Source of the DNA: Neckera pumila
Taxonomy: Eukaryota > Streptophyta > Bryopsida > Hypnales > Neckeraceae
Direction: 5' to 3'
Length of the DNA: 64,000 nucleotides
Assembly (NCBI GenBank): GCA_963969595.1
Contig: OZ018408.1
Span: forward strand, 22,131,823-22,195,822
The position numbers and the translations under genes are program-made. Positions 1-64,000 of this stretch are shown in pieces. Within the stretch, counting starts at the first letter, position 1. Each line of letters opens with the position of its first letter. Below the pieces are notes generated by a model, which saw nothing but the letters and a program-made list of their open reading frames with translations, was not told the DNA's origin and did not search any database.

Positions 1-24
1 ACAAAATGCTCACACAGGGTAGAT

Positions 25-215
25 GGTCCCACAAAGGGGAAGTTTTAATAAAATGGCGGTATTTTATACACCATTTTCCATTCATTTCCTTCATTCAACG
101 TCAATTTTGTTAAATTGGCATATTTCCACAAACTTGGCATTTTTACCTTTAGACCGTGCCTGAAATCTATACCAATCCTAGACTTTAGAGCTTTGTGCAA
201 AAAAATCACAATTTC
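25..215. repeat. dispersed repeat copy (family R1)
   Basis: This block carries a string of short motifs: a GGCGGTATT start, then ATTTCCACAAACTTGGCA, then TTTAGACCGTG, then CTGAAATCTATA and CCTAGACTTTA. The same ordered motifs recur near 48030-48145 (+), 52785-52875 (+, in a GH9 intron) and 54650-54815 (minus, in another GH9 intron). It is therefore a dispersed, non-coding repeat. No terminal repeats or target duplication could be fixed for this copy, so its class is unknown. Confidence 0.45.
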
Positions 216-647
216 TTGGCACCCAGAATCTAGTCAATTTAACGAAATAGTGCATTAATTTTGCACCCTTCCCCTTTTAGCGAACATGAGGTTGTAGCCC
301 TTACTTAGGTAACGTGAACTGAATGTACAGCTTTAATGATTGACACATACATTCTTTATGTGGGCAGAACTCTACTATATTGGCGTCCATAGTAGGCTTA
401 AAACTTTGTTACAACGTACTAGGACTAGCACAGTTTGGACCAGCCTAACCAATACAGACCAGAGTACTTTCAGTTGTCAAACTAATGGTCCACAACCTCA
501 AACCTCAGATCATTATTTGTCATAGCTTTTAGAATCCTCGGCACTTTGCACTCCAAAGATTTGGCACTTTGAATTTCAAAAATATGACTAGCATGCATGG
601 TCATTAAATCTAAACGAAAAGAAGCAAAAGTATGATGAATCAGTTAC

Positions 648-1317
648 CTTGGGTCCTGGAAGTAACAACAACTCCAGCGTCAGAAACTTGCTCGTCATGT
701 CGTCTCTTTGTAACCGTTCTCTAATGATATGCCCAGCTTGACCAGGTACTTGTTTCGACTTTCCAATACGACACTCTTGCTCAGACAACACGTCCTCCGC
801 CTTCAGAGGCAGACGAGGCTGGGAGCTAATACTGCTGGCAGAAATATTAGTAAGGGAACAAGACGAACTTGCACAGGTAGAAAACTCCCTGGGGATACGA
901 GCTCGACTCTTAGGAGCTCCACCGTAGACGAAGCTTCGTTGTGATGCCAAGGCATCATGTTGCCATTGGAATGAAGCTCTATTAAACTGGTCAGTTTGCA
1001 ACTGGTCCACATTCCAAAACTATTGAGGTGGAGGAGCAAAGGCTCCCATTGATGCTGGTAGTGGTCTTTCTCCGATTGGAAACTGCTTTGTTTGAACAGG
1101 GTTTTGAATGTGAGAGCCGTAATTTAGAATCTGGTGGAAACTATTTTCAGGGAGCCGCCTAGGCTCGAGCTCCACGGAACCGGTGTTGGTGGCTGGTTAA
1201 AGAATAGCTTCACCAGGGAAGAAATGAAAGGGCTGGTAAGGAGCTGGAATTGAGAAGCAACCATTGTAAACAGTATGTTGCAGATTCTTGTGAACCGCAA
1301 CTTGTTCTCCATCAAAT
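648..1317 (-). pseudogene. bHLH transcription factor-like exon, decayed
   Basis: One reading frame runs through about 220 codons of protein-like sequence (rich in Pro, Ser and Gln) and ends in a segment GHIIRERLQRDD..LLLLPGPK. That segment fits the basic region and helix 1 of plant bHLH factors, with the DNA-contacting H-x3-E-R-x2-R spacing kept. The exon ends at CCAAG|GTAACT, close to where many plant bHLH genes have an intron. An AG acceptor-like site lies near 1318. Two in-frame stops (TAA at 1197-1199, TAG at 1020-1022) interrupt the frame, and no helix 2 is found downstream inside the window. I infer a degraded gene copy; the rest may lie left of the window. Family assignment rests on about 30 residues. 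Confidence 0.5.
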
Positions 1318-2597
1318 CTTTAAGGAAATTTGCAGACTTGGTGATGCAAGGTGCCTTCTGCCGTTTCTAACACCCCTTTGAAGTCCAGTGAAACACTACT
1401 GCAACGCGTGCATGTCGGCGCTAAAGAGGTCATCCTCCATGATTCAATTGTGTATAAAGGCATCACATGCACTAAGGATCGACTTCAAGCAATGAAACCA
1501 ATTGGCAATGGATGCAAAATAATTCCAAGATTAGCTCAAATTTGCAAGTTAATCCTCCAACTTGATCAAATTTGCAAGTAGTCTTCAGATATGCGTCGAC
1601 TCAAAAACTGCCAGATTATTTAAGCCAGCGTAAATTAACCAGCAAAATCATTTTTTCACCTGAACGCGTACAAGTTGCGTCATCAGATTACCGAACATCA
1701 AAAGACTAGAAGCACTTGCAGTGAAGAACAAAAAACTGCATAATAATATACTGGCCCAGGGTGCATATGCAAAAGGCAAACCACAAACCAAATATGCCTC
1801 TCTAAAACAGACACTTGGGATGACAGACACCTTGAATATTGCAGTGTCAAAACAAGTGAAGTATTGTACAAGTCCACAAACACCGATGAACCTTTTTATT
1901 CCTTGTCTTTTATTGCATCTCTCCAGCAGACTGAACCTTTTTCTTCACAGACTGAACCTTTCTCTTCAGCATGAGGGCCAAATGATCTGGAAAAAAAATT
2001 CCTCATAAACCCTTACTTCTAAATACCAAGAAGCAGGAAACGAAAGAGGAGCAATAGAGGTAAAATAAGCAAAACTTACCGCAAGAACGTCTCCCGACTT
2101 CAGAGGATGTTTGTTTGATGAAAGATCAATAATTTTAAAACAACAAATTTTGGTTTGTTAGGACGTAATGAAACAAGTAACAACACTCAGATTCAAAAAG
2201 GCAGAGAAATCGATGAATAAAACATATTAACATGGTGTCTCTTGTCAACACAGCCGAGATGTCTAAATATGACAAACAACTGAAATTTCTCGTTTGGAGT
2301 GAAACCAGCCATATAACCTAGTACAAGCGCTTGTTTTCAAGAAACCTGATAGATTTTGAAGGAAAAAGAATGTTCCCGTGCCAGTGACTAGTGAGTTGCA
2401 GTGTTTGCATTGCTGCGACGAGACACAAATGAGGTTTGTTGGAGGTTTTTCTAAAGAGGTGTAGTATTGGTGTCATGCATGTAATCTGCGTGCTAGAGGT
2501 GGAAATGCTTCATTGGACAGTGACCACTCACCAGAGTTGTGAGAGGGGGCAGATTGGTCGCCTTTCAGGACGCGCAGGATGCACAATGCAAGAGGCT
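1318..2597. other. no recognisable gene
   Basis: Short open frames on both strands (for example 1721-2008) show no family resemblance, no signal and no consistent splice context. I see no terminal repeats. It may include upstream or intronic sequence of the decayed bHLH-like gene. Confidence 0.4.
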
Positions 2598-2755
2598 TTA
2601 CTGGGCATCCTGCTTCACTTCGCCCGCAACTCCAATGATGCCATCCTCAACAGCATGCGTGAACTTCATCTCTTCATGCTCTTCAATCTCGGAGAAGCTC
2701 ATGGTGCACTGGACGCCCTTGCCGAAAGAGAGGTTTGGGCTAGGGTTACAACTCC
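2598..2755 (-). pseudogene. possible terminal exon of unknown protein
   Basis: On the minus strand an open frame begins after a TAG just above 2755 and runs to a TAA at 2598-2600. It contains a compact, protein-like, acidic stretch (SFGKGVQC, then SEIEEHEEMKFTHAVEDG, ending EVKQDAQ). The composition is unlike the surrounding random frames, and a CCCTAG acceptor-like site precedes it. I do not recognise the family. It could be the last exon of a gene or a relic. The longer plus-strand frame at 2436-2903 looks like its shadow. Confidence 0.25.
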
Positions 2756-3359
2756 TCTAAAACAAGCGCAACTCTTCATGCCTCGCAATAACAACGCACT
2801 CGTCCCTATGTGGCACATTCCTTGGATTGTGCTTGTTCCCATCCAAGCTCATCTGCCACCTTTCAGAGAACTGCGACGCGCACGGTGGCGTTTGAAACCC
2901 TAACGCTTCCTTTTGTTCTGTGCACACAATACTTGCATAGTATTTTGCAGACTTCATATCTATTACATAGATCACTTAGGATTTAGCGCCAAAGAAATTA
3001 AAACCCTACATAATATGCTACCGGGTGCACAAGCCACGAAAGACATCGAAAAGCATAACAAAATCTTCAAAATTTATGAAGAAATCAAAAGTGGGAAGAA
3101 AACGTCTAACCTAACCCCAGTTCAACACCTTAAAATTATGAAACGTAGATATGTCCAAGAGTGTTGTGGCGGAGTCGCCTACGCCTTCTAGAAGAGACAA
3201 AAATGATAGAGAGGAGAAGGCGGCCGCCAGTTCTCCGCGTGGACGGAAAATAACAAAAATGTCCTAATGACAGAAATCGCAGGGCCACAAAGCCTGCTTG
3301 TTGATTTGGACAAATCTTTGTCAATTTTTTGTCATACAGGATGCCATTTCCTTGTAGTG

Positions 3360-3463
3360 AGGTTTAGCTCATGGAGTTGGTTTGGATGTTTGAAGTGCTT
3401 AACTATTGTTTGAAGTTTCAACCGCTTAAATGTTTGCAATGCTTAAGTGTTCGAAGTGCTTAA
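3360..3463. repeat. TGCTTAA-type short repeats at insertion site
   Basis: Imperfect repeats built on GTTTGAAGTGCTTAA, CGCTTAA, TGCTTAA and GTGCTTAA are spaced about every 20 bases just left of a TTAA-1 element. Each contains a TTAA and could have served as its target. Confidence 0.5.
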
Positions 3464-4371
3464 CCACTAAAGGCCCAAGGTCTTTTTTTTGCCAAAAAAC
3501 ACCGAATACTGCCATTTTTATAGCAAAGAGTAAAAAAAATGAAAAATGTTTTTCTTGCACATCTAATCGTAGGATCTGACACCCAACTAGTATGAGAATG
3601 TGTGCAAAAAATTTCAAAATTTTTGACCGCACAGATAGCAAGATATCTATGCTCAAAGTAAAAAAAACAAATTTTCCAATACATTGCAGGACTAGATTTT
3701 ATGACTTTGAACATTTTTAACTTAAATTTTTTGCATTATAGAGTTTTGAGCTTCAAATCTTTATAGTGGAGAATTGAGTTGAGAATCTAGGGGGGAAAAT
3801 GAAGAACTCAAAAAACTTAATTTTCACTCTTAAAAAATTGTTAAGTAGAAGTAGATATGAGGTTGAAGGAAAATCTAAAATATTCATATTTTTAAGATGG
3901 AATTAAAATACACTAATTCCAATGGTGAGATTTTTCTAGCAAGCAAACTAAACCATGTGAAACTTTTTTTTTGAAAAATTGCAAAAGTTACATTCTGAAA
4001 TGAATATTACAAGTTATTTTTCAAAAAGATGCTCTAATTGCCCAAAAAATAAGATTGTCCTTAAAAATCCAAATGAAATGAATAAAAGCTCTCCAAATAG
4101 ACAAAAATATAATATATAAGAAAAAAAAATTAAAATTAAAAAATTAAAATTTTTGCAAAATTTTTTTTACTGCCTCCTCTCCCATGTTTTGAGCTTATTT
4201 GGACATAACTTTTTTTCCCGGGCACCGATTGAAAAAAAAATCATATTCCCAAGAAGCTTAGCAGTTTTTCTATCTTCCCAAAAGTTTCAAAAAATCACTA
4301 CAAAAATTCAGTCCATAGGTACCTACCCGAACTCCCATTTGTCCCCTGAAGGGTCAATGGGCCTTTAGGGA
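3464..4371 (-). mobile_element. TTAA-1 element, copy 1 (subgroup a)
   Basis: The left end is TTAA|CCACTAAAGGCCC and the right end reads GGGCCTTTAGGGA, followed by TGAC where TTAA is expected. The right 70 bases, read on the minus strand, match the left end of the copy at 43237 (CCCTAAAG, then a short GGGGACAAATGG-type stem, then a GGTAGGTNCCTATGG-like stretch), so this copy is reversed. The interior is AT-rich with poly-T runs and no credible ORF. It is a non-autonomous DNA transposon of about 0.9 kb with a decayed right target copy. Confidence 0.7.
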
Positions 4372-4471
4372 TGACCTATATTTCTCACATCTGAAGCACT
4401 TAGTAGTTTAAGTGCGTGAATTTGCTTTGTTGCTTGAGTTTGTGATCTGATACTACTCTATTTGAACTTGC

Positions 4472-5265
4472 GCAGAGGTTGCTCAATGCCTTAGTGATGA
4501 GCTTGATTGCAGGTTCCCACAGCAAGAGCTCCTGGATGCATTCGGAATCATATATTTGCAATTCTGGCGACTAGACGGAGTTGATGCTAGTATCGACCAT
4601 CACTTGGCGGTGCTTAAAGAGTTTTTTTTGCAAGAGCAAGAGCAGTTAACAAAGGACAGTCCTATAGTGTTTTAAAAATGTTAAATCAACGTCCAACTTG
4701 GACAATCAGTAGGGCCTCTTCAAAGTGACAATGAAGGCAAATGCAAAGGCAGCATTGCGCGCCCTTCCACCAAAATCTCGTCATAAAATTGTGGCACAAA
4801 CTCTTCCAATTAAGTCATTTGAGTAAGCTGATTTTAGAATATTTTGCAACTTGTTGAGATAGGATGTTGCTTGGTTCTTGATTCAGTGGAGGATGAGAGA
4901 TGTTTCTCTACTCTTAAGTTTCTCAAATCTTGCCAAAGAAATAGGTAAGGGAATCATTTGCCCATTGTTGTGCGGATGTTTGGCCAAAAATACTTTACAC
5001 TTGAGAATTTTCCTTACAAGGAAGCCACTGAACCATAGAAAAAAGCAGTAAAGGTAGGCTGGTAAAGGATGTCTAAAGTAGGAGCAATGGAACCAGTATC
5101 TTCAATTCCTCACCTATACAAAATTTTGCCTAAGTTTTCATGAGGTTAGGCATGCCTTGCAATTCAAGTTTCTTTTACTGAAGATTCAGTGGAACTTGCT
5201 GCCAGAGCTGCTGCTGCACATGGAGGATGACATGAACGGAGACCACAGAGTGGAGGTGTAAAATT
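4472..5265 (+). pseudogene. hAT-type transposase relic
   Basis: Two separated stretches read like a plant hAT-superfamily (Ac-like) transposase. The first, at about 4472-4674, is open for about 65 codons and includes RFPQQELLDAFGIIYLQFW and HHLAVLKEFF. The second, at about 4885-5040, reads SVEDERCFSTLKFLKS, then HLPIVVRMF and LENFPY. That second block resembles the C-terminal hAT dimerisation region with its ERxFSxLKxxKS-type core. In-frame stops and frame changes separate them, so no protein can be made. No flanking 8-bp duplication or terminal repeats were found. Family call is from motif memory only. Confidence 0.5.
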
Positions 5266-5871
5266 GCAGCGACTGGAGATTTGGAGTTGCCTTGGCTTTG
5301 TACACAACTGTTTGTTACTTTTTTCCTAACCCTTTAATGTGTCTTGTTTGTGTTGTGTTGTGCAGTTGTGCAGATCACTAAAAGTGCATTTGGATAGTCT
5401 AAAAGGTTCAAATCCCTTGTTAGTGGCATGAATTTCTTTTATGGGACTTGGAAATAAAAATATTGGACAATTCTATTGGAATACAATGAAATTGTAAACA
5501 CTTGTTTTGCCCTATGAAAATAAATGCTATTGTATACCATGTTTGTTTTCCACTTTAGCAAATTGTGTGCATCTTGAATCATAGAAAATAGCCATTATAT
5601 ATTATGTTTGTTTTCCAACTTAGCAATTGTAGGCACCTTGAATCACAAAAAATAGCTTTATGTTTGCACCCAATCATCCACATGTCGCACCATAAACTCT
5701 ACCAACAAAAGAAATGACTGTAAAATTCCACATTTTGAAATCCACTTTATCTGATTGTTTCCACCAAATAATTGTTCTCTATGTTGCAAAAATAGCTCTT
5801 TCCTAGGGCTCGGCTATAGCCTCCTAACGAAATAAGGCAAAAAGATTCTGGAAATGCTGAAAGTGAGTGGT
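5266..5871. repeat. non-coding; 62-bp imperfect tandem duplication
   Basis: No gene is seen. A block with GTTTGTTTTCCACTTTAGCA and an ATCTTGAATCATAGAAAATAG tail at 5539-5592 is repeated, slightly diverged, at 5603-5655. The remainder is AT-rich. Confidence 0.5.
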
Positions 5872-5875
5872 TAAT

Positions 5876-6825
5876 CCCTAAAGAACCAAGTGTCTGTTCA
5901 ACATACGCAAGAAATCTCGGGTAGGTTCCTATGAAGTCATTTTTGGTCGGATGTTTATGAAATTTAGAAACAATGTGTAAACATGTACTTTCTTGGTGAA
6001 AAAACAATTCTTTTTCTGATCCGGTGCATAGATAAAAAGTTTTTCTACCTTGAGTTTTAAGGCAGCTTGGGCAATTTAAGAATCTTTTGAGAATCTTTTG
6101 CAAAAAGCTCATCATCTTTTGAAATTCGGCATGTTTGTAACTAATAAAATATGGCATACAATTATCCAAAAAAAAAATTAGTTCTCAAATCACATTCTAA
6201 GAGGAGTCAAACTTTGTTATCTATATTGGGGCGGTTTCAAAAAAAAACATTTTCTTCTAAATTCAAGTCCTATTATCTTGCAATTTGTGAAGTCAAAATT
6301 CTTGAACTTTTTTCCACATATTCCAAATGTTTGTCTCTAATTTTCACCTTTTGGATATCCAATAAGAAGTTTCCTCATTGCACAAGAAATCATCAAAAAA
6401 TGACTAGTGTGTTGCCAATTCAATTAACCTCCTTGCATTGCAGGGTGATTTAGTGTAAGCTAGACATCTCAATTGCTTCTAAAAATTTTCATGAGTGAAG
6501 TTAACATCATATACTTATGAATGATCAAGATCCTAATTTTTGTGTAGAGCAAAAATTTTACTCCAAGAGGGCCCGAAGTCTGCTGACCTTGTTTCACAAA
6601 AATGAAAAAAGTTTTTTTTTCTCGCTTCAAACGTTATAATCTTTCAATCTGCACGGTCAAGTGGGCTAAATTTTTTTCCACACTCTAGTAAAATACTTTA
6701 TTTCAATTTTGTATGGTTGAAGTTTCAAAAAAAAGTTTCAATTTTCATTTTTGAAAATCAAACCAAAAAGCCGCAATTTTTGACAATGTCTCCCTGACTG
6801 AAAAAACCCTCGGTCCTTTTAGGGG
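5876..6825 (+). mobile_element. TTAA-1 element, copy 2, with perfect TTAA flanks
   Basis: The left end is TTAA|TCCCTAAAGAACC and the right end is GGTCCTTTTAGGGG|TTAA, giving 950 bp between two TTAA copies (5872-5875 and 6826-6829). The flanking sequence AAGTGAGTGG-TTAA-TGTTTTT exists uninterrupted, in inverted orientation, at 8645-8670, which acts as a paralogous empty site. The interior has no transposase-like frame; the minus-strand frame at 5747-6169 crosses the left boundary and is spurious. The target and termini fit the piggyBac superfamily (inference). Confidence 0.8.
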
Positions 6826-7139
6826 TTAATGTTTTTTTTTAAGAAGAAAGTTTTCTAGAAGGTGCGACACAGAGTGTACTTTATTTCCATGCTTCATTCG
6901 AATCATTCTCTTACAACTAGTCATTATGATTTTGAGGAGGTGCTGGGTGGCCACAACTGTGGCATTTTGGTGCACCTCTGAGGTTCAGCCACGTCATGGA
7001 TTCAGGGTTCAAAAACAGCCAGTTCATGGATTCAGGGTTTACAAGAACAGCACGCAATCAGCCAGTCTGCCAAAAAAACAGAATCTTACACACAACGGAG
7101 ACGGAAAGATTTGTCGGACCTTATCCGCTCGAGGCACGC
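6826..7139 (+). repeat. inverted repeat, left arm
   Basis: About 310 bases recur in reverse complement at 8312-8670. The inner 215 bases (6926-7139) are so similar that both arms encode the same 71-residue frame, ending at CTCGAGGCACG / CGAGGTAC. The outer part is more diverged, with small insertions. The arm itself holds two direct copies of a CATGGATTCAGGGTT motif. The arms enclose a hAT-type transposase relic, so they may belong to a foldback or hAT-related element (inference). The shared ORF is probably not a gene. Confidence 0.75.
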
Positions 7140-7547
7140 ACCTTATCCGCTCCAGTCCGTCCAGCGCTGTTTCCGCCTTTTGCAACGTTGGAGGCCTGGA
7201 GCAGCGTTCGGGAAGATTTTGGAGCTCTACCAGTAGATATCCTCCTTCTACAACAATGGTCCGGGTTTTTTTTAGAGGGCACCGGTTTCATCCTTTTAAC
7301 TCTGAATTTTTCCGGTTTTTTGCCCCACATATCAATTTGTAACCGGCCTATTTCCTTCCAAGTGAAAATTTGAAAAGTGAAAATCCTCTAATGTCAAAAA
7401 ATTGCCGGTTTACAATCTAAAAAAGACATTACATTCTTGGCAAGAATTGAACTGGCATAGCCTTTCACCAACTGAAAGCCAAGAATCCTCCCAACCCATG
7501 CAATATGGAGTTAAGGATGGTCATTGAAAAGGTTGCAAAAATCAAAG
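7140..7547. other. loop of inverted repeat, no gene
   Basis: Spacer between the inverted arms. It is moderately GC-rich, then AT-rich, with several ACCGG motifs. No feature is recognised. Confidence 0.4.
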
Positions 7548-7780
7548 TTAGGGTTCAGAATTTTCACCTTCTTCAAAAGGATCCTCTGCTCCCTTTGTTA
7601 AATACTTCTCAGGATTAGTAAATAAATATCTAAACTTTCTAGCATTCTTCCATAAGATGATGGCATCCATTAAAATGGGTTCAAAGTCTTGGGCTGGTCC
7701 TTCCATGTTCACACGCATGACACTATCCAAATGTGTTGTTGTCATGCGATTTCGGGTAGTGCGAGAGGCGGCCAGGCGAG
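7548..7780 (-). pseudogene. C-terminal fragment of hAT-type transposase
   Basis: The minus-strand frame reads RTTRNRMTTTHLDSVMRVNM, then a FEPILMDAIILWKN stretch, and ends at a stop at 7548. This resembles the C-terminal dimerisation end of plant BED/hAT transposases, where an (R/K)NRM(T)-hydrophobic stretch is followed by DSVMRINMEGP-like sequence. Everything N-terminal is missing and the frame runs into unrelated Ala-rich sequence upstream. It sits in the loop of the large inverted repeat, so the pair may be one dead element. Confidence 0.55.
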
Positions 7781-7799
7781 AGCGGAGGAGGGCAATGGC

Positions 7800-8311
7800 C
7801 AGCGGGGCGGCAGGTAGGTCGGGCAGGTTTAGGGTTTTTTTGTTTTTTTTACTTTTAGTTATTAAAAAAAATTTCAAACGGCCCTCCCGCCCCTCTTCCT
7901 CGGGTGCTCCCCTACGGCCAGCTGGCCCTGTCCCCAGCTGGTCCCACTGACCCCCTTATGCAATACCCGGCCTCTTTATCTCAATACCCAACGTATCCTA
8001 ACCCCAGATATGTGCCACTTACGGTACATGTATAGCAGCTAAAATCCTCCTTTTTACAAAACAAACCGATTAAAATCCACCCTATTATAAATTGAGGCGG
8101 GTAAATTATCCCCCAAATTTTTATGTACACCGGTTGATTGCCTATCTTATCAATTTTTCCTCCAGTTTTCCATCCTTCACTTTCAAAGCTCAACCGGTTT
8201 TTTGACCATTTCAACCGGCTAACTTTGTATTAGCCGCCGGTTCTTCCCGGACATTGGCCTGGAGGTCTGGTTCTGGACCCTCCAGGCCCCCATGGAAATG
8301 GGTCCTAACAG
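7800..8311. other. loop of inverted repeat, no gene
   Basis: Contains a GC-rich stretch (7890-7950), then AACCGG-containing AT-rich sequence. No coding or repeat feature is recognised. Confidence 0.4.
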
Positions 8312-8670
8312 TGTACCTCGAGCGGATAAGGTCCGACAAATCTTTCCGTCTCCGTTGTGTGTAAGATTCTGTTTTTTTGGCAGACTGGCTGATTGCGTGC
8401 TGTTCTTGTAAACCCTGAATCCATGAACTGGCTGTTTTTGAACCCTGAATCCATGACGTGGCTGAACCTCAGAGGTGCACCAAAATGCCACAGTTGTGGC
8501 CACCCAGCACCTCCTCAAAATCATTAGGATTGAAGCAGCTCAGTTGCAAGAGAATGATTCGAGTGGGAGCATGGAAATACAGTAACTTATTACAGTACTG
8601 TACACTCTGTCTGTGTCGCACTCACCTTCTAGAGAACTTTCTTATCAATAAAAACATTAACCACTCACTT
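8312..8670 (-). repeat. inverted repeat, right arm, with empty TTAA site
   Basis: Reverse complement of the left arm starting at 6826. Reading outward on the minus strand it continues through TTAA (8657-8660) into GTGAGTGGTTAATGTTTTT. This is the sequence that flanks the TTAA-1 copy at 5876-6825 on both sides but without any insertion. It therefore documents the target before insertion and shows that exactly one TTAA was present. Confidence 0.75.
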
Positions 8671-9086
8671 CAATCAGTCGTGGACTGAAAGTTTCTCAAA
8701 TCTTTTTTTTTTTTCCTTCTAATGCAATGGCTCGTTCCATTTGTTAAGAAGAAGAAAAAAAAAAAAAAATCCTCAAAGCACCAAAATAGACACCTTGATG
8801 TTTACAAAATTATGAAAACGTGTGAACGTCCCTCTCAAAATTTCAAATGCGTTTTGTGAGGTTGATAAGTATGAAGAGCTCTCACATTGGAGTACCAATA
8901 TTGGATGCAAATTGGAGTGAAATGTGGAGTGGTAACTATGCTTTGCCAAGATCACTATAATTTTTATCTTTTTGCTAACTTTTGAAGTAGTTTATTTTCT
9001 TTGCCAAATACTAAATTTGAATTTTCTTGTACTTATTCAAAGTACTTTTGAATGTGCTTCCAAAGATAGATATTTCAAGTTCTAAT
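8671..9086. other. no recognisable gene
   Basis: AT-rich, with a poly-T run near 8702-8715 and a poly-A run near 8750-8770. Nothing else is recognised. Confidence 0.4.
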
Positions 9087-9531
9087 TAAGGTAAAAGACC
9101 CCATTGAGGTCAGAATTAGGAGTGTGCCTACATGCCATTGCTGAAATTTTTCAAATTTTTCCCCACACAAAGATAAGTGTGAGAGATAGTGAGGGCATTT
9201 AAAATTATATTTTTTGGACTAAGTATGAATTAGTTCTGAATTTTTGAAGTGATCAACCCATAGGAGTCTGTAGGCTACTTCATAACCAACAAAATTTGAA
9301 TCCAATATGGTCATCTTCCTACCCAATGTAGTCACAACATTTTCAAACATGGAAGACCTAAAAAGTCAATTTTTACAAAGAATTTTACACTGAAAAGTTG
9401 GAAGTACCTATTGAGGTCACTAATTACTCCATAACTACCATGTAAGGCATTGATTGTGGTCTAAAAAACCACAATGGGATCATTAGGTGTCCATCATGGG
9501 TCATTTGACCGCAATGGGGTCATTTACCTTA
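9087..9531. mobile_element. MITE with TAAGGTAAA termini
   Basis: The left end reads TAAGGTAAAAGACCCCATTG and the right end, in reverse complement, reads TAAGGTAAATGACCCCATTG, each followed by (A/C)GGTCA. This makes terminal inverted repeats of about 25 bases around a 445-bp, non-coding, AT-rich element. Superfamily is undetermined; no clear target duplication was seen. Confidence 0.6.
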
Positions 9532-9930
9532 CAAAGCTATGAAAAATTAGACCGGTAACTATTTGGCGGCAACAACCTCAGAACGGGTTCAGAATTTCTA
9601 GCCAAATGTTCATTTTTGGAAGATTTTTTTTTAAATTTACACGGAGGGCATGAAAAAATTAAGCAGAAACTGAGCAGAATTTAGGGGATCGCTGTTTGGC
9701 GGGGCAAATTCCGGAGTCTATTGAGAATGCCCTAACATCAGTTCTGACGATGGGCAACGTCCTAGTTGTTCACTCTTTTCCCCCATCCCCCACGATTGGA
9801 GGATGTGGCCTGCAAAGTCTTCCACTTTACACTTTTAGTTGAATCGGGAATGATAAAAAATGGGGAATGGAGATGATGTTAGGTGATGAAATTTTCTATT
9901 TCATTTCAACATGAAGTGATCCAAAACAGT
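9532..9930. other. no recognisable gene
   Basis: Mixed composition, no ORF and no terminal repeat structure found. It may include distal promoter of the gene at 10890-11675. Confidence 0.35.
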
Positions 9931-10010
9931 TGCGGCCTTGGCACAATGGTACGGTAATTTTCCGGTAATGGTTCTTATGCGCAATCCGCGAGGGTTTTTA
10001 AGAGGAAGGA
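9931..10010 (+). repeat. possible SINE head (box A-like)
   Basis: GCGGCCTTGGCACAATGGTA resembles the 5' end of Au-type plant SINEs and carries a tRNA-like box A (TGGCACAATGG). The downstream box B (GGTTCGA) expected within about 45 bases is not seen, so this is at best a decayed or truncated copy. Confidence 0.3.
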
Positions 10011-10239
10011 ATATGGAATCATTTTCGTTTCGAGACGGACGCTCGAGCACGCATGACTTGCGGTACTTTCAAGCGGCGGCTGAGCAGCCTGCTCCAGCAT
10101 AAGTTCCCTGCCCGGGTTCCCTGGCACCATTGCAGATGCACAACAGCTTTCGGAAGGCTGATTCCAGCAATTTGGTTCGAAGCTTGTTTGTTGGGTTCTT
10201 CATTAGCCTGGCTAATTGATTAGTTCCCTCTTCTTCTGC

Positions 10240-10313
10240 TATTCTGCATCATATATCCACCACAGGAGCATGAGTTCTACCATCACCTCATCAGTCTGTG
10301 ATGTACGTTGTAG
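10240..10313 (+). other. putative 5' UTR exon of gene at 10890
   Basis: A good donor, TGTAG|GTAAGAG, at 10313/10314 pairs with an acceptor, TTGTGGCAG|GG, at 10850. The short upstream ATG frame does not join in phase to the coding frame, so I read this as untranslated leader. Its 5' limit is not determined. Confidence 0.35.
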
Positions 10314-10889
10314 GTAAGAGGTTCTCTTCAATTCAATCAGCCTCGTGCATGACTTTTAAGTATATCTAGGATCATCCTGGATGGCAATCTTGTAGGAAGA
10401 CTTGTTGTAATTTCTTCCCTTCAATCCAGTCTGCCTTTTCCTGTTTTATGGTCAATTTCATGCTCGCATATATACGTCGTGTCTAGCCATATTCCACTGA
10501 GGTGAGGTGGTGCTTACGAGTTCTCATGGCAGAACAGAAGTCAGAGCGATAAAATGATTGGCTATAGTTTGTTAGAATTATTGCACCGTGATTTGCGTAG
10601 TAAACTTCATCACAAGCCCATATGTTGAAAGTGGATGGTTCCATGTTGTGACATACATATGCCTAAGCCAATTTCAAGGAAATTGGCAAATTTCCGATGG
10701 AAGAATGAGATGCTCAAGCAGTTTTTCCTTTCAAGACTAGAATCAGTGTCCATTTCAGTTTGGTATGTTAATTGTGCAGTCTGCGATTTTAGCTGAAAAT
10801 TGCCAATTTAATGGAGAATTCTTTGTCTGGTATTGCATGTATTGTGGCAGGGATCGATCGTTTGCGTGAATGAAAAATTGGACTTAACA

Positions 10890-11675
10890 ATGGAGGATGC
10901 ACTGAGCTCAGCTTTTATACCATCCAGAAGAAACAAGTTTCTAAAATACATTTTGGAGACTCGGCTTCCTGGAGTTCATTTCAATCTTGACGATGATGTA
11001 GGCCCCTCTAATGCCACCACGTCACCCCAATGTTATGACCCCATGGTTCCAGGATCTCTGCAGAATTTGGAAGGTTGGGTTTCTGATAAGCCTGCCATGA
11101 AGATTCCAGCAGAAGGTATGCTAATCAAGGGTAGTTGCAAACATGACACAAATGAAACTAACTTAGCAGAACTCATTTTCAGCCTTTCAAAAATAGTGAA
11201 GTCGTTCTGTTGAGATCGAGCTCTGAGCTTCAGCAAATTGACATTGTTTCCTGAACTGTAATGGTTGCTAGGTTTACAAGGAGGTTCATCCAGGAGTGAA
11301 GAAGAAATTTTTGGTGAGCCTGCTGCTGCTGCTAAAGGACTTTCCCACTCGCATTGTCTCGAGTTTTTGGGCAGAAATGGACAAAAATTTCTGATAAAAA
11401 ATCTCAATGACAAAGAGAGGGTTTGCAGCGTGTTACTGGAGATGGCTGAAGATGTGAGGGTGCTTCCACCAGGGAATGAGCCGTTACCGTGGGATATTTT
11501 GAACATGTCTCTGTGGAAGGATTCTTTGTGCGAACTCATTAAAGAAATGAAGACCGTGGAAGGGAATTGTTGTGCTACACTGATCGGGAACTCGGGAGTG
11601 TATGTGCTCACCGCATCGCCATACTCTGCATTTCTGAGAGCGCTGGCTATGGAAATTGCTGATCGAGGTTGCTGA
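10890..11675 (+). CDS. unknown plant protein, 2 coding exons, 209 aa
   Basis: The model is exon 10890-11115 plus exon 11272-11675. The start ATGG in ACAATGG has a good context. The intron has GT (GTATGC) and AG (TTGCTAG) ends, and its phase (1) joins both open frames exactly. The product has 209 residues and no signal peptide or membrane segment. It starts MEDALSSAFIPSRRNKFL and ends with a conserved-looking domain (LEFLGRNGQKFLIKNL, DKERVCSVLLEMAEDV, NMSLWKDSLCELIKEM, YSAFLRALAMEIAD). I do not recognise the family. AATAAA at 11902 gives a plausible 3' end. Protein-like composition, clean splicing and a poly(A) signal argue for a real gene; function is unknown. Confidence 0.6.
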
Positions 11676-11901
11676 GAAGAGCATGTTCCATCGACTGTTA
11701 CAGTAGTAGTTCACCACTACGTTTGCGGGGGCAGCCACTGCCAGGCTGCCGGGCGTTGTCTTTTACACTAAGATCGAGGTCCTCAAAACCTAGCTTGCTT
11801 AAAACGTTGTTACTGATTTAGCGACATGTAGGGCGCTGTTTTCGGCAACATTTGCATCTTGCATAGGGAACGTCTGCTCCCATCTTGTATGGGATGCTCC
11901 C

Positions 11902-11907
11902 AATAAA
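11902..11907 (+). terminator. poly(A) signal AATAAA
   Basis: AATAAA about 230 bases after the stop of the gene at 10890-11675, followed by a T/GT-bearing stretch. Consistent with its 3' end. Confidence 0.4.
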
Positions 11908-12261
11908 TATTCTGCTCCTCAAGCAGATTCCAATAGAATTGTTCATAGAAAAGGTAATTCTAGTATAATTTATTATTATTTAATCGTTTATCATGTGATA
12001 AATTATTTTGTATATACAATATCATATATTGCCAACAGTGTTCTATATGGTATATTAGTGCCATGCACATAAATGTATATTACACTTATAATATAGTACT
12101 TTGTGAATTGAAGACTGGAATTTTATTCAACCTATATATCTTCTCTTTCCCTCTACCTTCACTAAGATTATGGTTCACTTGGGAATAATATGAAAACAAT
12201 ATTGAGAAACTTCTTGAGGGAAGCTTTTGTCAATGTTAAGCTCCACCTCTTTTGGTGTAGA

Positions 12262-12702
12262 GTCAATAAAATAAGGTAGAGCCACCCATAACCAACCAAA
12301 TAAGCAATTCCAACATGATTTGGAGTAGTGCAAGGTTAAACAAATATTTTGAGAGGTGCATTGATAGAAATGATGGGTTTGCAAATTTTTTGGTAATTCC
12401 ACCGCTTAAACGGAAATTAATATGAATTTTGGGAGGCAAAAAGTGCTCCAAACCCATGGCCAATGAATAGACTCTTCCAATTCCGATAATTCAAGAATTT
12501 TTTTCCTACTCATTATTTCCTACTTTCTTTCTCACAACTTGGGACTTTGTGTCATGATTTTATTAGTTCCAACCTTTAAAAAAAAAAAAAAAGACAGTCT
12601 AAGCTTCAAAAAATGTGGTTCAGCCTTGGTCGGAAATAATTGTACTTGTAAAGTGGGTATGCGTCATTGGTTGGTTATATGTGGCTCTACCTTATATCTT
12701 TT
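12262..12702. repeat. short inverted repeat pair
   Basis: AAGGTAGAGCCACCCATAACCAACC near 12272-12298 is matched in inverse by GGTTGGTTATATGTGGCTCTACCTTA near 12669-12696. The arms are about 30 bases and the loop about 370. It may be a MITE with unclear ends; the loop has a poly-A run at 12578-12592 and no gene. Confidence 0.5.
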
Positions 12703-12722
12703 TTATTTTTGATTCTTCCAAA

Positions 12723-13926
12723 CATTATAGAAAATCTAGACTTTGTAGAGGGCTGTTAGGGTTTTGGCAAATGTGCAAATACAGTGAATATAATAACAAT
12801 AATAATTTTTTTATAAAATATAAGTATATATATTTTTAAAATAATAAAAAGTCATTCTTTTATCAGAATTCTGACGGGGCACCTTGGCCGACTGCTCACC
12901 TTACAAATTGTGTGACAGCCTTTTTGGACTGATATTTTTCCTAAATGCAAATTTTCATGCATCCATTTTGGCCATGTAGAAGGCTAAAATTTTCTTTAAT
13001 CCCTAAAGTCCCAGTGTCCCCTCAGGGGATAAAATAGATTTTGGACAGGCTCCTATGGGCTCAATATTTATAGTCATTTTTTGAATTTTTTTGTGAAGAT
13101 AGAAAATCACATTAGCTTTCCAAAAATGTAATTTTTATTTCAATTGGTGCTTGGTAACAAAAGTTATGGCAGAAAACTATAAATTTTAGTTTGGCAGGCA
13201 GAAAAAACAACTCACAACAACTTAAAATTAAAAATTTTAAAAATTTGTTTCATATAGATTTTATTTTCATCTACATGGAAAGCTTGTATTCATTCCATTT
13301 GGATTTGTTATGCAAAAGTTATGGACAATCTTATTTTTTGGGCAATTAGAACATCTTCTTGAAAAAATAACTTGTAGCATTCATTTCTGAACTCAATTTT
13401 GACAATTTAAAAAAAAAAAGTTTTACAAAGTTAAGATTTTTTGCTAGAACAATCTCACCATTGAGATTAATATATTTCAACCCTATCTTAGAGCTATTAA
13501 TGATTTCATTTTTCCTTCAATCTTGAACCTACTTCTACTCACAAATTTTTAATGAGTAAAAACTAAGTGTTTCTTTTTAGAATTTTTTTTTCTAAGAATC
13601 TCAACTCAATTCTTCATTATATAAAAATAGAAATTCAAAATCATTAGAGCAAAAATTTTAAGTTAAAAAGGTTCAAAGCCGAAAAATATAGTTGAACAAG
13701 GTGCAAAAAAACTTGATTCTTTCACTTTAAATGCAAGTATCTTGTAATCTACACGGTAAAAGTTTCTAAAATTTCTTCGACACATTCTTATACTAGTGCA
13801 ATATAAGATTCTATGGTGAAATATGCAAAAAATACATTAGATTTTTTTTTTTGCTCTTTGCTATAGAAATGGCATTTTTGAGTGGTTTTGGATGGAAAAA
13901 CGGCCTTGGGAATTTAGGGATTAATG
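12723..13926. mobile_element. CATTA-AGAAAAT MITE, split by a TTAA-1 element
   Basis: The left end, CATTATAGAAAATCTAGACT, matches the left end of the element at 61788. Both then continue with an ACAAATACAGTGAATA-like core and a GGCAC-TGGC(C/T)-ACTGCTCACCTT motif. The right end, AAAATTTTCTTTAA, stops at 12999 and resumes as TTAATG at 13921 after the inserted TTAA-1 copy. With one TTAA removed, the end reads AAATTTTCTTTAATG, the expected terminal repeat. The uninterrupted element would be about 280 bp. Confidence 0.65.
13000..13920 (+). mobile_element. TTAA-1 element, copy 3, nested
   Basis: Ends are TTAA|TCCCTAAAGTCCC and AATTTAGGGA|TTAA, 921 bp between perfect TTAA copies (12996-12999 and 13921-13924). 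It is subgroup a: TIR, then a CCTCAGGGG-containing stem, then GATTTTGGACAGGCTCC, and a distal ACAAGATCCTA-like (here ATAAGATTCTA) motif. It is inserted in the terminal repeat of the MITE described at 12723-13926. No transposase-like frame is present. Confidence 0.8.
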
Positions 13927-14149
13927 GACACTCTAACCTCTTTAATTACAGTTTGTAATTGCTCATTACATGTGTATTTACTTCTCTACTTCCATTGGAG
14001 GCATAACATTACCAACAACGCTAGCATGTGAGCTCTAGAAACGTGAGCCTACAAACCTCTAGCTTAGATTTAGTGAGCTTAGAATTTGGGAACTAAAAAA
14101 AATGAGATTTCAGTTTTTGTACGTAATCGCCCCCTTTTTTCAATAATAA

Positions 14150-14292
14150 TGTTTAATACAACATCCGGATTAGCTAATCAATTTTTAATATCTTGAATAA
14201 AAATTTAAAAAATTCAAAAGTACTGAAAATGACTACAAATACTTGACCAAAATCTCATTTGTCCTTTGAAGGGACAAATGGTCCTTTAGGCG
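14150..14292 (-). mobile_element. TTAA-1 fragment
   Basis: On the minus strand the end reads CCTAAAGGACC, then an ATTTGTCCCTTCAAAGGACAAAT stem, as in the subgroup a left end. The outer TTAA is lost and the element breaks off after about 140 bases. Confidence 0.5.
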
Positions 14293-14679
14293 GGTTCAAA
14301 GGACACCACAACAACATTTGTATAGCACAACAGTAATCCAATGATAACTAGAAGAAACCTGCGTTTTAGGTGGCATTTTGTGATTTTTTCAAAAAATTTA
14401 CATAATTCTTAGATCATTGCATTCTTACTTAGTCTCAATTATGCATACTAAGTTTCAACTTCAAAAAATCAAAACTCCATTTTTGGTGAATTTTTAAAAT
14501 CAATTTTTGTGATTTTACATAATATTTTATTGAAAACAATTAGTGATGAAATTTTTTAATTTTATTGTAGAGATACTATATATAGGAAATATCCGTACAC
14601 ACATCTTATCTCCAAGAAACATTTAAAAAACAAACACCTAGCTCTCTCTATAAAAAAAATTCAATATTGGTTGGGGTGC
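14293..14679. other. AT-rich, partial CACTA-like terminus
   Basis: TAGAAGAAACCTGCGTTTTAGGTGGC near 14350 resembles the CACTATAAGAAATCCCTGTTTTAGATGAC terminus of the MITE at 25833, without a partner. The rest is AT-rich and unrecognised. Confidence 0.3.
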
Positions 14680-14892
14680 CAATATCCGAATTTTGGAAAA
14701 TAGATATACTTTTATTGTAATTAGATTCTAATACTATTTAGGTTTAAATTTTTTCCACACATTCTAACACTAATTAGGTGTAAGATCCTATGGTTAGATG
14801 TTAAAAAAAAATCAAAATTTTTTACTCTCTGCATCGAAATGACAATTTTGAGTATTTTTGGGTAGAAAAAATGGACTTGGTCGTATTGGAGT
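14680..14892 (+). mobile_element. TTAA-1 fragment, right end
   Basis: The distal motifs of subgroup a recur in order (a GTAAGATCCTATGGTTA block, an AAATGACAATTTTGAGT block, then GGACTTGG...GGAG|TTAACG). It is a decayed right end without a matching left end. Confidence 0.45.
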
Positions 14893-15921
14893 TAACGTTT
14901 TTGTGAATTTCAACCATGAAATTGATGTTTTCATGAATTGCATTGCAACTAATTAAGTGAAAGATTTGAAATGCAATTTTGACTCCAACTTGATAAAAAA
15001 ATTCAATTAAAAAAAAAATAGAAACTCAAAACCTTTAGTTTTTCATAGTAATACAGAGCTTAGACTTGTAACCCTAGTTTGTTGTTTTTATAATTTTTAA
15101 GTTACATAGTAATTTTGGTTTAAACTATGATATTATACAATACCAATGTGCCTTGTGCCATTGCTACAACTAAAATAAGAATAAAAATATTCTTCTAATT
15201 CTTTAATCCATTGGAACTTTGAAATTCACAAATTTTCACAATGTAGTTTGGAAGGTTGCGTTCATAGTACAAATATGAAGCTATATGTACATAGGGATCT
15301 AAAGGCTCTAATTTGTGGCATATTCAGATATGCAATGTGAAAGTATAAGATAACTAAATTCAATTAATAATTTGAAAGTCTATAACTTTCACACCACAAG
15401 CCCAAATGCCACAAAATTAACCCAAGTAGAATGTTACTATGTACAAAGGAGTGGAAGGTCATTCTTTTGTATTGTTTAGAGATTCAATGTAGAAGTGACG
15501 TTTCCAAAATGAAAGATAATGTAATTCAATTTTTTTATATGATATAAAATAAAAAAATTTTAATATCATGGGTTCAAAAGCCGAGAAGTTGGTACAAACA
15601 CAAAGTTGTATGCACAAAGGAGTGAAAGGGATTTGTTTGGTGGTGTTTGGACATTTGATGTAAAATTTAAGTGTTTTCAGGAATAAAATTTAATTTAATT
15701 CAATTTTTTGATTCATTTGAATTTGGAATATCAATAATTTTCACATCATAGGTCCAAATTGCACAAAACAAAGTCCATGCACCCCTCTTTGCAAAGAACT
15801 TTCTAGTGCTACAAAATGCAACATTGAGACTCATAGTTAGTTAGATCTGAGCGTATCAAACAGAACAAAAGATATAAAAGAAACAAACAATCTAATTAAA
15901 GGTTAAAATGTTTACATAATG
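14893..15921. other. AT-rich non-coding, diverged direct repeats
   Basis: A block with TAACTTTCACACCACAAGCCCAAATGCCACAAAAT near 15380 recurs diverged near 15730, and a TGTACAAAGGAGTGGAAGG motif near 15440 recurs near 15613. No gene is seen. Confidence 0.4.
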
Positions 15922-16170
15922 CTACCTCTGTCTCACTAAAAGCTCTTGATTTTACCTCTTTTTTTTTTAGTAGTTTTGAGTGCACATTTTAGAAGCTTAC
16001 TTGGGTTCAATTTTTATCTTGGTTGCATTAAACAGCTACAATGTTCTTCATGGATTGTGGTGATATAAAATTTACACCATTCTGAATTATACATTTTACA
16101 ACATGGTCAATGAAACTAGTATAAGAAAAACATGAGATAAAAGAAGGAGCTTTTTAGTGGGACAGAGGTA
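15922..16170. mobile_element. Stowaway-like MITE
   Basis: The terminal inverted repeats are CTACCTCTGTCTCACTAAAAGCTC on the left and, in reverse complement, CTACCTCTGTCCCACTAAAAAGCTC on the right. This variant of the Stowaway CTCCCTCCGTC terminus fits a Tc1/mariner MITE of about 250 bp. The right flank is TA; the left flank is TG, probably a mutated TA. Confidence 0.65.
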
Positions 16171-16592
16171 GTATATGTGTATCATGAAATTCTAAGATTT
16201 TTGGAGTATAATTTGATATTTGATATGAATTTATTTTTCTCTAAAAAAATTCACAATAATTTAAGAAAAATTCCCAAACAAATTGAAAATTTTATGACTT
16301 GTAGTAGACATATGGTTTCATCTCTGAAAAACAAATGCAAACTTTTCCATTTATACGTAGTTGTAATGACAACAAAGAAGGCGATGAATACTGACGCTTG
16401 AAATCAAAGGTCATACACCTGACCTTTATTAAGGGTTTAGCTTACTCTTTGCAAGTAACAGTCGAGGCTTCTCAGTTGTGCTTCCCATGTAAAACGCCTT
16501 TGATTCTCCACGCACATGAACCGCGATCCCACCTGTGGAGCGCAAGAGGTGAAGACAGAGGATATTTTACGCCGCGAGCGTCGATCCACTTC
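16171..16592. other. upstream region of GH9 gene 1, no gene
   Basis: AT-rich sequence grading into more balanced sequence. Two short frames here (16177-16401 and 16398-16751) are chance. Confidence 0.4.
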
Positions 16593-16626
16593 GGTCAAGC
16601 CGTCGGTCAAGCCGTCGGTCAAGCCT
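16593..16626 (+). repeat. 12-bp tandem repeat upstream of GH9 gene 1
   Basis: CAAGCCGTCGGT is repeated nearly three times, about 240 bases before the start codon. Its role is unknown. Confidence 0.6.
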
Positions 16627-16723
16627 GCAATTCGAGAAGGAATTATACTGCGAAGGTCCACGGATTCATCCCTTTCGCTTTTCAGGGGGAGGTAGCTACT
16701 AGCTACCACCAAATTCGTTTCAC

Positions 16724-16730
16724 TATAAGA
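16724..16730 (+). promoter_or_regulatory. candidate TATA box, GH9 gene 1
   Basis: TATAAGA lies 138 bases before the ATG, followed at about 30 bases by a CT-rich initiator-like stretch (CTTCTCTAGTTTC). This is by position and motif only. Confidence 0.35.
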
Positions 16731-16866
16731 AGGACCTCCCTGCTTCTCTAGTTTCATTTCGCTCTCCAGCTCACAGCTAATCGATCAGATAACTTATCGA
16801 TAACATCGATCTCTGCAAGTTTCGCATATCGATCTCCGTCGTCTCTGGCCGTCTCTAGTTGTTTCG

Positions 16867-19800
16867 ATGATGGCAAGCACTTGCAAGACGATGCGGCCCC
16901 TGGTGGCAATCGTGGCGACGTTCGCTGTAGCGCTTGGGGCTTGTGTAAGGCCAGTTGCTGCGGGGCCTTTTCCCAAGGCCGCCTATGCGGATGCGTTGGA
17001 CAAGTCCATCCTCTATTTCGACCTCCAACGGTCGGGACCGCTTCCTAACTGGCAACGACTGACATGGAGAGCCAGTTCGGGATTGAACGATGGACACCAA
17101 GAAAATGCAAGCATTGCAACGCATGCTTTCAAGTTCACCCTAATGTTGTATTTGGTAGTTTGAATTATTGCGAACACAATAGAGTTTTTGTTGTCAGTGC
17201 CTGTGATTAGAATTTCAACGTCCTCCTGTGCAGATGGAAGTTTTATGTGCTGCAAGTCAGTTGTCGAACCTGAGAATCCCGGCCAGAGGCTAGGATTTTC
17301 AACTTGGTGTGAAGAATTTAATTACTAGGTGTTTTCTTCTTCTACTGTATTTAATTGGTCCTGTGTATGTTACGGTTGATGATCGGTTTACGAGGATTGA
17401 CTAGAATTATCAACTCTAGCTTGTGTTTACAGAGTAGAAGTCAATGTTCTCATATTGCTTTGGCTGTGTATAGAAAGTTTATGAGTTGTTAGCGGTCGGA
17501 GGTAAGGTCAAAGTAGCTGGAAGTCTATATGCTCTTAAATCTAAAAGAATTAGTTTTTTCTTTTTTTTTTCATTTCTTGTGTCCTAGCGGTTGTTGACCG
17601 AGTTGTTCGGCTGTGCAGGTGGATCTTACGGGGGGCTACTACGACGCGGGCGACAATGTGAAATTCGGCTTGCCTTTGGCATTCACCTTGACTGTTCTCT
17701 CATGGGGCGTGGTGGAATACGGGGAGCGATTGCGCACAGCTGGGCAGCTTGGAAACTCGCTGAACGCGATCCGATGGGGCACCGATTACCTTCTCAAAGC
17801 AAGCAAAGACCCAGATAAGTTATGGGTGCAGGTGAGAACGGCAAGTTAGGGATGCATGCCATCCAAATTCTCAATCTAATTAATGGATGTGAAGGGGTTT
17901 CTTTTCTCTGATTTGTGTCGAAAAGTTTACGATCCATCCAAAAGTGAACTAAGTGCTTGGCATGGTCCCGTGCTAAGGATCGGATGCTTGCCATCCAAAT
18001 TATCCGTGCGGGCATGTGGAGTTTCTTTTATACGAATTGTGCACTAAACTTGATGGTCCATTGAAAAGTGAACTAAGTGCTTGTGCCCGCACGTGCTTGG
18101 TTGCGTTTGTGGAATTGGTGACTGCAGGTGGGAAATCCAAACACCGATCATACGTGCTGGCAACGACCTGAAGACATGGATACATCGCGAAACGCCTACA
18201 AAGTGGACGTCAGTAGACCCGGCTCCGACGTCGCGGGTGAAACTGCCGCTGCACTTGCTGCTGCCGCCGCCGCTTTTGCCGCCGCCGACCCTTCTTACTC
18301 GCGTACTCTGATTACCAGGGCTCAAAGGGTACGTACAGTACTGTGCATCTCACTATTTCCCCCACTTTCGTTCCTGCTTACATCATTAGAGAGATCCCTC
18401 CAACCTTCTTTTACAGTGAAATTAATTCAGAGTGTATTAGATTATTATGTGATTCAAGCATACATTTGTAGGATCATCAGTTCGGTTAGTTGTGCGTGAC
18501 TTGTGGCGTTGAAAATCTTGAGTTTCTTCTTCACGCTGTCTGCTTTAGTGACAATGAAATGTTATTGACTCTTAATTTTGTTATACTGCTTTTTCAGTAA
18601 TTTTCTATGAAATTTTAAACTTTTGAAAAGTTTTTAGCAATTATATTCTAAGATTGCTCCCTAGTACTGAGCTTTATAATTGTTTAAACATGAAAGCGTT
18701 GTGATTTAGCTTCTATTGGGGTTCAAATCCTTTACAGTTGGAATCAATGTGAACTGTGAAGTTGTTCTTGCATCAATTGAGTGATTTCACTTGAGCTCAA
18801 ATGTTTTGGAATTGTAGTTGCTGAGATGAGAAAACTGGTCCGTTTATCTCGCAAATTTTTGCCATAGTGTACTCGATGTTTCACTGCAGCATTAGATACA
18901 AAAGAAATACATTTATTGATGCAAGAAGCTTCAATTCACAATGACATTTTTAGTTAGGTATCCAGATGACCTCATCTCTTGAAATCTTTTTCTTCGACAC
19001 ATCCTGCGCATTTACAAGAATAATATAGAAAACAAACAACCATTCAAGTGAATTGGATATTAATTGATTTCAAGTCAGCAGGCCTCCCCAGTTAATCTGC
19101 TATTCTGGGTACTAGGAAAAATATTTCTTTATATTTTTGTACTACGTAATTATATCTAGCTAGGACACATTCGTCTCTTATATAATTCTACACACAGGGA
19201 AACTGGGAGGTCGATACCCGAAGGTATCATATTCAACACTGTAACTTCCCCCCCCCCCCCCCCCCCAATCTTACTTAAAATAGAAATTTCAGGGGGGGGG
19301 GGAAGTTACATGTTGAAAATAATACCATGTTGAAAATAATACCCCTTGGGTATCAACCTCCCGTTTTCCCTGTGACAGAATATATATGTTAACTCAAGAA
19401 ATTTAGACAAGGTAAGGAAGCCTCACTTCAATAGCTCCTCTATAACTTCCAGGATTGATACTTGTGAGAATTAGCTTGTTGTTTTACACCATCAGGCGTC
19501 AGCTGTATTGATTGACCTACAGGGTTGCTGAAAATTGCGAGAGGAAGTTCACTTTTAAGTTCTCTGTAATCGATGTTGGTTGTCAACCATGCAGGTATTT
19601 CAGTTTGCGGATCAGCACAGAGGCAATTACCGTGATGCAGTTACAAATGCAGCCTGTCCCTTCTATTGCTCCGAAAACGGCTACAACGTAAGTCTTCAAC
19701 AACAATGGATCTTTGTGTCCATTTTGGTTGCAAAGCTTCAGACAGTGTTAGAAGTTAATTAGTGCATACTATCACAAGCTAGCTTAGTCGAAGAAATTGT

Positions 19801-21637
19801 GGATGTGAGTTAGCGGAAGCGCGTGTTGTGGGACTGCAGGATGAGCTGTTGTGGGGAGCCGCGTGGCTGTACAAAGCAACTGGAGATAATAGGTACCTCA
19901 AATACCTCGTTGACAACAGCATGAGAATGGGCGGAGCCATAGCAACTGTTCGCGATTTCAGCTGGGATAGTAAATACGCAGGCTTCCAAGTGCTGCTTGC
20001 CAAGGTACGACCACAATAATTCTTAAGATCTCTTGCAATTAATAACATTTATCCATTGGAAACTAAATCTAGCTTTATTAGTTGTGCAATTGCAGCTGTA
20101 AGACTTAACAATGTCCTCGCGCTAATTAATCACTAAGTAAATAATCAGATCATTCTTCATCTTGTGCAGTTTGCAATGAAGGGCACGCCGGGTCTTCAAG
20201 GTTACAAGGATCGTGCCGAAGACTTCATCTGTTCTGTATTGCCGAAGAGCATCAGTCCCATCTCGAAAGTTGATGTCACTCAAGGTACTGTATAATTTAA
20301 TAGTTGACGGTGCCATTTGTAACCACCAGTTTCAAGTTCGTATTAATTATTGTGAGGCAGTAATCTCGTACTTTTATAGTTGCAGATGTTTATAAGGCTA
20401 ATCGATAAACTCTGTGACTCTTTCGGATTTGCAGGAGGGCTGCTACTTTTCAGAAGTGGTGACCGATCCGACCTGCAATTAGTGACAGCAGCTACGCTGC
20501 TTCTCACAGTCTACTCCAATTATGTTGCGGACGTGGGTGGGGTGATCAATTGCGGGGGAACTCGTGTAGCCCCGGTACAACTCTTTGAGCAAGCACGAAG
20601 ACAGGTATACAGTTCATGTCATTGCATAACATTTTACACCAGACTTTCCACTTAGATTTACGTGATGTGCATAACGAGCTAGCTAGTCGAGCAACCCTGA
20701 CAAAGAATTCCTTGTTCACAACATTTGGTCTAACTAGGACTTAAAAACAAGATTACTCTAACATCTTCTTAATACTGGGCTCATTTCCTCCCGTCTTGAA
20801 AACGTGGACAAGACAACGACGTTTCCCCATAAAAATTGACATCCATCTTTAGTGAATGATCGAGATTTAATGGCCCTAGCCTGTGAATGAACCAATCCTA
20901 AGGTCATCTTTGTCCAAAAGATATGTATGACCAAAACCTTAAAAAGTCGACCAACACGTATCCAGCACTGAAAAATGTCCAAGCTCCAACCGATCCTTTC
21001 AATCGTCACGTGTCCACTGAAAAGAGGATCGGTCCTGGATGGATTTATTCATATATCTCAATATTGGAACAATCAGAAAACTGCCAATTTACTTGGAAGT
21101 GCCATTGATCAGAGTTTGTGGAGTGGGTCATTCGAAGGCCGGCTCTTAATTAGTGGATAGATTTGTGGATATATCTCAATATTGGTACGATCAGAAAATT
21201 GCCAATTTAATTGCAATTGCCATCAGATTTTGTGGAGTGAGACATTCGATCGATGGTTGACGTACTCTTAATTACTAGATGTTCCGTTGTATGAGTTGAA
21301 CCGTTTTTGTTCCGTGCAGGTGGATTATATTCTGGGAGTCAATCCGCAAGGCATGTCATACCTGGTGGGCTTTGGAGCCAAGAGCCTTACGCAGGTGCAC
21401 CACCGAGCAGCGTCCATCCCTGCTGTGAGAGTGAAACCAGACAAGGTGACTTGCCAGCAGAGTTGGGCGTACTTCAACAACGCAGGGCCCAACCCCAACC
21501 AAGCCACGGGAGCCATCGTGGCTGGGCCGGACCGCTACGATAACATCGTGGACGTGCGATCCAACCATGAGCAGATGGAGCCGTCCACTTACACCACTGC
21601 TTGCATTGTGGGAGTGCTGGCTGTGCTTGCCACTTAG
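16867..21637 (+). CDS. GH9 endo-beta-1,4-glucanase, gene 1 (8 exons)
   Basis: Exons: 16867-17106, 17619-17831, 18128-18328, 19595-19687, 19840-20004, 20170-20284, 20435-20604 and 21320-21637, giving 504 residues. A hydrophobic signal peptide (about residues 10-32, ending VRPVAA) predicts secretion. The rest is one GH9 catalytic domain, with no C-terminal carbohydrate module or membrane anchor, so it is the secreted class. Catalytic features are present: [11 protein letters not shown] (Asp89, Asp92), HHRAAS (His426/427), and the C-terminal signature with Asp473, Asp477 and proton donor Glu486 in EQMEPSTY. It should cut beta-1,4-glucan in the wall. Intron 1 appears to use a GC donor (AAT|GCAAGC); a GT donor at 17155 would add 16 residues in frame but breaks the family spacing LNDG-x4-VDLTGG. 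All other introns are GT-AG. Confidence 0.9.
19193..19374. mobile_element. poly-C/poly-G foldback element in GH9 intron 3
   Basis: The outer inverted repeats begin CACAGGGAAA(C/A)(T/C)GGGAGGT and continue GATACCC on both sides. Inside, TTCAACA-TGTAACTTCCCCC pairs with GGGGGAAGTTACATGTTGAA, giving an almost complete hairpin with runs of about 18 C and 10 G. The loop is only about 30 bases. The CAGGG ends suggest a hAT-type MITE, but the target duplication is unclear. Confidence 0.65.
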
Positions 21638-21793
21638 AAGGCTTTTCGGTCACCTTGACGAGCTAGACCCCTCTCATGGTTTTAGAAATAGTGACAAAAA
21701 GACTCTGTCACCCTTAGTCATGTCAAGGTTTGAATTAATTGTGAACACATAAACTCGTGTGTCAGGCTATGGATTGAATGCAGTCTCAATCAA

Positions 21794-21799
21794 AATAAA
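21794..21799 (+). terminator. poly(A) signal AATAAA, GH9 gene 1
   Basis: AATAAA 157 bases after the stop codon of GH9 gene 1, at a typical distance. Confidence 0.4.
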
Positions 21800-23079
21800 A
21801 ACTTCTAAGAGATGTTTGCATTGCCTGAGTGGGTTCCTCCTAATGCCACAAAGACTTTGGAGATGGACTGCCGGACAGTGTACGGCAAATTTCTAATTTG
21901 GATCATGCTGGACAAATAACCAAAAGGGATCACTCTTCTCTGTAGCATGCTGCTATTGGGATTGCCTGGAAGACTCAACACAAACATACATCATCACCAT
22001 GCCTCAATAAGTAATGCCATTTAACCCTAAACTTGAATTCTAAAACTCTAAACCAAGGATTCATGTATTGAAGACAATAAGAGAATCAATCTGTTAATTT
22101 CAGCATATATCTCCCATTTTTTCCTTCTCCCATTTTTTCCTTGGTGACATTTATCCCCGACAACAAATTGTTATCAACTTCGATCCAGCTACACCATGCC
22201 TGCTTGTGTATCCCTCTTTCTTGCATCGTAATGTGCATCAACGATACCTCCCACTCTCCAGCTGAGGCATAGATTACCAATGTGGCAATGCAAGGGTGCT
22301 ACGATTTTGACGACACTTTATGATGCTTCAAGGTTCCAAATGCGTTTTTCCCTACAAAGTCGACAACCAATTGTAGGAGTCTGCTTTTGAAAATTTAGAA
22401 CATATTTTCCAAGCAACAAAAAAACTTAAATTGTATTTACAACATCTTCCACTAAAGTTTAATTGCAAATTTCATTGAATAAAATTTTCACTATGTAGCC
22501 ATACAAAAGGCACAGAACGCAGATATTGACAATTTAAGGTGCCACAGTTAACTTACCTTAACCGACCCATCTCTGAAAGTTTCATAAAATGGCTCAGTAA
22601 ATACAAAAAAAAACTAAAACTGTGACAGAGTGAACACAACGGATTAGATGTATGAGGATTGGACACCTTCCACTTGTCAAGTGCTGAACATAAGTGGGAG
22701 CCCTGGGCCCATTTGTACCCCGACGCAGTGCAATTAGAGAGGGTTTACTGAGACTTCAAAATTTCAGTCATACAATTCAGATAGCCTTCGCACGTGTTGC
22801 AAAAGTAAGAAGAGATGGACACGTACTTTCATCGCTGCGAAATTGAGCCGAAGAAATTCCCTATTCCATCCTGTACACTATATATTTACACTCCAATTTG
22901 TTCTACGTACTGAGCAACTAATGACGGTCTGCAGTCAACTTGAGATTCGAAGCCATGCAAGAGTAAGGATTTACAAACTATCTCTCTTCTTATGCCGTCG
23001 CAGTTTCTGCAGAGCAATATATATGCTTGAACTAAGAGGTACTTGCCTCTAATTAAGTACTAACGAGTTGATCAGATCT
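21800..23079. other. no recognisable gene
   Basis: Intergenic. A short CCCATTTTTTCCTT duplication lies near 22112-22140. No ORF with family resemblance is seen on either strand. Confidence 0.4.
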
Positions 23080-23850
23080 ACATGTAAATTTGAGATGTAC
23101 ACATTAATCGAACCAGCTGCGCTTGTACGCCATATTAAACTAAATCTGCCTTGCATGCAGTGTCCATATGCCTTGCATGCTGTCGATCGGTAGCCAACTT
23201 GCACAAGCTTAATTTTGCAGAATCGTGGGATGATTCTGATTCTAGGTGTCTGAAGACATCCAACTGACGGGATTACAATCTCCCCAGTGAAATCTCGATC
23301 AGACTTTGCAGTGCGTTGCAAGACTTTGCATTTCCGTTGAAAAGTAAGTGGTCCACCTCTAAGTGCGTGGTCCACCGCTATCTAAGTGAGTGATGTGATC
23401 AGGTCCAGGTGGAATACCGGCCACATTCTGCTGCTCGATGAAACTTCTCCTACGTACACCATGCGTGAGGACCATGGTGTTTGTTCATATTCCACAACTG
23501 GCAAATCCTTCAGTGCCCCTGCCTACAGCGTACACCATATATCATATATGCGTGAGGACCATGGTAATTAATCGTTCATATTCCACTTCACTCGCAATCA
23601 AACCCTTCAGTTCTCCTGCCACCTTGTCGTAGTCTTTCATATTATAGACAGGCCACTGTGCTGAAGGTTTCAAATTCTCGATCACATCTCGCTACCTGCA
23701 CGTGCTGACATCACGTCAGGCCCAAGATGAACAGAAGAACAACAGAATTGTAACACCAAACACACCATTTATTGTAGTGTTTAAGAAATAAACGTGGTCC
23801 ACCAAAATTACTGTATGTTCAAGGAGGTTGTAAACTACATTGCAGCCTTC
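23080..23850 (+). repeat. duplicated block, inverted partner at 47370-48430
   Basis: Read on the minus strand, this block matches 47370-48430 in order. Shared landmarks are GGTGGACCACTTACTTTTCAACGG, AGATTTCACTGGGGAGATT, GGATGTCTTCAGACACC, GTGGAATACC(A/G)..CATT(T/C)TGCTGCT, GCCTGA(C/T)(A/G)TGATGT(G/C)AGCACGTGCAGGTAG and an ATGGTGTGT(T/A) end. The 47-48 kb copy has gained an R1 repeat. No protein frame is conserved, so I read it as an old inverted segmental duplication or a large unknown element. Confidence 0.7.
23455..23620 (+). repeat. direct repeat of about 70-95 bp
   Basis: TACACCATGCGTGAGGACCATGG...TTCATATTCCAC...CCTTCAGT..CCTGCC occurs at about 23455-23525 and again, with an ATATATCATATA insertion, at about 23530-23620. 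Confidence 0.6.
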
Positions 23851-24112
23851 AAGGTGACCAACATGCATTTTGAAAAATTGACGGTGGATTCCGCAATATA
23901 GCTGGGGAATGATAAGAAACTTACACATGGTGCAGAATAAAAAAGTCTTGGTGAACACGCCGGCATTTCTCGCTCAAGAAAATCCTGTCCCAGGAACGTT
24001 CATATCTACGTCTGCAGCAACTTTCACCGCAGCAAGCGGCTACACGCTTCTCAATAGACTTGCTTGCTGTCTGCAATGCTTGGCGATGGCATCCAACTGA
24101 GGGGCCCATGAT

Positions 24113-24590
24113 CGATTTTTTGCACAATTGGCATCGTAAACCATGCCTATTGAAAAATTTCACTGACTAAAACTTATTCTTACTCATCATATATATACCT
24201 ATCGGCTATCGAACGATCTACAGCACTCGTTCTGGCTACACGTAATAAGTCGAATTCATGGCATGGCCAGCTGAAGTCCCAACCATAAAACAATGTGCAG
24301 CCGGAGAGCATCGGGAGGATTCCCCCATCTGTCATGGGAGCCGGATGATTCATCGATTTTGCATTGGCATCGGAAACCACGCCAATTGAAAAATTTCACT
24401 GACTATAACTCATTGTTACCCATCATATAATCGAACGATCTACAGCCCTCGTTCTGGCTACACTGTACTAGCTAGCTAATAAGTCGAATTCAAAGCATGA
24501 CCAGTAGTAACAACCATAAAACAAATGTGCAGCCAGAGAGCATCAGGAGGATTCCCCCATCTGTCATGGGAGCCGGATGATTCATTAGAG
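24113..24590. repeat. tandem duplication of about 240 bp
   Basis: Unit 1 (about 24113-24352) and unit 2 (about 24353-24590) share ATTGGCATCG-AAACCA-GCC-ATTGAAAAATTTCACTGACTA, then GAACGATCTACAGC-CTCGTTCTGGCTACA and CATC-GGAGGATTCCCCCATCTGTCATGGGAGCCGGATGATTCAT. They differ by scattered changes and short indels. Confidence 0.75.
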
Positions 24591-24732
24591 GCGTCAACCT
24601 CATCTCGTCGCCCATGTGAGAAAGTAGATCGAGCAACCAAACGATCTCTACTCCAGTGGCGATTGCCAAAATCTGTACCGGCAAATTGTTGCCGGCGAAT
24701 GACACCCGATTGCCGCAGAGCTTCGACTATTA
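24490..24732 (-). CDS. possible small membrane protein exon, unknown
   Basis: A minus-strand frame opens after a TAG at about 24733-24735 and ends at TGA 24490-24492. It encodes two hydrophobic stretches: LPVQILAIATGVEIVWLLDLL and a C-terminal SGCTFVLWLLLLVML. Between them lies MNHPAPMTDGGIL, also present, out of context, in the neighbouring tandem copy. An exon beginning ATGGAGCCTCTGGAC (about 24790) could lie upstream, but no phase-consistent splice was established. It may be a young ORF created by the tandem duplication. Family not recognised. Confidence 0.25.
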
Positions 24733-24883
24733 AGGCAGCTCCTATCGATCGACAGTGCAATCGGCACGAGATAAAAGTCCAGAGGCTCCATGATTGCGAA
24801 GTGGGGAGCAGCTGCAAGCTAGTAAGTACAATCGCAAGCAGTCTTGGCCGGCGACAAACACGAGATGAGGAAAATTCTATCAC

Positions 24884-25541
24884 TTTGCTGATCGAGAGAG
24901 AGTGTGTGAGTGAAATGAAGGTGATGGGTTCGTCTTCTTCATATGCGCGCGGCTACAGGGTCCTAACTCATGCTTTCGGAAATCTACAGTCAGAATCGAA
25001 GGATCATCCTGATCAGTGTTGTTTTCAGTCTCATTTTGGAGAAGGAGACATTCCAAATTTTCTCTTCAATTCTCATTGATACTTGGGTTGTATTTGGTGA
25101 AATCTATATCAAAATTAGGCAATCAATACCTAGGTAAAATTTGGCAACTCGTCTTCAAATACAACAATAATATAGCTACTTTGATCCCTCAAAATGAAAT
25201 TTTCCTTTACAAAAAATACCCAACATCTTTTGGTTGTTGCCAATTGATGAAAAATTGTGTATAAGAAAATTATTGATCCATGGGTGAATTGATCCTCTCA
25301 TTTGTATTTTGTTCTTAGAAAATAAGGAAAAATACTAGAATTTTTTATTTGCAACACTTTAAAATTTTATAAATGACATAATTGTGTAAGCTCAAAATTT
25401 CACACTTCTGCATGCAATGATATAGAATTAATACTTTGGATTGTAATTATATATATAATAATCAACCATAATCACATTTAACACCTCTTGCAAAAGCAAA
25501 ATTTTTATTCATTGTATCAATTTGATGAATGATTGGACAAA
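24884..25541. other. no recognisable gene
   Basis: Increasingly AT-rich; contains a TATATATA run near 25450. Nothing coding is recognised. Confidence 0.4.
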
Positions 25542-27459
25542 TCAATCTCTTTTTTTGTTTTGAAAGGCAACAGTCTCTTGAAGAAACTCTCTCTCATATT
25601 TAAACATTCCTACAAATAGTCCGCAGAGGCAAGCTATACCCATTCTAATGTGCAAGGTTGCAGTTGGAAAGAAGTTTTCAAAATTCAATGTTCGCAAATG
25701 ATTGTGACAAGTAGGTGATCAAAGCGAAGGTCACTAATATTCCCAATACTCTCCAATTTGGAAGTGCCTTCTACAATGAAAAAGTTTGAGAATGTTTGCA
25801 ATATTGTCAAACAAAGTGAAGCGAGTAACATACACTATAAGAAATCCCTGTTTTAGATGACATGTCCTAATTTTTTATGACAGATTTTAGGCGATGTCAA
25901 TGTTGACAACTCAAAATTTTTATGTCAACAAAAATGTACAACGTAACATCAATGTTGACATAAAAACATTGAATTGTCAATCTTGATGTTAAATTGTACA
26001 TTTTTGTTGACATAAATTTTTTGAGTTGTCAACATTAACATCACCTAAAATCCGTCATAAAAAATTAGGGCTTGTCACCTAAAATAGGGATTTCTTATAG
26101 TGATATTTGTATTCCCATAATGATGGATTTAGCCAAGATCAAGCCATTTGATGATGCAACACATACTAGTACTTTATTGAGGTACATGGAAGCCATTGTC
26201 AATAAAACCAACTTTGGAATGAATTGCCAATTAAAAATCTCTTATTGTTTGATCACTGCTCGTAGAATTGCTTCATTGATTGCAAGAGTGAGGCTGTAAA
26301 TGCAATAGTACCCTAATGCAATAGTTGCATTTTTATCACTTCAATCCTTATTATACAAATGGAGTAGCACATAAGCGAAATTTGGGACAAGTGCGACAAA
26401 CACCAACCCAATAAAGCTAGCAAGTTTCAGTGCTAATAAAGATATGCGCTCTAAATCAACACTATTGATATTTTTTTTGTCTATTGCACTATTAGTAAAA
26501 CTTTCTTTGGCAAACATTGTAAATGCAATTTCTTCAAAAGGTTGAAATATAAATCGCACCACAAGGCTCCCTATATTATCAACCAATCCATAAATCCCTT
26601 GATTATGAGTTGTATCGTAGAGTATAAGCATCCACTTCCCGCTTTCTTGTAGGATCAACTTTAACAATCCCGGCATTAATGTAAATGTAAAACATAATTT
26701 GATGAGAGAAATATCTAATTTAAGGGTTTTTTTGAACCCAAAGGAAAATATATTGCATTTGGAATAGACCAATTTGAAGGGAAATATTGTTCTTTGATAG
26801 GTGAAAAGAAAGTAGGACCAATAACATAGAAGCAAACAACAACTATATGTAAGTTGTGCATATGCAAATGCTAGTCCACCATTCAGTCCAATGCCTCGAA
26901 GGACAAAGATATAGGCAACAACACATTGACTAAATGTGGCCATCCCTTCAATGATTACACGTGAACGCAACCACAACAAATGTTGTGCCAAAATATACAA
27001 AGGTTCACAACATAACTCTAAGATTGCTCATGTTCCCAATATAAATGTAGAAGAGTTATAATCAAAAAGGACATGAAGGCCTTGCCACCACATTATGACT
27101 GAAAGTATAATCATTGTTACAATAACTCCCCATGGCACTGTTAGCCATGCAACTGCCAAAACCCTTGAATTACTATGTATCCATTTTGAATCAATATCTT
27201 GTCCAATGTCATAATTATTTTGACGTAAACAACCACATTGAAATCCTTCTCGACTAATATATAAGATCAATGCCGTGAGGGTATGGAATTGCAAAGCTTG
27301 CAATCCAACCTGTTCAATAGTAAGATAGCATAGCATTTTCCATTTGAGAATGAAAAATACAATACGTAACAACCCCTGCAATCCTACAAGGTTCAATACA
27401 CAAGTTTGGAAGATATGCAGTTCCTTTGGATTACAAGTTCTAACCTTGTTCTCAACCAT
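25542..27459 (-). pseudogene. RFT1: intronless RFT1 pseudogene (retrocopy)
   Basis: Conceptual translation follows the RFT1 family (ER multi-span membrane protein needed for flipping of Man5GlcNAc2-PP-dolichol in N-glycosylation). Landmarks in order are ALQFHTLTALILYISREGF, EPLYILAQ..VIIEG, DNIGSLVVRFIFQPFEEIAF, YYCIYSLTLAI, NGLILAKSI, NWRVLGILVTFALITYLSQS and, after a frame change, ENFFPTATLHIRMGIACLC. About 1.65 kb of coding-like sequence has no introns, whereas plant RFT1 genes are, as far as I know, split, so reverse transcription is likely. Defects are TGA at 27028-27030, TGA at 26341-26343 (replacing the Trp expected in KWSD), a TAA near 26240, at least one C-terminal frameshift, and a 270-bp MITE. 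No functional protein is expected. Confidence 0.85.
25833..26102. mobile_element. CACTA-type MITE inside the RFT1 pseudogene
   Basis: The termini are CACTATAAGAAATCCCTGTTTTAG and its near-perfect inverse, with ATA on both sides as a 3-bp target duplication, the CACTA (EnSpm) hallmark. Nearly the whole 270 bp folds on itself (GATGTCAATGTTGACAACTCAAAA pairs with the far side). Joining the flanks with one ATA restores the RFT1-like frame MGIQ-ICYSLHF across the site. The insertion is therefore precise and later than the retrocopy. Confidence 0.85.
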
Positions 27460-28326
27460 GGATTCATTGTTTCTTTTATCATTTTTTGTACCAATTTTCT
27501 ACTCTTGATTGTATTCAATTATGCTTGAAATAAATATAGATATCTGTGTACAAAATAAATGAATAAATATAATTATATATATATATATGCATATATAGAG
27601 AGAGAGATTAGATATTTTGCTAAAGTAAAAAAAGTAAAAAAACTAAGACTTTTACTTTTGAAAATAGCTTTAAAATAAAACTTCCATTTTACAACAATTT
27701 TTTGTATATAACTAAAATTTAAAAAAATGTCCTCCAACCATTATTTGTATAATAAGTATTTATTTATAGAATTGGAGGATTTTCGTTGCACTAGTTGAAA
27801 TGCAAATGGATTATAATAGAAATTTGTGTTAGATTTTAACCACTTTTATACAATTTAATTTCATTATATGCTATAGGTTGCTTTCATCTAATGTTGGCAA
27901 GGTTATATATTAGCCTCCCATTGTCATTTTTATCTCTTCTACATCTAATGTAGACTTTGACAAAATCTAAAGATATCATAATTTGTATTTTGAAATCTAT
28001 TTCTAATTCATTCATTGTAGTATTTATATCCAACTATTCTCCTTTTCAACAAAAGCATTGTTTAGAAGTCTAAAAGTAAAATTATAGTTGAAATACTAAT
28101 ATTTATGTCATTATTAGATTATTTTTAATCAAAATTTTAGAAAATTATTAATAAAAAAATGAACAATGAATTATGATATAGATTGAATATGAAACTTTTG
28201 GAAACACAAAATGGTCCACATTTACATATTTAGAGGGGCAACATTTTGTAGATGATAAATGTAAATTATATTTTAATAATATGTGGCCATTAAATACCTA
28301 GAAGACCATAATTTGTTTTGTCTTAA
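27460..28326. other. AT-rich, no gene
   Basis: Contains a (TA)n/(GA)n microsatellite at about 27568-27610. Otherwise it is unrecognised AT-rich sequence upstream of the RFT1 pseudogene. Confidence 0.4.
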
Positions 28327-28924
28327 GGACAAATAGAGGTTTTGGGGTGTACCTTTGAAGCTGATTTTTGGTGAGAATTTTTTTTAATTTTGTGAAGATG
28401 CAGAGACTTTCAATAGTTTTTATCTCAATTGGTGCCTAGAAGAAAAGTAATGTTTTCATAACTAAAAAGTGATTGAGCTTGGATACTCAAAAAAAATTTA
28501 AAATTAAAATAGTTTTTTTGAAAATCTAGTTTTATAGAATATATTTTTGTCTAGTTAGAAAGCTTTGATTTATTCCATTTGTATTAGTTATATAAAATTT
28601 ATAAAGGATTTTATTTTGCGGGCAATCAAGAAATCTCCTTGAATAAAACCCACAAAGGATTCATTTTTTAATTCAATTTTTTCAATTTTCCAAAACATAT
28701 TCTATAGGATTTAGAATGCTTGCCTCAACAATCTACCTTGATTGGATTGACATGATTCTATTCCATTTCAGAGCTATTAATGATTTAGTTTTCATTTCAA
28801 TATTGTACTTACTTCTATTCAACAATTTTTCAAGAATGAAAATCAAGTTCTTCTTTTTTGATTTTTTCTTTCATTTTTGAAGAGGTTCTATCATTGGTGA
28901 AACATAGTTATCAAATTTTTAGGG
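28327..28924 (+). mobile_element. TTAA-1 element, old short copy
   Basis: TTAA at 28323-28326 and at 28925-28928 enclose 598 bp with GGACAAATAGAGG near the left and TTTTTAGGG at the right. The interior follows subgroup a in order (TTGGTGCCTAGAAG, AGCTTTGATTTATTCCATTTG, GCGGGCAATCAAGAAATCTCCTTGAA). The left TIR is lost. Assignment rests on interior order and TTAA flanks. Confidence 0.5.
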
Positions 28925-28928
28925 TTAA

Positions 28929-29952
28929 ACAAGAAAATTAAATTGATTTGCTATTAGTTATTTTAAAGAAACTTTTTATTAGATCTTTCTTTTTAAAGGA
29001 AAAAAAATTAAATTGAGTAAAACTGACTTGAAATTAAATCTATATGTATTTTAGTTATTGAAGGATATATAAAATTCTTATTGTCTTTGTTATTACATAA
29101 TTAGGAAAATGGTAAAATTTTTGTATATTTGATTTTAATTCATTTTGGACAACTTGCATGTAATATAGTGCCAAAACTATCATTTATTTTTACATTTCTA
29201 AAAAAAATAAAATAAAGTCTTTTAACAATTCAACTATATTCCAAAGTTAAGTAGGCTACTTGTAGAATGTGTGGAACATATTTTTGGAAATTTTGACTAT
29301 GTAAGTTGTAAGATTATAGTGTTTGAAGTTTGAAAAAGAATATTTTTCAAGCCTTAATATATAATAGGGCTAGTCACTGACTTCTATTCATATTTGTATG
29401 AGATTTTTGTATTATATATAGTTGAGATTTTTGACCATTGTATATTGTATTATGTTAGGTAAATACTTGCCAAATTTTAGAAGTAGATTAAGGATATCTA
29501 AAAACTTCTTCGTCATTGTCCAAACTATCTAAATTCTTTTGGAAAACACAATTTTATTCAGACACTCGATCAAAAGATGTACACTTCTATACCTTGAAAA
29601 TTGACTACATAGCTACCTATTTAAATTCAATTGTTTTTTTTATCAAGTACTCTTTTAGGCTTTTCAAGAATGTTTTTGTTTTGTTTAGAAAGAAGAGCAA
29701 TACTTAAAATTAGAAATTTACACTTGATAACAAATACCTTTTCATAAATCCATCTTTAAGAAGTTTTAAACTATCTAGAACATTCAATCTTGAAGAAGGT
29801 TATTTTGAATTCTACATATGTGAAAATTAATATTCCGCTCAACCTCACTAGAGGTTTTATGCATTCCCCATGGCATTCAATTGTATTGTATAGTATACAA
29901 GATTTTGTTTGTCAAAGAAGAAAATGAGACTTTATAGGTTTTTGTATGTTTT
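28929..29952. other. AT-rich, no gene
   Basis: No terminal repeats, ORFs of interest or known repeats were recognised. Confidence 0.4.
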
Positions 29953-29956
29953 TTAA

Positions 29957-30836
29957 CCCCTAAAGGACCAACATGCATTTTTTGGATGTATAAAAATTTT
30001 GAGCAAGTACGTGTGACTAGAGATTTGTATCTTTTAGGCTGAAATCTTAATAGAAGGTGGAGACAAGGAATATCTTTCAAATGCACTTAATTTCATGACA
30101 TTTAGAAATATGAGTCAAAAGTTATGACTTCATCTGTAATTTCTTTTTGTAAATCACTTTTTTTGGAAACAAAAATTTGAAATTGGTTTTCTAGAGTTAC
30201 ATATACGTAGAAATCTTTGAATCATTCCATTTTTATCAATGAATCAAAAGTTATGAGGATTTTTTTGTTTACGGATTCTTTATTCTAAAATAAACTTTGA
30301 AGTCCTTTATCTTACTCAATTTTCAATATTTTTTGAAAAAAATAAAATCATAGAATGTATATTGATTATTATAGCATTGCAACCATTAAGATTGGCATTT
30401 TCAATTCTATAATTAAATTCTTAATAATTTTGTATTTTGAATCATTCCCTACTATTGTCTACATACTATTTTTTTCCTATATGTTGTACAATACTGAATG
30501 ATCTTGAACTTTTTCAAGCATGTGGCCAACTTGTCTAGGAAAATGAAACTAAAGTAGCACCACCATTTTGGACAATTTTTCATAGAAAAGTGAGGTTGTG
30601 AAGTATAGTTGCTTTTTTTTTTAGGGCCAAAAAAATGATGTAAGTAAATTTGAATGCATATATCTTGCAATCCACATGGTGAAAATTTATGAAATTTTTA
30701 CCACATGTTTTCAAGTCAGCATACTACAAGATCCTACGGTTACATGTGTCAAAAAATGTTTTTTTCCAAAAATTTGGTACTTGTTCTAAAAATAGCAATT
30801 TTTAAGCGTTTTTGATGAAAACATAGTCATGGAACA
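29957..30836 (+). mobile_element. TTAA-1 element, copy (subgroup b), right end decayed
   Basis: The left end is TTAA|CCCCTAAAGGACCAACATGC. The interior carries the subgroup b series: GACTAGAGATTT.TAT, TGATTATTATAGCATTGCAACC, TACTATTTTTTTCCTATATGTTGTACAA, AGCACCACCATTTTGGACA and ACAAGATCCTACGGTTACATGTG. It ends at ACATAGTCATGGAAC without the CTTTAGGGG terminus. The minus-strand 69-codon frame at the left end is chance. Confidence 0.75.
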
Positions 30837-33829
30837 AGAGAGTGAGTTGTTTTGTAAATAGGTACTATATGAAGACTTTCATAACATCTAAACCAACCTA
30901 ATTTGCAGAATTTGGTCTTTCATATCAATTCTATTGTAGTGTCTCTCAAAAAAATATTCCAATTTAGAAACTGCAATAATTCAATGAAAAATTAGAATTT
31001 AGAAACTTTCAACAAAACTTAGAAAAGTTGGCGTATAAGCAGAGTACTATGCATATAATAAATTTTATATTTATTTAATGAAATACATTAGCAAAACATG
31101 TGCAAAAATTTCAAAATTTGTGATTGTTTAAAATGGGGTGAAGGCTTTCTGAAATCATATGGTAAGAATTTCATGAATTTTAGAGTGTTATCAATTGAAA
31201 TAATGTTGCTTGATATATGACCCCAAATGTTTACATTTTAGATCATTTATTCCAAAAATCTTCAAAAGATCATAAAAAATATATATAAGTATAAATATTT
31301 TGAAAGTTTCCACAATTGTTTGAAATTTTTTGGAATGAATCATACCAAACGTAAATATTTGGATCTGTATTTCAACCAATAATATTCCATTTTATAAAAT
31401 TCTAAAATTCAAGAAATGTTTATTATATGATTCCATGAAGACTTCTTTTGTACTAGTTTTCACCAATAAATTTGATTGAATGTTAAAATTGTCCACACTT
31501 AATTTTAAAAGCTTAAACTTGATTTTATCCAAAACATGTCCATATTTTTGGAGCCCTATAAAAACCACTAACTATTGTAAATGGAAGATAGGGTGCCAAG
31601 GTGGACACATCCTTTCTGAATGAAAAACTTCAATATGTGCTATAAATAGGAATATTTTATAATTTTTATTTTTATTTTAATATGTTTTTATTTTTATTTT
31701 TTTCTTATTTAGATTTCTTCTAAGATTTTAGCATATTTTTTTTGAATCATTTTATGCCAAAACTCTCCTCCTCCCCGTATATGTATATTTTGGTTTTTTT
31801 GGTTGGATTTATTTGTATACTTTGGATTTTGGATTTCTGAATGAATCCAATGAATATCTGTGTTTCAAATCAATTTGTTGTATGTATAGGTTTTTATTTT
31901 CTAATTCTAGCATGTTTAAAGATGTTGATTCATCATATTTAAGCAATTCTATTTGGAAGTTTGTAAGATAAAAATCTGTGCGGGCCATGAATCTCAATAG
32001 TACAAGTGGAATTTGTAACCTTGTTAGTTGGAAGATTCTAGTCCCATCAATTGGATGATTGTCTTCAAATACCGAAAATTGGAATCATCCTTCCATTTAT
32101 GCTTCTACATGTCCACTTCTGATTGGCCAAATCAGGGAGCATCAACTAGTAAGGTAGGAGGTCCATAAATCGACCCGATTCTAAGTGCGTCCCTGTCTAG
32201 AAATGCGTGACATGTTCCTTGAAGTATCTATTATAATCATTAATGATATAGATAGGCTTAGAGGGCAAGTTTATGAACTTCCTACCTTACAAATGCAAGG
32301 GATTGATTGAAAAAGGGGACCAAAGACCAACGCTTGGTGGATGTATTCCCAATTGTTTCTAAAATGATTATATGTATATTTTGGTGTGTTTAGGTAGTAG
32401 AATAAGTAGAGAAGGCAATGTGGTGAAGTAACTATACCCAATATCGACCAAATATTAAGCATTTGAGAATGGTTCTTCCTATTAACCCTTGAGCGTCCAA
32501 CTTATGTTTACTAAAATCCAGACCTTGGAGCTAGAGAAAAAAGGATATGTCCTTTGATTGTTGAAAAGATTATAATAGTCAAACAAGACATCTTTCAATT
32601 TGAAAAGGCCATATTTGAGGCATTGAGATGCTCAAGGGTTAAATTGTTTAAATTGTTGTTGGGCCTTATTGGAAGTCAAAAGGAGAATTTAGATTCTCTT
32701 AGAATGAATTTTTATACTCAATACAAAAGAATTATCATTTTTCAAAGTATTGAAAATAGGTTGTATCCAAAATTGATCCTAGACTCTCATGAACAAAAGC
32801 TTTACAGTTTAATCACGAATCAATAGGGTCCAATTTTACACATAGATCGCAATCAAGTGTAGTTATCTTATCAATTCAATGCCAATGCTACAATTTCGCC
32901 TTCATTGGGCTACCTAAACAACATGCATGTGGTGGCCTTAGCATCTAATATTATCAACCTTTTCATGATCTAATGAAGTGATTTTTGTTACATGTGAGAA
33001 TTACTGAGAATTAGTGAGAATTACTCTCATTATTTTTACTCTCATTATTTTTGGCACTATTTGATTGTGTTGTGTGTGGGAGAATGATGGTCTAGACATT
33101 GTCTTGTGTAGGTACCTTATGCTTTGAACTTTGAAAATTTGTACAATATTATTGGAGTGTCAAAAAACTATGAAATGACTTGGATTGGATTTTTTCAAAA
33201 TTGCTAACACTCTCATTAAAAAAAATTGATCGCTCAAGGTATGAGGTTGGAGGACTCGAATAAGTGATGCTTTTCGGTGCCACTACTTGATTTTAAATAC
33301 TTGACGCTTGAAGGTGTGTTTGACAACAAAGTCCATCTAGCCAAGTGGAGTCGGCACCTTCAAGGTGACAAGAGGCGATTCCATCCTCCACTTATAAATG
33401 CACTCTCTCCTACTTGAATATTCTGCGTCTAGTATATGTTGATGGTCAAATTTGATTGCAATTGTTTAAAATTTGCCATGGAGCCTTGGAATTTCTTGTT
33501 TATGCGGATGGCATTGTCCATGGCAATATCATAGTTGCATTCTCTATGCTTTTTGATTAATAATTACTGGTAGAGCGTCAATTCTTTAGAGAGTACAATT
33601 GGTTGCTTTTACCACATGAGCAGTGGAGGTTGCTTATTTGAGCTTCATAGAGGGATGCTCTTGTTGTACTTGTTTTATGTTAGGCTTTGGTGTAGGTAGC
33701 TTTGGGCTTGAATTTGAATTTGGAATAAATATCTAATGTAGATCAAGTAGTGTACGCGCTTGTAGTGTAGTGAGCAGATGTGTTACATTCTACAAATGAA
33801 GAAATAGTTAGTGAATTTCAATTCTATTG
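30837..33829. other. AT-rich, no supported gene
   Basis: About 3 kb without a recognisable gene. A 90-codon plus-strand frame at 32554-32826 (KQDIFQFEKAIFEALRCSRV) has some protein-like character but no family match, splice context or start context. Short inverted patches lie near 33300-33360. Composition is strongly AT-rich throughout. Confidence 0.35.
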
Positions 33830-33985
33830 GCATGGCTTCTGATGCGTACAATTAATGCAATGCGTCCATGCAATATCAAGGCTTTCAAGTATTGCTTGCC
33901 ACGGTACGTAAGACAACCACAATAATTCTTAGGCTCTTTTGCAATTAACAATGCTTATCCATCTAAGTCTAGAGATGAATATAGA
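33830..33985 (+). pseudogene. fragment of a third GH9 gene (exon 5/intron 5)
   Basis: CAAGGCTTTCAAGTATTGCTTGCCACGGTACG, then ACCACAATAATTCTTAGGCTCTTTTGCAATTAACAATGCTTATCCAT, tracks the exon 5 end and intron 5 start of GH9 gene 1 (19980-20060). The preceding bases look more like gene 2 (ACAATGAATGCGTTCAA). No other GH9 exon was found nearby. It is a relic of a further paralogue or a partial duplication of gene 1. Confidence 0.65.
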
Positions 33986-34241
33986 TAGCTAGCATTATTC
34001 AAAGTCACAACTACCACCTTAAGCTTCCTTAGAATCTTGATTCCCAGCATATGAAACACAATTTGCCAATGCAACACATGCAATCTGATCTTTCCATAGC
34101 TACCAAAACTTATCAACAGATAAATTGGTTTCAAATTCTTCGACACCAACACACACAAATAGCTATAGTTTCATCCTCTCATCAACACCAAACTCAAAAT
34201 CCACTCTAGCAAATTTGCAACTCCAACTTAAGTTTTAGAAA

Positions 34242-34385
34242 CACTATGAAAAATCCGTGTTTTGGGGGATGTTTTCACTATTTTTTGTAACGCATTTTTG
34301 TTGACATTGAATAAAACAACCCATGTTTTTTTGTCAACAATGATGTTCAATAAAACATCAAGATGAAAATTATGAGGTGTTCTAA
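34242..34385 (+). mobile_element. truncated CACTA-type MITE
   Basis: Starts CACTATGAAAAATCCGTGTTTTGGGGGATG and continues GTTGACATTGAATAAAACA...GTCAACAATGATGTT, the foldback pattern of the MITE at 25833. It is cut off where a TTAA-1 fragment begins. Confidence 0.55.
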
Positions 34386-34975
34386 TTTGCGGGCAGTTAT
34401 GGATTCTTTACTCTAAAATGTACTTTGGAATCCTTTATTTAACTCAATTTGCAGTATTTTTTGAAAAAATAAAAGCATAGGATTTATATTGTTTATTGCA
34501 ACATTACAACCGTTGGGATTGACATTTTTCAGTTCCATATTTAAATTCTTAACAATTTCGTGTTTTGAATCATTTTCTACTTCTTTCTACAACATATTTT
34601 TTTCCTATATGTTGTACTATTCCAAATTATCTGAAATTTTTCAAGCATGTAGCCAGCTTGCTTTGAAGAATGAATCCAAATAGTAACCACAATATTGGAC
34701 ATTTTTTCATTTAAATGTGACCTTGTGAAATGCAGCTGCCTGATTTTTCACAGGGCCAAAAAATGGGTTTTTGTCAAAATTTCAAATGCTAATGTCTTGC
34801 AATCAACATGGTGGAAAATTCTGAAATTTTTTCTACATATTTTCAAACAAGTTTACTACAAGATCCTATAGTTACATGTGTCCAAAAATGTTTTTTTTCT
34901 AAAATTTGATACTTGTACTAGAAATGGCAATTTGGGAGTGCTTTTGGTGAAAATATAGTCCCCAACCTTTAGGGG
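34386..34975 (+). mobile_element. TTAA-1 element, 5'-truncated (subgroup b)
   Basis: Begins mid-element at TTTGCGGGCAGTTATGGATTC and continues in subgroup b order to CCTTTAGGGG|TTAA (TTAA 34976-34979). The left about 320 bases are absent. Confidence 0.75.
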
Positions 34976-35143
34976 TTAACTCCACTATGTTGGAAACTAT
35001 GAGTTCCAACAACTTATGACTTCCTCACTGCTATGTACATCACTCGCCACAACATCCTAAATGTATTTTTGCAACTTAGTCAAGAGCAATGGGGACTCTT
35101 TTCAAGATAGGTTGGAAAATGATTGCTTGAAATCCATAGTTCA

Positions 35144-35366
35144 TGTTGAAGATAGAAAACGAAACAAAGTTGTAAAACATAAGAACAACAAAAATACACT
35201 CAAAAGAATACCATCCTTCATTGGGGTTTGAAGTATATACAAGGAGAATAAAAGAGAGACGATGAATAGTTGTCTCTTCCTATTTGTCCAAGAAGATTTC
35301 TTCTAATCCTAGTGACAAGTGTCACTCACCATATTGTGGTGAGCGTTCACACTACGTTCCTTAACA
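35144..35366 (-). repeat. copia 3' LTR
   Basis: Begins TGTTGAAG and ends CCTTAACA on the plus strand (TG...CA). It is the 3' LTR for the minus-strand element. Confidence 0.9.
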
Positions 35367-35454
35367 CTCCTCCTCGCTCAACATAGTAGTAGTAAAATAA
35401 AAAATTTAATATGATATATTTGATGAAGTCTATATAATCAGTTAAAAGTTGGTC

Positions 35455-35670
35455 ACTGTCGCCAAGTCGTGGACTTGGTCGGTTGGTTTCGTACGTCGGT
35501 GGTCAACCGATCGGTCCGAGGTTCGATACTCATCAGCCTCGTCAACTGATTTAGGGAACCCGCGGCTTGGCATTGCTAGTGAGGCAGGAATAAGCAATCG
35601 ACCCGCTACCCTATCCCTGAGCTGTGATGTGACAAGATGCAAGGCACCCCAAGATGGTTAACTAGCTCCA
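35455..35670 (+). repeat. possible tRNA-derived SINE inside the copia element
   Basis: This GC-richer block between the RNase H end and the 3' LTR has GGTTCGATACTC (35520-35531), close to an RNA polymerase III box B, and a weak box A-like TGGTCGGTTGG about 40 bases upstream. It has no coding counterpart in copia elements. No poly-A tail or clear target repeat was found, so the call is tentative. Confidence 0.3.
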
Positions 35671-35899
35671 ACATTGATTCCAAAAACCGTGGTTCTCACC
35701 ACGACCCCACCTTTTTCAATATAATATCTGTATGTTTATGGATGTTGCCTCATTAAAATCTTATCTGGGAAAACCTTGATTACGATCAAGGAGAAAAACC
35801 ACAGATGAAGGAAAAAGAGTACAGCACCTTTATCAATCCATTCTCATAGCAAAATCCAATGGGAAAAAAATATAAAAGGATATCAAAAGGTTTATACAC

Positions 35900-36717
35900 T
35901 TATTGAATGTCTAACTCCAAAATACTAAGTCGCCTCATGCCAATACTATGAATGAGTCGGCGATGAATAGATAATGGAAGAGCCTTGGTGAAGAGATCAG
36001 CAAGATTATCAGTTGATGAAACTCTCTTGACTTCAAGTGCTTTGTTAGTAATCAAGTTGTGTATAAAACTAAAATACTTTGGATCAATATGTTTTGTTCG
36101 GTCACCCTTAACAAAACCTACTTGCATTTGTGCAACACAAGCACTGTTGTCTTCATATAAGACAGTTGGAGAATCATCATGTGATAATCCACAGTTTGTT
36201 TGAATAAAATTATCAATTGAGCGTAGCCAAATGCATTCCTGAGATGCTTCATGCAAAGCAATAATTTCTGCATGATTAGATGATGTTGTAATAATTGTTT
36301 GTTTCATTGATTTTCAAGAAATTGCAGCTCCATGTCGTAGAAAACATAACATGTTTAAGGTTTGGATGTTGTCGGATCAGACCTATATCCAGCATCAGCA
36401 TATCTAACTAGTTTTGGATCTGTAGATCGACTGTAATGTAGTCCCAAGTCTTCACTTCCTTTCAAGTAACAAAAAAGATGTTTGATGCCATTCCAATGTC
36501 GAAGTGTCGGTCTAGAACTATGTCTTGCAAGGACACTAACTGCAAATGCAATGTCAGGTCTTGTAGACATAGCCAAATATAAGAGTGCTCCGAACGCTGC
36601 GAGGTATGGATATTGTTCACTCAATGGTTTCTCCTCCTCCTCGCAAGGGCGATAAGGATCATCATCTTTAGCACTACGACCAATCATAGGTGTAGATAGA
36701 AGATAAGCATCAATCAT
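35900..36717 (-). pseudogene. copia RNase H region
   Basis: The upstream frame gives RPDIAFAVSVLARHSSRPT..HWNGIKHLFCYLKGS, the connection after copia reverse transcriptase. The downstream frame (35900-36307) gives the RNase H signature: EIIALHEASQECIWLR, LYEDNSACV and KHIDPKYFSF...NLADLFTKALP. A stop or frameshift near 36310-36355 separates them. It would remove RNA from the RNA-DNA hybrid in an active element. Confidence 0.85.
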
Positions 36718-37971
36718 GTTGAATCGTTTGAGAATTCAATTGATATAAGTGGTTTGAGAAAAAAAGATGCTGCCATCTTTCATATGTAAAACCTGTAAAC
36801 CAATGCAAAAAATAGTTTTGCCAAGTAGTTTCATCTCAAACTCACAAATAAGCAATTGAGTAGCTGCAGAGCATGCAGATTTGGTGCCCACAAGGTTCAA
36901 ATCATCAACATAGACGGCGATAATAACAAATCCATGTTTGTCTCTTTTGATAAAGAGACATGGAAGTAATGTATCATTTATAAAATGATGCTCAAGAAAA
37001 AATTATCACAATCGTTGATACCACATACGTCCAGATTGTTTGAGACTGTACAATGCACGTTGTAATTTTACGCCACGATATTTGCCTGAAGTAGATGAAT
37101 GTGGGCTAGTGGTCTCAAGATCAGGAGGCACTTTTATATAAATATTAGCATGTAGAGAGCCATATAGATAAGCTGTCACTACATCCATAAGATACATATC
37201 AAGAATAGCATGAACTGCCATTCCAAGAAGATACTGGAATGTAATCGAATCCATAACTAGAGAATACGTGATATCATAATCAATACCAAATTTTTGAGTA
37301 AAACCTTGAGCAACCAAACGGACTTTGTATCAAATAATGTGTCCTTTGTCATTACGTTTGCGAATAAATACCAGCTTGTATCCAAGAGGGCGAGTAGTGA
37401 GATTGTCTACAATAGGGCCAAACACTTGTCTTTTATTTAAAGAAGCATACTCCTCTTCAATAGCAGCTTTCCACTTTGGCCAATCAGAGCGACGCATCGC
37501 TTCGTCAATTGTACGAGGTTCAAAATCATCTTTTTCACAAGAAATTTTTTTTTTTGCAATCATACAAATGAAGGAATCATTGATGTCCATATTTGCCCTA
37601 TTCCATACATCTCCTGTACCGCAATACATCACAGATAATTCTGTATTCAACTTAGGCTTTTCTTGCTCTTGAACAAAAATATTGCCTTGAGATGTTGATG
37701 AACAATCGTTTGCAGATGATTTTGTAAAATTAGCCGTATCTGCTATAAGTGAAGAAGGATCAACAACATCTGGAAGAAGTTTGCGTTTACGTGGTTGTTT
37801 ATCCGGTCCGCGAATTTGTTTGCCTGTCAATTGAAGAGTCAAAGTTGTTGTAATATCTGGTACAATGATTTGTGCAGGAAGATTATGAGCTTCATTCAAC
37901 GGATTTTGAGTAATCCGTATCGCATCATGAAATCCATCACGTGTTTGATTGGCAATCTGTTGCAAATGCAA
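36718..37971 (-). pseudogene. copia reverse transcriptase region
   Basis: Frames carry AMRRSDWPKWKAAIEEEY, LVAQGFTQKFGIDY, RALYSLKQSGRMWYQ and the catalytic YVDDLN (36901-36915 complement). The frame is broken by TGA at 37330-37332, where an Arg codon (CGA) is expected before YK, and by tandem stops near 37006. The decay is by point changes, as expected for cytosine deamination. Confidence 0.85.
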
Positions 37972-38280
37972 AATCTTTGAAACTTCAGTTTCAGCTATAG
38001 ACGTTCTTGGGTCTGGATTTGATATAAATGTCTGAGGTGCTTAAAAAGTGACGCTAGTGGAAGTCCCTTGAGAAGATGCTCCTCCTTTAAAAGAGGGAAA
38101 TATATCTTCTTCAAATCAACAATTAGCAAATTGAGCACGGAGTAATATACCAGTTGATGAAGTAATGTAACGAATTATGCTTGGAGAGTCAAAGCCAACA
38201 TAAATCTCTTCTTGTCGATGATTGCCAATAGTGTGGCGTTGAGGTTCCGGAACGGGAACCCATACATGAAAGCCAAATAC

Positions 38281-39288
38281 TCATAAATGGGATATGTTAG
38301 GGACGTGTCCCGAGAGCAATTCTTGTGAAGAAGCAATCTCCACAGAAAAAGGACGAAGGCGAATTAAGTTTGCAGCATGTAAAACTGCATGTCCCCACAT
38401 ATATGAGGGCAATTTTGCATGAAGAAGCAATGGCCTCTTGATGAACTGAATCCGTTTAATAAATGACTCCGCTAAGCCATTTTGAGCATGTTCATATGGA
38501 ACAGAATATGTCAACTCAATTCCCGTGGCAGTGCAATAGTCTTCAAAAGATTTTGACCGGAATTCTTGAGCATTATCCATGCGTAATGTTTTGATTGGAT
38601 AATTGGGAAAATGAGCTTTAAAACAGATAAGCATAAAAAGTAAATTAGCAAAAGCTAAATTTCGAGAAGATAATAGAGATACATGTGATTGTTTGCCCGA
38701 TGCATCAATCAAAATCAAAAAATATCGGAATGGTCCAGATTTAGGAGATATTGGACCACAAATATCACCTTGAAGTCTAGATAACATTGGTGGCAATTTG
38801 TAGGGAAGGTTCCATGAAAATGGTCTGGCAATTAACTTGCCTTATACACATGCATGACAGATTGTCATAGAATTGACATCTGCTAGTTGCAAATTATGAC
38901 CAAGAATGCATGGAAGAATTTTGCAAAATAAAGTAGAGCCTGGATGGCCCAATCTTCTATGCCAAAGAGAAGTTTGATTATCTTTAGAAGATACAGCAAA
39001 ACTAGAAATAATATGTGGCCGAATTGGAATCCGGTACAAGCCATTTGTTGCAGCAAAGGCTGTTTTCACAACCTTATTATTCTGTACAAAATCCAGAGTT
39101 TCTCGCCTACCTATAATTTTAGTCGAGAGGTGGAAACCATTGGTGCGCATATCTCGATAGCTGATCAGACTCCAAGGCGCAGAGGGGGAATACATGGCAC
39201 GCGTGCATGTAATGGTGGTGCCCTCAGGCAAAGGCACCTTTGTTGGTCCCTCCTGGAAACAAAATACATTCGATCCAGCCATGGTCAT
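38281..39288 (-). pseudogene. copia GAG-pre-integrase and integrase
   Basis: The pre-integrase part has LWHRRLGHPG and CHAC, i.e. an HHCC zinc site. The integrase core keeps all three catalytic acids: D in GDICGP, D in RMDNAQEF and E in HAQNGLAES. A TAA at 38842-38844 splits the two. Just upstream the protease D(S/T)G motif is not intact (it reads LDFATLIQS). The domain would insert the cDNA in an active element. Confidence 0.88.
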
Positions 39289-39539
39289 TAAATTTCTGGT
39301 TTGCCAATTTGATAAATTATTAATATTAAAATATTGTTTATCCCGCAGGATTGAATGAGAGTTGCAAAGTCAAGGAGCACATCACAAGACTCACCAGTGG
39401 AGGTATCCTCAACAACTTAGGTTTCTCTATTGTCATCGCCATATGGATCCATAGACGCATCCATAGTGTGGGCTTCGCGACCTTGAGCTCAAAGTTTCTT
39501 GTTTTCTTGAAACATTTTGACAAAGTAGTCCGAAGTTCG

Positions 39540-40424
39540 GCATATATGTGCCAAATGTCCTACTTTACCACATTTGTGACAACAACGCGTCTCTGATGGA
39601 CGCTTATCGCGATTATTAGTAGAGGAAGTGGTATTTTTCCTCTGGCCATGTTGGTTGTCACGGCTGTAGCTACCGATTTGTCAATGACGTGATTTAAAGC
39701 GATGTTTTTGTGGTTTAAGTTTCAAAGTAGAAACCTTGACAATATAGTACTCTAGAACCGTTGTTTCCAGAGGACGGGCCTCTGCATTTCGCAAGAGGAT
39801 CTCGTTTTGCTTTTCAGCAAGGAGTAATAGAGACATAAGATCTGAGTGATTATTAAATTTCATGTTTCTATACTGTTGGGCTAGTACAGCAGAAACAGGT
39901 GGAAATGTTGAGAGGATTTTCTCAATCATTTCAGGTTCGGTTATAGTCTGACCACATAACCGTAGTTGTGACACAATGCGATACAACTCATTGTTGAAAG
40001 CAACAAATGTTGGAAAGTCCAGCACTCGTAAGTGAGTCCAGTCATGTAATGCTCTAAGAAGAAAAATAGTCTTTTGGTGGTCAAAACGGGATTTGAGCTT
40101 TTTCCAAAGCTCATTAGGTTTGTCTATTTCTAAATACTGATATTGTAGTGAAGGAATAAGGTGGCGACGAAGTAACAATAAAGTTTTCCAAGAAATAGCA
40201 GGAGAAACGATATCACTTACAATAGAATCTCCGTAAAATATAATACAGTCTGATAATTGCTCCATATAAATGTGGGCTTTTGCGGTTTTAGCCCATAGAA
40301 GGTAATTACTCCCATCAGCAGCCAACGGTGGAAATAGAAGTGGTTGAAGGCGTGGTGCCTCGGTAGCAATAGCGGAGACTGGAACAGTAGTAGATGTAGC
40401 AACAAAAGAAGTGGAAGTAGTCAT
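39540..40424 (-). pseudogene. copia gag with zinc knuckle
   Basis: The 247-codon frame 39681-40424 is the copia capsid region (FPPLAADGSNYLLWAK; ELWKKLKSRF). Downstream and out of frame lies a complete CCHC knuckle, CHKCGKVGHLAHIC, at 39540-39581. A frameshift near 39680 separates capsid and knuckle. Confidence 0.85.
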
Positions 40425-40975
40425 GATGTAAAAGGAAAAGAAAGAGAAATCAAAATATTTCTCAAAGAAAATTAAAAACTGGAAGAAATTAGGGTTTTGG
40501 AGAAAATAGAGTTTTGAGGAAAAATTAGGGTTTTGAAAAATTAGGAATTAAAGATAAAGATAAAACCTAAGATAAAGATAAAGATAAAATTAAAATAAAG
40601 ATTAAAATCAAAATCAAAATTAAAGATTAAAGATTAAATAAAAGTAAAAGTAAAAGTATAGATAAAGATAAAAATGAAGATAAAGATAAAGATAAAGAAA
40701 ATACAGTAATAAAGAAATAGATGGAAATCAAGATAAAGATATTATCAAATGAAATATTTATATATAATTGAAAATGAAAGGTCAATTTAAAAATAAAATA
40801 AAATAAAATAAAATTTTAGAACTTTGAAACAAGGGTTTGGAAGGTTGAAGAAGAAGAACTTTGAAGCCGAAAGGATGTAAGGAAGAAAGAGAAGAAGAAC
40901 TTGGAGATGAAGGGGGGAGTTTCAAAAGAAGGGGAAAAAAAAATAGATTGAAGAGTTGCACAAGAAGTAAAATAA
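40425..40975 (-). other. copia untranslated leader, AT-rich
   Basis: Leader between the 5' LTR and gag. It contains long GATAAA/TAAAGA-type simple repeats (40550-40800). No coding sequence. Confidence 0.6.
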
Positions 40976-41898
40976 CCCCTAAAGGACCAACATGCGTTTT
41001 TTGGCCGTACAGAAATTTTGGGCAGGTACGTGTGACTAGAGATATCCATATTTGAGGTTGAAATTTTAATAGAAGGTGGGGGCAAGGAATATCTTCATGT
41101 GTACCAAGTTTCATGACATTTTGAAATACGAGTCAAAAGTTGTGACCTAATATGTTGCTTTTTTTCGTAACTGGGCAGTTTGGGCAGATCAGAAAAAATC
41201 ATTTTTTCCGGAATTTTTTTTTGAAATTGGTTCTCTACATTTATATATACTTTAAAAGCTTTGAGTCATTCCATTTCAATCAATGAGTCAAAAGTTATGA
41301 GGGTTTTTGGTTTGCGGGCAGTTAGGGATTGTCTACTCAAAAAAAATCTTTAAAGTCGTTTATTTAACTCAATTTTCAATATTTTTGGAAAATAAATAAA
41401 TCCTAGGATGTAAATTGATTATTAAAACATTACAACCGTTGGGATTGGTATTTTTACATTCCATGATTAAAATTTTAACAATTTAGTATTTTGAATCATT
41501 TTCTACTTCTGTCTACTTACTATTTTTTTCCTATATGTTGTACAATTCCAAATGATGTGAAATTTTTCAAGCATATATACAACTTGTTTAGGAAACTGAA
41601 TTCAAAGAAGCACCACCTTTTTGGGAATTTTTTCATTGAAAAGTGAGCTTGCAAAGTGCAGCTGCCCGGTTTTTCGCAGGATTGAAAAAATGGTTTTCAA
41701 GACTTTGAATGCTTATATCTTATGATCCACACGGTGGAATTTTCTGAAATTTTTACCACATGTTTTCAAAATATCATACTACAAGATCCTACGGTTACAT
41801 GTGTCAAAAATTGTTTTTTTCCCAAAATTTGGTAGTTGTATTAGAAATGGCAGTTTTGGAGCGTTTTTGGTGAGAACATAGTCATGAAACTTTAGGGG
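40976..41898 (+). mobile_element. TTAA-1 element nested in the copia leader (subgroup b)
   Basis: Ends are (A)TAA|CCCCTAAAGGACCAACATG and AACTTTAGGGG|TTAA, 923 bp. The left flank is ATAA rather than TTAA. Sequence order matches the copies at 29957 and 63232. Because it lies inside the copia element, it inserted after the retrotransposon. Confidence 0.82.
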
Positions 41899-42289
41899 TT
41901 AAGGCGGGTGTGGAGCGGTGGCAAAACAAAACAAAAACAACAAAAACAAAGAACAAAAACAAGTAGTGAAGTACAGAACGGCACAGAGAGGTTCGGGTGG
42001 GAGCAGGTCGGGAAGACAGGTGAGCAAAGGGGTAGGAAGCACAAAAAGAAAAACTGCGGGGAGTGCACAAAGTGGGAGATGGAGGCGGTTGGGAGGCAGA
42101 GGGGTTGCAAAGCTCCACGGGGGCCGCGAGGAGAAGTCGAATGCCAGAAAATGAGAGCTCCAGGGACTCCAAGGAGAAAAGTAGATGGAGGGGGCAAGTA
42201 AAGCTTCCTCACAAAATCTAAAAACTAAATCGGAAGTATAGAATGAAAGTCTACAAAAAATTTGAAAGTACAAAAGCGTGCTGATAACG

Positions 42290-42512
42290 TGTTGAGGATA
42301 TAAAACAAAACAAAGTTGTAAAACATAAGAACAACAAAAATACACTCAAAAGAATACCATCCTTCATTGGGGTTTGAAGTATAAACAAGGAGAATAGGAG
42401 AGAGACGATGAATAGTTGTCTCCTCCTATTCGTCCAAGAAGATTTCTTCTAATCCTAGTGACAAGTGTCACTCACCATATTGTGGTGAGCGTTCACACTA
42501 CGTTCCTTAATA
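42290..42512 (-). repeat. copia 5' LTR
   Basis: TGTTGAGG...CCTTAATA on the plus strand; the last CA is mutated to TA. It is the same length (223 bp) as its partner. Confidence 0.9.
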
Positions 42513-42517
42513 GTTCA

Positions 42518-43006
42518 TACACATAAAAGCTTGGCAGTCTTTTGGCATGCCTAGATTGTACAGTAGACAGTATGGGGTGCAGGCTTTGAAGCTCTGGCTT
42601 TGGAAAAAAATGCTCGCTTGTTGATGGTCTTTTTCTACAAAAGTTCCGGATTTCCATACAATTTGCCTCAGACTAAGTGACAGGAAGCATAGCGGGTATT
42701 GAACACACAGAATTTAGACGGTCCTTATGAGAAATGAGGGACAAAGAAGTGTAATTGATATTACTTCCTTGCCCACATGGAGCTAGGTTCCTTCCTAAAT
42801 TTCTATGGTTGGAGTTCAAATTATCCCAACATTATCCCAACATTATTATTATACACACCAGGATGCCATAGTGGTTCTTTACAGCAAAAGCAAGAATCTT
42901 TTTAGGGTGAGCTTGCCAAGTCAAAATAGGTCAAACTGGTGCTTATTGTTTTTAATAGATAAATTAAATATAATATAAAGATCTCCAACTTTTATTTGTA
43001 TAATAA
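42518..43006. other. no recognisable gene
   Basis: Short stretch between the copia and CACTA-like elements. It has a tandem ATTATCCCAAC duplication near 42820-42843. Confidence 0.4.
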
Positions 43007-43236
43007 CACTATAAAAAACACGTGTTTTCTTTGATGTCTGACTAAAAATGTAGCATGTCCAAGCTGGTATGATGCGTCCAAGAAAACGTTGAGATGTCTA
43101 ATGGACAAGAGCCTCGAAATTGTAAATTTTCGTGGATGTTGTGAAAAACAGAAGAAAATTACTATCATAGTAGTTGGATGCTACCAAGAACAACCATGTT
43201 TTTGAAGACATTACTGCAGACATATTTGTACTTTAA

Positions 43237-43814
43237 CCCCTAAAGTCCCATTGTCCCTACGGGGGACAAAATGGATTTTGGGCAGGTTCCTATGAGCTCA
43301 ATTTTTAATGAAACTTTCTGAAACTTTCCCATAAGATAGAAAAACTTATTAGCTTTTGGGGAATGTAATTTTTATTTCAATCGGTGCCCGGGAGCAAAAG
43401 TTATGCCCAAATAAGCTCAAAACAAGGGAGAGGGGGCAGCAAAAAAATTTTGCAAAAAATTTAATTTAATTTTTTTAATTTTTTTTCCTCATAGATTATA
43501 TTTTTGCCTATTTGGGAAGCTTTGATTCATTTCATTTGGATTTTTTATGAGGAAGTTATGGACAATCTTGTTTTTCGGGTAGTTAGAGCATCTTCTTGAA
43601 AAAAACTTTTTCTTTCACTTTGAATGCTGATATTTTTCAATCCGTACGGTCAAACACCACTAAATTTTTACTACATGATCTATAAAAAGTGTAGTACAAG
43701 ATCCTACAGTTAGTTTCTAAAAAAAAATATTTTTTCTGATCTTTTAGATGAATGCAACAAAAGCAGCAGTTTTGAGTGATTTTTGACAGAAAAATGGCCT
43801 TGGGACTTTAGGGG
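43237..43814 (+). mobile_element. TTAA-1 element, internally deleted copy (subgroup a)
   Basis: Perfect TTAA at 43233-43236 and 43815-43818 encloses 578 bp. Termini are CCCCTAAAGTCCCATTG and CTTGGGACTTTAGGGG. It follows the 921-bp copy at 13000 up to the AGAGCATCTTCTTGAA motif, then jumps to the CTTTCACTTTGAATGC motif of the right third. It is therefore an internal deletion derivative, as cut-and-paste transposons produce. Confidence 0.85.
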
Positions 43815-44779
43815 TTAAAAATCATCCAAGAAAACAGTCATGGCCACATCAGCATCCCTGGTCCATTTTAACTCCGGGTAAGCCAGTGGAAATTACTATG
43901 GGCTAGGATAAAATAATTGCCCTAGGTGGAAAAAAAAAAAGGAAGGGTAGGCGGGTAGAAAAAAAAAGCTAATGTGGCACCTGACGTTTCAGGTGACATG
44001 GAAATTCAGTGACGTGGACACTAGAAAGTTGACGTGGCATGACACGTCAGTATAGGGGGTCCAACTGCATCACATTCATGGATGTTCTTGTAGACATCAT
44101 TTGGGACGTACAGATGCTTTTGCAGACATTACTTTTGGCTACATCATCAGGAGCTTTGTACGACTGGGACGTCCTAACGCATGTTGTACAATGTGTAATT
44201 CCTTACGTTTTACCAGACAGCATATCATATTGAAAAGTTTTGACACACGTCAGGCACTGTCTTTGTAGACATCCAAGTTGATGTCTACACGTTTATACAG
44301 ACGTCAATGGAGATGACACTGCCATCTCCAACATCTAAATGTCTTCTATTTGCCCTTGCTCTTTGTCAAAGACGTGCCCTTCCCTACATTGGAGTCACGG
44401 ACATCAATGTTAATGTTCAGAAACATACTCACATATATCCATTGGAATTAGATATTACCTTTAGCAATGTCTGCAAGAATATGAACATGCATACTTTGCA
44501 TTCATGTTTAAGCCCTTTATTGTAGTGCACAAAGGCTGTAATCATATTGCACATAAATTCATGAGTACATATGTCTTTGCATCAATGTTGTGAACAACAC
44601 CAACATGTCTGTTGGGACATCTTGGATGTCCTCCATGACATCTCCATGCAACTTCTATTTGTAACACAATTTATGCGTTTATATATCCCATATGGTTTGT
44701 CTTACCTCTTGGCACCCCACTTGTATAAAGGGCTTGTCTTATTTTGTCTATTTACATCATAATAAATGGTTTTTAAAGT

Positions 44780-44935
44780 CATATGATGTACTTGCCAAAT
44801 ATGGTGTATTATGTATGGCATATTGTATATAGTGTATTATGTATGGTGTATAGTGTATGCTATATTATATATGGGATCTTGTGTATAATATGTTGTATTG
44901 GATGTTATAAAATGCATATGTGTGTTGTGTATGAT
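44780..44935. repeat. TATGGTGTAT-type low-complexity repeat
   Basis: Repeats of GTATTATGTATGG and variants inside the CACTA-like element. Non-coding. Confidence 0.5.
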
Positions 44936-45703
44936 ATGTGTCACTGTCTATATTAACATCATATGAAACAGTGCATTGCATCATATGAACATCAAAGGTG
45001 ACATGATTTTGTTCATTTACATTATACTGGACATTTCAAGAGGTGTTATTGTTTGGGATGTGGACGTCTAAGGTGACGTTGCAAAACATTTGGATGTTTA
45101 AGTTGACATTGCAAAAAACATCTAGATGTCTAAGTTGACGTCTCGAAAAACATACGGACGTCTAATTAGACATCCAAAAAATGTCTCAAAAAGCATCTGG
45201 ACGACGTAAAACTATGCTGACTAGGCCTACCACGTCATCCTTGGTGGATGCCATGTCACTTTTTCCACGAACATATCATCTGCCTCGTCATCTGCCATGT
45301 CACCAACGGGCCGGATGAAAAAAATGCACATGTGGCCTCCATTGCTGACATGGCGCTCATGTGGCAACCAAATGGCAGAATTTTAAGGGCCCGTTGATCC
45401 ATGTCCTCTTTGATGTCCACTTAAAAATATGAGGACATCAGGCCATGTTATTTGAGATTTTCAATGTTTTTTGCATGTCAACTTTGACGCAAAAAAACTG
45501 ACATCTCTTCAGACACCCAAAAACACTGCACTAGACGTTAGCGTGTCAAAAAATAACGATCACAGAAAACATGGGTTTCTTCTAATAATGCGGAACATTC
45601 TACAATAATGATATAGAAATTCTATTTTGCCTTTGAAAGAAGTTTTCATTCTATCAAAAAAATTTGGCATTTTAAAATGTATAACCTTCAAATATATACA
45701 TGG

Positions 45704-45946
45704 AGACGCTTTGAAACCAATTGTTCACGATGCACACCCATATACTCTTGAAGAAAAGAAAATATCCTAAACAAAAATACATAACAATTATTTGGAATCA
45801 ATTGTTTGCAATGCACACCATGTACTCTTGAAGAAAAGAGGAAGTCCTAAACAAAAAATACATAGGGATGCTTTGGAACCAATTGTTCAACAATGCACAC
45901 ACTACGTATTTTTGAAGAAAAGAGAAAATTCTAAACAAAAAATAAG
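45704..45946. repeat. minisatellite, about 80 bp x 3
   Basis: Three units share CCAATTGTT(C/T)..AATGCACAC, CTCTTGAAGAAAAGA and CCTAAACAAAAA(A)TACATA, at about 45704, 45785 and 45865. Confidence 0.75.
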
Positions 45947-46504
45947 GACAAAATCATACTACTAAAATCACAATGACCTCTATAATATCACAATTCAATT
46001 TTGAATAGTATTATAGAAATTCAATTGCTTTTGTAATAGCCATAGGATACTTTCTACTATATTATGTATTCTTTTTGTGAAACATTTGAAAATCAAATGG
46101 ATATTTCTAAAAAAAATTAAAAGAAACTTTTCAGACAACAAAACTTTAGATAAATTCCATGTCTTTTTAAAATGTGATATTAAAGAATAAAGAAGCACCA
46201 ACCGCTAGCGTTGCTCTACATATTCAAATGTGAAGATTCTACTTACATTGTTCATTTGATTCATTTATTCTTATTGCAATGTTTTCATCTTTGCAAAGGT
46301 TATTTTGTAAAAATTATGATATAAAGATTTTATTTAATTACTTTATATTGCACTAGATAAATTTTTTCAAAGAATATTATATGAGGATGTCAATATTTTC
46401 ATTTAAAGATTATACATACTTTGTTTATCTACATTCTATCACATGAAAAATTGATGAAAGTAATATATTTAATGCATAGCAAAGCAAGTGCCAATCGCTA
46501 GTAT

Positions 46505-46873
46505 ACTCATAAAACTACAAGATTATATAAAAGTTTATATAAAAATAAAAATAAAGATCCTACAAATATTAATAACTATATGTATATGTAATGGACACAT
46601 AGATAAGACTATAAGGTTATAAAATTATACAAGAGTTTATATAAAAACAAAAGTAAAGATCTTCTAAATATTAATAAATACATATATAAGAGATGTAAGA
46701 GTATAATTATAAAAATATAAAATTATATAAGAATTTAAGAATATAAAATTAAAGATCCTCTAAATACTAATAAATACATGTATATGGAAGAGATATAATT
46801 TTAAAATGTAAGATTATATAAAAAAATTTAAAAAAATAAAATTTAAAATCATATAAATATTAATAAATACATG
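46505..46873. repeat. AT-rich minisatellite, about 90-115 bp x 4
   Basis: Four imperfect units share a (A)AGATTATATAA-AGTTTATATAAAAA start, an AAAGATC(C/T)T(A/C)(C/T)AAATA block and TTAATAAATACATGTA(T/A). Confidence 0.7.
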
Positions 46874-47369
46874 TGTAAGATTTATAAAAGAAAAGGTTCC
46901 TTTTGGCTTTAATTTAAGTATATAAAAGAGATAGAAAGAGCTATAGAAAATATTATTTGCCTTAACCACCTTGAATATGTTTACAATTATTTGTTGTTAA
47001 ATTTTTTTCATTTCATTCATTATTTTTGTAAAGTAAAAAAAATCCACAATGACAAAAGGAAGAGGGAAAAGGTAATGAAGCAAAAAGCTCATAAAAAAAA
47101 CTAGAAAAGGGAAAATTCTTAAGGAAACAAAAATGGGTCAATGTCCCAATGTTGCCCGACCTACTGGGTCAATGTTTGACTGGCAAGTATTAAAGTAAAA
47201 GAACTCTTCTCCTAACCCTAGGCCTCCTTTGCCATCTTGGTTTGTGAGCTGTAAAGGACACTGGTAGAGCAACAAAAAATTCCCAGCCCCTTCTGCATCA
47301 GTGACACACGCCACCCACCGTCTGGTGCATACCATGTGGCATGGACGGGTGGAAATGCTCCTAGACATA
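46874..47369. other. no recognisable gene
   Basis: AT-rich, then more balanced near 47140-47350. The two overlapping minus-strand frames there are not recognised. Confidence 0.35.
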
Positions 47370-48430
47370 CAGTAAATATATTGTGCTTTTGTTTTTTAAC
47401 CACTTCAATATGTATGGTGTGTATGTTGTAATTCTATTGTTCTTTCTGTTCATCAATTAAAGGCCTGACATGATGTGAGCACGTGCAGGTAGTTAAATCT
47501 GAAAATTTGGAACCTTCAACACAATGGCGTGGGTAAGCTTACACTGTAATCACAAAGACTATAACAAGCTAGGTGACAAAAGCATTGATTCAAAAGGATT
47601 CACCAAGAGTGGAGCAATTTTTATTTATTTTTAATTTATTTTTATTTTTATGAAGTGCCAAAGTGGCAATATAAAATTATAGTGGTGCTCCAAATTTCAG
47701 CATTCATCCACTCATATTGGATAGAAAATATCACACTAGTACATATCATTTGTTTATAATTTTGTTTTCATCTACTGAATTTGATGATTTCATTCAAGAT
47801 TTTTTTGTAATTTGAAGCTTTCTAGCAAAATCTTTATGCTTTCTTGTCATTTTTAGCCAAATCATTTATTTTTGGTGCAATTTGGCACCAGAAATCCAAT
47901 AAAAAAAGCCCTAGAGTGGAGTATGAGAAAATTAAATACGATGATGGTCTACATGCACGCACGGTGTTGGAGAAGTCTCATCAAGCAGCAAAATGTGGTA
48001 TTCCACATGGAACCCATATTTTGTTAGAATGGCAATATTCCACAAATTCGGTAGTTGTAGGTTTAGACCATGTGATTTGAAATGTAAACCAATTGTACAT
48101 TTTAGACCATGTGGTCTGAAATCTCTACCAGTCCTAAAAAATACATGGAAAGATGCAGAAGGATATTGTGAAATATTCATTATGGACCCAATCACATCAC
48201 TCACTCAGCTAGCAGTGAATCACTCAGAGGTGGACCACTTACTTTTCAACGGACACGAAGTCTTGCAACGTACCAAGAACTCTGAGATTTCACTGGGGAG
48301 ATTCTAGATGTCTTCAGACACCAAGTATCGCAATTAATCCTCGATTCTGCCAAAGCTTGTAAAAGTAATTACGGATTGGCAGCATGGAATGCACATGCTG
48401 CAGCTGGTCGATTAATATGTAGCTCTCGAA
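47370..48430 (-). repeat. duplicated block, inverted partner of 23080-23850
   Basis: See the partner for shared landmarks. This copy differs by an R1 repeat insertion (about 48010-48180) and an AT-rich stretch (about 47600-47880) absent from the other. Confidence 0.7.
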
Positions 48431-51400
48431 TTTTATGTAGGTCTGATCATTTTGCCGCTTTCGAGACAAGAACGTCGTCGAGCATATATATATTGCTATG
48501 AATCTTAATATTCAATCCTTGTGAAAAAGGATTAGGCAAAAAACATTCAATCCATGTTTAATTAAAGGATCGTTCATTTCACAGGAGATCTGGCTGTTGT
48601 CGCGTTTAAGATATCATGATGCCTCCGTCGTTGTAAGCTCGTCTCGCTCATTGGTTGACTGTGGTGGCTTTAATTGCAGGTGCTGCCTTCCAATTTGTTT
48701 ACTAGTCGAACTGTTTTCTGACATAATAGTCATTTCATGCAAGTACGATGATGTCACGATTGCCTGATTCTCTTCTGCATTCTAAGTACGCCGTTAACAT
48801 CCAACAATAATTATGATGCTTGAAAAAAATGCAGAGACAATATTGGAAGTTTGATACAAGAGATATAAGCATCAATAATATTGCAAGCAGTTCAATAGAT
48901 TGGCTTAATTTGAGAAATACTACGTATCCATCTTCCGTCCGCTGCACTGTTGGGCGCTGCGACTCTCGAGTCGATCGTGACTGTCAACCCGAGAGGATTA
49001 ATTTCCTGCAGAACGCAATTTGTAACACCTTGAAGCCTTAGTTTCGAGAAACCCTAAATTTGGGCGGTATTTTCATATGCAAGCTAATTAAAACTCTCCT
49101 AAGGATGATGGCACTGTCAGTGATAGTAGTGAGCTTCATACTCAGTATACAAGGTTGCCTTGTGAACACGATTTTATTTTATGTGGGCCGATCGGCTCTC
49201 TACTGATTCAGCTTTTGAAAGACCTTTTGGCGAAAGGCGAGTCCATCCGAGAAACATTCTTAAGCCTATCTAAGGAGCAGTGCTTTAGAACAGTTGTAAA
49301 GCATAAATCGAAGGTGGATACATGAAATTTTTATCCTCAAAAGAAAATTGTTCCGTATCTTCCTCTGAACATGATTTCACCATCCAAAGTAATTTCGTGG
49401 TACCATGTCAGCCATATTGGGAGAACCTTCAAAGTGCCAGAAACGATGAGGCAGCCGAAGTTTCTACTTGCTCACAAGTGTCACCATCATTAAATCACCA
49501 TTTTTGTTTCTCCTCACTTTGAAACCACTTTCACTTCACACGCAGATTGTCACCTTGTGAGCTCGCTTGACTGATTGTGCAAATTAATGATGGTAAGAAC
49601 CATCAATGTTGTTTGGAGAAATTGCAATTGAGATTAATTAGAAAGCCTGAATTTTGCTTCAACGGCCATGAATGATGCTTTCGTTTTTGTCATTTGATTG
49701 TGAGTTGGCGTTCAAACTCTCTGTTACAGGTTAAAATGTCAAATTATCACAGCCAAAGTGCATTGATTACTTTGAGACGAAGCGAGAAATTTCCAACGAG
49801 AATCCAACAACCAAGCTACACATCTACGGATGCTTGGGATTTTGGCAACAGGAACCGTACCAGCGCGCTTGTCACTTGATTGAGACATTCAAACGGTGTG
49901 AGTTCTCGATCAAGTTCCACGTTACAGGCCTGGGGCTTGACAATAACACATCTATGTACCCCCTCTGCTCACTCGTAAAATTATTATCCAGCACTACAGG
50001 CTCCCTTTGGTGGCAGAAAGTAAAGACTTACCTTTGAGAAGTCCAAAGATGACTTCAAGTTGTTGCTGCCGAAGTTTATGCTTAAATATAATGAACACTA
50101 GTCGCGTCGTGGACGAAACCCACACATGCACTTTGGTACTGCACACCTACTATTCTAGTGATCGTGGGGTGTGCTGTTGCTGCCAGAGTTTCGACAACTT
50201 CAAACTCTCGAAGGAGAATGAGTTCTACGCTTTGGTCGGTGTCCGGGATCCCGGAGTTAGTTCTTACTCCTTTCAACCCTAGAATGTCGTCGAAGGAGCT
50301 CCTTGTAATTTTACGTTTCTCCACATGAGCAGATTCGAAGCTGCACAGCTTTTAACTCTTGAAGGTCGGAGTCGCGGTTTAAAAATGTACAATTTGATGG
50401 ATCAGAATATGAAAACTATTATTCAGATGAGTACAAATTTTATATCACCAAAATTCATGAAGACCGTTGCGTGTGTTGGTTGTTGAATAAATATAATTGT
50501 ACTGTCTGAAGAAAGTTCCCATTTTACGTGCTCTAAACTGCTGAAATGCTGTAATGTGAGGTAAACTTGGTCCTTTAGGAGTTAACATATTAAGCTTGTT
50601 TGACACGAGAATGTATGCAGATGTCTCTGCTGAAGCGATGGTCAAGTAGCACATCTCCTTCACTCTCGATTTCCAAAGCTTCACGTCAAGAGATTTGTTT
50701 TTAAGCAAGATCGCGCGCGGCAGTTACTGTAGAAATAGCATCCTCCTAGATGCATACGCTTCTAACACCCAAGCAGGAGAATCCAAATGGAAGTCACACG
50801 CGCACACCTAATCACAAGTACAGGCCAGATCCACAATTTGTTAGACGCTAGCACTTCCTATTAGTTCCGACCATCACAGTCAATGCAAGCAGTTGAGCAC
50901 CTTCTTCGTAATTGTCTCTAACCTCTGGATTTCCAGGGCGTACTTTGTCCTGAAGCATACTTCGCCTCTCATATCCATGTGCACAGTACATCGATTGAAG
51001 AATACATTAATCTTTCCCGAGCTAACTTATGAATGTGACCAAATGGATTAGTGAAACTTTTCAGATGAATTGATAATTTAGATTCGTGAGTGCTAACGAT
51101 CCATACAACGCGGAATGAGCATTCAAGGTACGTCAACCTCAAACTCCAGAATGCAGTTTGAAGCACCCAGAGTCCCTAACCACCGATGTCCCGAAGTCCT
51201 TTTTTCTGCCTTTGAAGCAACAAATCTCAAGCCGAGAACATCTGACCGTTCTGACGTAACTCTTACAACACCTAGTGGGTCATTTAAATACCGTGAATTA
51301 TACAAATGTTAAGTAAACGACGTAATACCGTCCTATGTGTATTTTTAACCTCATAGAGAACCAAGGACTCATATTTCTAGAACGACCAAGGATTTGTTTT

Positions 51401-51754
51401 TAAGTAGTCCAAGAATTCATAGTATTAAAACGACCAGTTCCGAATTGATCATATTGTTAAAAATATAATTCAAATGGGGTCAACATTTATTCACCAAAAT
51501 TGGTGAAGAACGTTGCACATATTGGTATTAAAAAAAAATGTAAAATTGGACAAAAAGAGTCCCCGTGTGACCTAATCGAAACTGCTAAGAAAATGAGGTC
51601 ATGCCAATTAGGGCTTCTTGTTCCTGTAGAGGTTAATCCTGATGTCAAAATCAAGGATACAGTTGGCAACTTAGACTATCCTTAGATTTCATTCATGTTC
51701 AAGTAGACGTCTGCTCAACACAAAGTCCCCTACGGAAACTCTCAAAATGCTCAG
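48431..51754. other. intergenic upstream of GH9 gene 2, no supported gene
   Basis: About 3.3 kb with balanced composition in places. Frames at 49322-49522, 49694-49879 and 50082-50324 (minus) look mildly protein-like but have no recognised family or consistent splice model. CTTGGTCCTTTAGGAGTTAAC at 50568-50588 looks like a solo right end of a TTAA-1 element. Unannotated small genes cannot be excluded. Confidence 0.35.
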
Positions 51755-51761
51755 TATATAA
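51755..51761 (+). promoter_or_regulatory. candidate TATA box, GH9 gene 2
   Basis: TATATAA 203 bases before the start codon, in a context compatible with a leader of about 170 bases. Confidence 0.4.
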
Positions 51762-51948
51762 TTCATTCGTTCCCCAAACACTGATTATTAATCAGTAGAA
51801 CTTCTACACAGTTCGTTTTCCATCAAGTTTCATCCTTGTGCATTGCAAGCACAAACGCTTCAAGGCATAGCACTTGAACACAACCTCCAGTTCCATCAAA
51901 ATCAGAGGCCTCTGTCACACGAGGGATTGCTATTCCTTTGGTGCTTGA

Positions 51949-55737
<3,789 letters not shown>

Positions 55738-56197
55738 ACCCAATCAAGTCAGGTGGAAACAAACAAACAAGCTAAATTCTCACACATTTCACAGCTAACC
55801 AAAGACTCAAAGCAGGCACCTTAGCATTCATACCTGATATAGCACTAGTTACTAGATTCATAAGACAAAGCTGCCACCATGTGACTTAGTGAATTCACTA
55901 GCCATGGCTGACTTGCTTACCCACACCATCTTGGCGTGAATACCATCTCCGTTTTTTATGTTTAGGTTCTGTTTGAATCACTTGCTCAACAGAAAATGCA
56001 GCTGATGTACAGCACAAGAACTGTTTTCCGTGCAAGAGATGATGCAGAGCTATATCATGAGCGACTCCCTGAGTCCTGGAAGCATTCGGTGAAGCATTAT
56101 TCTCCAATTTATCCAGTACATGCTCAGCCTTATAATAATAGTGAATTCATGTACCACTAGACATGAACCTACATTCTCAACACATGGAGAACGGGAG
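55738..56197. other. 3' flank of GH9 gene 2
   Basis: No gene. Probable 3' UTR and downstream sequence; no canonical AATAAA close to the stop, though CTTATAATAATAG occurs near 56130. Confidence 0.35.
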
Positions 56198-56569
56198 CAT
56201 TAGAGAAAAATTCAACCCCTTGGAGGGCCGTCCAAAGTTGACATGCCATGCTATTTTTTGCATGGCCTATCAACTTTGAAAATGCTCTTGGCGAGAAGTC
56301 AGAGTTTCTGACTGCTTGTCGGAGCAGTCAAGTTTTGTAGAATTTTTTATTTTTTATTTTTTTTTTAAATTAAAAAAAAAATTAAGATTAAATTTAATAA
56401 TAATAATAATTTTTTATTTGGAATTTTGGATTCCTGCACCACTACTACTGCAGTTTTAGCAGGGCGGAAATAGGAGAAAAACGAATTTTTGAGCAAAAGA
56501 AAAGTAGATTTCAAGGGACCTTGGAGGGTTGTAGAGCAGCCCTTCAAAGGCCTGAAATTTTCTCTAATG
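56198..56569. mobile_element. CATTAGAG MITE
   Basis: Termini are CATTAGAGAAAAATTCAA and, inverse, CATTAGAGAAAATTTCAGGC. The subterminal parts (CTTGGAGGGCCGTCCAAAG versus CCTTTGAAGGGCTGCTC...CCTCCAAGG) also pair imperfectly. 372 bp, AT-rich centre, no ORF. It belongs with the elements at 12723 and 61788. Confidence 0.7.
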
Positions 56570-56573
56570 GGGC

Positions 56574-57657
56574 GTTACCCCCCCCCCCCTGCCCCCGGTA
56601 GAAATTTGGGTGTGTGACTTGACACACACACTCCAAACTTTCTATCTTAACCCCTAAAGGACCAAACACCATTTTTTGGCAACATAGCAATTTTGGGCCG
56701 CTCACTACAAATGGAAATTTTATTTTTTCTCTTTGAAATTTTCACACAAGATGTACCCGAGGAGTAGCTTCAAGAATTCAAGGCCCAACAATTTTCATAA
56801 CTTTTGACTTTATGGGTAAACAATTATTGCATGATATATAATTTTCTGCGTTTGGTGGGCAGCCCAAGCAGTTCAAAAAATTTCTTGAAAAAACACTTTT
56901 TTGAAAAATTAAAATTTGAAATTGGTTTTATAGATTTATATATACTTGAAAAGCTTTGAATCATTCCATTTGGATTAACAAGTCAAAAGTTATGAAGAGT
57001 TTTAGTTTGAGGGTAGTTATGGAATTCCTACTCTAAAATAAACTTTGAAGTCCTTTATCTAAGTCAATTTTCAATATTTTAGAATAAAACAAAAAATATT
57101 GGTTGTATATTGTTTATTCAAACATTACAATCGTTGGGATTGGCATTTTTCAATTCCATAATTAAATTCTTGACAATTTAGTATTTTGAGTCATTCTCTA
57201 CCTCTTCCTACTTACTATTTTTTTCCTATATGTTGTACAATTCCAGATGATCTGAAAATTTCCAAGCATGTAGCCAACTTACCTTGAAGAATGAATCCAA
57301 AGAGTAACCACCATTTTGGACATTTTTTCATACCATTGTGACCTTGTGAAGGGCTACTGCCTGGATTTTTGCAGTGATTAAAAATGGATTTTTGTCAATT
57401 CAAACGCTATTATCTTGCAATCTATATGGACGTGGAAAATTCTGGAATTTTTTCCACATCTTCTTAAACCAGTGTACTACAAGATCCTACGATTACATGT
57501 GTTCAAAAATGTTTTTTTTCTAAAGTTTGGTACTTGTATTAGAAGTGGCAGTTTTGGAGCGGTTTTGGTGAAAACATAGTCAAAAACCTTTAGGGGTTAA
57601 GAAAATTGTGGGGGGGGGGAGTCAAGTCACACCTCGAAATTTCTACCGGAGGGGTAA
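56574..57657. mobile_element. poly-C/poly-G foldback, split by a TTAA-1 element
   Basis: Left arm: GTTACCCC, a C run, CCGGTAGAAATTT, GTGTGACTTGAC. The right arm in reverse complement is GTTACCCCTCCGGTAGAAATTTCGAGGTGTGACTTGACTCCCCC. Removing the nested TTAA-1 insertion leaves a hairpin of about 135 bp. Similar motifs (GTAACTTCCCC..., TAGAAATTTC) occur in the intronic element at 19193. Confidence 0.65.
56651..57596 (+). mobile_element. TTAA-1 element nested in a foldback (subgroup b)
   Basis: Perfect TTAA at 56647-56650 and 57597-57600 enclose 946 bp with ends CCCCTAAAGGACCAAACACC and AACCTTTAGGGG. The interior follows subgroup b. It sits near the centre of the foldback described at 56574-57657. 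Confidence 0.85.
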
Positions 57658-57660
57658 CAT

Positions 57661-58540
57661 CCTCTCGTTCTGCCTATGCAGGTCCACGCAAATTCTGTTC
57701 ATATCATCTATGAACGCAGAACTCTGGCAAAGGCTTACGGAATTTCTGCCAGAATCAAAATATTGCTTTTTGCCAATCTTAAATCACTAAAAATTTAAGG
57801 GTGATGCAATAAACACCTGTCAATTTTGTTGCATTTTATAGTACTCATGTCTTTTTTTTATTTTTAGAGTACTTTAAAATTAGAAAATTCTTTTTTAAAT
57901 TCTTTTAAAATATGGCCAAGGTATACACCTATAAGATGAAGATAACCACCACAGGAATATCATAGAAAAATTCTTGAAGTAGGAGAACTAAAAAAGTGCC
58001 AAATCATAAGAAAATATATGCTTTGATGTTTTAATTAGTAGAAAATAGTAAAAAAATTAAATAAAGAAAATAAAAGTTGACCATTTGTAACAACTTTATG
58101 GAGATGGTCATTCCCCAAAAGAACCACCAAAATAATTTTTACAGGTTTTGAAATGCAAGTAGAAAGAGGCTCACTTTATGGACTTTTACACGACATATAA
58201 TCAATTATTTTTAAGACTCCTTTGAACGGTAGCTGAAAGTGTACTAAAAAACCATCCCCTCCAAATTTCAACTCCAAATTCATTTCTTTGGGACTACTTT
58301 GTTAAAAAAACTAAACTCGGAAAGTATGACATAAAATTAATGGTTATTTTTGGATATTAAAACTTGTTTTAAAAATTCCCAAAAAATTAGACAAGATGTA
58401 TAATAGTCATGATTACCTTGCTTATGAATTTAAGTCATTTGGATTCAGAATGCAAAAAGTAATGGCCAAAAAACAAATCAACATGTGCACAATGTGTGAC
58501 ACAAAATAGGACAGGCGTTTCTTCCAATTACGCTTAACCT
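57661..58540. other. AT-rich, no gene
   Basis: No terminal repeats or credible frames recognised. Confidence 0.4.
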
Positions 58541-59297
58541 GCACAAAAGCTTGCACCTAAATCTCCTTCAAACAAGGAGTAATTCACGGGCATTGATTCA
58601 AAATCATCGCATACCAACAAGTACCCAGCGCACAGACGAAACACACAGGAATAGACTGAGGTCCAAATTCCTATCAAATCTTACGAGAAATTCAATAGCA
58701 AGGAAATTCTATGTCAGTAACCGAAGGCCAATAGCCTGCCACTCTCACTGCTGCCAGACAATTAGCGGAGACGTATTGAAAGAGTGATGCTACAAACACG
58801 CAACAGAAAGAGCACTAACGAACTATCTTGTGGAATAAGGAATATTGCAATTGTTGAACTTGGAGACAGGAATCCTTCCCATTTATTCCTTCAAATCCCC
58901 AACACGGTTTTAAATGCTCGAAAAGGAAAAAGCCCAGATCTAGGAGCGCCAACGAAGACGTCGCATTCTGCAACAAAGCCAATGGCCACAGCAAAGCACC
59001 GAATACGCTTGAAGGTGAGATTGCCAGAACACGGTTTGAAAGGAGGTGGACTTGCAACATGTTTGCCACGATGTTTGACGGTTCTCCTCTTTGGATGATG
59101 TCTGGTCCTAGGGTCGGCTTTGTTTTCCAACCACCATAGGCCCCTAGCACCTTGGTGGAGTAGTACCCGCCCCGCCTATCAGTGTTTTAGTTGTTTCTGT
59201 ATCTTTGCTTGTTTTGTTTTTTTGTTCTTCCCAGGCCGTTAGTGGCTGGGTTCTTGTTTAATTGCAATAAAGGTCTCTTTATTTATGTCAAAAAAAA
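58541..59297 (+). mobile_element. possible LINE or retrocopy 3' end with A tail
   Basis: A GC-richer block ends TTGCAATAAAGGTCTCTTTATTTATGTC followed by eight A. The T-rich stretch TTTCTGTATCTTTGCTTGTTTTG and GGCCGTTAGTGGCTGGGTTCTTG before it resembles plant LINE 3' UTRs. Frames upstream (58784-59098 plus, 58815-59150 minus) show no reverse transcriptase motif. It could instead be a processed gene copy. 5' limit unknown. Confidence 0.35.
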
Positions 59298-59725
59298 TGC
59301 GTGGATGCTCCACATAGTAAGTTTTGTCCTATGTACATCAAAATCATCAAGCATGCAAGTATAGCCATATTCCTAAATATAAAAACTTGTAATTGTATTG
59401 GCATGGAATATTTCTTTATTTAATAATGTTCTATACCACATTGTACTTTCATTCTGAAATTTTCAGATTTTTTTACAACATATTTTGTCTATGATATGAT
59501 TTTTCTTCACTTTTTCTTCAAAAATTCTTGGTAATTAGAAGTTCTCACAGCAAATTTGAAAAATTTATGAGATGTATTAGAAATAAAATTTCACCTCTAG
59601 AAAATATAACTAAAAATATTTATTCACGGTTAGTGGCAAAGTGGAAGATGGAGAGTAGAAGGTTTTGAGGTTTCGCTAACGATCATGGCCCGCTTCTCTG
59701 GGAGGTAATTAAAAATGGACAAGAA
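59298..59725. other. AT-rich, no gene
   Basis: Nothing recognised. Confidence 0.4.
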
Positions 59726-60648
59726 CTCCTAAAGGATTGGCATGTGTTTTGGAGGCTGTATAGAAATTTTGGACAGGTACATGTGACTAGAAATTTCTAT
59801 ATTTTAGGCGGAAATTTTAATGAAAGGTGGGCGCAAGGAATATCTTTCATATGCACTAAAATTTCATAACATTTGGAAATGTGAGTCAAAAGTGATGGCC
59901 TAATATGTTAATTTTTTTTGTAACTGGGCAGTCTGGACAGATAAGAAAAAGTCACTTTCTTTAAAACCAAAAATTTGAAATTGATTTTCTAGAGTTCTAT
60001 ATACATAAAAAGCTTTAAATCACCCCATTCTGATCAATGAGTCAAAAGTTATGAGGATTTTTAGTTTGCGGGCAATTATGGATTCTCTACTCTAAAATAA
60101 ACTTTGAAGTTCTTTATTTTACTCAATTTTCAATATTATAAAATAAAATAAAAAATCATAGGATGCATGTTGTTTATTACAACATTGCAACCATTGGGAT
60201 TAGCATTTCTCAACTTCATAATTAAATTCTTGAAAGTTTAGTATTTTGAATCATTCTCTACAATTATCTATTTACTATTTTTTTCTTATATGTTGGACAA
60301 TTCCAAATGGAGTGAAAGTTTTCAAGCATGTAGCCATCTTATCTAGGAAAAAGAATCCAAAGAAGCACCACCATTCAGGACTTTTTTCATGAAAAAGTGA
60401 GCTTGTGAAGTGCTACTACCTTGTTTTCTACGGGCCAAAAAAATGGTTTTTGTGAATTTGAATGCTTATATCTTGCAATCCACATGGTGGAAGTTTCTGA
60501 AATTTTTACCATATATTCTCAAGTCAGCATAATACAAAATCTTACGGTTACATGTGTCAAAAAGTTTTAAGAAAAAATTAAATACTCATACTAAAAATGG
60601 CAATTTTTGAGTGTTTCTGGTGAAAGCATAGTTATGGAACTTTAGGAG
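59726..60648 (+). mobile_element. TTAA-1 element, decayed ends (subgroup b)
   Basis: Ends CTCCTAAAGGATTGGCATG and GGAACTTTAGGAG; both TTAA copies have mutated. The interior follows subgroup b closely (TTTTAATGAAAGGTGGGCGCAAGG, AGCACCACCATTCAGGA, AATCTTACGGTTACATGTG). Confidence 0.75.
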
Positions 60649-60659
60649 AAAATGGTTAA

Positions 60660-61527
60660 CCCTTGGAGGACTAAGGAACCCACTTTGGGCCTTTTAAATA
60701 CTTGGGCACACTCTATTGACTTCAAGGTTTGTAATTTTTGCATAATCTCTCTAGGATAGACACTAAGCATCCTAATTTACATGTGATGCTTTGTTTCACA
60801 ACATTCCAATAAATATTGCAAAAGCTAGAAGTTTTTATAAATTTCAATGTCTAATTGAGTAGCTAAAATATATTCTAAAAAAATAGTAATTCATTTCATT
60901 TCACTTGGTAGATTCATACCTATACAAAAACATATGAACCATTCAATTCCAAATAATGAGATGAAAGCTATGAGGAGTTTTATTTGGTGGCCAATGAAGT
61001 TAGAAAAAACATATAAAGTTGCTTTTTGAATGCAAGTTTGACAATTTTCAAATAAAATAAAAAGAAAGGGTATTTATAGTTTACTAAAACATTCTCTCCA
61101 TTGTGATTGATAAGTCTCAATTTTTTGTAATTAATGTTATTCCTTTCATACAATACCACCTCCTACTTTATAATTTTTTTAAATATGAATAGAAAACTTC
61201 TTTAGGTTATAATTTCTTACAAGTATTTTTAGTCCCTTTTCTAGTATATTCATTTGACAAAAATGCACAAGTTATGGGATAGACATGTTTTCTTGTTAAA
61301 ATGTTGAAAGACAAAACTTTAGATTTTGGAAGGGCTAAAAAATCCTACTTTTCGAAGTGGACATTTTCACTCTAAAATTTTGAAGGATGTACTTGAACAA
61401 GTTAATTGAAGGATCCTATGATTAAATTTTGTTAGAAAATTAAGATATATAAAGATTTTGGGCTTACTTTAGATACTAATGTTTTGAAGCAATTTTGAGC
61501 CTCAAAAATACCACAAAACTTTGGGAG
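60660..61527 (+). mobile_element. diverged TTAA-1 relative
   Basis: Left end TTAA|CCCTTGGAGGACTAAGG, right end AAACTTTGGGAG|TTTA. The interior shows the same order of landmarks (a CATTCAATTCCAAATAATGAGATGAAAGCTATGAGG block, an AAGGATCCTATGATTA block, a GAAGCAATTTTGAG block) but strongly diverged. It may be a third subgroup. Confidence 0.5.
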
Positions 61528-61787
61528 TTTATTGGATAAACCGACCTTGTTGTGATTTATAATGTATTCTACTTTGAATGCACTCCAATTCAATAAAATT
61601 CTTGAAAGAATGGGTGCTAGTGCTCATTGCAAAACAAAATCATGTCTTGAAATCTCCCTGAAGAACCAACCTTGTGCATGAATTTTGCAAGAGAAGCTTA
61701 TCAGTTATTCAGCTAGTTGAAATACTTTTTCAACTTTTATCATTATTAAGAAGCTGCCCAACACTCATTCACAAAGACGGATGAATA

Positions 61788-62062
61788 CATTACAGAAAAT
61801 TTGGGCCATGTAAAGGGCCATTTCTGTTTCAGTGGATGTACAAATACAGTGAAATAATTTTTTTATTTAATTTAAAAAAAAAAATTTAAGTATTTTCTTT
61901 TAAATAATAAAAATTATTTTTTTATCAAAAATCTGACTAGGCACACTGGCTAACTACTCACCTTCTAAATTTATTGATGGCCAGTTTGGGTTGATATATC
62001 CAATAAATGCACATTTTCATACAAGAAAGTGACCCTTCTATAGCATGAAATTTTCTCTAATG
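61788..62062. mobile_element. CATTACAG MITE (same family as 12723, 56198)
   Basis: Termini CATTACAGAAAATTTGGGCC and, inverse, CATTAGAGAAAATTTCATGC. 275 bp with an AT-rich centre. The core GTACAAATACAGTGAAATA and CACACTGGCTAACTACTCACCTT match the copy at 12723. Confidence 0.7.
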
Positions 62063-62343
62063 AGGTAGGAAGTTTGTAAGGCACTCTGGCTCTAAAAGCA
62101 TTCACCTTCTGAAATACACATTACAATTTGTACATTTGTCTTTCTCCTTGCTGAAGCAATGTACAAATAGTGCACATATCAAGGAGTGGACGCATTACAA
62201 AAAATTGCAAGCCTCAAGTAGGCTGCTCCAAAACAATTGAAAGGACCCCACAAGTAACATTCAAATTTGCTAAAGGACTATTTTTTCCCTATAGTTGTTC
62301 ACCTTGCACCGCGATGTCGAATGTATCAGTGGTTTAATATCCA
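62063..62343. other. no recognisable gene
   Basis: Short AT-rich spacer between a MITE and a hairpin. Nothing recognised. Confidence 0.35.
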
Positions 62344-62417
62344 AGTACAAGGCATTAAATAATCAAGATTCAGGTATTCTAATGCACCTTAATCTTGATT
62401 ATTGCATACCTTGTACT
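62344..62417. repeat. 74-bp hairpin, precursor-like
   Basis: AGTACAAGG and ATAATCAAGATT on the left pair with their complements on the right, separated by a small internal mismatch (CATTAA versus TATGCA). The arms are 27 bases and the loop about 20. It could be a tiny foldback element or a small-RNA precursor; no expression evidence. Confidence 0.55.
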
Positions 62418-62628
62418 CTAACCAAGTTTTGGAAAAAAAATCAAATGTCGAAATTAGTCCAATGACATCTACCATCAAGAATTTTTTAAATGGCAATGTG
62501 ATAGTCATAATTCACTGACAATTGGTGAAAATGAAGGGTGAAAAGTTATATAGAAAAATCAATTGTCCATGGTGAATCTTCAAAGAATGTGGAATATCTT
62601 GAAGAGAAATCACTCATTGTTCAAGTTC

Positions 62629-63008
62629 ACAAATTTTGTTCAAAGTCAAACTTGAAACCTCATTTAGGCATAGTAGAGTAATTTTTTTCAAAAATCTTTG
62701 AACTAAAAAAAGTGGAAAACTATTTCTAATTTTCATCTCCAAAAAATCCGTTTGAGGTTTAGAGCCTCTAACAAAAAGTTATGGACAAAATTCTAAAAGG
62801 ATATTTAAATGTCAAAGAAAATTCCCCTTTCAACCCCTTTTAGAATTTTGTCCATAACTTTTTATTGGAGGCTGTAAACCTCTAACAAACTTTTGGAGAT
62901 GAAAAATAGATTGATTTCCCACATTTTTTTAGTTCATACAATTTTGAAAAGAATTATTCTACTATGCCTAAATGAGGTTTGAAATTCAACTTTAAACACA
63001 ATTTCTGC
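62629..63008. repeat. large foldback, arms of about 170 bp
   Basis: The left arm (62629-62803) and right arm (62836-63008) are inverted copies. Shared stretches include GAAACCTCATTTAGGCATAGTAGA, TTTTCATCTCCAAAA and AAAAAGTTATGGACAAAATTCTAAAAGG. The loop is about 30 bases. Internal GTTATGGACAAAATTCT-like motifs recall TTAA-1 interiors, but no TTAA or CCCTAAAG ends are seen. Confidence 0.75.
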
Positions 63009-63231
63009 TTTTTACTTAACTATGAGCGGTTGTGCTCCTATTAATCCTAATTTACATATCCCACATGGGTTGTTGTACCTTACCACAATCCCACTTGTAT
63101 AAACATCTTCCATTTTCAACTTCAAACTTACTAAACTATATGGCTTACAAAGCTAGTTTGAAATCACTAGTGTTTCTAATTTTTTTGACAATTAGCATCA
63201 AAATCCACTTCATTTTGTTTAATTTGATTAA

Positions 63232-64000
63232 CCCCTAAAGGACCAGCCTGTTGTTTTTAGCAACATATCGATTTTGGGCATGTACTTGGGACTAGAGATT
63301 TTCATATTTTAAGCTGAAATTTTAATACAAGGTGGGGACCAGAAATATCTTTCATGTGCACTAAATTTCATGACATTTCAAGATAGGAGTCAAAAGTTAT
63401 GGCCTAACATGTTACTTTTTTCACCGAGCGGGCAGTATGGGCAGGTCTGAAAAAATCACTTTTTTCAAAAATAAAAATTTGAAATTGGTTTTCTAGAGTG
63501 ATATATACGTGGGAAGCTTTAAATCATTCCATTTTGACAAATGAGTAAGAAATTATGAGGTTTATTAGTTTCTGGGCAGTTACGGATTCTTTACTTTGAA
63601 ATAATCTTTGAAGTTGTTTATTTAACTCAATTTTTAATGTTTTTTGAAAAAAAAAATCATAGGATTTAGGCTGTTTATTAAAACATTAAAACCATTGGGC
63701 TTGACATTTTTCAATTCCATAATTAAATTCTTAACAGTTTAGTATTTTGGATCATTCTCTACTTCTTTCTACTTACTATTTTTTTTGTATATGTTATACA
63801 ATTCCAAATGATTTGAAAATTTTTAAGCATGTAGCCAACTTGTTTAGAAAAAATAATTCAAAGAAGCACCACCATTTTGGACATTTTTTCATACAAATGT
63901 GACTTTGTGAAGTGCAGCTGCCCTGTTTCTTGCAGGAACAAAAAAAGTATATTAGCCAATTCAAATGCTAATATCTTCCAATGCGCATGGTGGAAAAATC
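63232..64000 (+). mobile_element. TTAA-1 element, cut by the window end (subgroup b)
   Basis: Left end TTAA|CCCCTAAAGGACCAGCCTG (TTAA 63228-63231). The interior follows subgroup b up to the AATGCTAATATCTTCCAA motif, about 200 bases before the expected right end. Confidence 0.78.

Follow-up and report, generated by a model that had tools for sequence, protein, structure and literature searches.

Eleven copies or large fragments of a short element in the window, by which we mean the whole 64-kb stretch of moss DNA analyzed here, are very probably nonautonomous MITEs of the piggyBac superfamily that would be moved in trans by transposases of that kind. piggyBac, a transposon that moves by cut and paste, is most familiar from animals, and the moss elements are a new family of this known superfamily, unusual in host and scale. 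As MITEs, they are short (0.59 to 0.95 kb), keep both ends, occur in many copies, and carry no transposase. A tblastn search of the window with 14 moss transposase frames at an E value of 0.01 returned no match, in agreement with the initial annotation that no window copy encodes the enzyme.

At least ten TTAA-flanked copies with YCCCTAAAG termini had been proposed from the sequence, and this is borne out. An exact TTAA-YCCCTAAAG or its complement occurs 10 times in the window and in none of the 200 first-order Markov simulations that served as the chance baseline. When TTAA is not required, CCCTAAAG or its complement occurs 12 times, versus a simulated mean of 1.6 and a maximum of 6, and TTAA adjoins 11 of the 17 window ends with at most one mismatch. 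A stricter scan, in which at least 10 of 14 TIR bases had to match between TTAA-flanked ends, returned seven TTAA pairs, three of them family copies, versus zero to four in 20 simulations; its signal is weaker because the last bases often differ between the two ends of one copy. Among the matches listed for C1, facing exact ends 585 to 932 bp apart were found nine times. A telomere-repeat origin of CCCTAAA was considered, given that C1 starts with such repeats, but the window matches are single TTAA-bounded ends, and this origin was rejected.

The initial annotation described a single family, but BLAST divides the copies into two main groups, A and B, plus one odd copy that falls outside both. 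Identity within groups is 72 to 83% in most comparisons, while between groups it is 66 to 72%, over parts of the copies. Group A, entirely on the forward strand, includes complete elements at 40972 to 41902 (the 40976 copy, with ATAA on the left and TTAA on the right) and 56647 to 57600 (the 56651 copy, with TTAA on both sides and 10 of 14 TIR bases matching). The copy at 29953 to 30835 has TTAA and an intact 5′ end, its last ~8 bases and right TTAA being gone, and aligns with the 40976 copy over 919 columns at 78% identity. That at 34366 to 34979 is truncated at the 5′ end but intact at the 3′ end, with TTAA, and its identity is 79% to the 40976 copy and 82% to the 56651 copy. A full-length element at 59728 to 60646 has decayed termini without TTAA (79% identity to the 40976 copy, 930 columns), and the copy at 63228 to 64000 is cut by the window end and has TTAA and an intact 5′ end (79%, 766 columns).

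Group B includes complete forward-strand elements at 12996 to 13924 (the 13000 copy, with 13 of 14 TIR bases matching) and 43233 to 43818 (14 of 14), both with TTAA on either side. A reverse-strand copy at 3460 to 4371 has TTAA at the 3460 side and TGAC in its place at the 4371 side; its alignment with the 13000 copy covers 931 columns at 73% identity. Sequence similarity also assigns two forward-strand fragments to this group, an internal one at 28414 to 28872 and a small 3′ part at 14746 to 14880; with the latter included, the window copies sum to about 9.1 kb, or 14% of the window. The odd copy, at 5871 to 6829 on the forward strand, is complete and forms a kind by itself; it has TTAA on either side and an interior mostly unlike those of the other copies. 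TTAA thus stands on both the left and the right of four copies (5871 to 6829, 12996 to 13924, 43233 to 43818, and 56647 to 57600), the number first reported.

The genome contains at least 116 DDE_Tnp_1_7 domains, all above the Pfam cutoff (best E value, 4.6e-80; 116 of 872 candidates were scored), and the domain runs without a stop in five of the eight best rows. Flanks were read at 20 of the 116. A strict rule, requiring TTAA and a match at 11 or more of TIR bases 1 to 12, resolved the boundaries of 10 and left the other 10 unresolved. The bounded elements are 5.4 to 7.3 kb long with TTAA on both sides; six of the 10 have the repeat of the window family, with CCCCTAAAG[TC/GA]CCA ends, and four have a related repeat. 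Full-length relatives that share the ends of the window family and carry a DDE_Tnp_1_7 gene were found at six of the 20 loci read, all TTAA bounded, and support the superfamily assignment that had initially been made from the termini. The two longest intact frames read in the resolved elements measure 894 and 900 codons between stops. Sister copies are nearly identical (98.8 to 99.2% among three 5.6-kb copies, 99.4% between two of 7.3 kb, and 98.7 to 98.9% among four of 5.37 kb), and their homology ends at TTAA to within 2 bases. The exception is L015 and L019, which share 8 further bases beyond TTAA because both adjoin a MITE end.

The encoded protein matches PF13843 with an E value of 4.7e-81. 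By sequence, it matches piggyBac (6x67; E value, 2.7e-35) and piggyBat (9c0f; 1.6e-23), and by fold, as evidenced by Foldseek, the two are matched at 2.4e-23 and 4.6e-23, respectively. Its TIDE, MDNFFSS, and RGVDVADQ motifs align with piggyBac, where we take the aspartates of the aligned motifs to be the catalytic ones of the Trichoplusia ni enzyme. D528, D619, D737, and D740 are invariant across the L009 protein and 10 relatives. All three catalytic motifs are present in 11 of the 14 moss frames, the motif search missing one or two in L018, L020, and L022; the other six of the 20 loci, including the four 5.37-kb elements, gave no frame for this test. Several frames have a C-terminal Cys/His cluster, a candidate for the Cys-rich zinc-binding domain of the superfamily, Pfam reports only DDE_Tnp_1_7 and one weak match below its cutoff, and the long N-terminal part has low confidence in the predicted structure. 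Twenty-three proteins (P0001 to P0023) from the jgi, lgn, and ena collections, compared by protein sequence alone, are 44 to 63% identical to the L009 transposase and fall into one clade with it. Of the candidate relatives in viral_contigs (11 pattern matches) and genome_contigs (65 pattern matches), none was confirmed.

MITEs and full-length elements alike bear the (C/T)CCCTAAAGNNCCA terminal repeat, which begins with CCC as in piggyBac. Motifs like TTTYGGGYAGG on the 5′ side and CAAAACTGCC on the 3′ side recur, with variation, in the MITEs and in two full-length types. In common with longer elements of the genome, the MITEs have the terminal repeat (~14 bp) and some of the subterminal sequence, but they lack the transposase gene. 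Most likely, the transposase of a longer element would bind the shared ends in trans, excise the MITE, presumably seamlessly, and insert it at TTAA, which would leave TTAA on both sides. Particular transposases may be paired with particular MITE groups.

Internal deletion would account well for the origin of group B; as an explanation of group A or of the 5871 copy, it is incomplete. Group B aligns to both ends of full-length elements, over 53 to 180 columns at the 5′ end and ~210 at the 3′ end. Both ends of the 3460 copy and each end of the 12996 copy align in this way, and the 43233 copy is 96 to 98% identical to full-length elements over its first 53 bases and 75 to 79% over its last ~210. 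In four group A copies, the 5′ end matches full-length elements over only 18 to 36 bases, the 5871 copy matches them over stretches of only 25 to 29 bases, and comparison of MITE interiors with the full-length elements read gave no match; for these reasons, exact parents were not found. It is possible, if rather unlikely, that group A and the 5871 copy derive from another TTAA-specific, piggyBac-like lineage with its own transposase elements outside the 20 loci, such that the elements read are cousins. The short 5′ matches favor this idea, as does the number of scored transposase loci (96 of 116) that fall outside the set read with flanks. Nevertheless, group A 3′ ends share 150 to 200 columns with full-length elements at 67 to 71% identity, and the two kinds of element have in common one subterminal motif as well as the terminal repeats.

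A reading of the MITEs as a relic family, with the piggyBac transposases as unrelated later arrivals whose ends are alike by chance, is very improbable. The window copies are indeed mostly 60 to 85% alike, much more diverged than the full-length copies, but the extent of group B sharing at both ends is against this explanation, as are two group A copies elsewhere in the genome (L019 and L026) that are 93 to 94% identical to the 40972 copy.

Assignment of the window elements to the piggyBac superfamily also accords with the target site. The genome (339.5 Mb), which looks like that of a moss in its organelle contigs and its chromosome number, holds 23,504 exact YCCCTAAAGNNCCA ends. In counts that did not require TTAA, this tetranucleotide adjoins 19,976 of them (85%) and VTAA adjoins 843 (3.6%), and these genome-wide counts of exact ends argue against the TA or TAA flanks with free outer bases that would have contradicted the first assignment. 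Reversed-pattern controls gave 0, 0, and 92, and these together with the simulations led us to reject a chance origin of the ends. In loci L009 to L028, TTAA likewise adjoins 34 of the 39 ends in which no more than one base deviates; in the correct orientation, right-hand flanks other than TTAA read TTCA twice and TTAG twice. Nested insertions in L009, L010, and L025 lie inside MITE relatives and have TTAA on both sides, a superfamily feature. Of these three empty-site cases, L025 is imperfect: its relative has TTCA there, and an 8-base gap lies next to the site.

From sequence alone, TTAA on both sides can be rewritten as T-TA-A, with a 2-bp TA duplication and one extra base per terminal repeat, and the TTAA call therefore depends on the transposase family. 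Tc1/mariner-type (Stowaway-like) MITEs with a chance preference for TTAA are nonetheless a still more remote prospect, since the outer bases are not free (843 VTAA versus 19,976 TTAA) and the transposase found within elements bearing these ends is DDE_Tnp_1_7, with piggyBac as its nearest solved relative. Least probable of all are MITEs of the PIF/Harbinger (Tourist-like) type, in which TWA would be duplicated: TTAA does contain TAA and TTA, but a 3-bp TAA target predicts a free first base, which is T at 19,976 of 20,819 xTAA ends, the termini start with YCCC rather than the GGG/GGC of PIF/Harbinger, and the partner transposase found is of the piggyBac type.

Insect piggyBac MITEs are short elements with TTAA, from which the moss family differs in host and in scale (19,976 exact ends next to TTAA in a 339.5-Mb genome). 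Helicoverpa provides one example of such MITEs (PMC9033116). piggyBac itself (IFP2, T. ni) and piggyBat of bats resemble the moss elements in TTAA on both sides, CCC termini, and a DDE_Tnp_1_7 domain with DDD residues, and differ in host, in the long low-confidence N-terminal part of the moss protein, and in the terminal repeat, which is YCCCTAAAGNNCCA in the moss. According to a passage of PMC10140906, T. ni piggyBac is 2,472 bp long and encodes 594 amino acids, compared with 5.4 to 7.3 kb and frames of ~900 codons in the moss.

In plants, piggyBac has been identified according to a passage in one paper, and a 2025 paper calls plant piggyBacs occasional. A review passage counts PiggyBac as one of seven MITE superfamilies in angiosperms (PMC10004981), and the PiggyBac row of a Ceratopteris repeat table gives 1,230 copies and 122,417 bp (PMC6890710). 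These land plant elements are assigned to the same superfamily as the moss family, but the passages name no gene-bearing partner, whereas the moss family has one with the same terminal repeat. The initial view that no large piggyBac MITE family is well described in land plants calls for a qualification, as plant piggyBac MITEs are already on record. Among the matches listed from the openly licensed literature, we found neither a plant family of large size tied to its own transposase nor a described moss piggyBac family. In one moss paper (PMC10619864), the one match listed, of two, is to "piggybacking."

With its 116 or more transposase domains, full-length copies that are nearly identical, and ~20,000 TTAA ends, this moss would place the piggyBac superfamily firmly in land plants, and it would supply a native plant transposase/MITE pair for testing. 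The elements may be active at present. More tentatively, this moss, or perhaps mosses more generally, could have in piggyBac a major DNA transposon system that was active recently, with ~20,000 scattered TTAA ends and a transposase clade apart from the sampled animal ones. Several autonomous lineages would then coexist, two of them with matching ends but the gene turned around, such that ends and transposase cassettes would have been re-paired in evolution.

Three further window features deserve mention. A diverged copy had been noted at 60660; its terminus (60656 to 60690, forward strand) does read TTAA-CCCTTGGAGGACTAAGG but resembles YCCCTTGGGGACTACGAGG, the terminus of another full-length piggyBac lineage, and a right end was not found. 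A reverse-strand segment at 47645 to 47916 matches positions 4212 to 4495 of the 5.6-kb transposase element at ~71% and was rejected as a transposase piece because the alignment falls downstream of the ORF. Finally, a copia LTR pair was rejected as an empty site for the 40972 copy because the MITE is outside the LTRs; this copy is placed between a gag-like frame and an LTR of the copia-type retrotransposon.

The short non-autonomous elements (MITEs) of the window form a real family, as ten exact TTAA-YCCCTAAAG ends occur there on both strands together, against none in 200 simulations. BLAST searches of the window with five of its copies recovered 11 copies or large fragments, where the initial annotation had counted at least ten, along with a small fragment at 14746-14880. 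Four copies are complete elements flanked by TTAA at either end, namely, 5871-6829, 12996-13924 and 43233-43818 (both group B by interior sequence), and 56647-57600. Another element, 40972-41902, is flanked by ATAA and TTAA, and the remaining copies are decayed, truncated, or cut off at the window end. By interior, all copies but 5871-6829, which stands apart, sort into group A or group B. Ungapped identity between copies is mostly 60-85%, which argues that the window insertions are fairly old. The supposed diverged copy at 60660 is a terminus, one like that of another lineage. Three more TIR-like right ends with TTAA after them lie at 50568-50585, 52446-52463, and 52919-52936, and a pair scan of the window found no matching left end of their own.

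Genome-wide, the terminal sequence YCCCTAAAGNNCCA occurs 23,504 times (11,713 + 11,791) when the flank is unconstrained, against 92 for the reversed control. TTAA precedes 19,976 of these exact ends (85.0%) and VTAA precedes 843, each with a reversed control of 0, and the first base is T in 96% of xTAA flanks, which bears out the TTAA specificity proposed from the window. At ends with at most one mismatch, TTAA was present in 34 of 39 cases in the stretches around 20 transposase loci (L009-L028) and in 11 of 17 in the window. Three full-length insertions (L009, L010, and L025) sit within a related MITE, and their joined flanks give TTAA; the uninterrupted relative has TTAA at the insertion site for L009 and L010 and TTCA for L025, with an 8-base gap nearby. 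At L015 and L019, a MITE adjoins the full-length element, with a single TTAA common to both. By sequence alone, such flanks would also be compatible with an obligatory TTAA in which only the TA is duplicated; however, the transposase family found is of the piggyBac type, for which TTAA target duplication is an established property, and this decides for TTAA.

A genome profile search with Pfam PF13843 returned 872 candidates, of which 116 were scored and all 116 passed; therefore, 116 DDE_Tnp_1_7 domains is a lower bound. The best 20 of these 116 places were read in stretches of 10 kb, and in 10 of the 20, an element boundary was obtained (a TTAA followed by no more than one mismatch in the first 12 terminal bases), such that full-length relatives encoding the transposase, which the initial annotation had suggested seeking, do exist. 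They comprise three elements of 5.63 kb (L009-L011; terminus CCCCTAAAGTCCCA), three of 7.2-7.3 kb (L017, L021, and L027; CCCCTAAAGGACCA), and four of 5.37 kb (L015, L016, L019, and L025; YCCCTTGRGGACT). Under this strict rule, L012-L014, L018, L020, L022-L024, L026, and L028 gave no boundary. Homology between sister copies ends at the same TTAA, within 2 bases, except for L015/L019, where it runs 8 bases further because both adjoin a MITE end. Sister copies are 98.8-99.2% (5.63 kb), 95.1-99.4% (7.2-7.3 kb), and 98.7-98.9% (5.37 kb) identical, which suggests that the full-length elements moved recently. Single frames run stop to stop for 894 codons in L009 and 900 in L027, with shorter frames in L010 (655) and L011 (621).

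The gene is reversed between matching ends in L009 (1881-7514) relative to L017 (1081-8303) and L021 (1589-8888): taking the hairpin-type end (TTGTCCC..GGGGGAC) as reference, the transposase ORF of the 5.6-kb type runs away from it and that of the 7.3-kb type runs toward it. Tandem arrays of 348-349 bp, each unit with a palindrome of ~50 bases, occupy L012 7397-9901 (at least 7 units), L023 7394-8092 (at least 2), and L028 7353-9442 (at least 6), and in all three, the array start coincides with a TTAA adjoining a piggyBac end. Inside the L017 element, two copies of a similar palindrome are spaced by 349 bp (2185-2584).

The L009 protein matches DDE_Tnp_1_7 with an E value of 4.7e-81 (profile positions 4-347 of 349), and its sequence matches T. 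ni piggyBac (2.7e-35) and piggyBat (1.6e-23). With its AlphaFold model (mean pLDDT 55.9, with values under 50 for almost every one of the first ~335 residues), the top two Foldseek hits were piggyBac (2.4e-23) and piggyBat (4.6e-23), followed by Tn5 (4.6e-5). D528, D619, D737, and D740 are invariant across L009 and 10 relatives. All three searched catalytic motifs are present in 11 of 14 moss frames, and one or two are absent in L018, L020, and L022. No frame from L013-L016, L019, or L025 passed the filter, and the 5.37-kb lineage is therefore absent from the tree; the frame closest to this lineage is L022 (43-46%). In a quick-search, midpoint-rooted tree with several long branches (14 moss frames and 61 database proteins), all 14 moss frames share one clade with P0001-P0023, proteins from the jgi, lgn, and ena collections (SH-aLRT 99), and five animal-named rows fall outside it.

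Group B copies 3460, 12996, and 43233 align with both ends of full-length elements; for 43233-43818, identity is 96-98% over the 5' 53 bases and 75-79% over ~210 columns at the 3' end. In group A, three copies whose 3' end is intact align over 150-200 columns at 67-71%, the four intact 5' ends match full-length elements only over the first 18-36 bases, and 5871-6829 shares only stretches of 25-29 bases. MITE interiors match nothing in any full-length element read. Motifs resembling TTTYGGGYAGG (5' side) and CAAAACTGCC (3' side) recur, varied, in MITEs and full-length elements. Taken together, these comparisons make the superfamily link firm, with direct parents not found among the full-length elements read, and the TTAA flanks and DDE_Tnp_1_7 transposase uphold the piggyBac assignment, previously inferred. 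Among the matches listed on C1, the contig carrying the window, nine pairs of facing exact ends are 585-932 bp apart and two are 5.36-5.37 kb apart.

The component parts and footprints are demonstrated here, and the best-supported mechanism is cut-and-paste of the piggyBac type, in which a DDD transposase also carries the MITEs as passengers. The transposase would move the MITEs in trans, excision would be seamless, and the piggyBac elements may be currently active.

Of seven defining piggyBac features, four were found, two (a Cys-rich C-terminal domain and asymmetric subterminal repeats) may be present, and seamless excision is predicted. The novelty lies in a large piggyBac family of a land plant together with its transposase. 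No account of piggyBac in mosses was found in the openly licensed literature searched. For other plants, PiggyBac is counted among angiosperm MITEs (PMC10004981), piggyBac is stated as identified in plants (PMC10140906), Ceratopteris has 1,230 PiggyBac copies (PMC6890710), and a 2025 paper terms plant piggyBacs occasional.

The window is C1:22131823-22195822. The assembly totals 339.5 Mb in 18 contigs, with C1-C11 each >10 Mb and C12-C18 of 16-115 kb; CCCTAAA repeats stand at the start of C1. C17 (103,982 bp) starts with a frame matching Proton_antipo_M, of the NADH-dehydrogenase/antiporter family, which by our reading is probably nad4, and C18 (115,000 bp) has a plastid ndhA/ndhB group II intron. 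This picture fits published mosses, which have 11 pseudomolecules and mitochondria of 104.6-104.9 kb (PMC11992514 among the sources), and we conclude that the genome is that of a moss. C13-C16 (L030-L033; 16-17 kb), with a G+C of 0.53-0.56 in the first 1.5 kb, look like bacterial contamination.

The window also contains a minus-strand copia-type retrotransposon (35144-42510) with 221-bp direct repeats 96% identical and a gag-like frame slightly below the Pfam cutoff; a group A MITE lies between its gag and LTR. A pair of inverted arms at 6921-8529, each of 217 bp and 99% complementary to the other, is separated by 1175 bp, with short complementary stretches immediately outside. Short-loop inverted repeats at 25833-26102 (128-bp arms, 90%) and 62628-63007 (117-bp arms, 81%) are possibly other MITEs. 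By Pfam, gene fragments of glycosyl hydrolase family 9, along with parts of an RFT1 homologue, lie at 21272-21637, 52457-52837, and 55315-55737 (plus strand) and 26341-27027 (minus strand).
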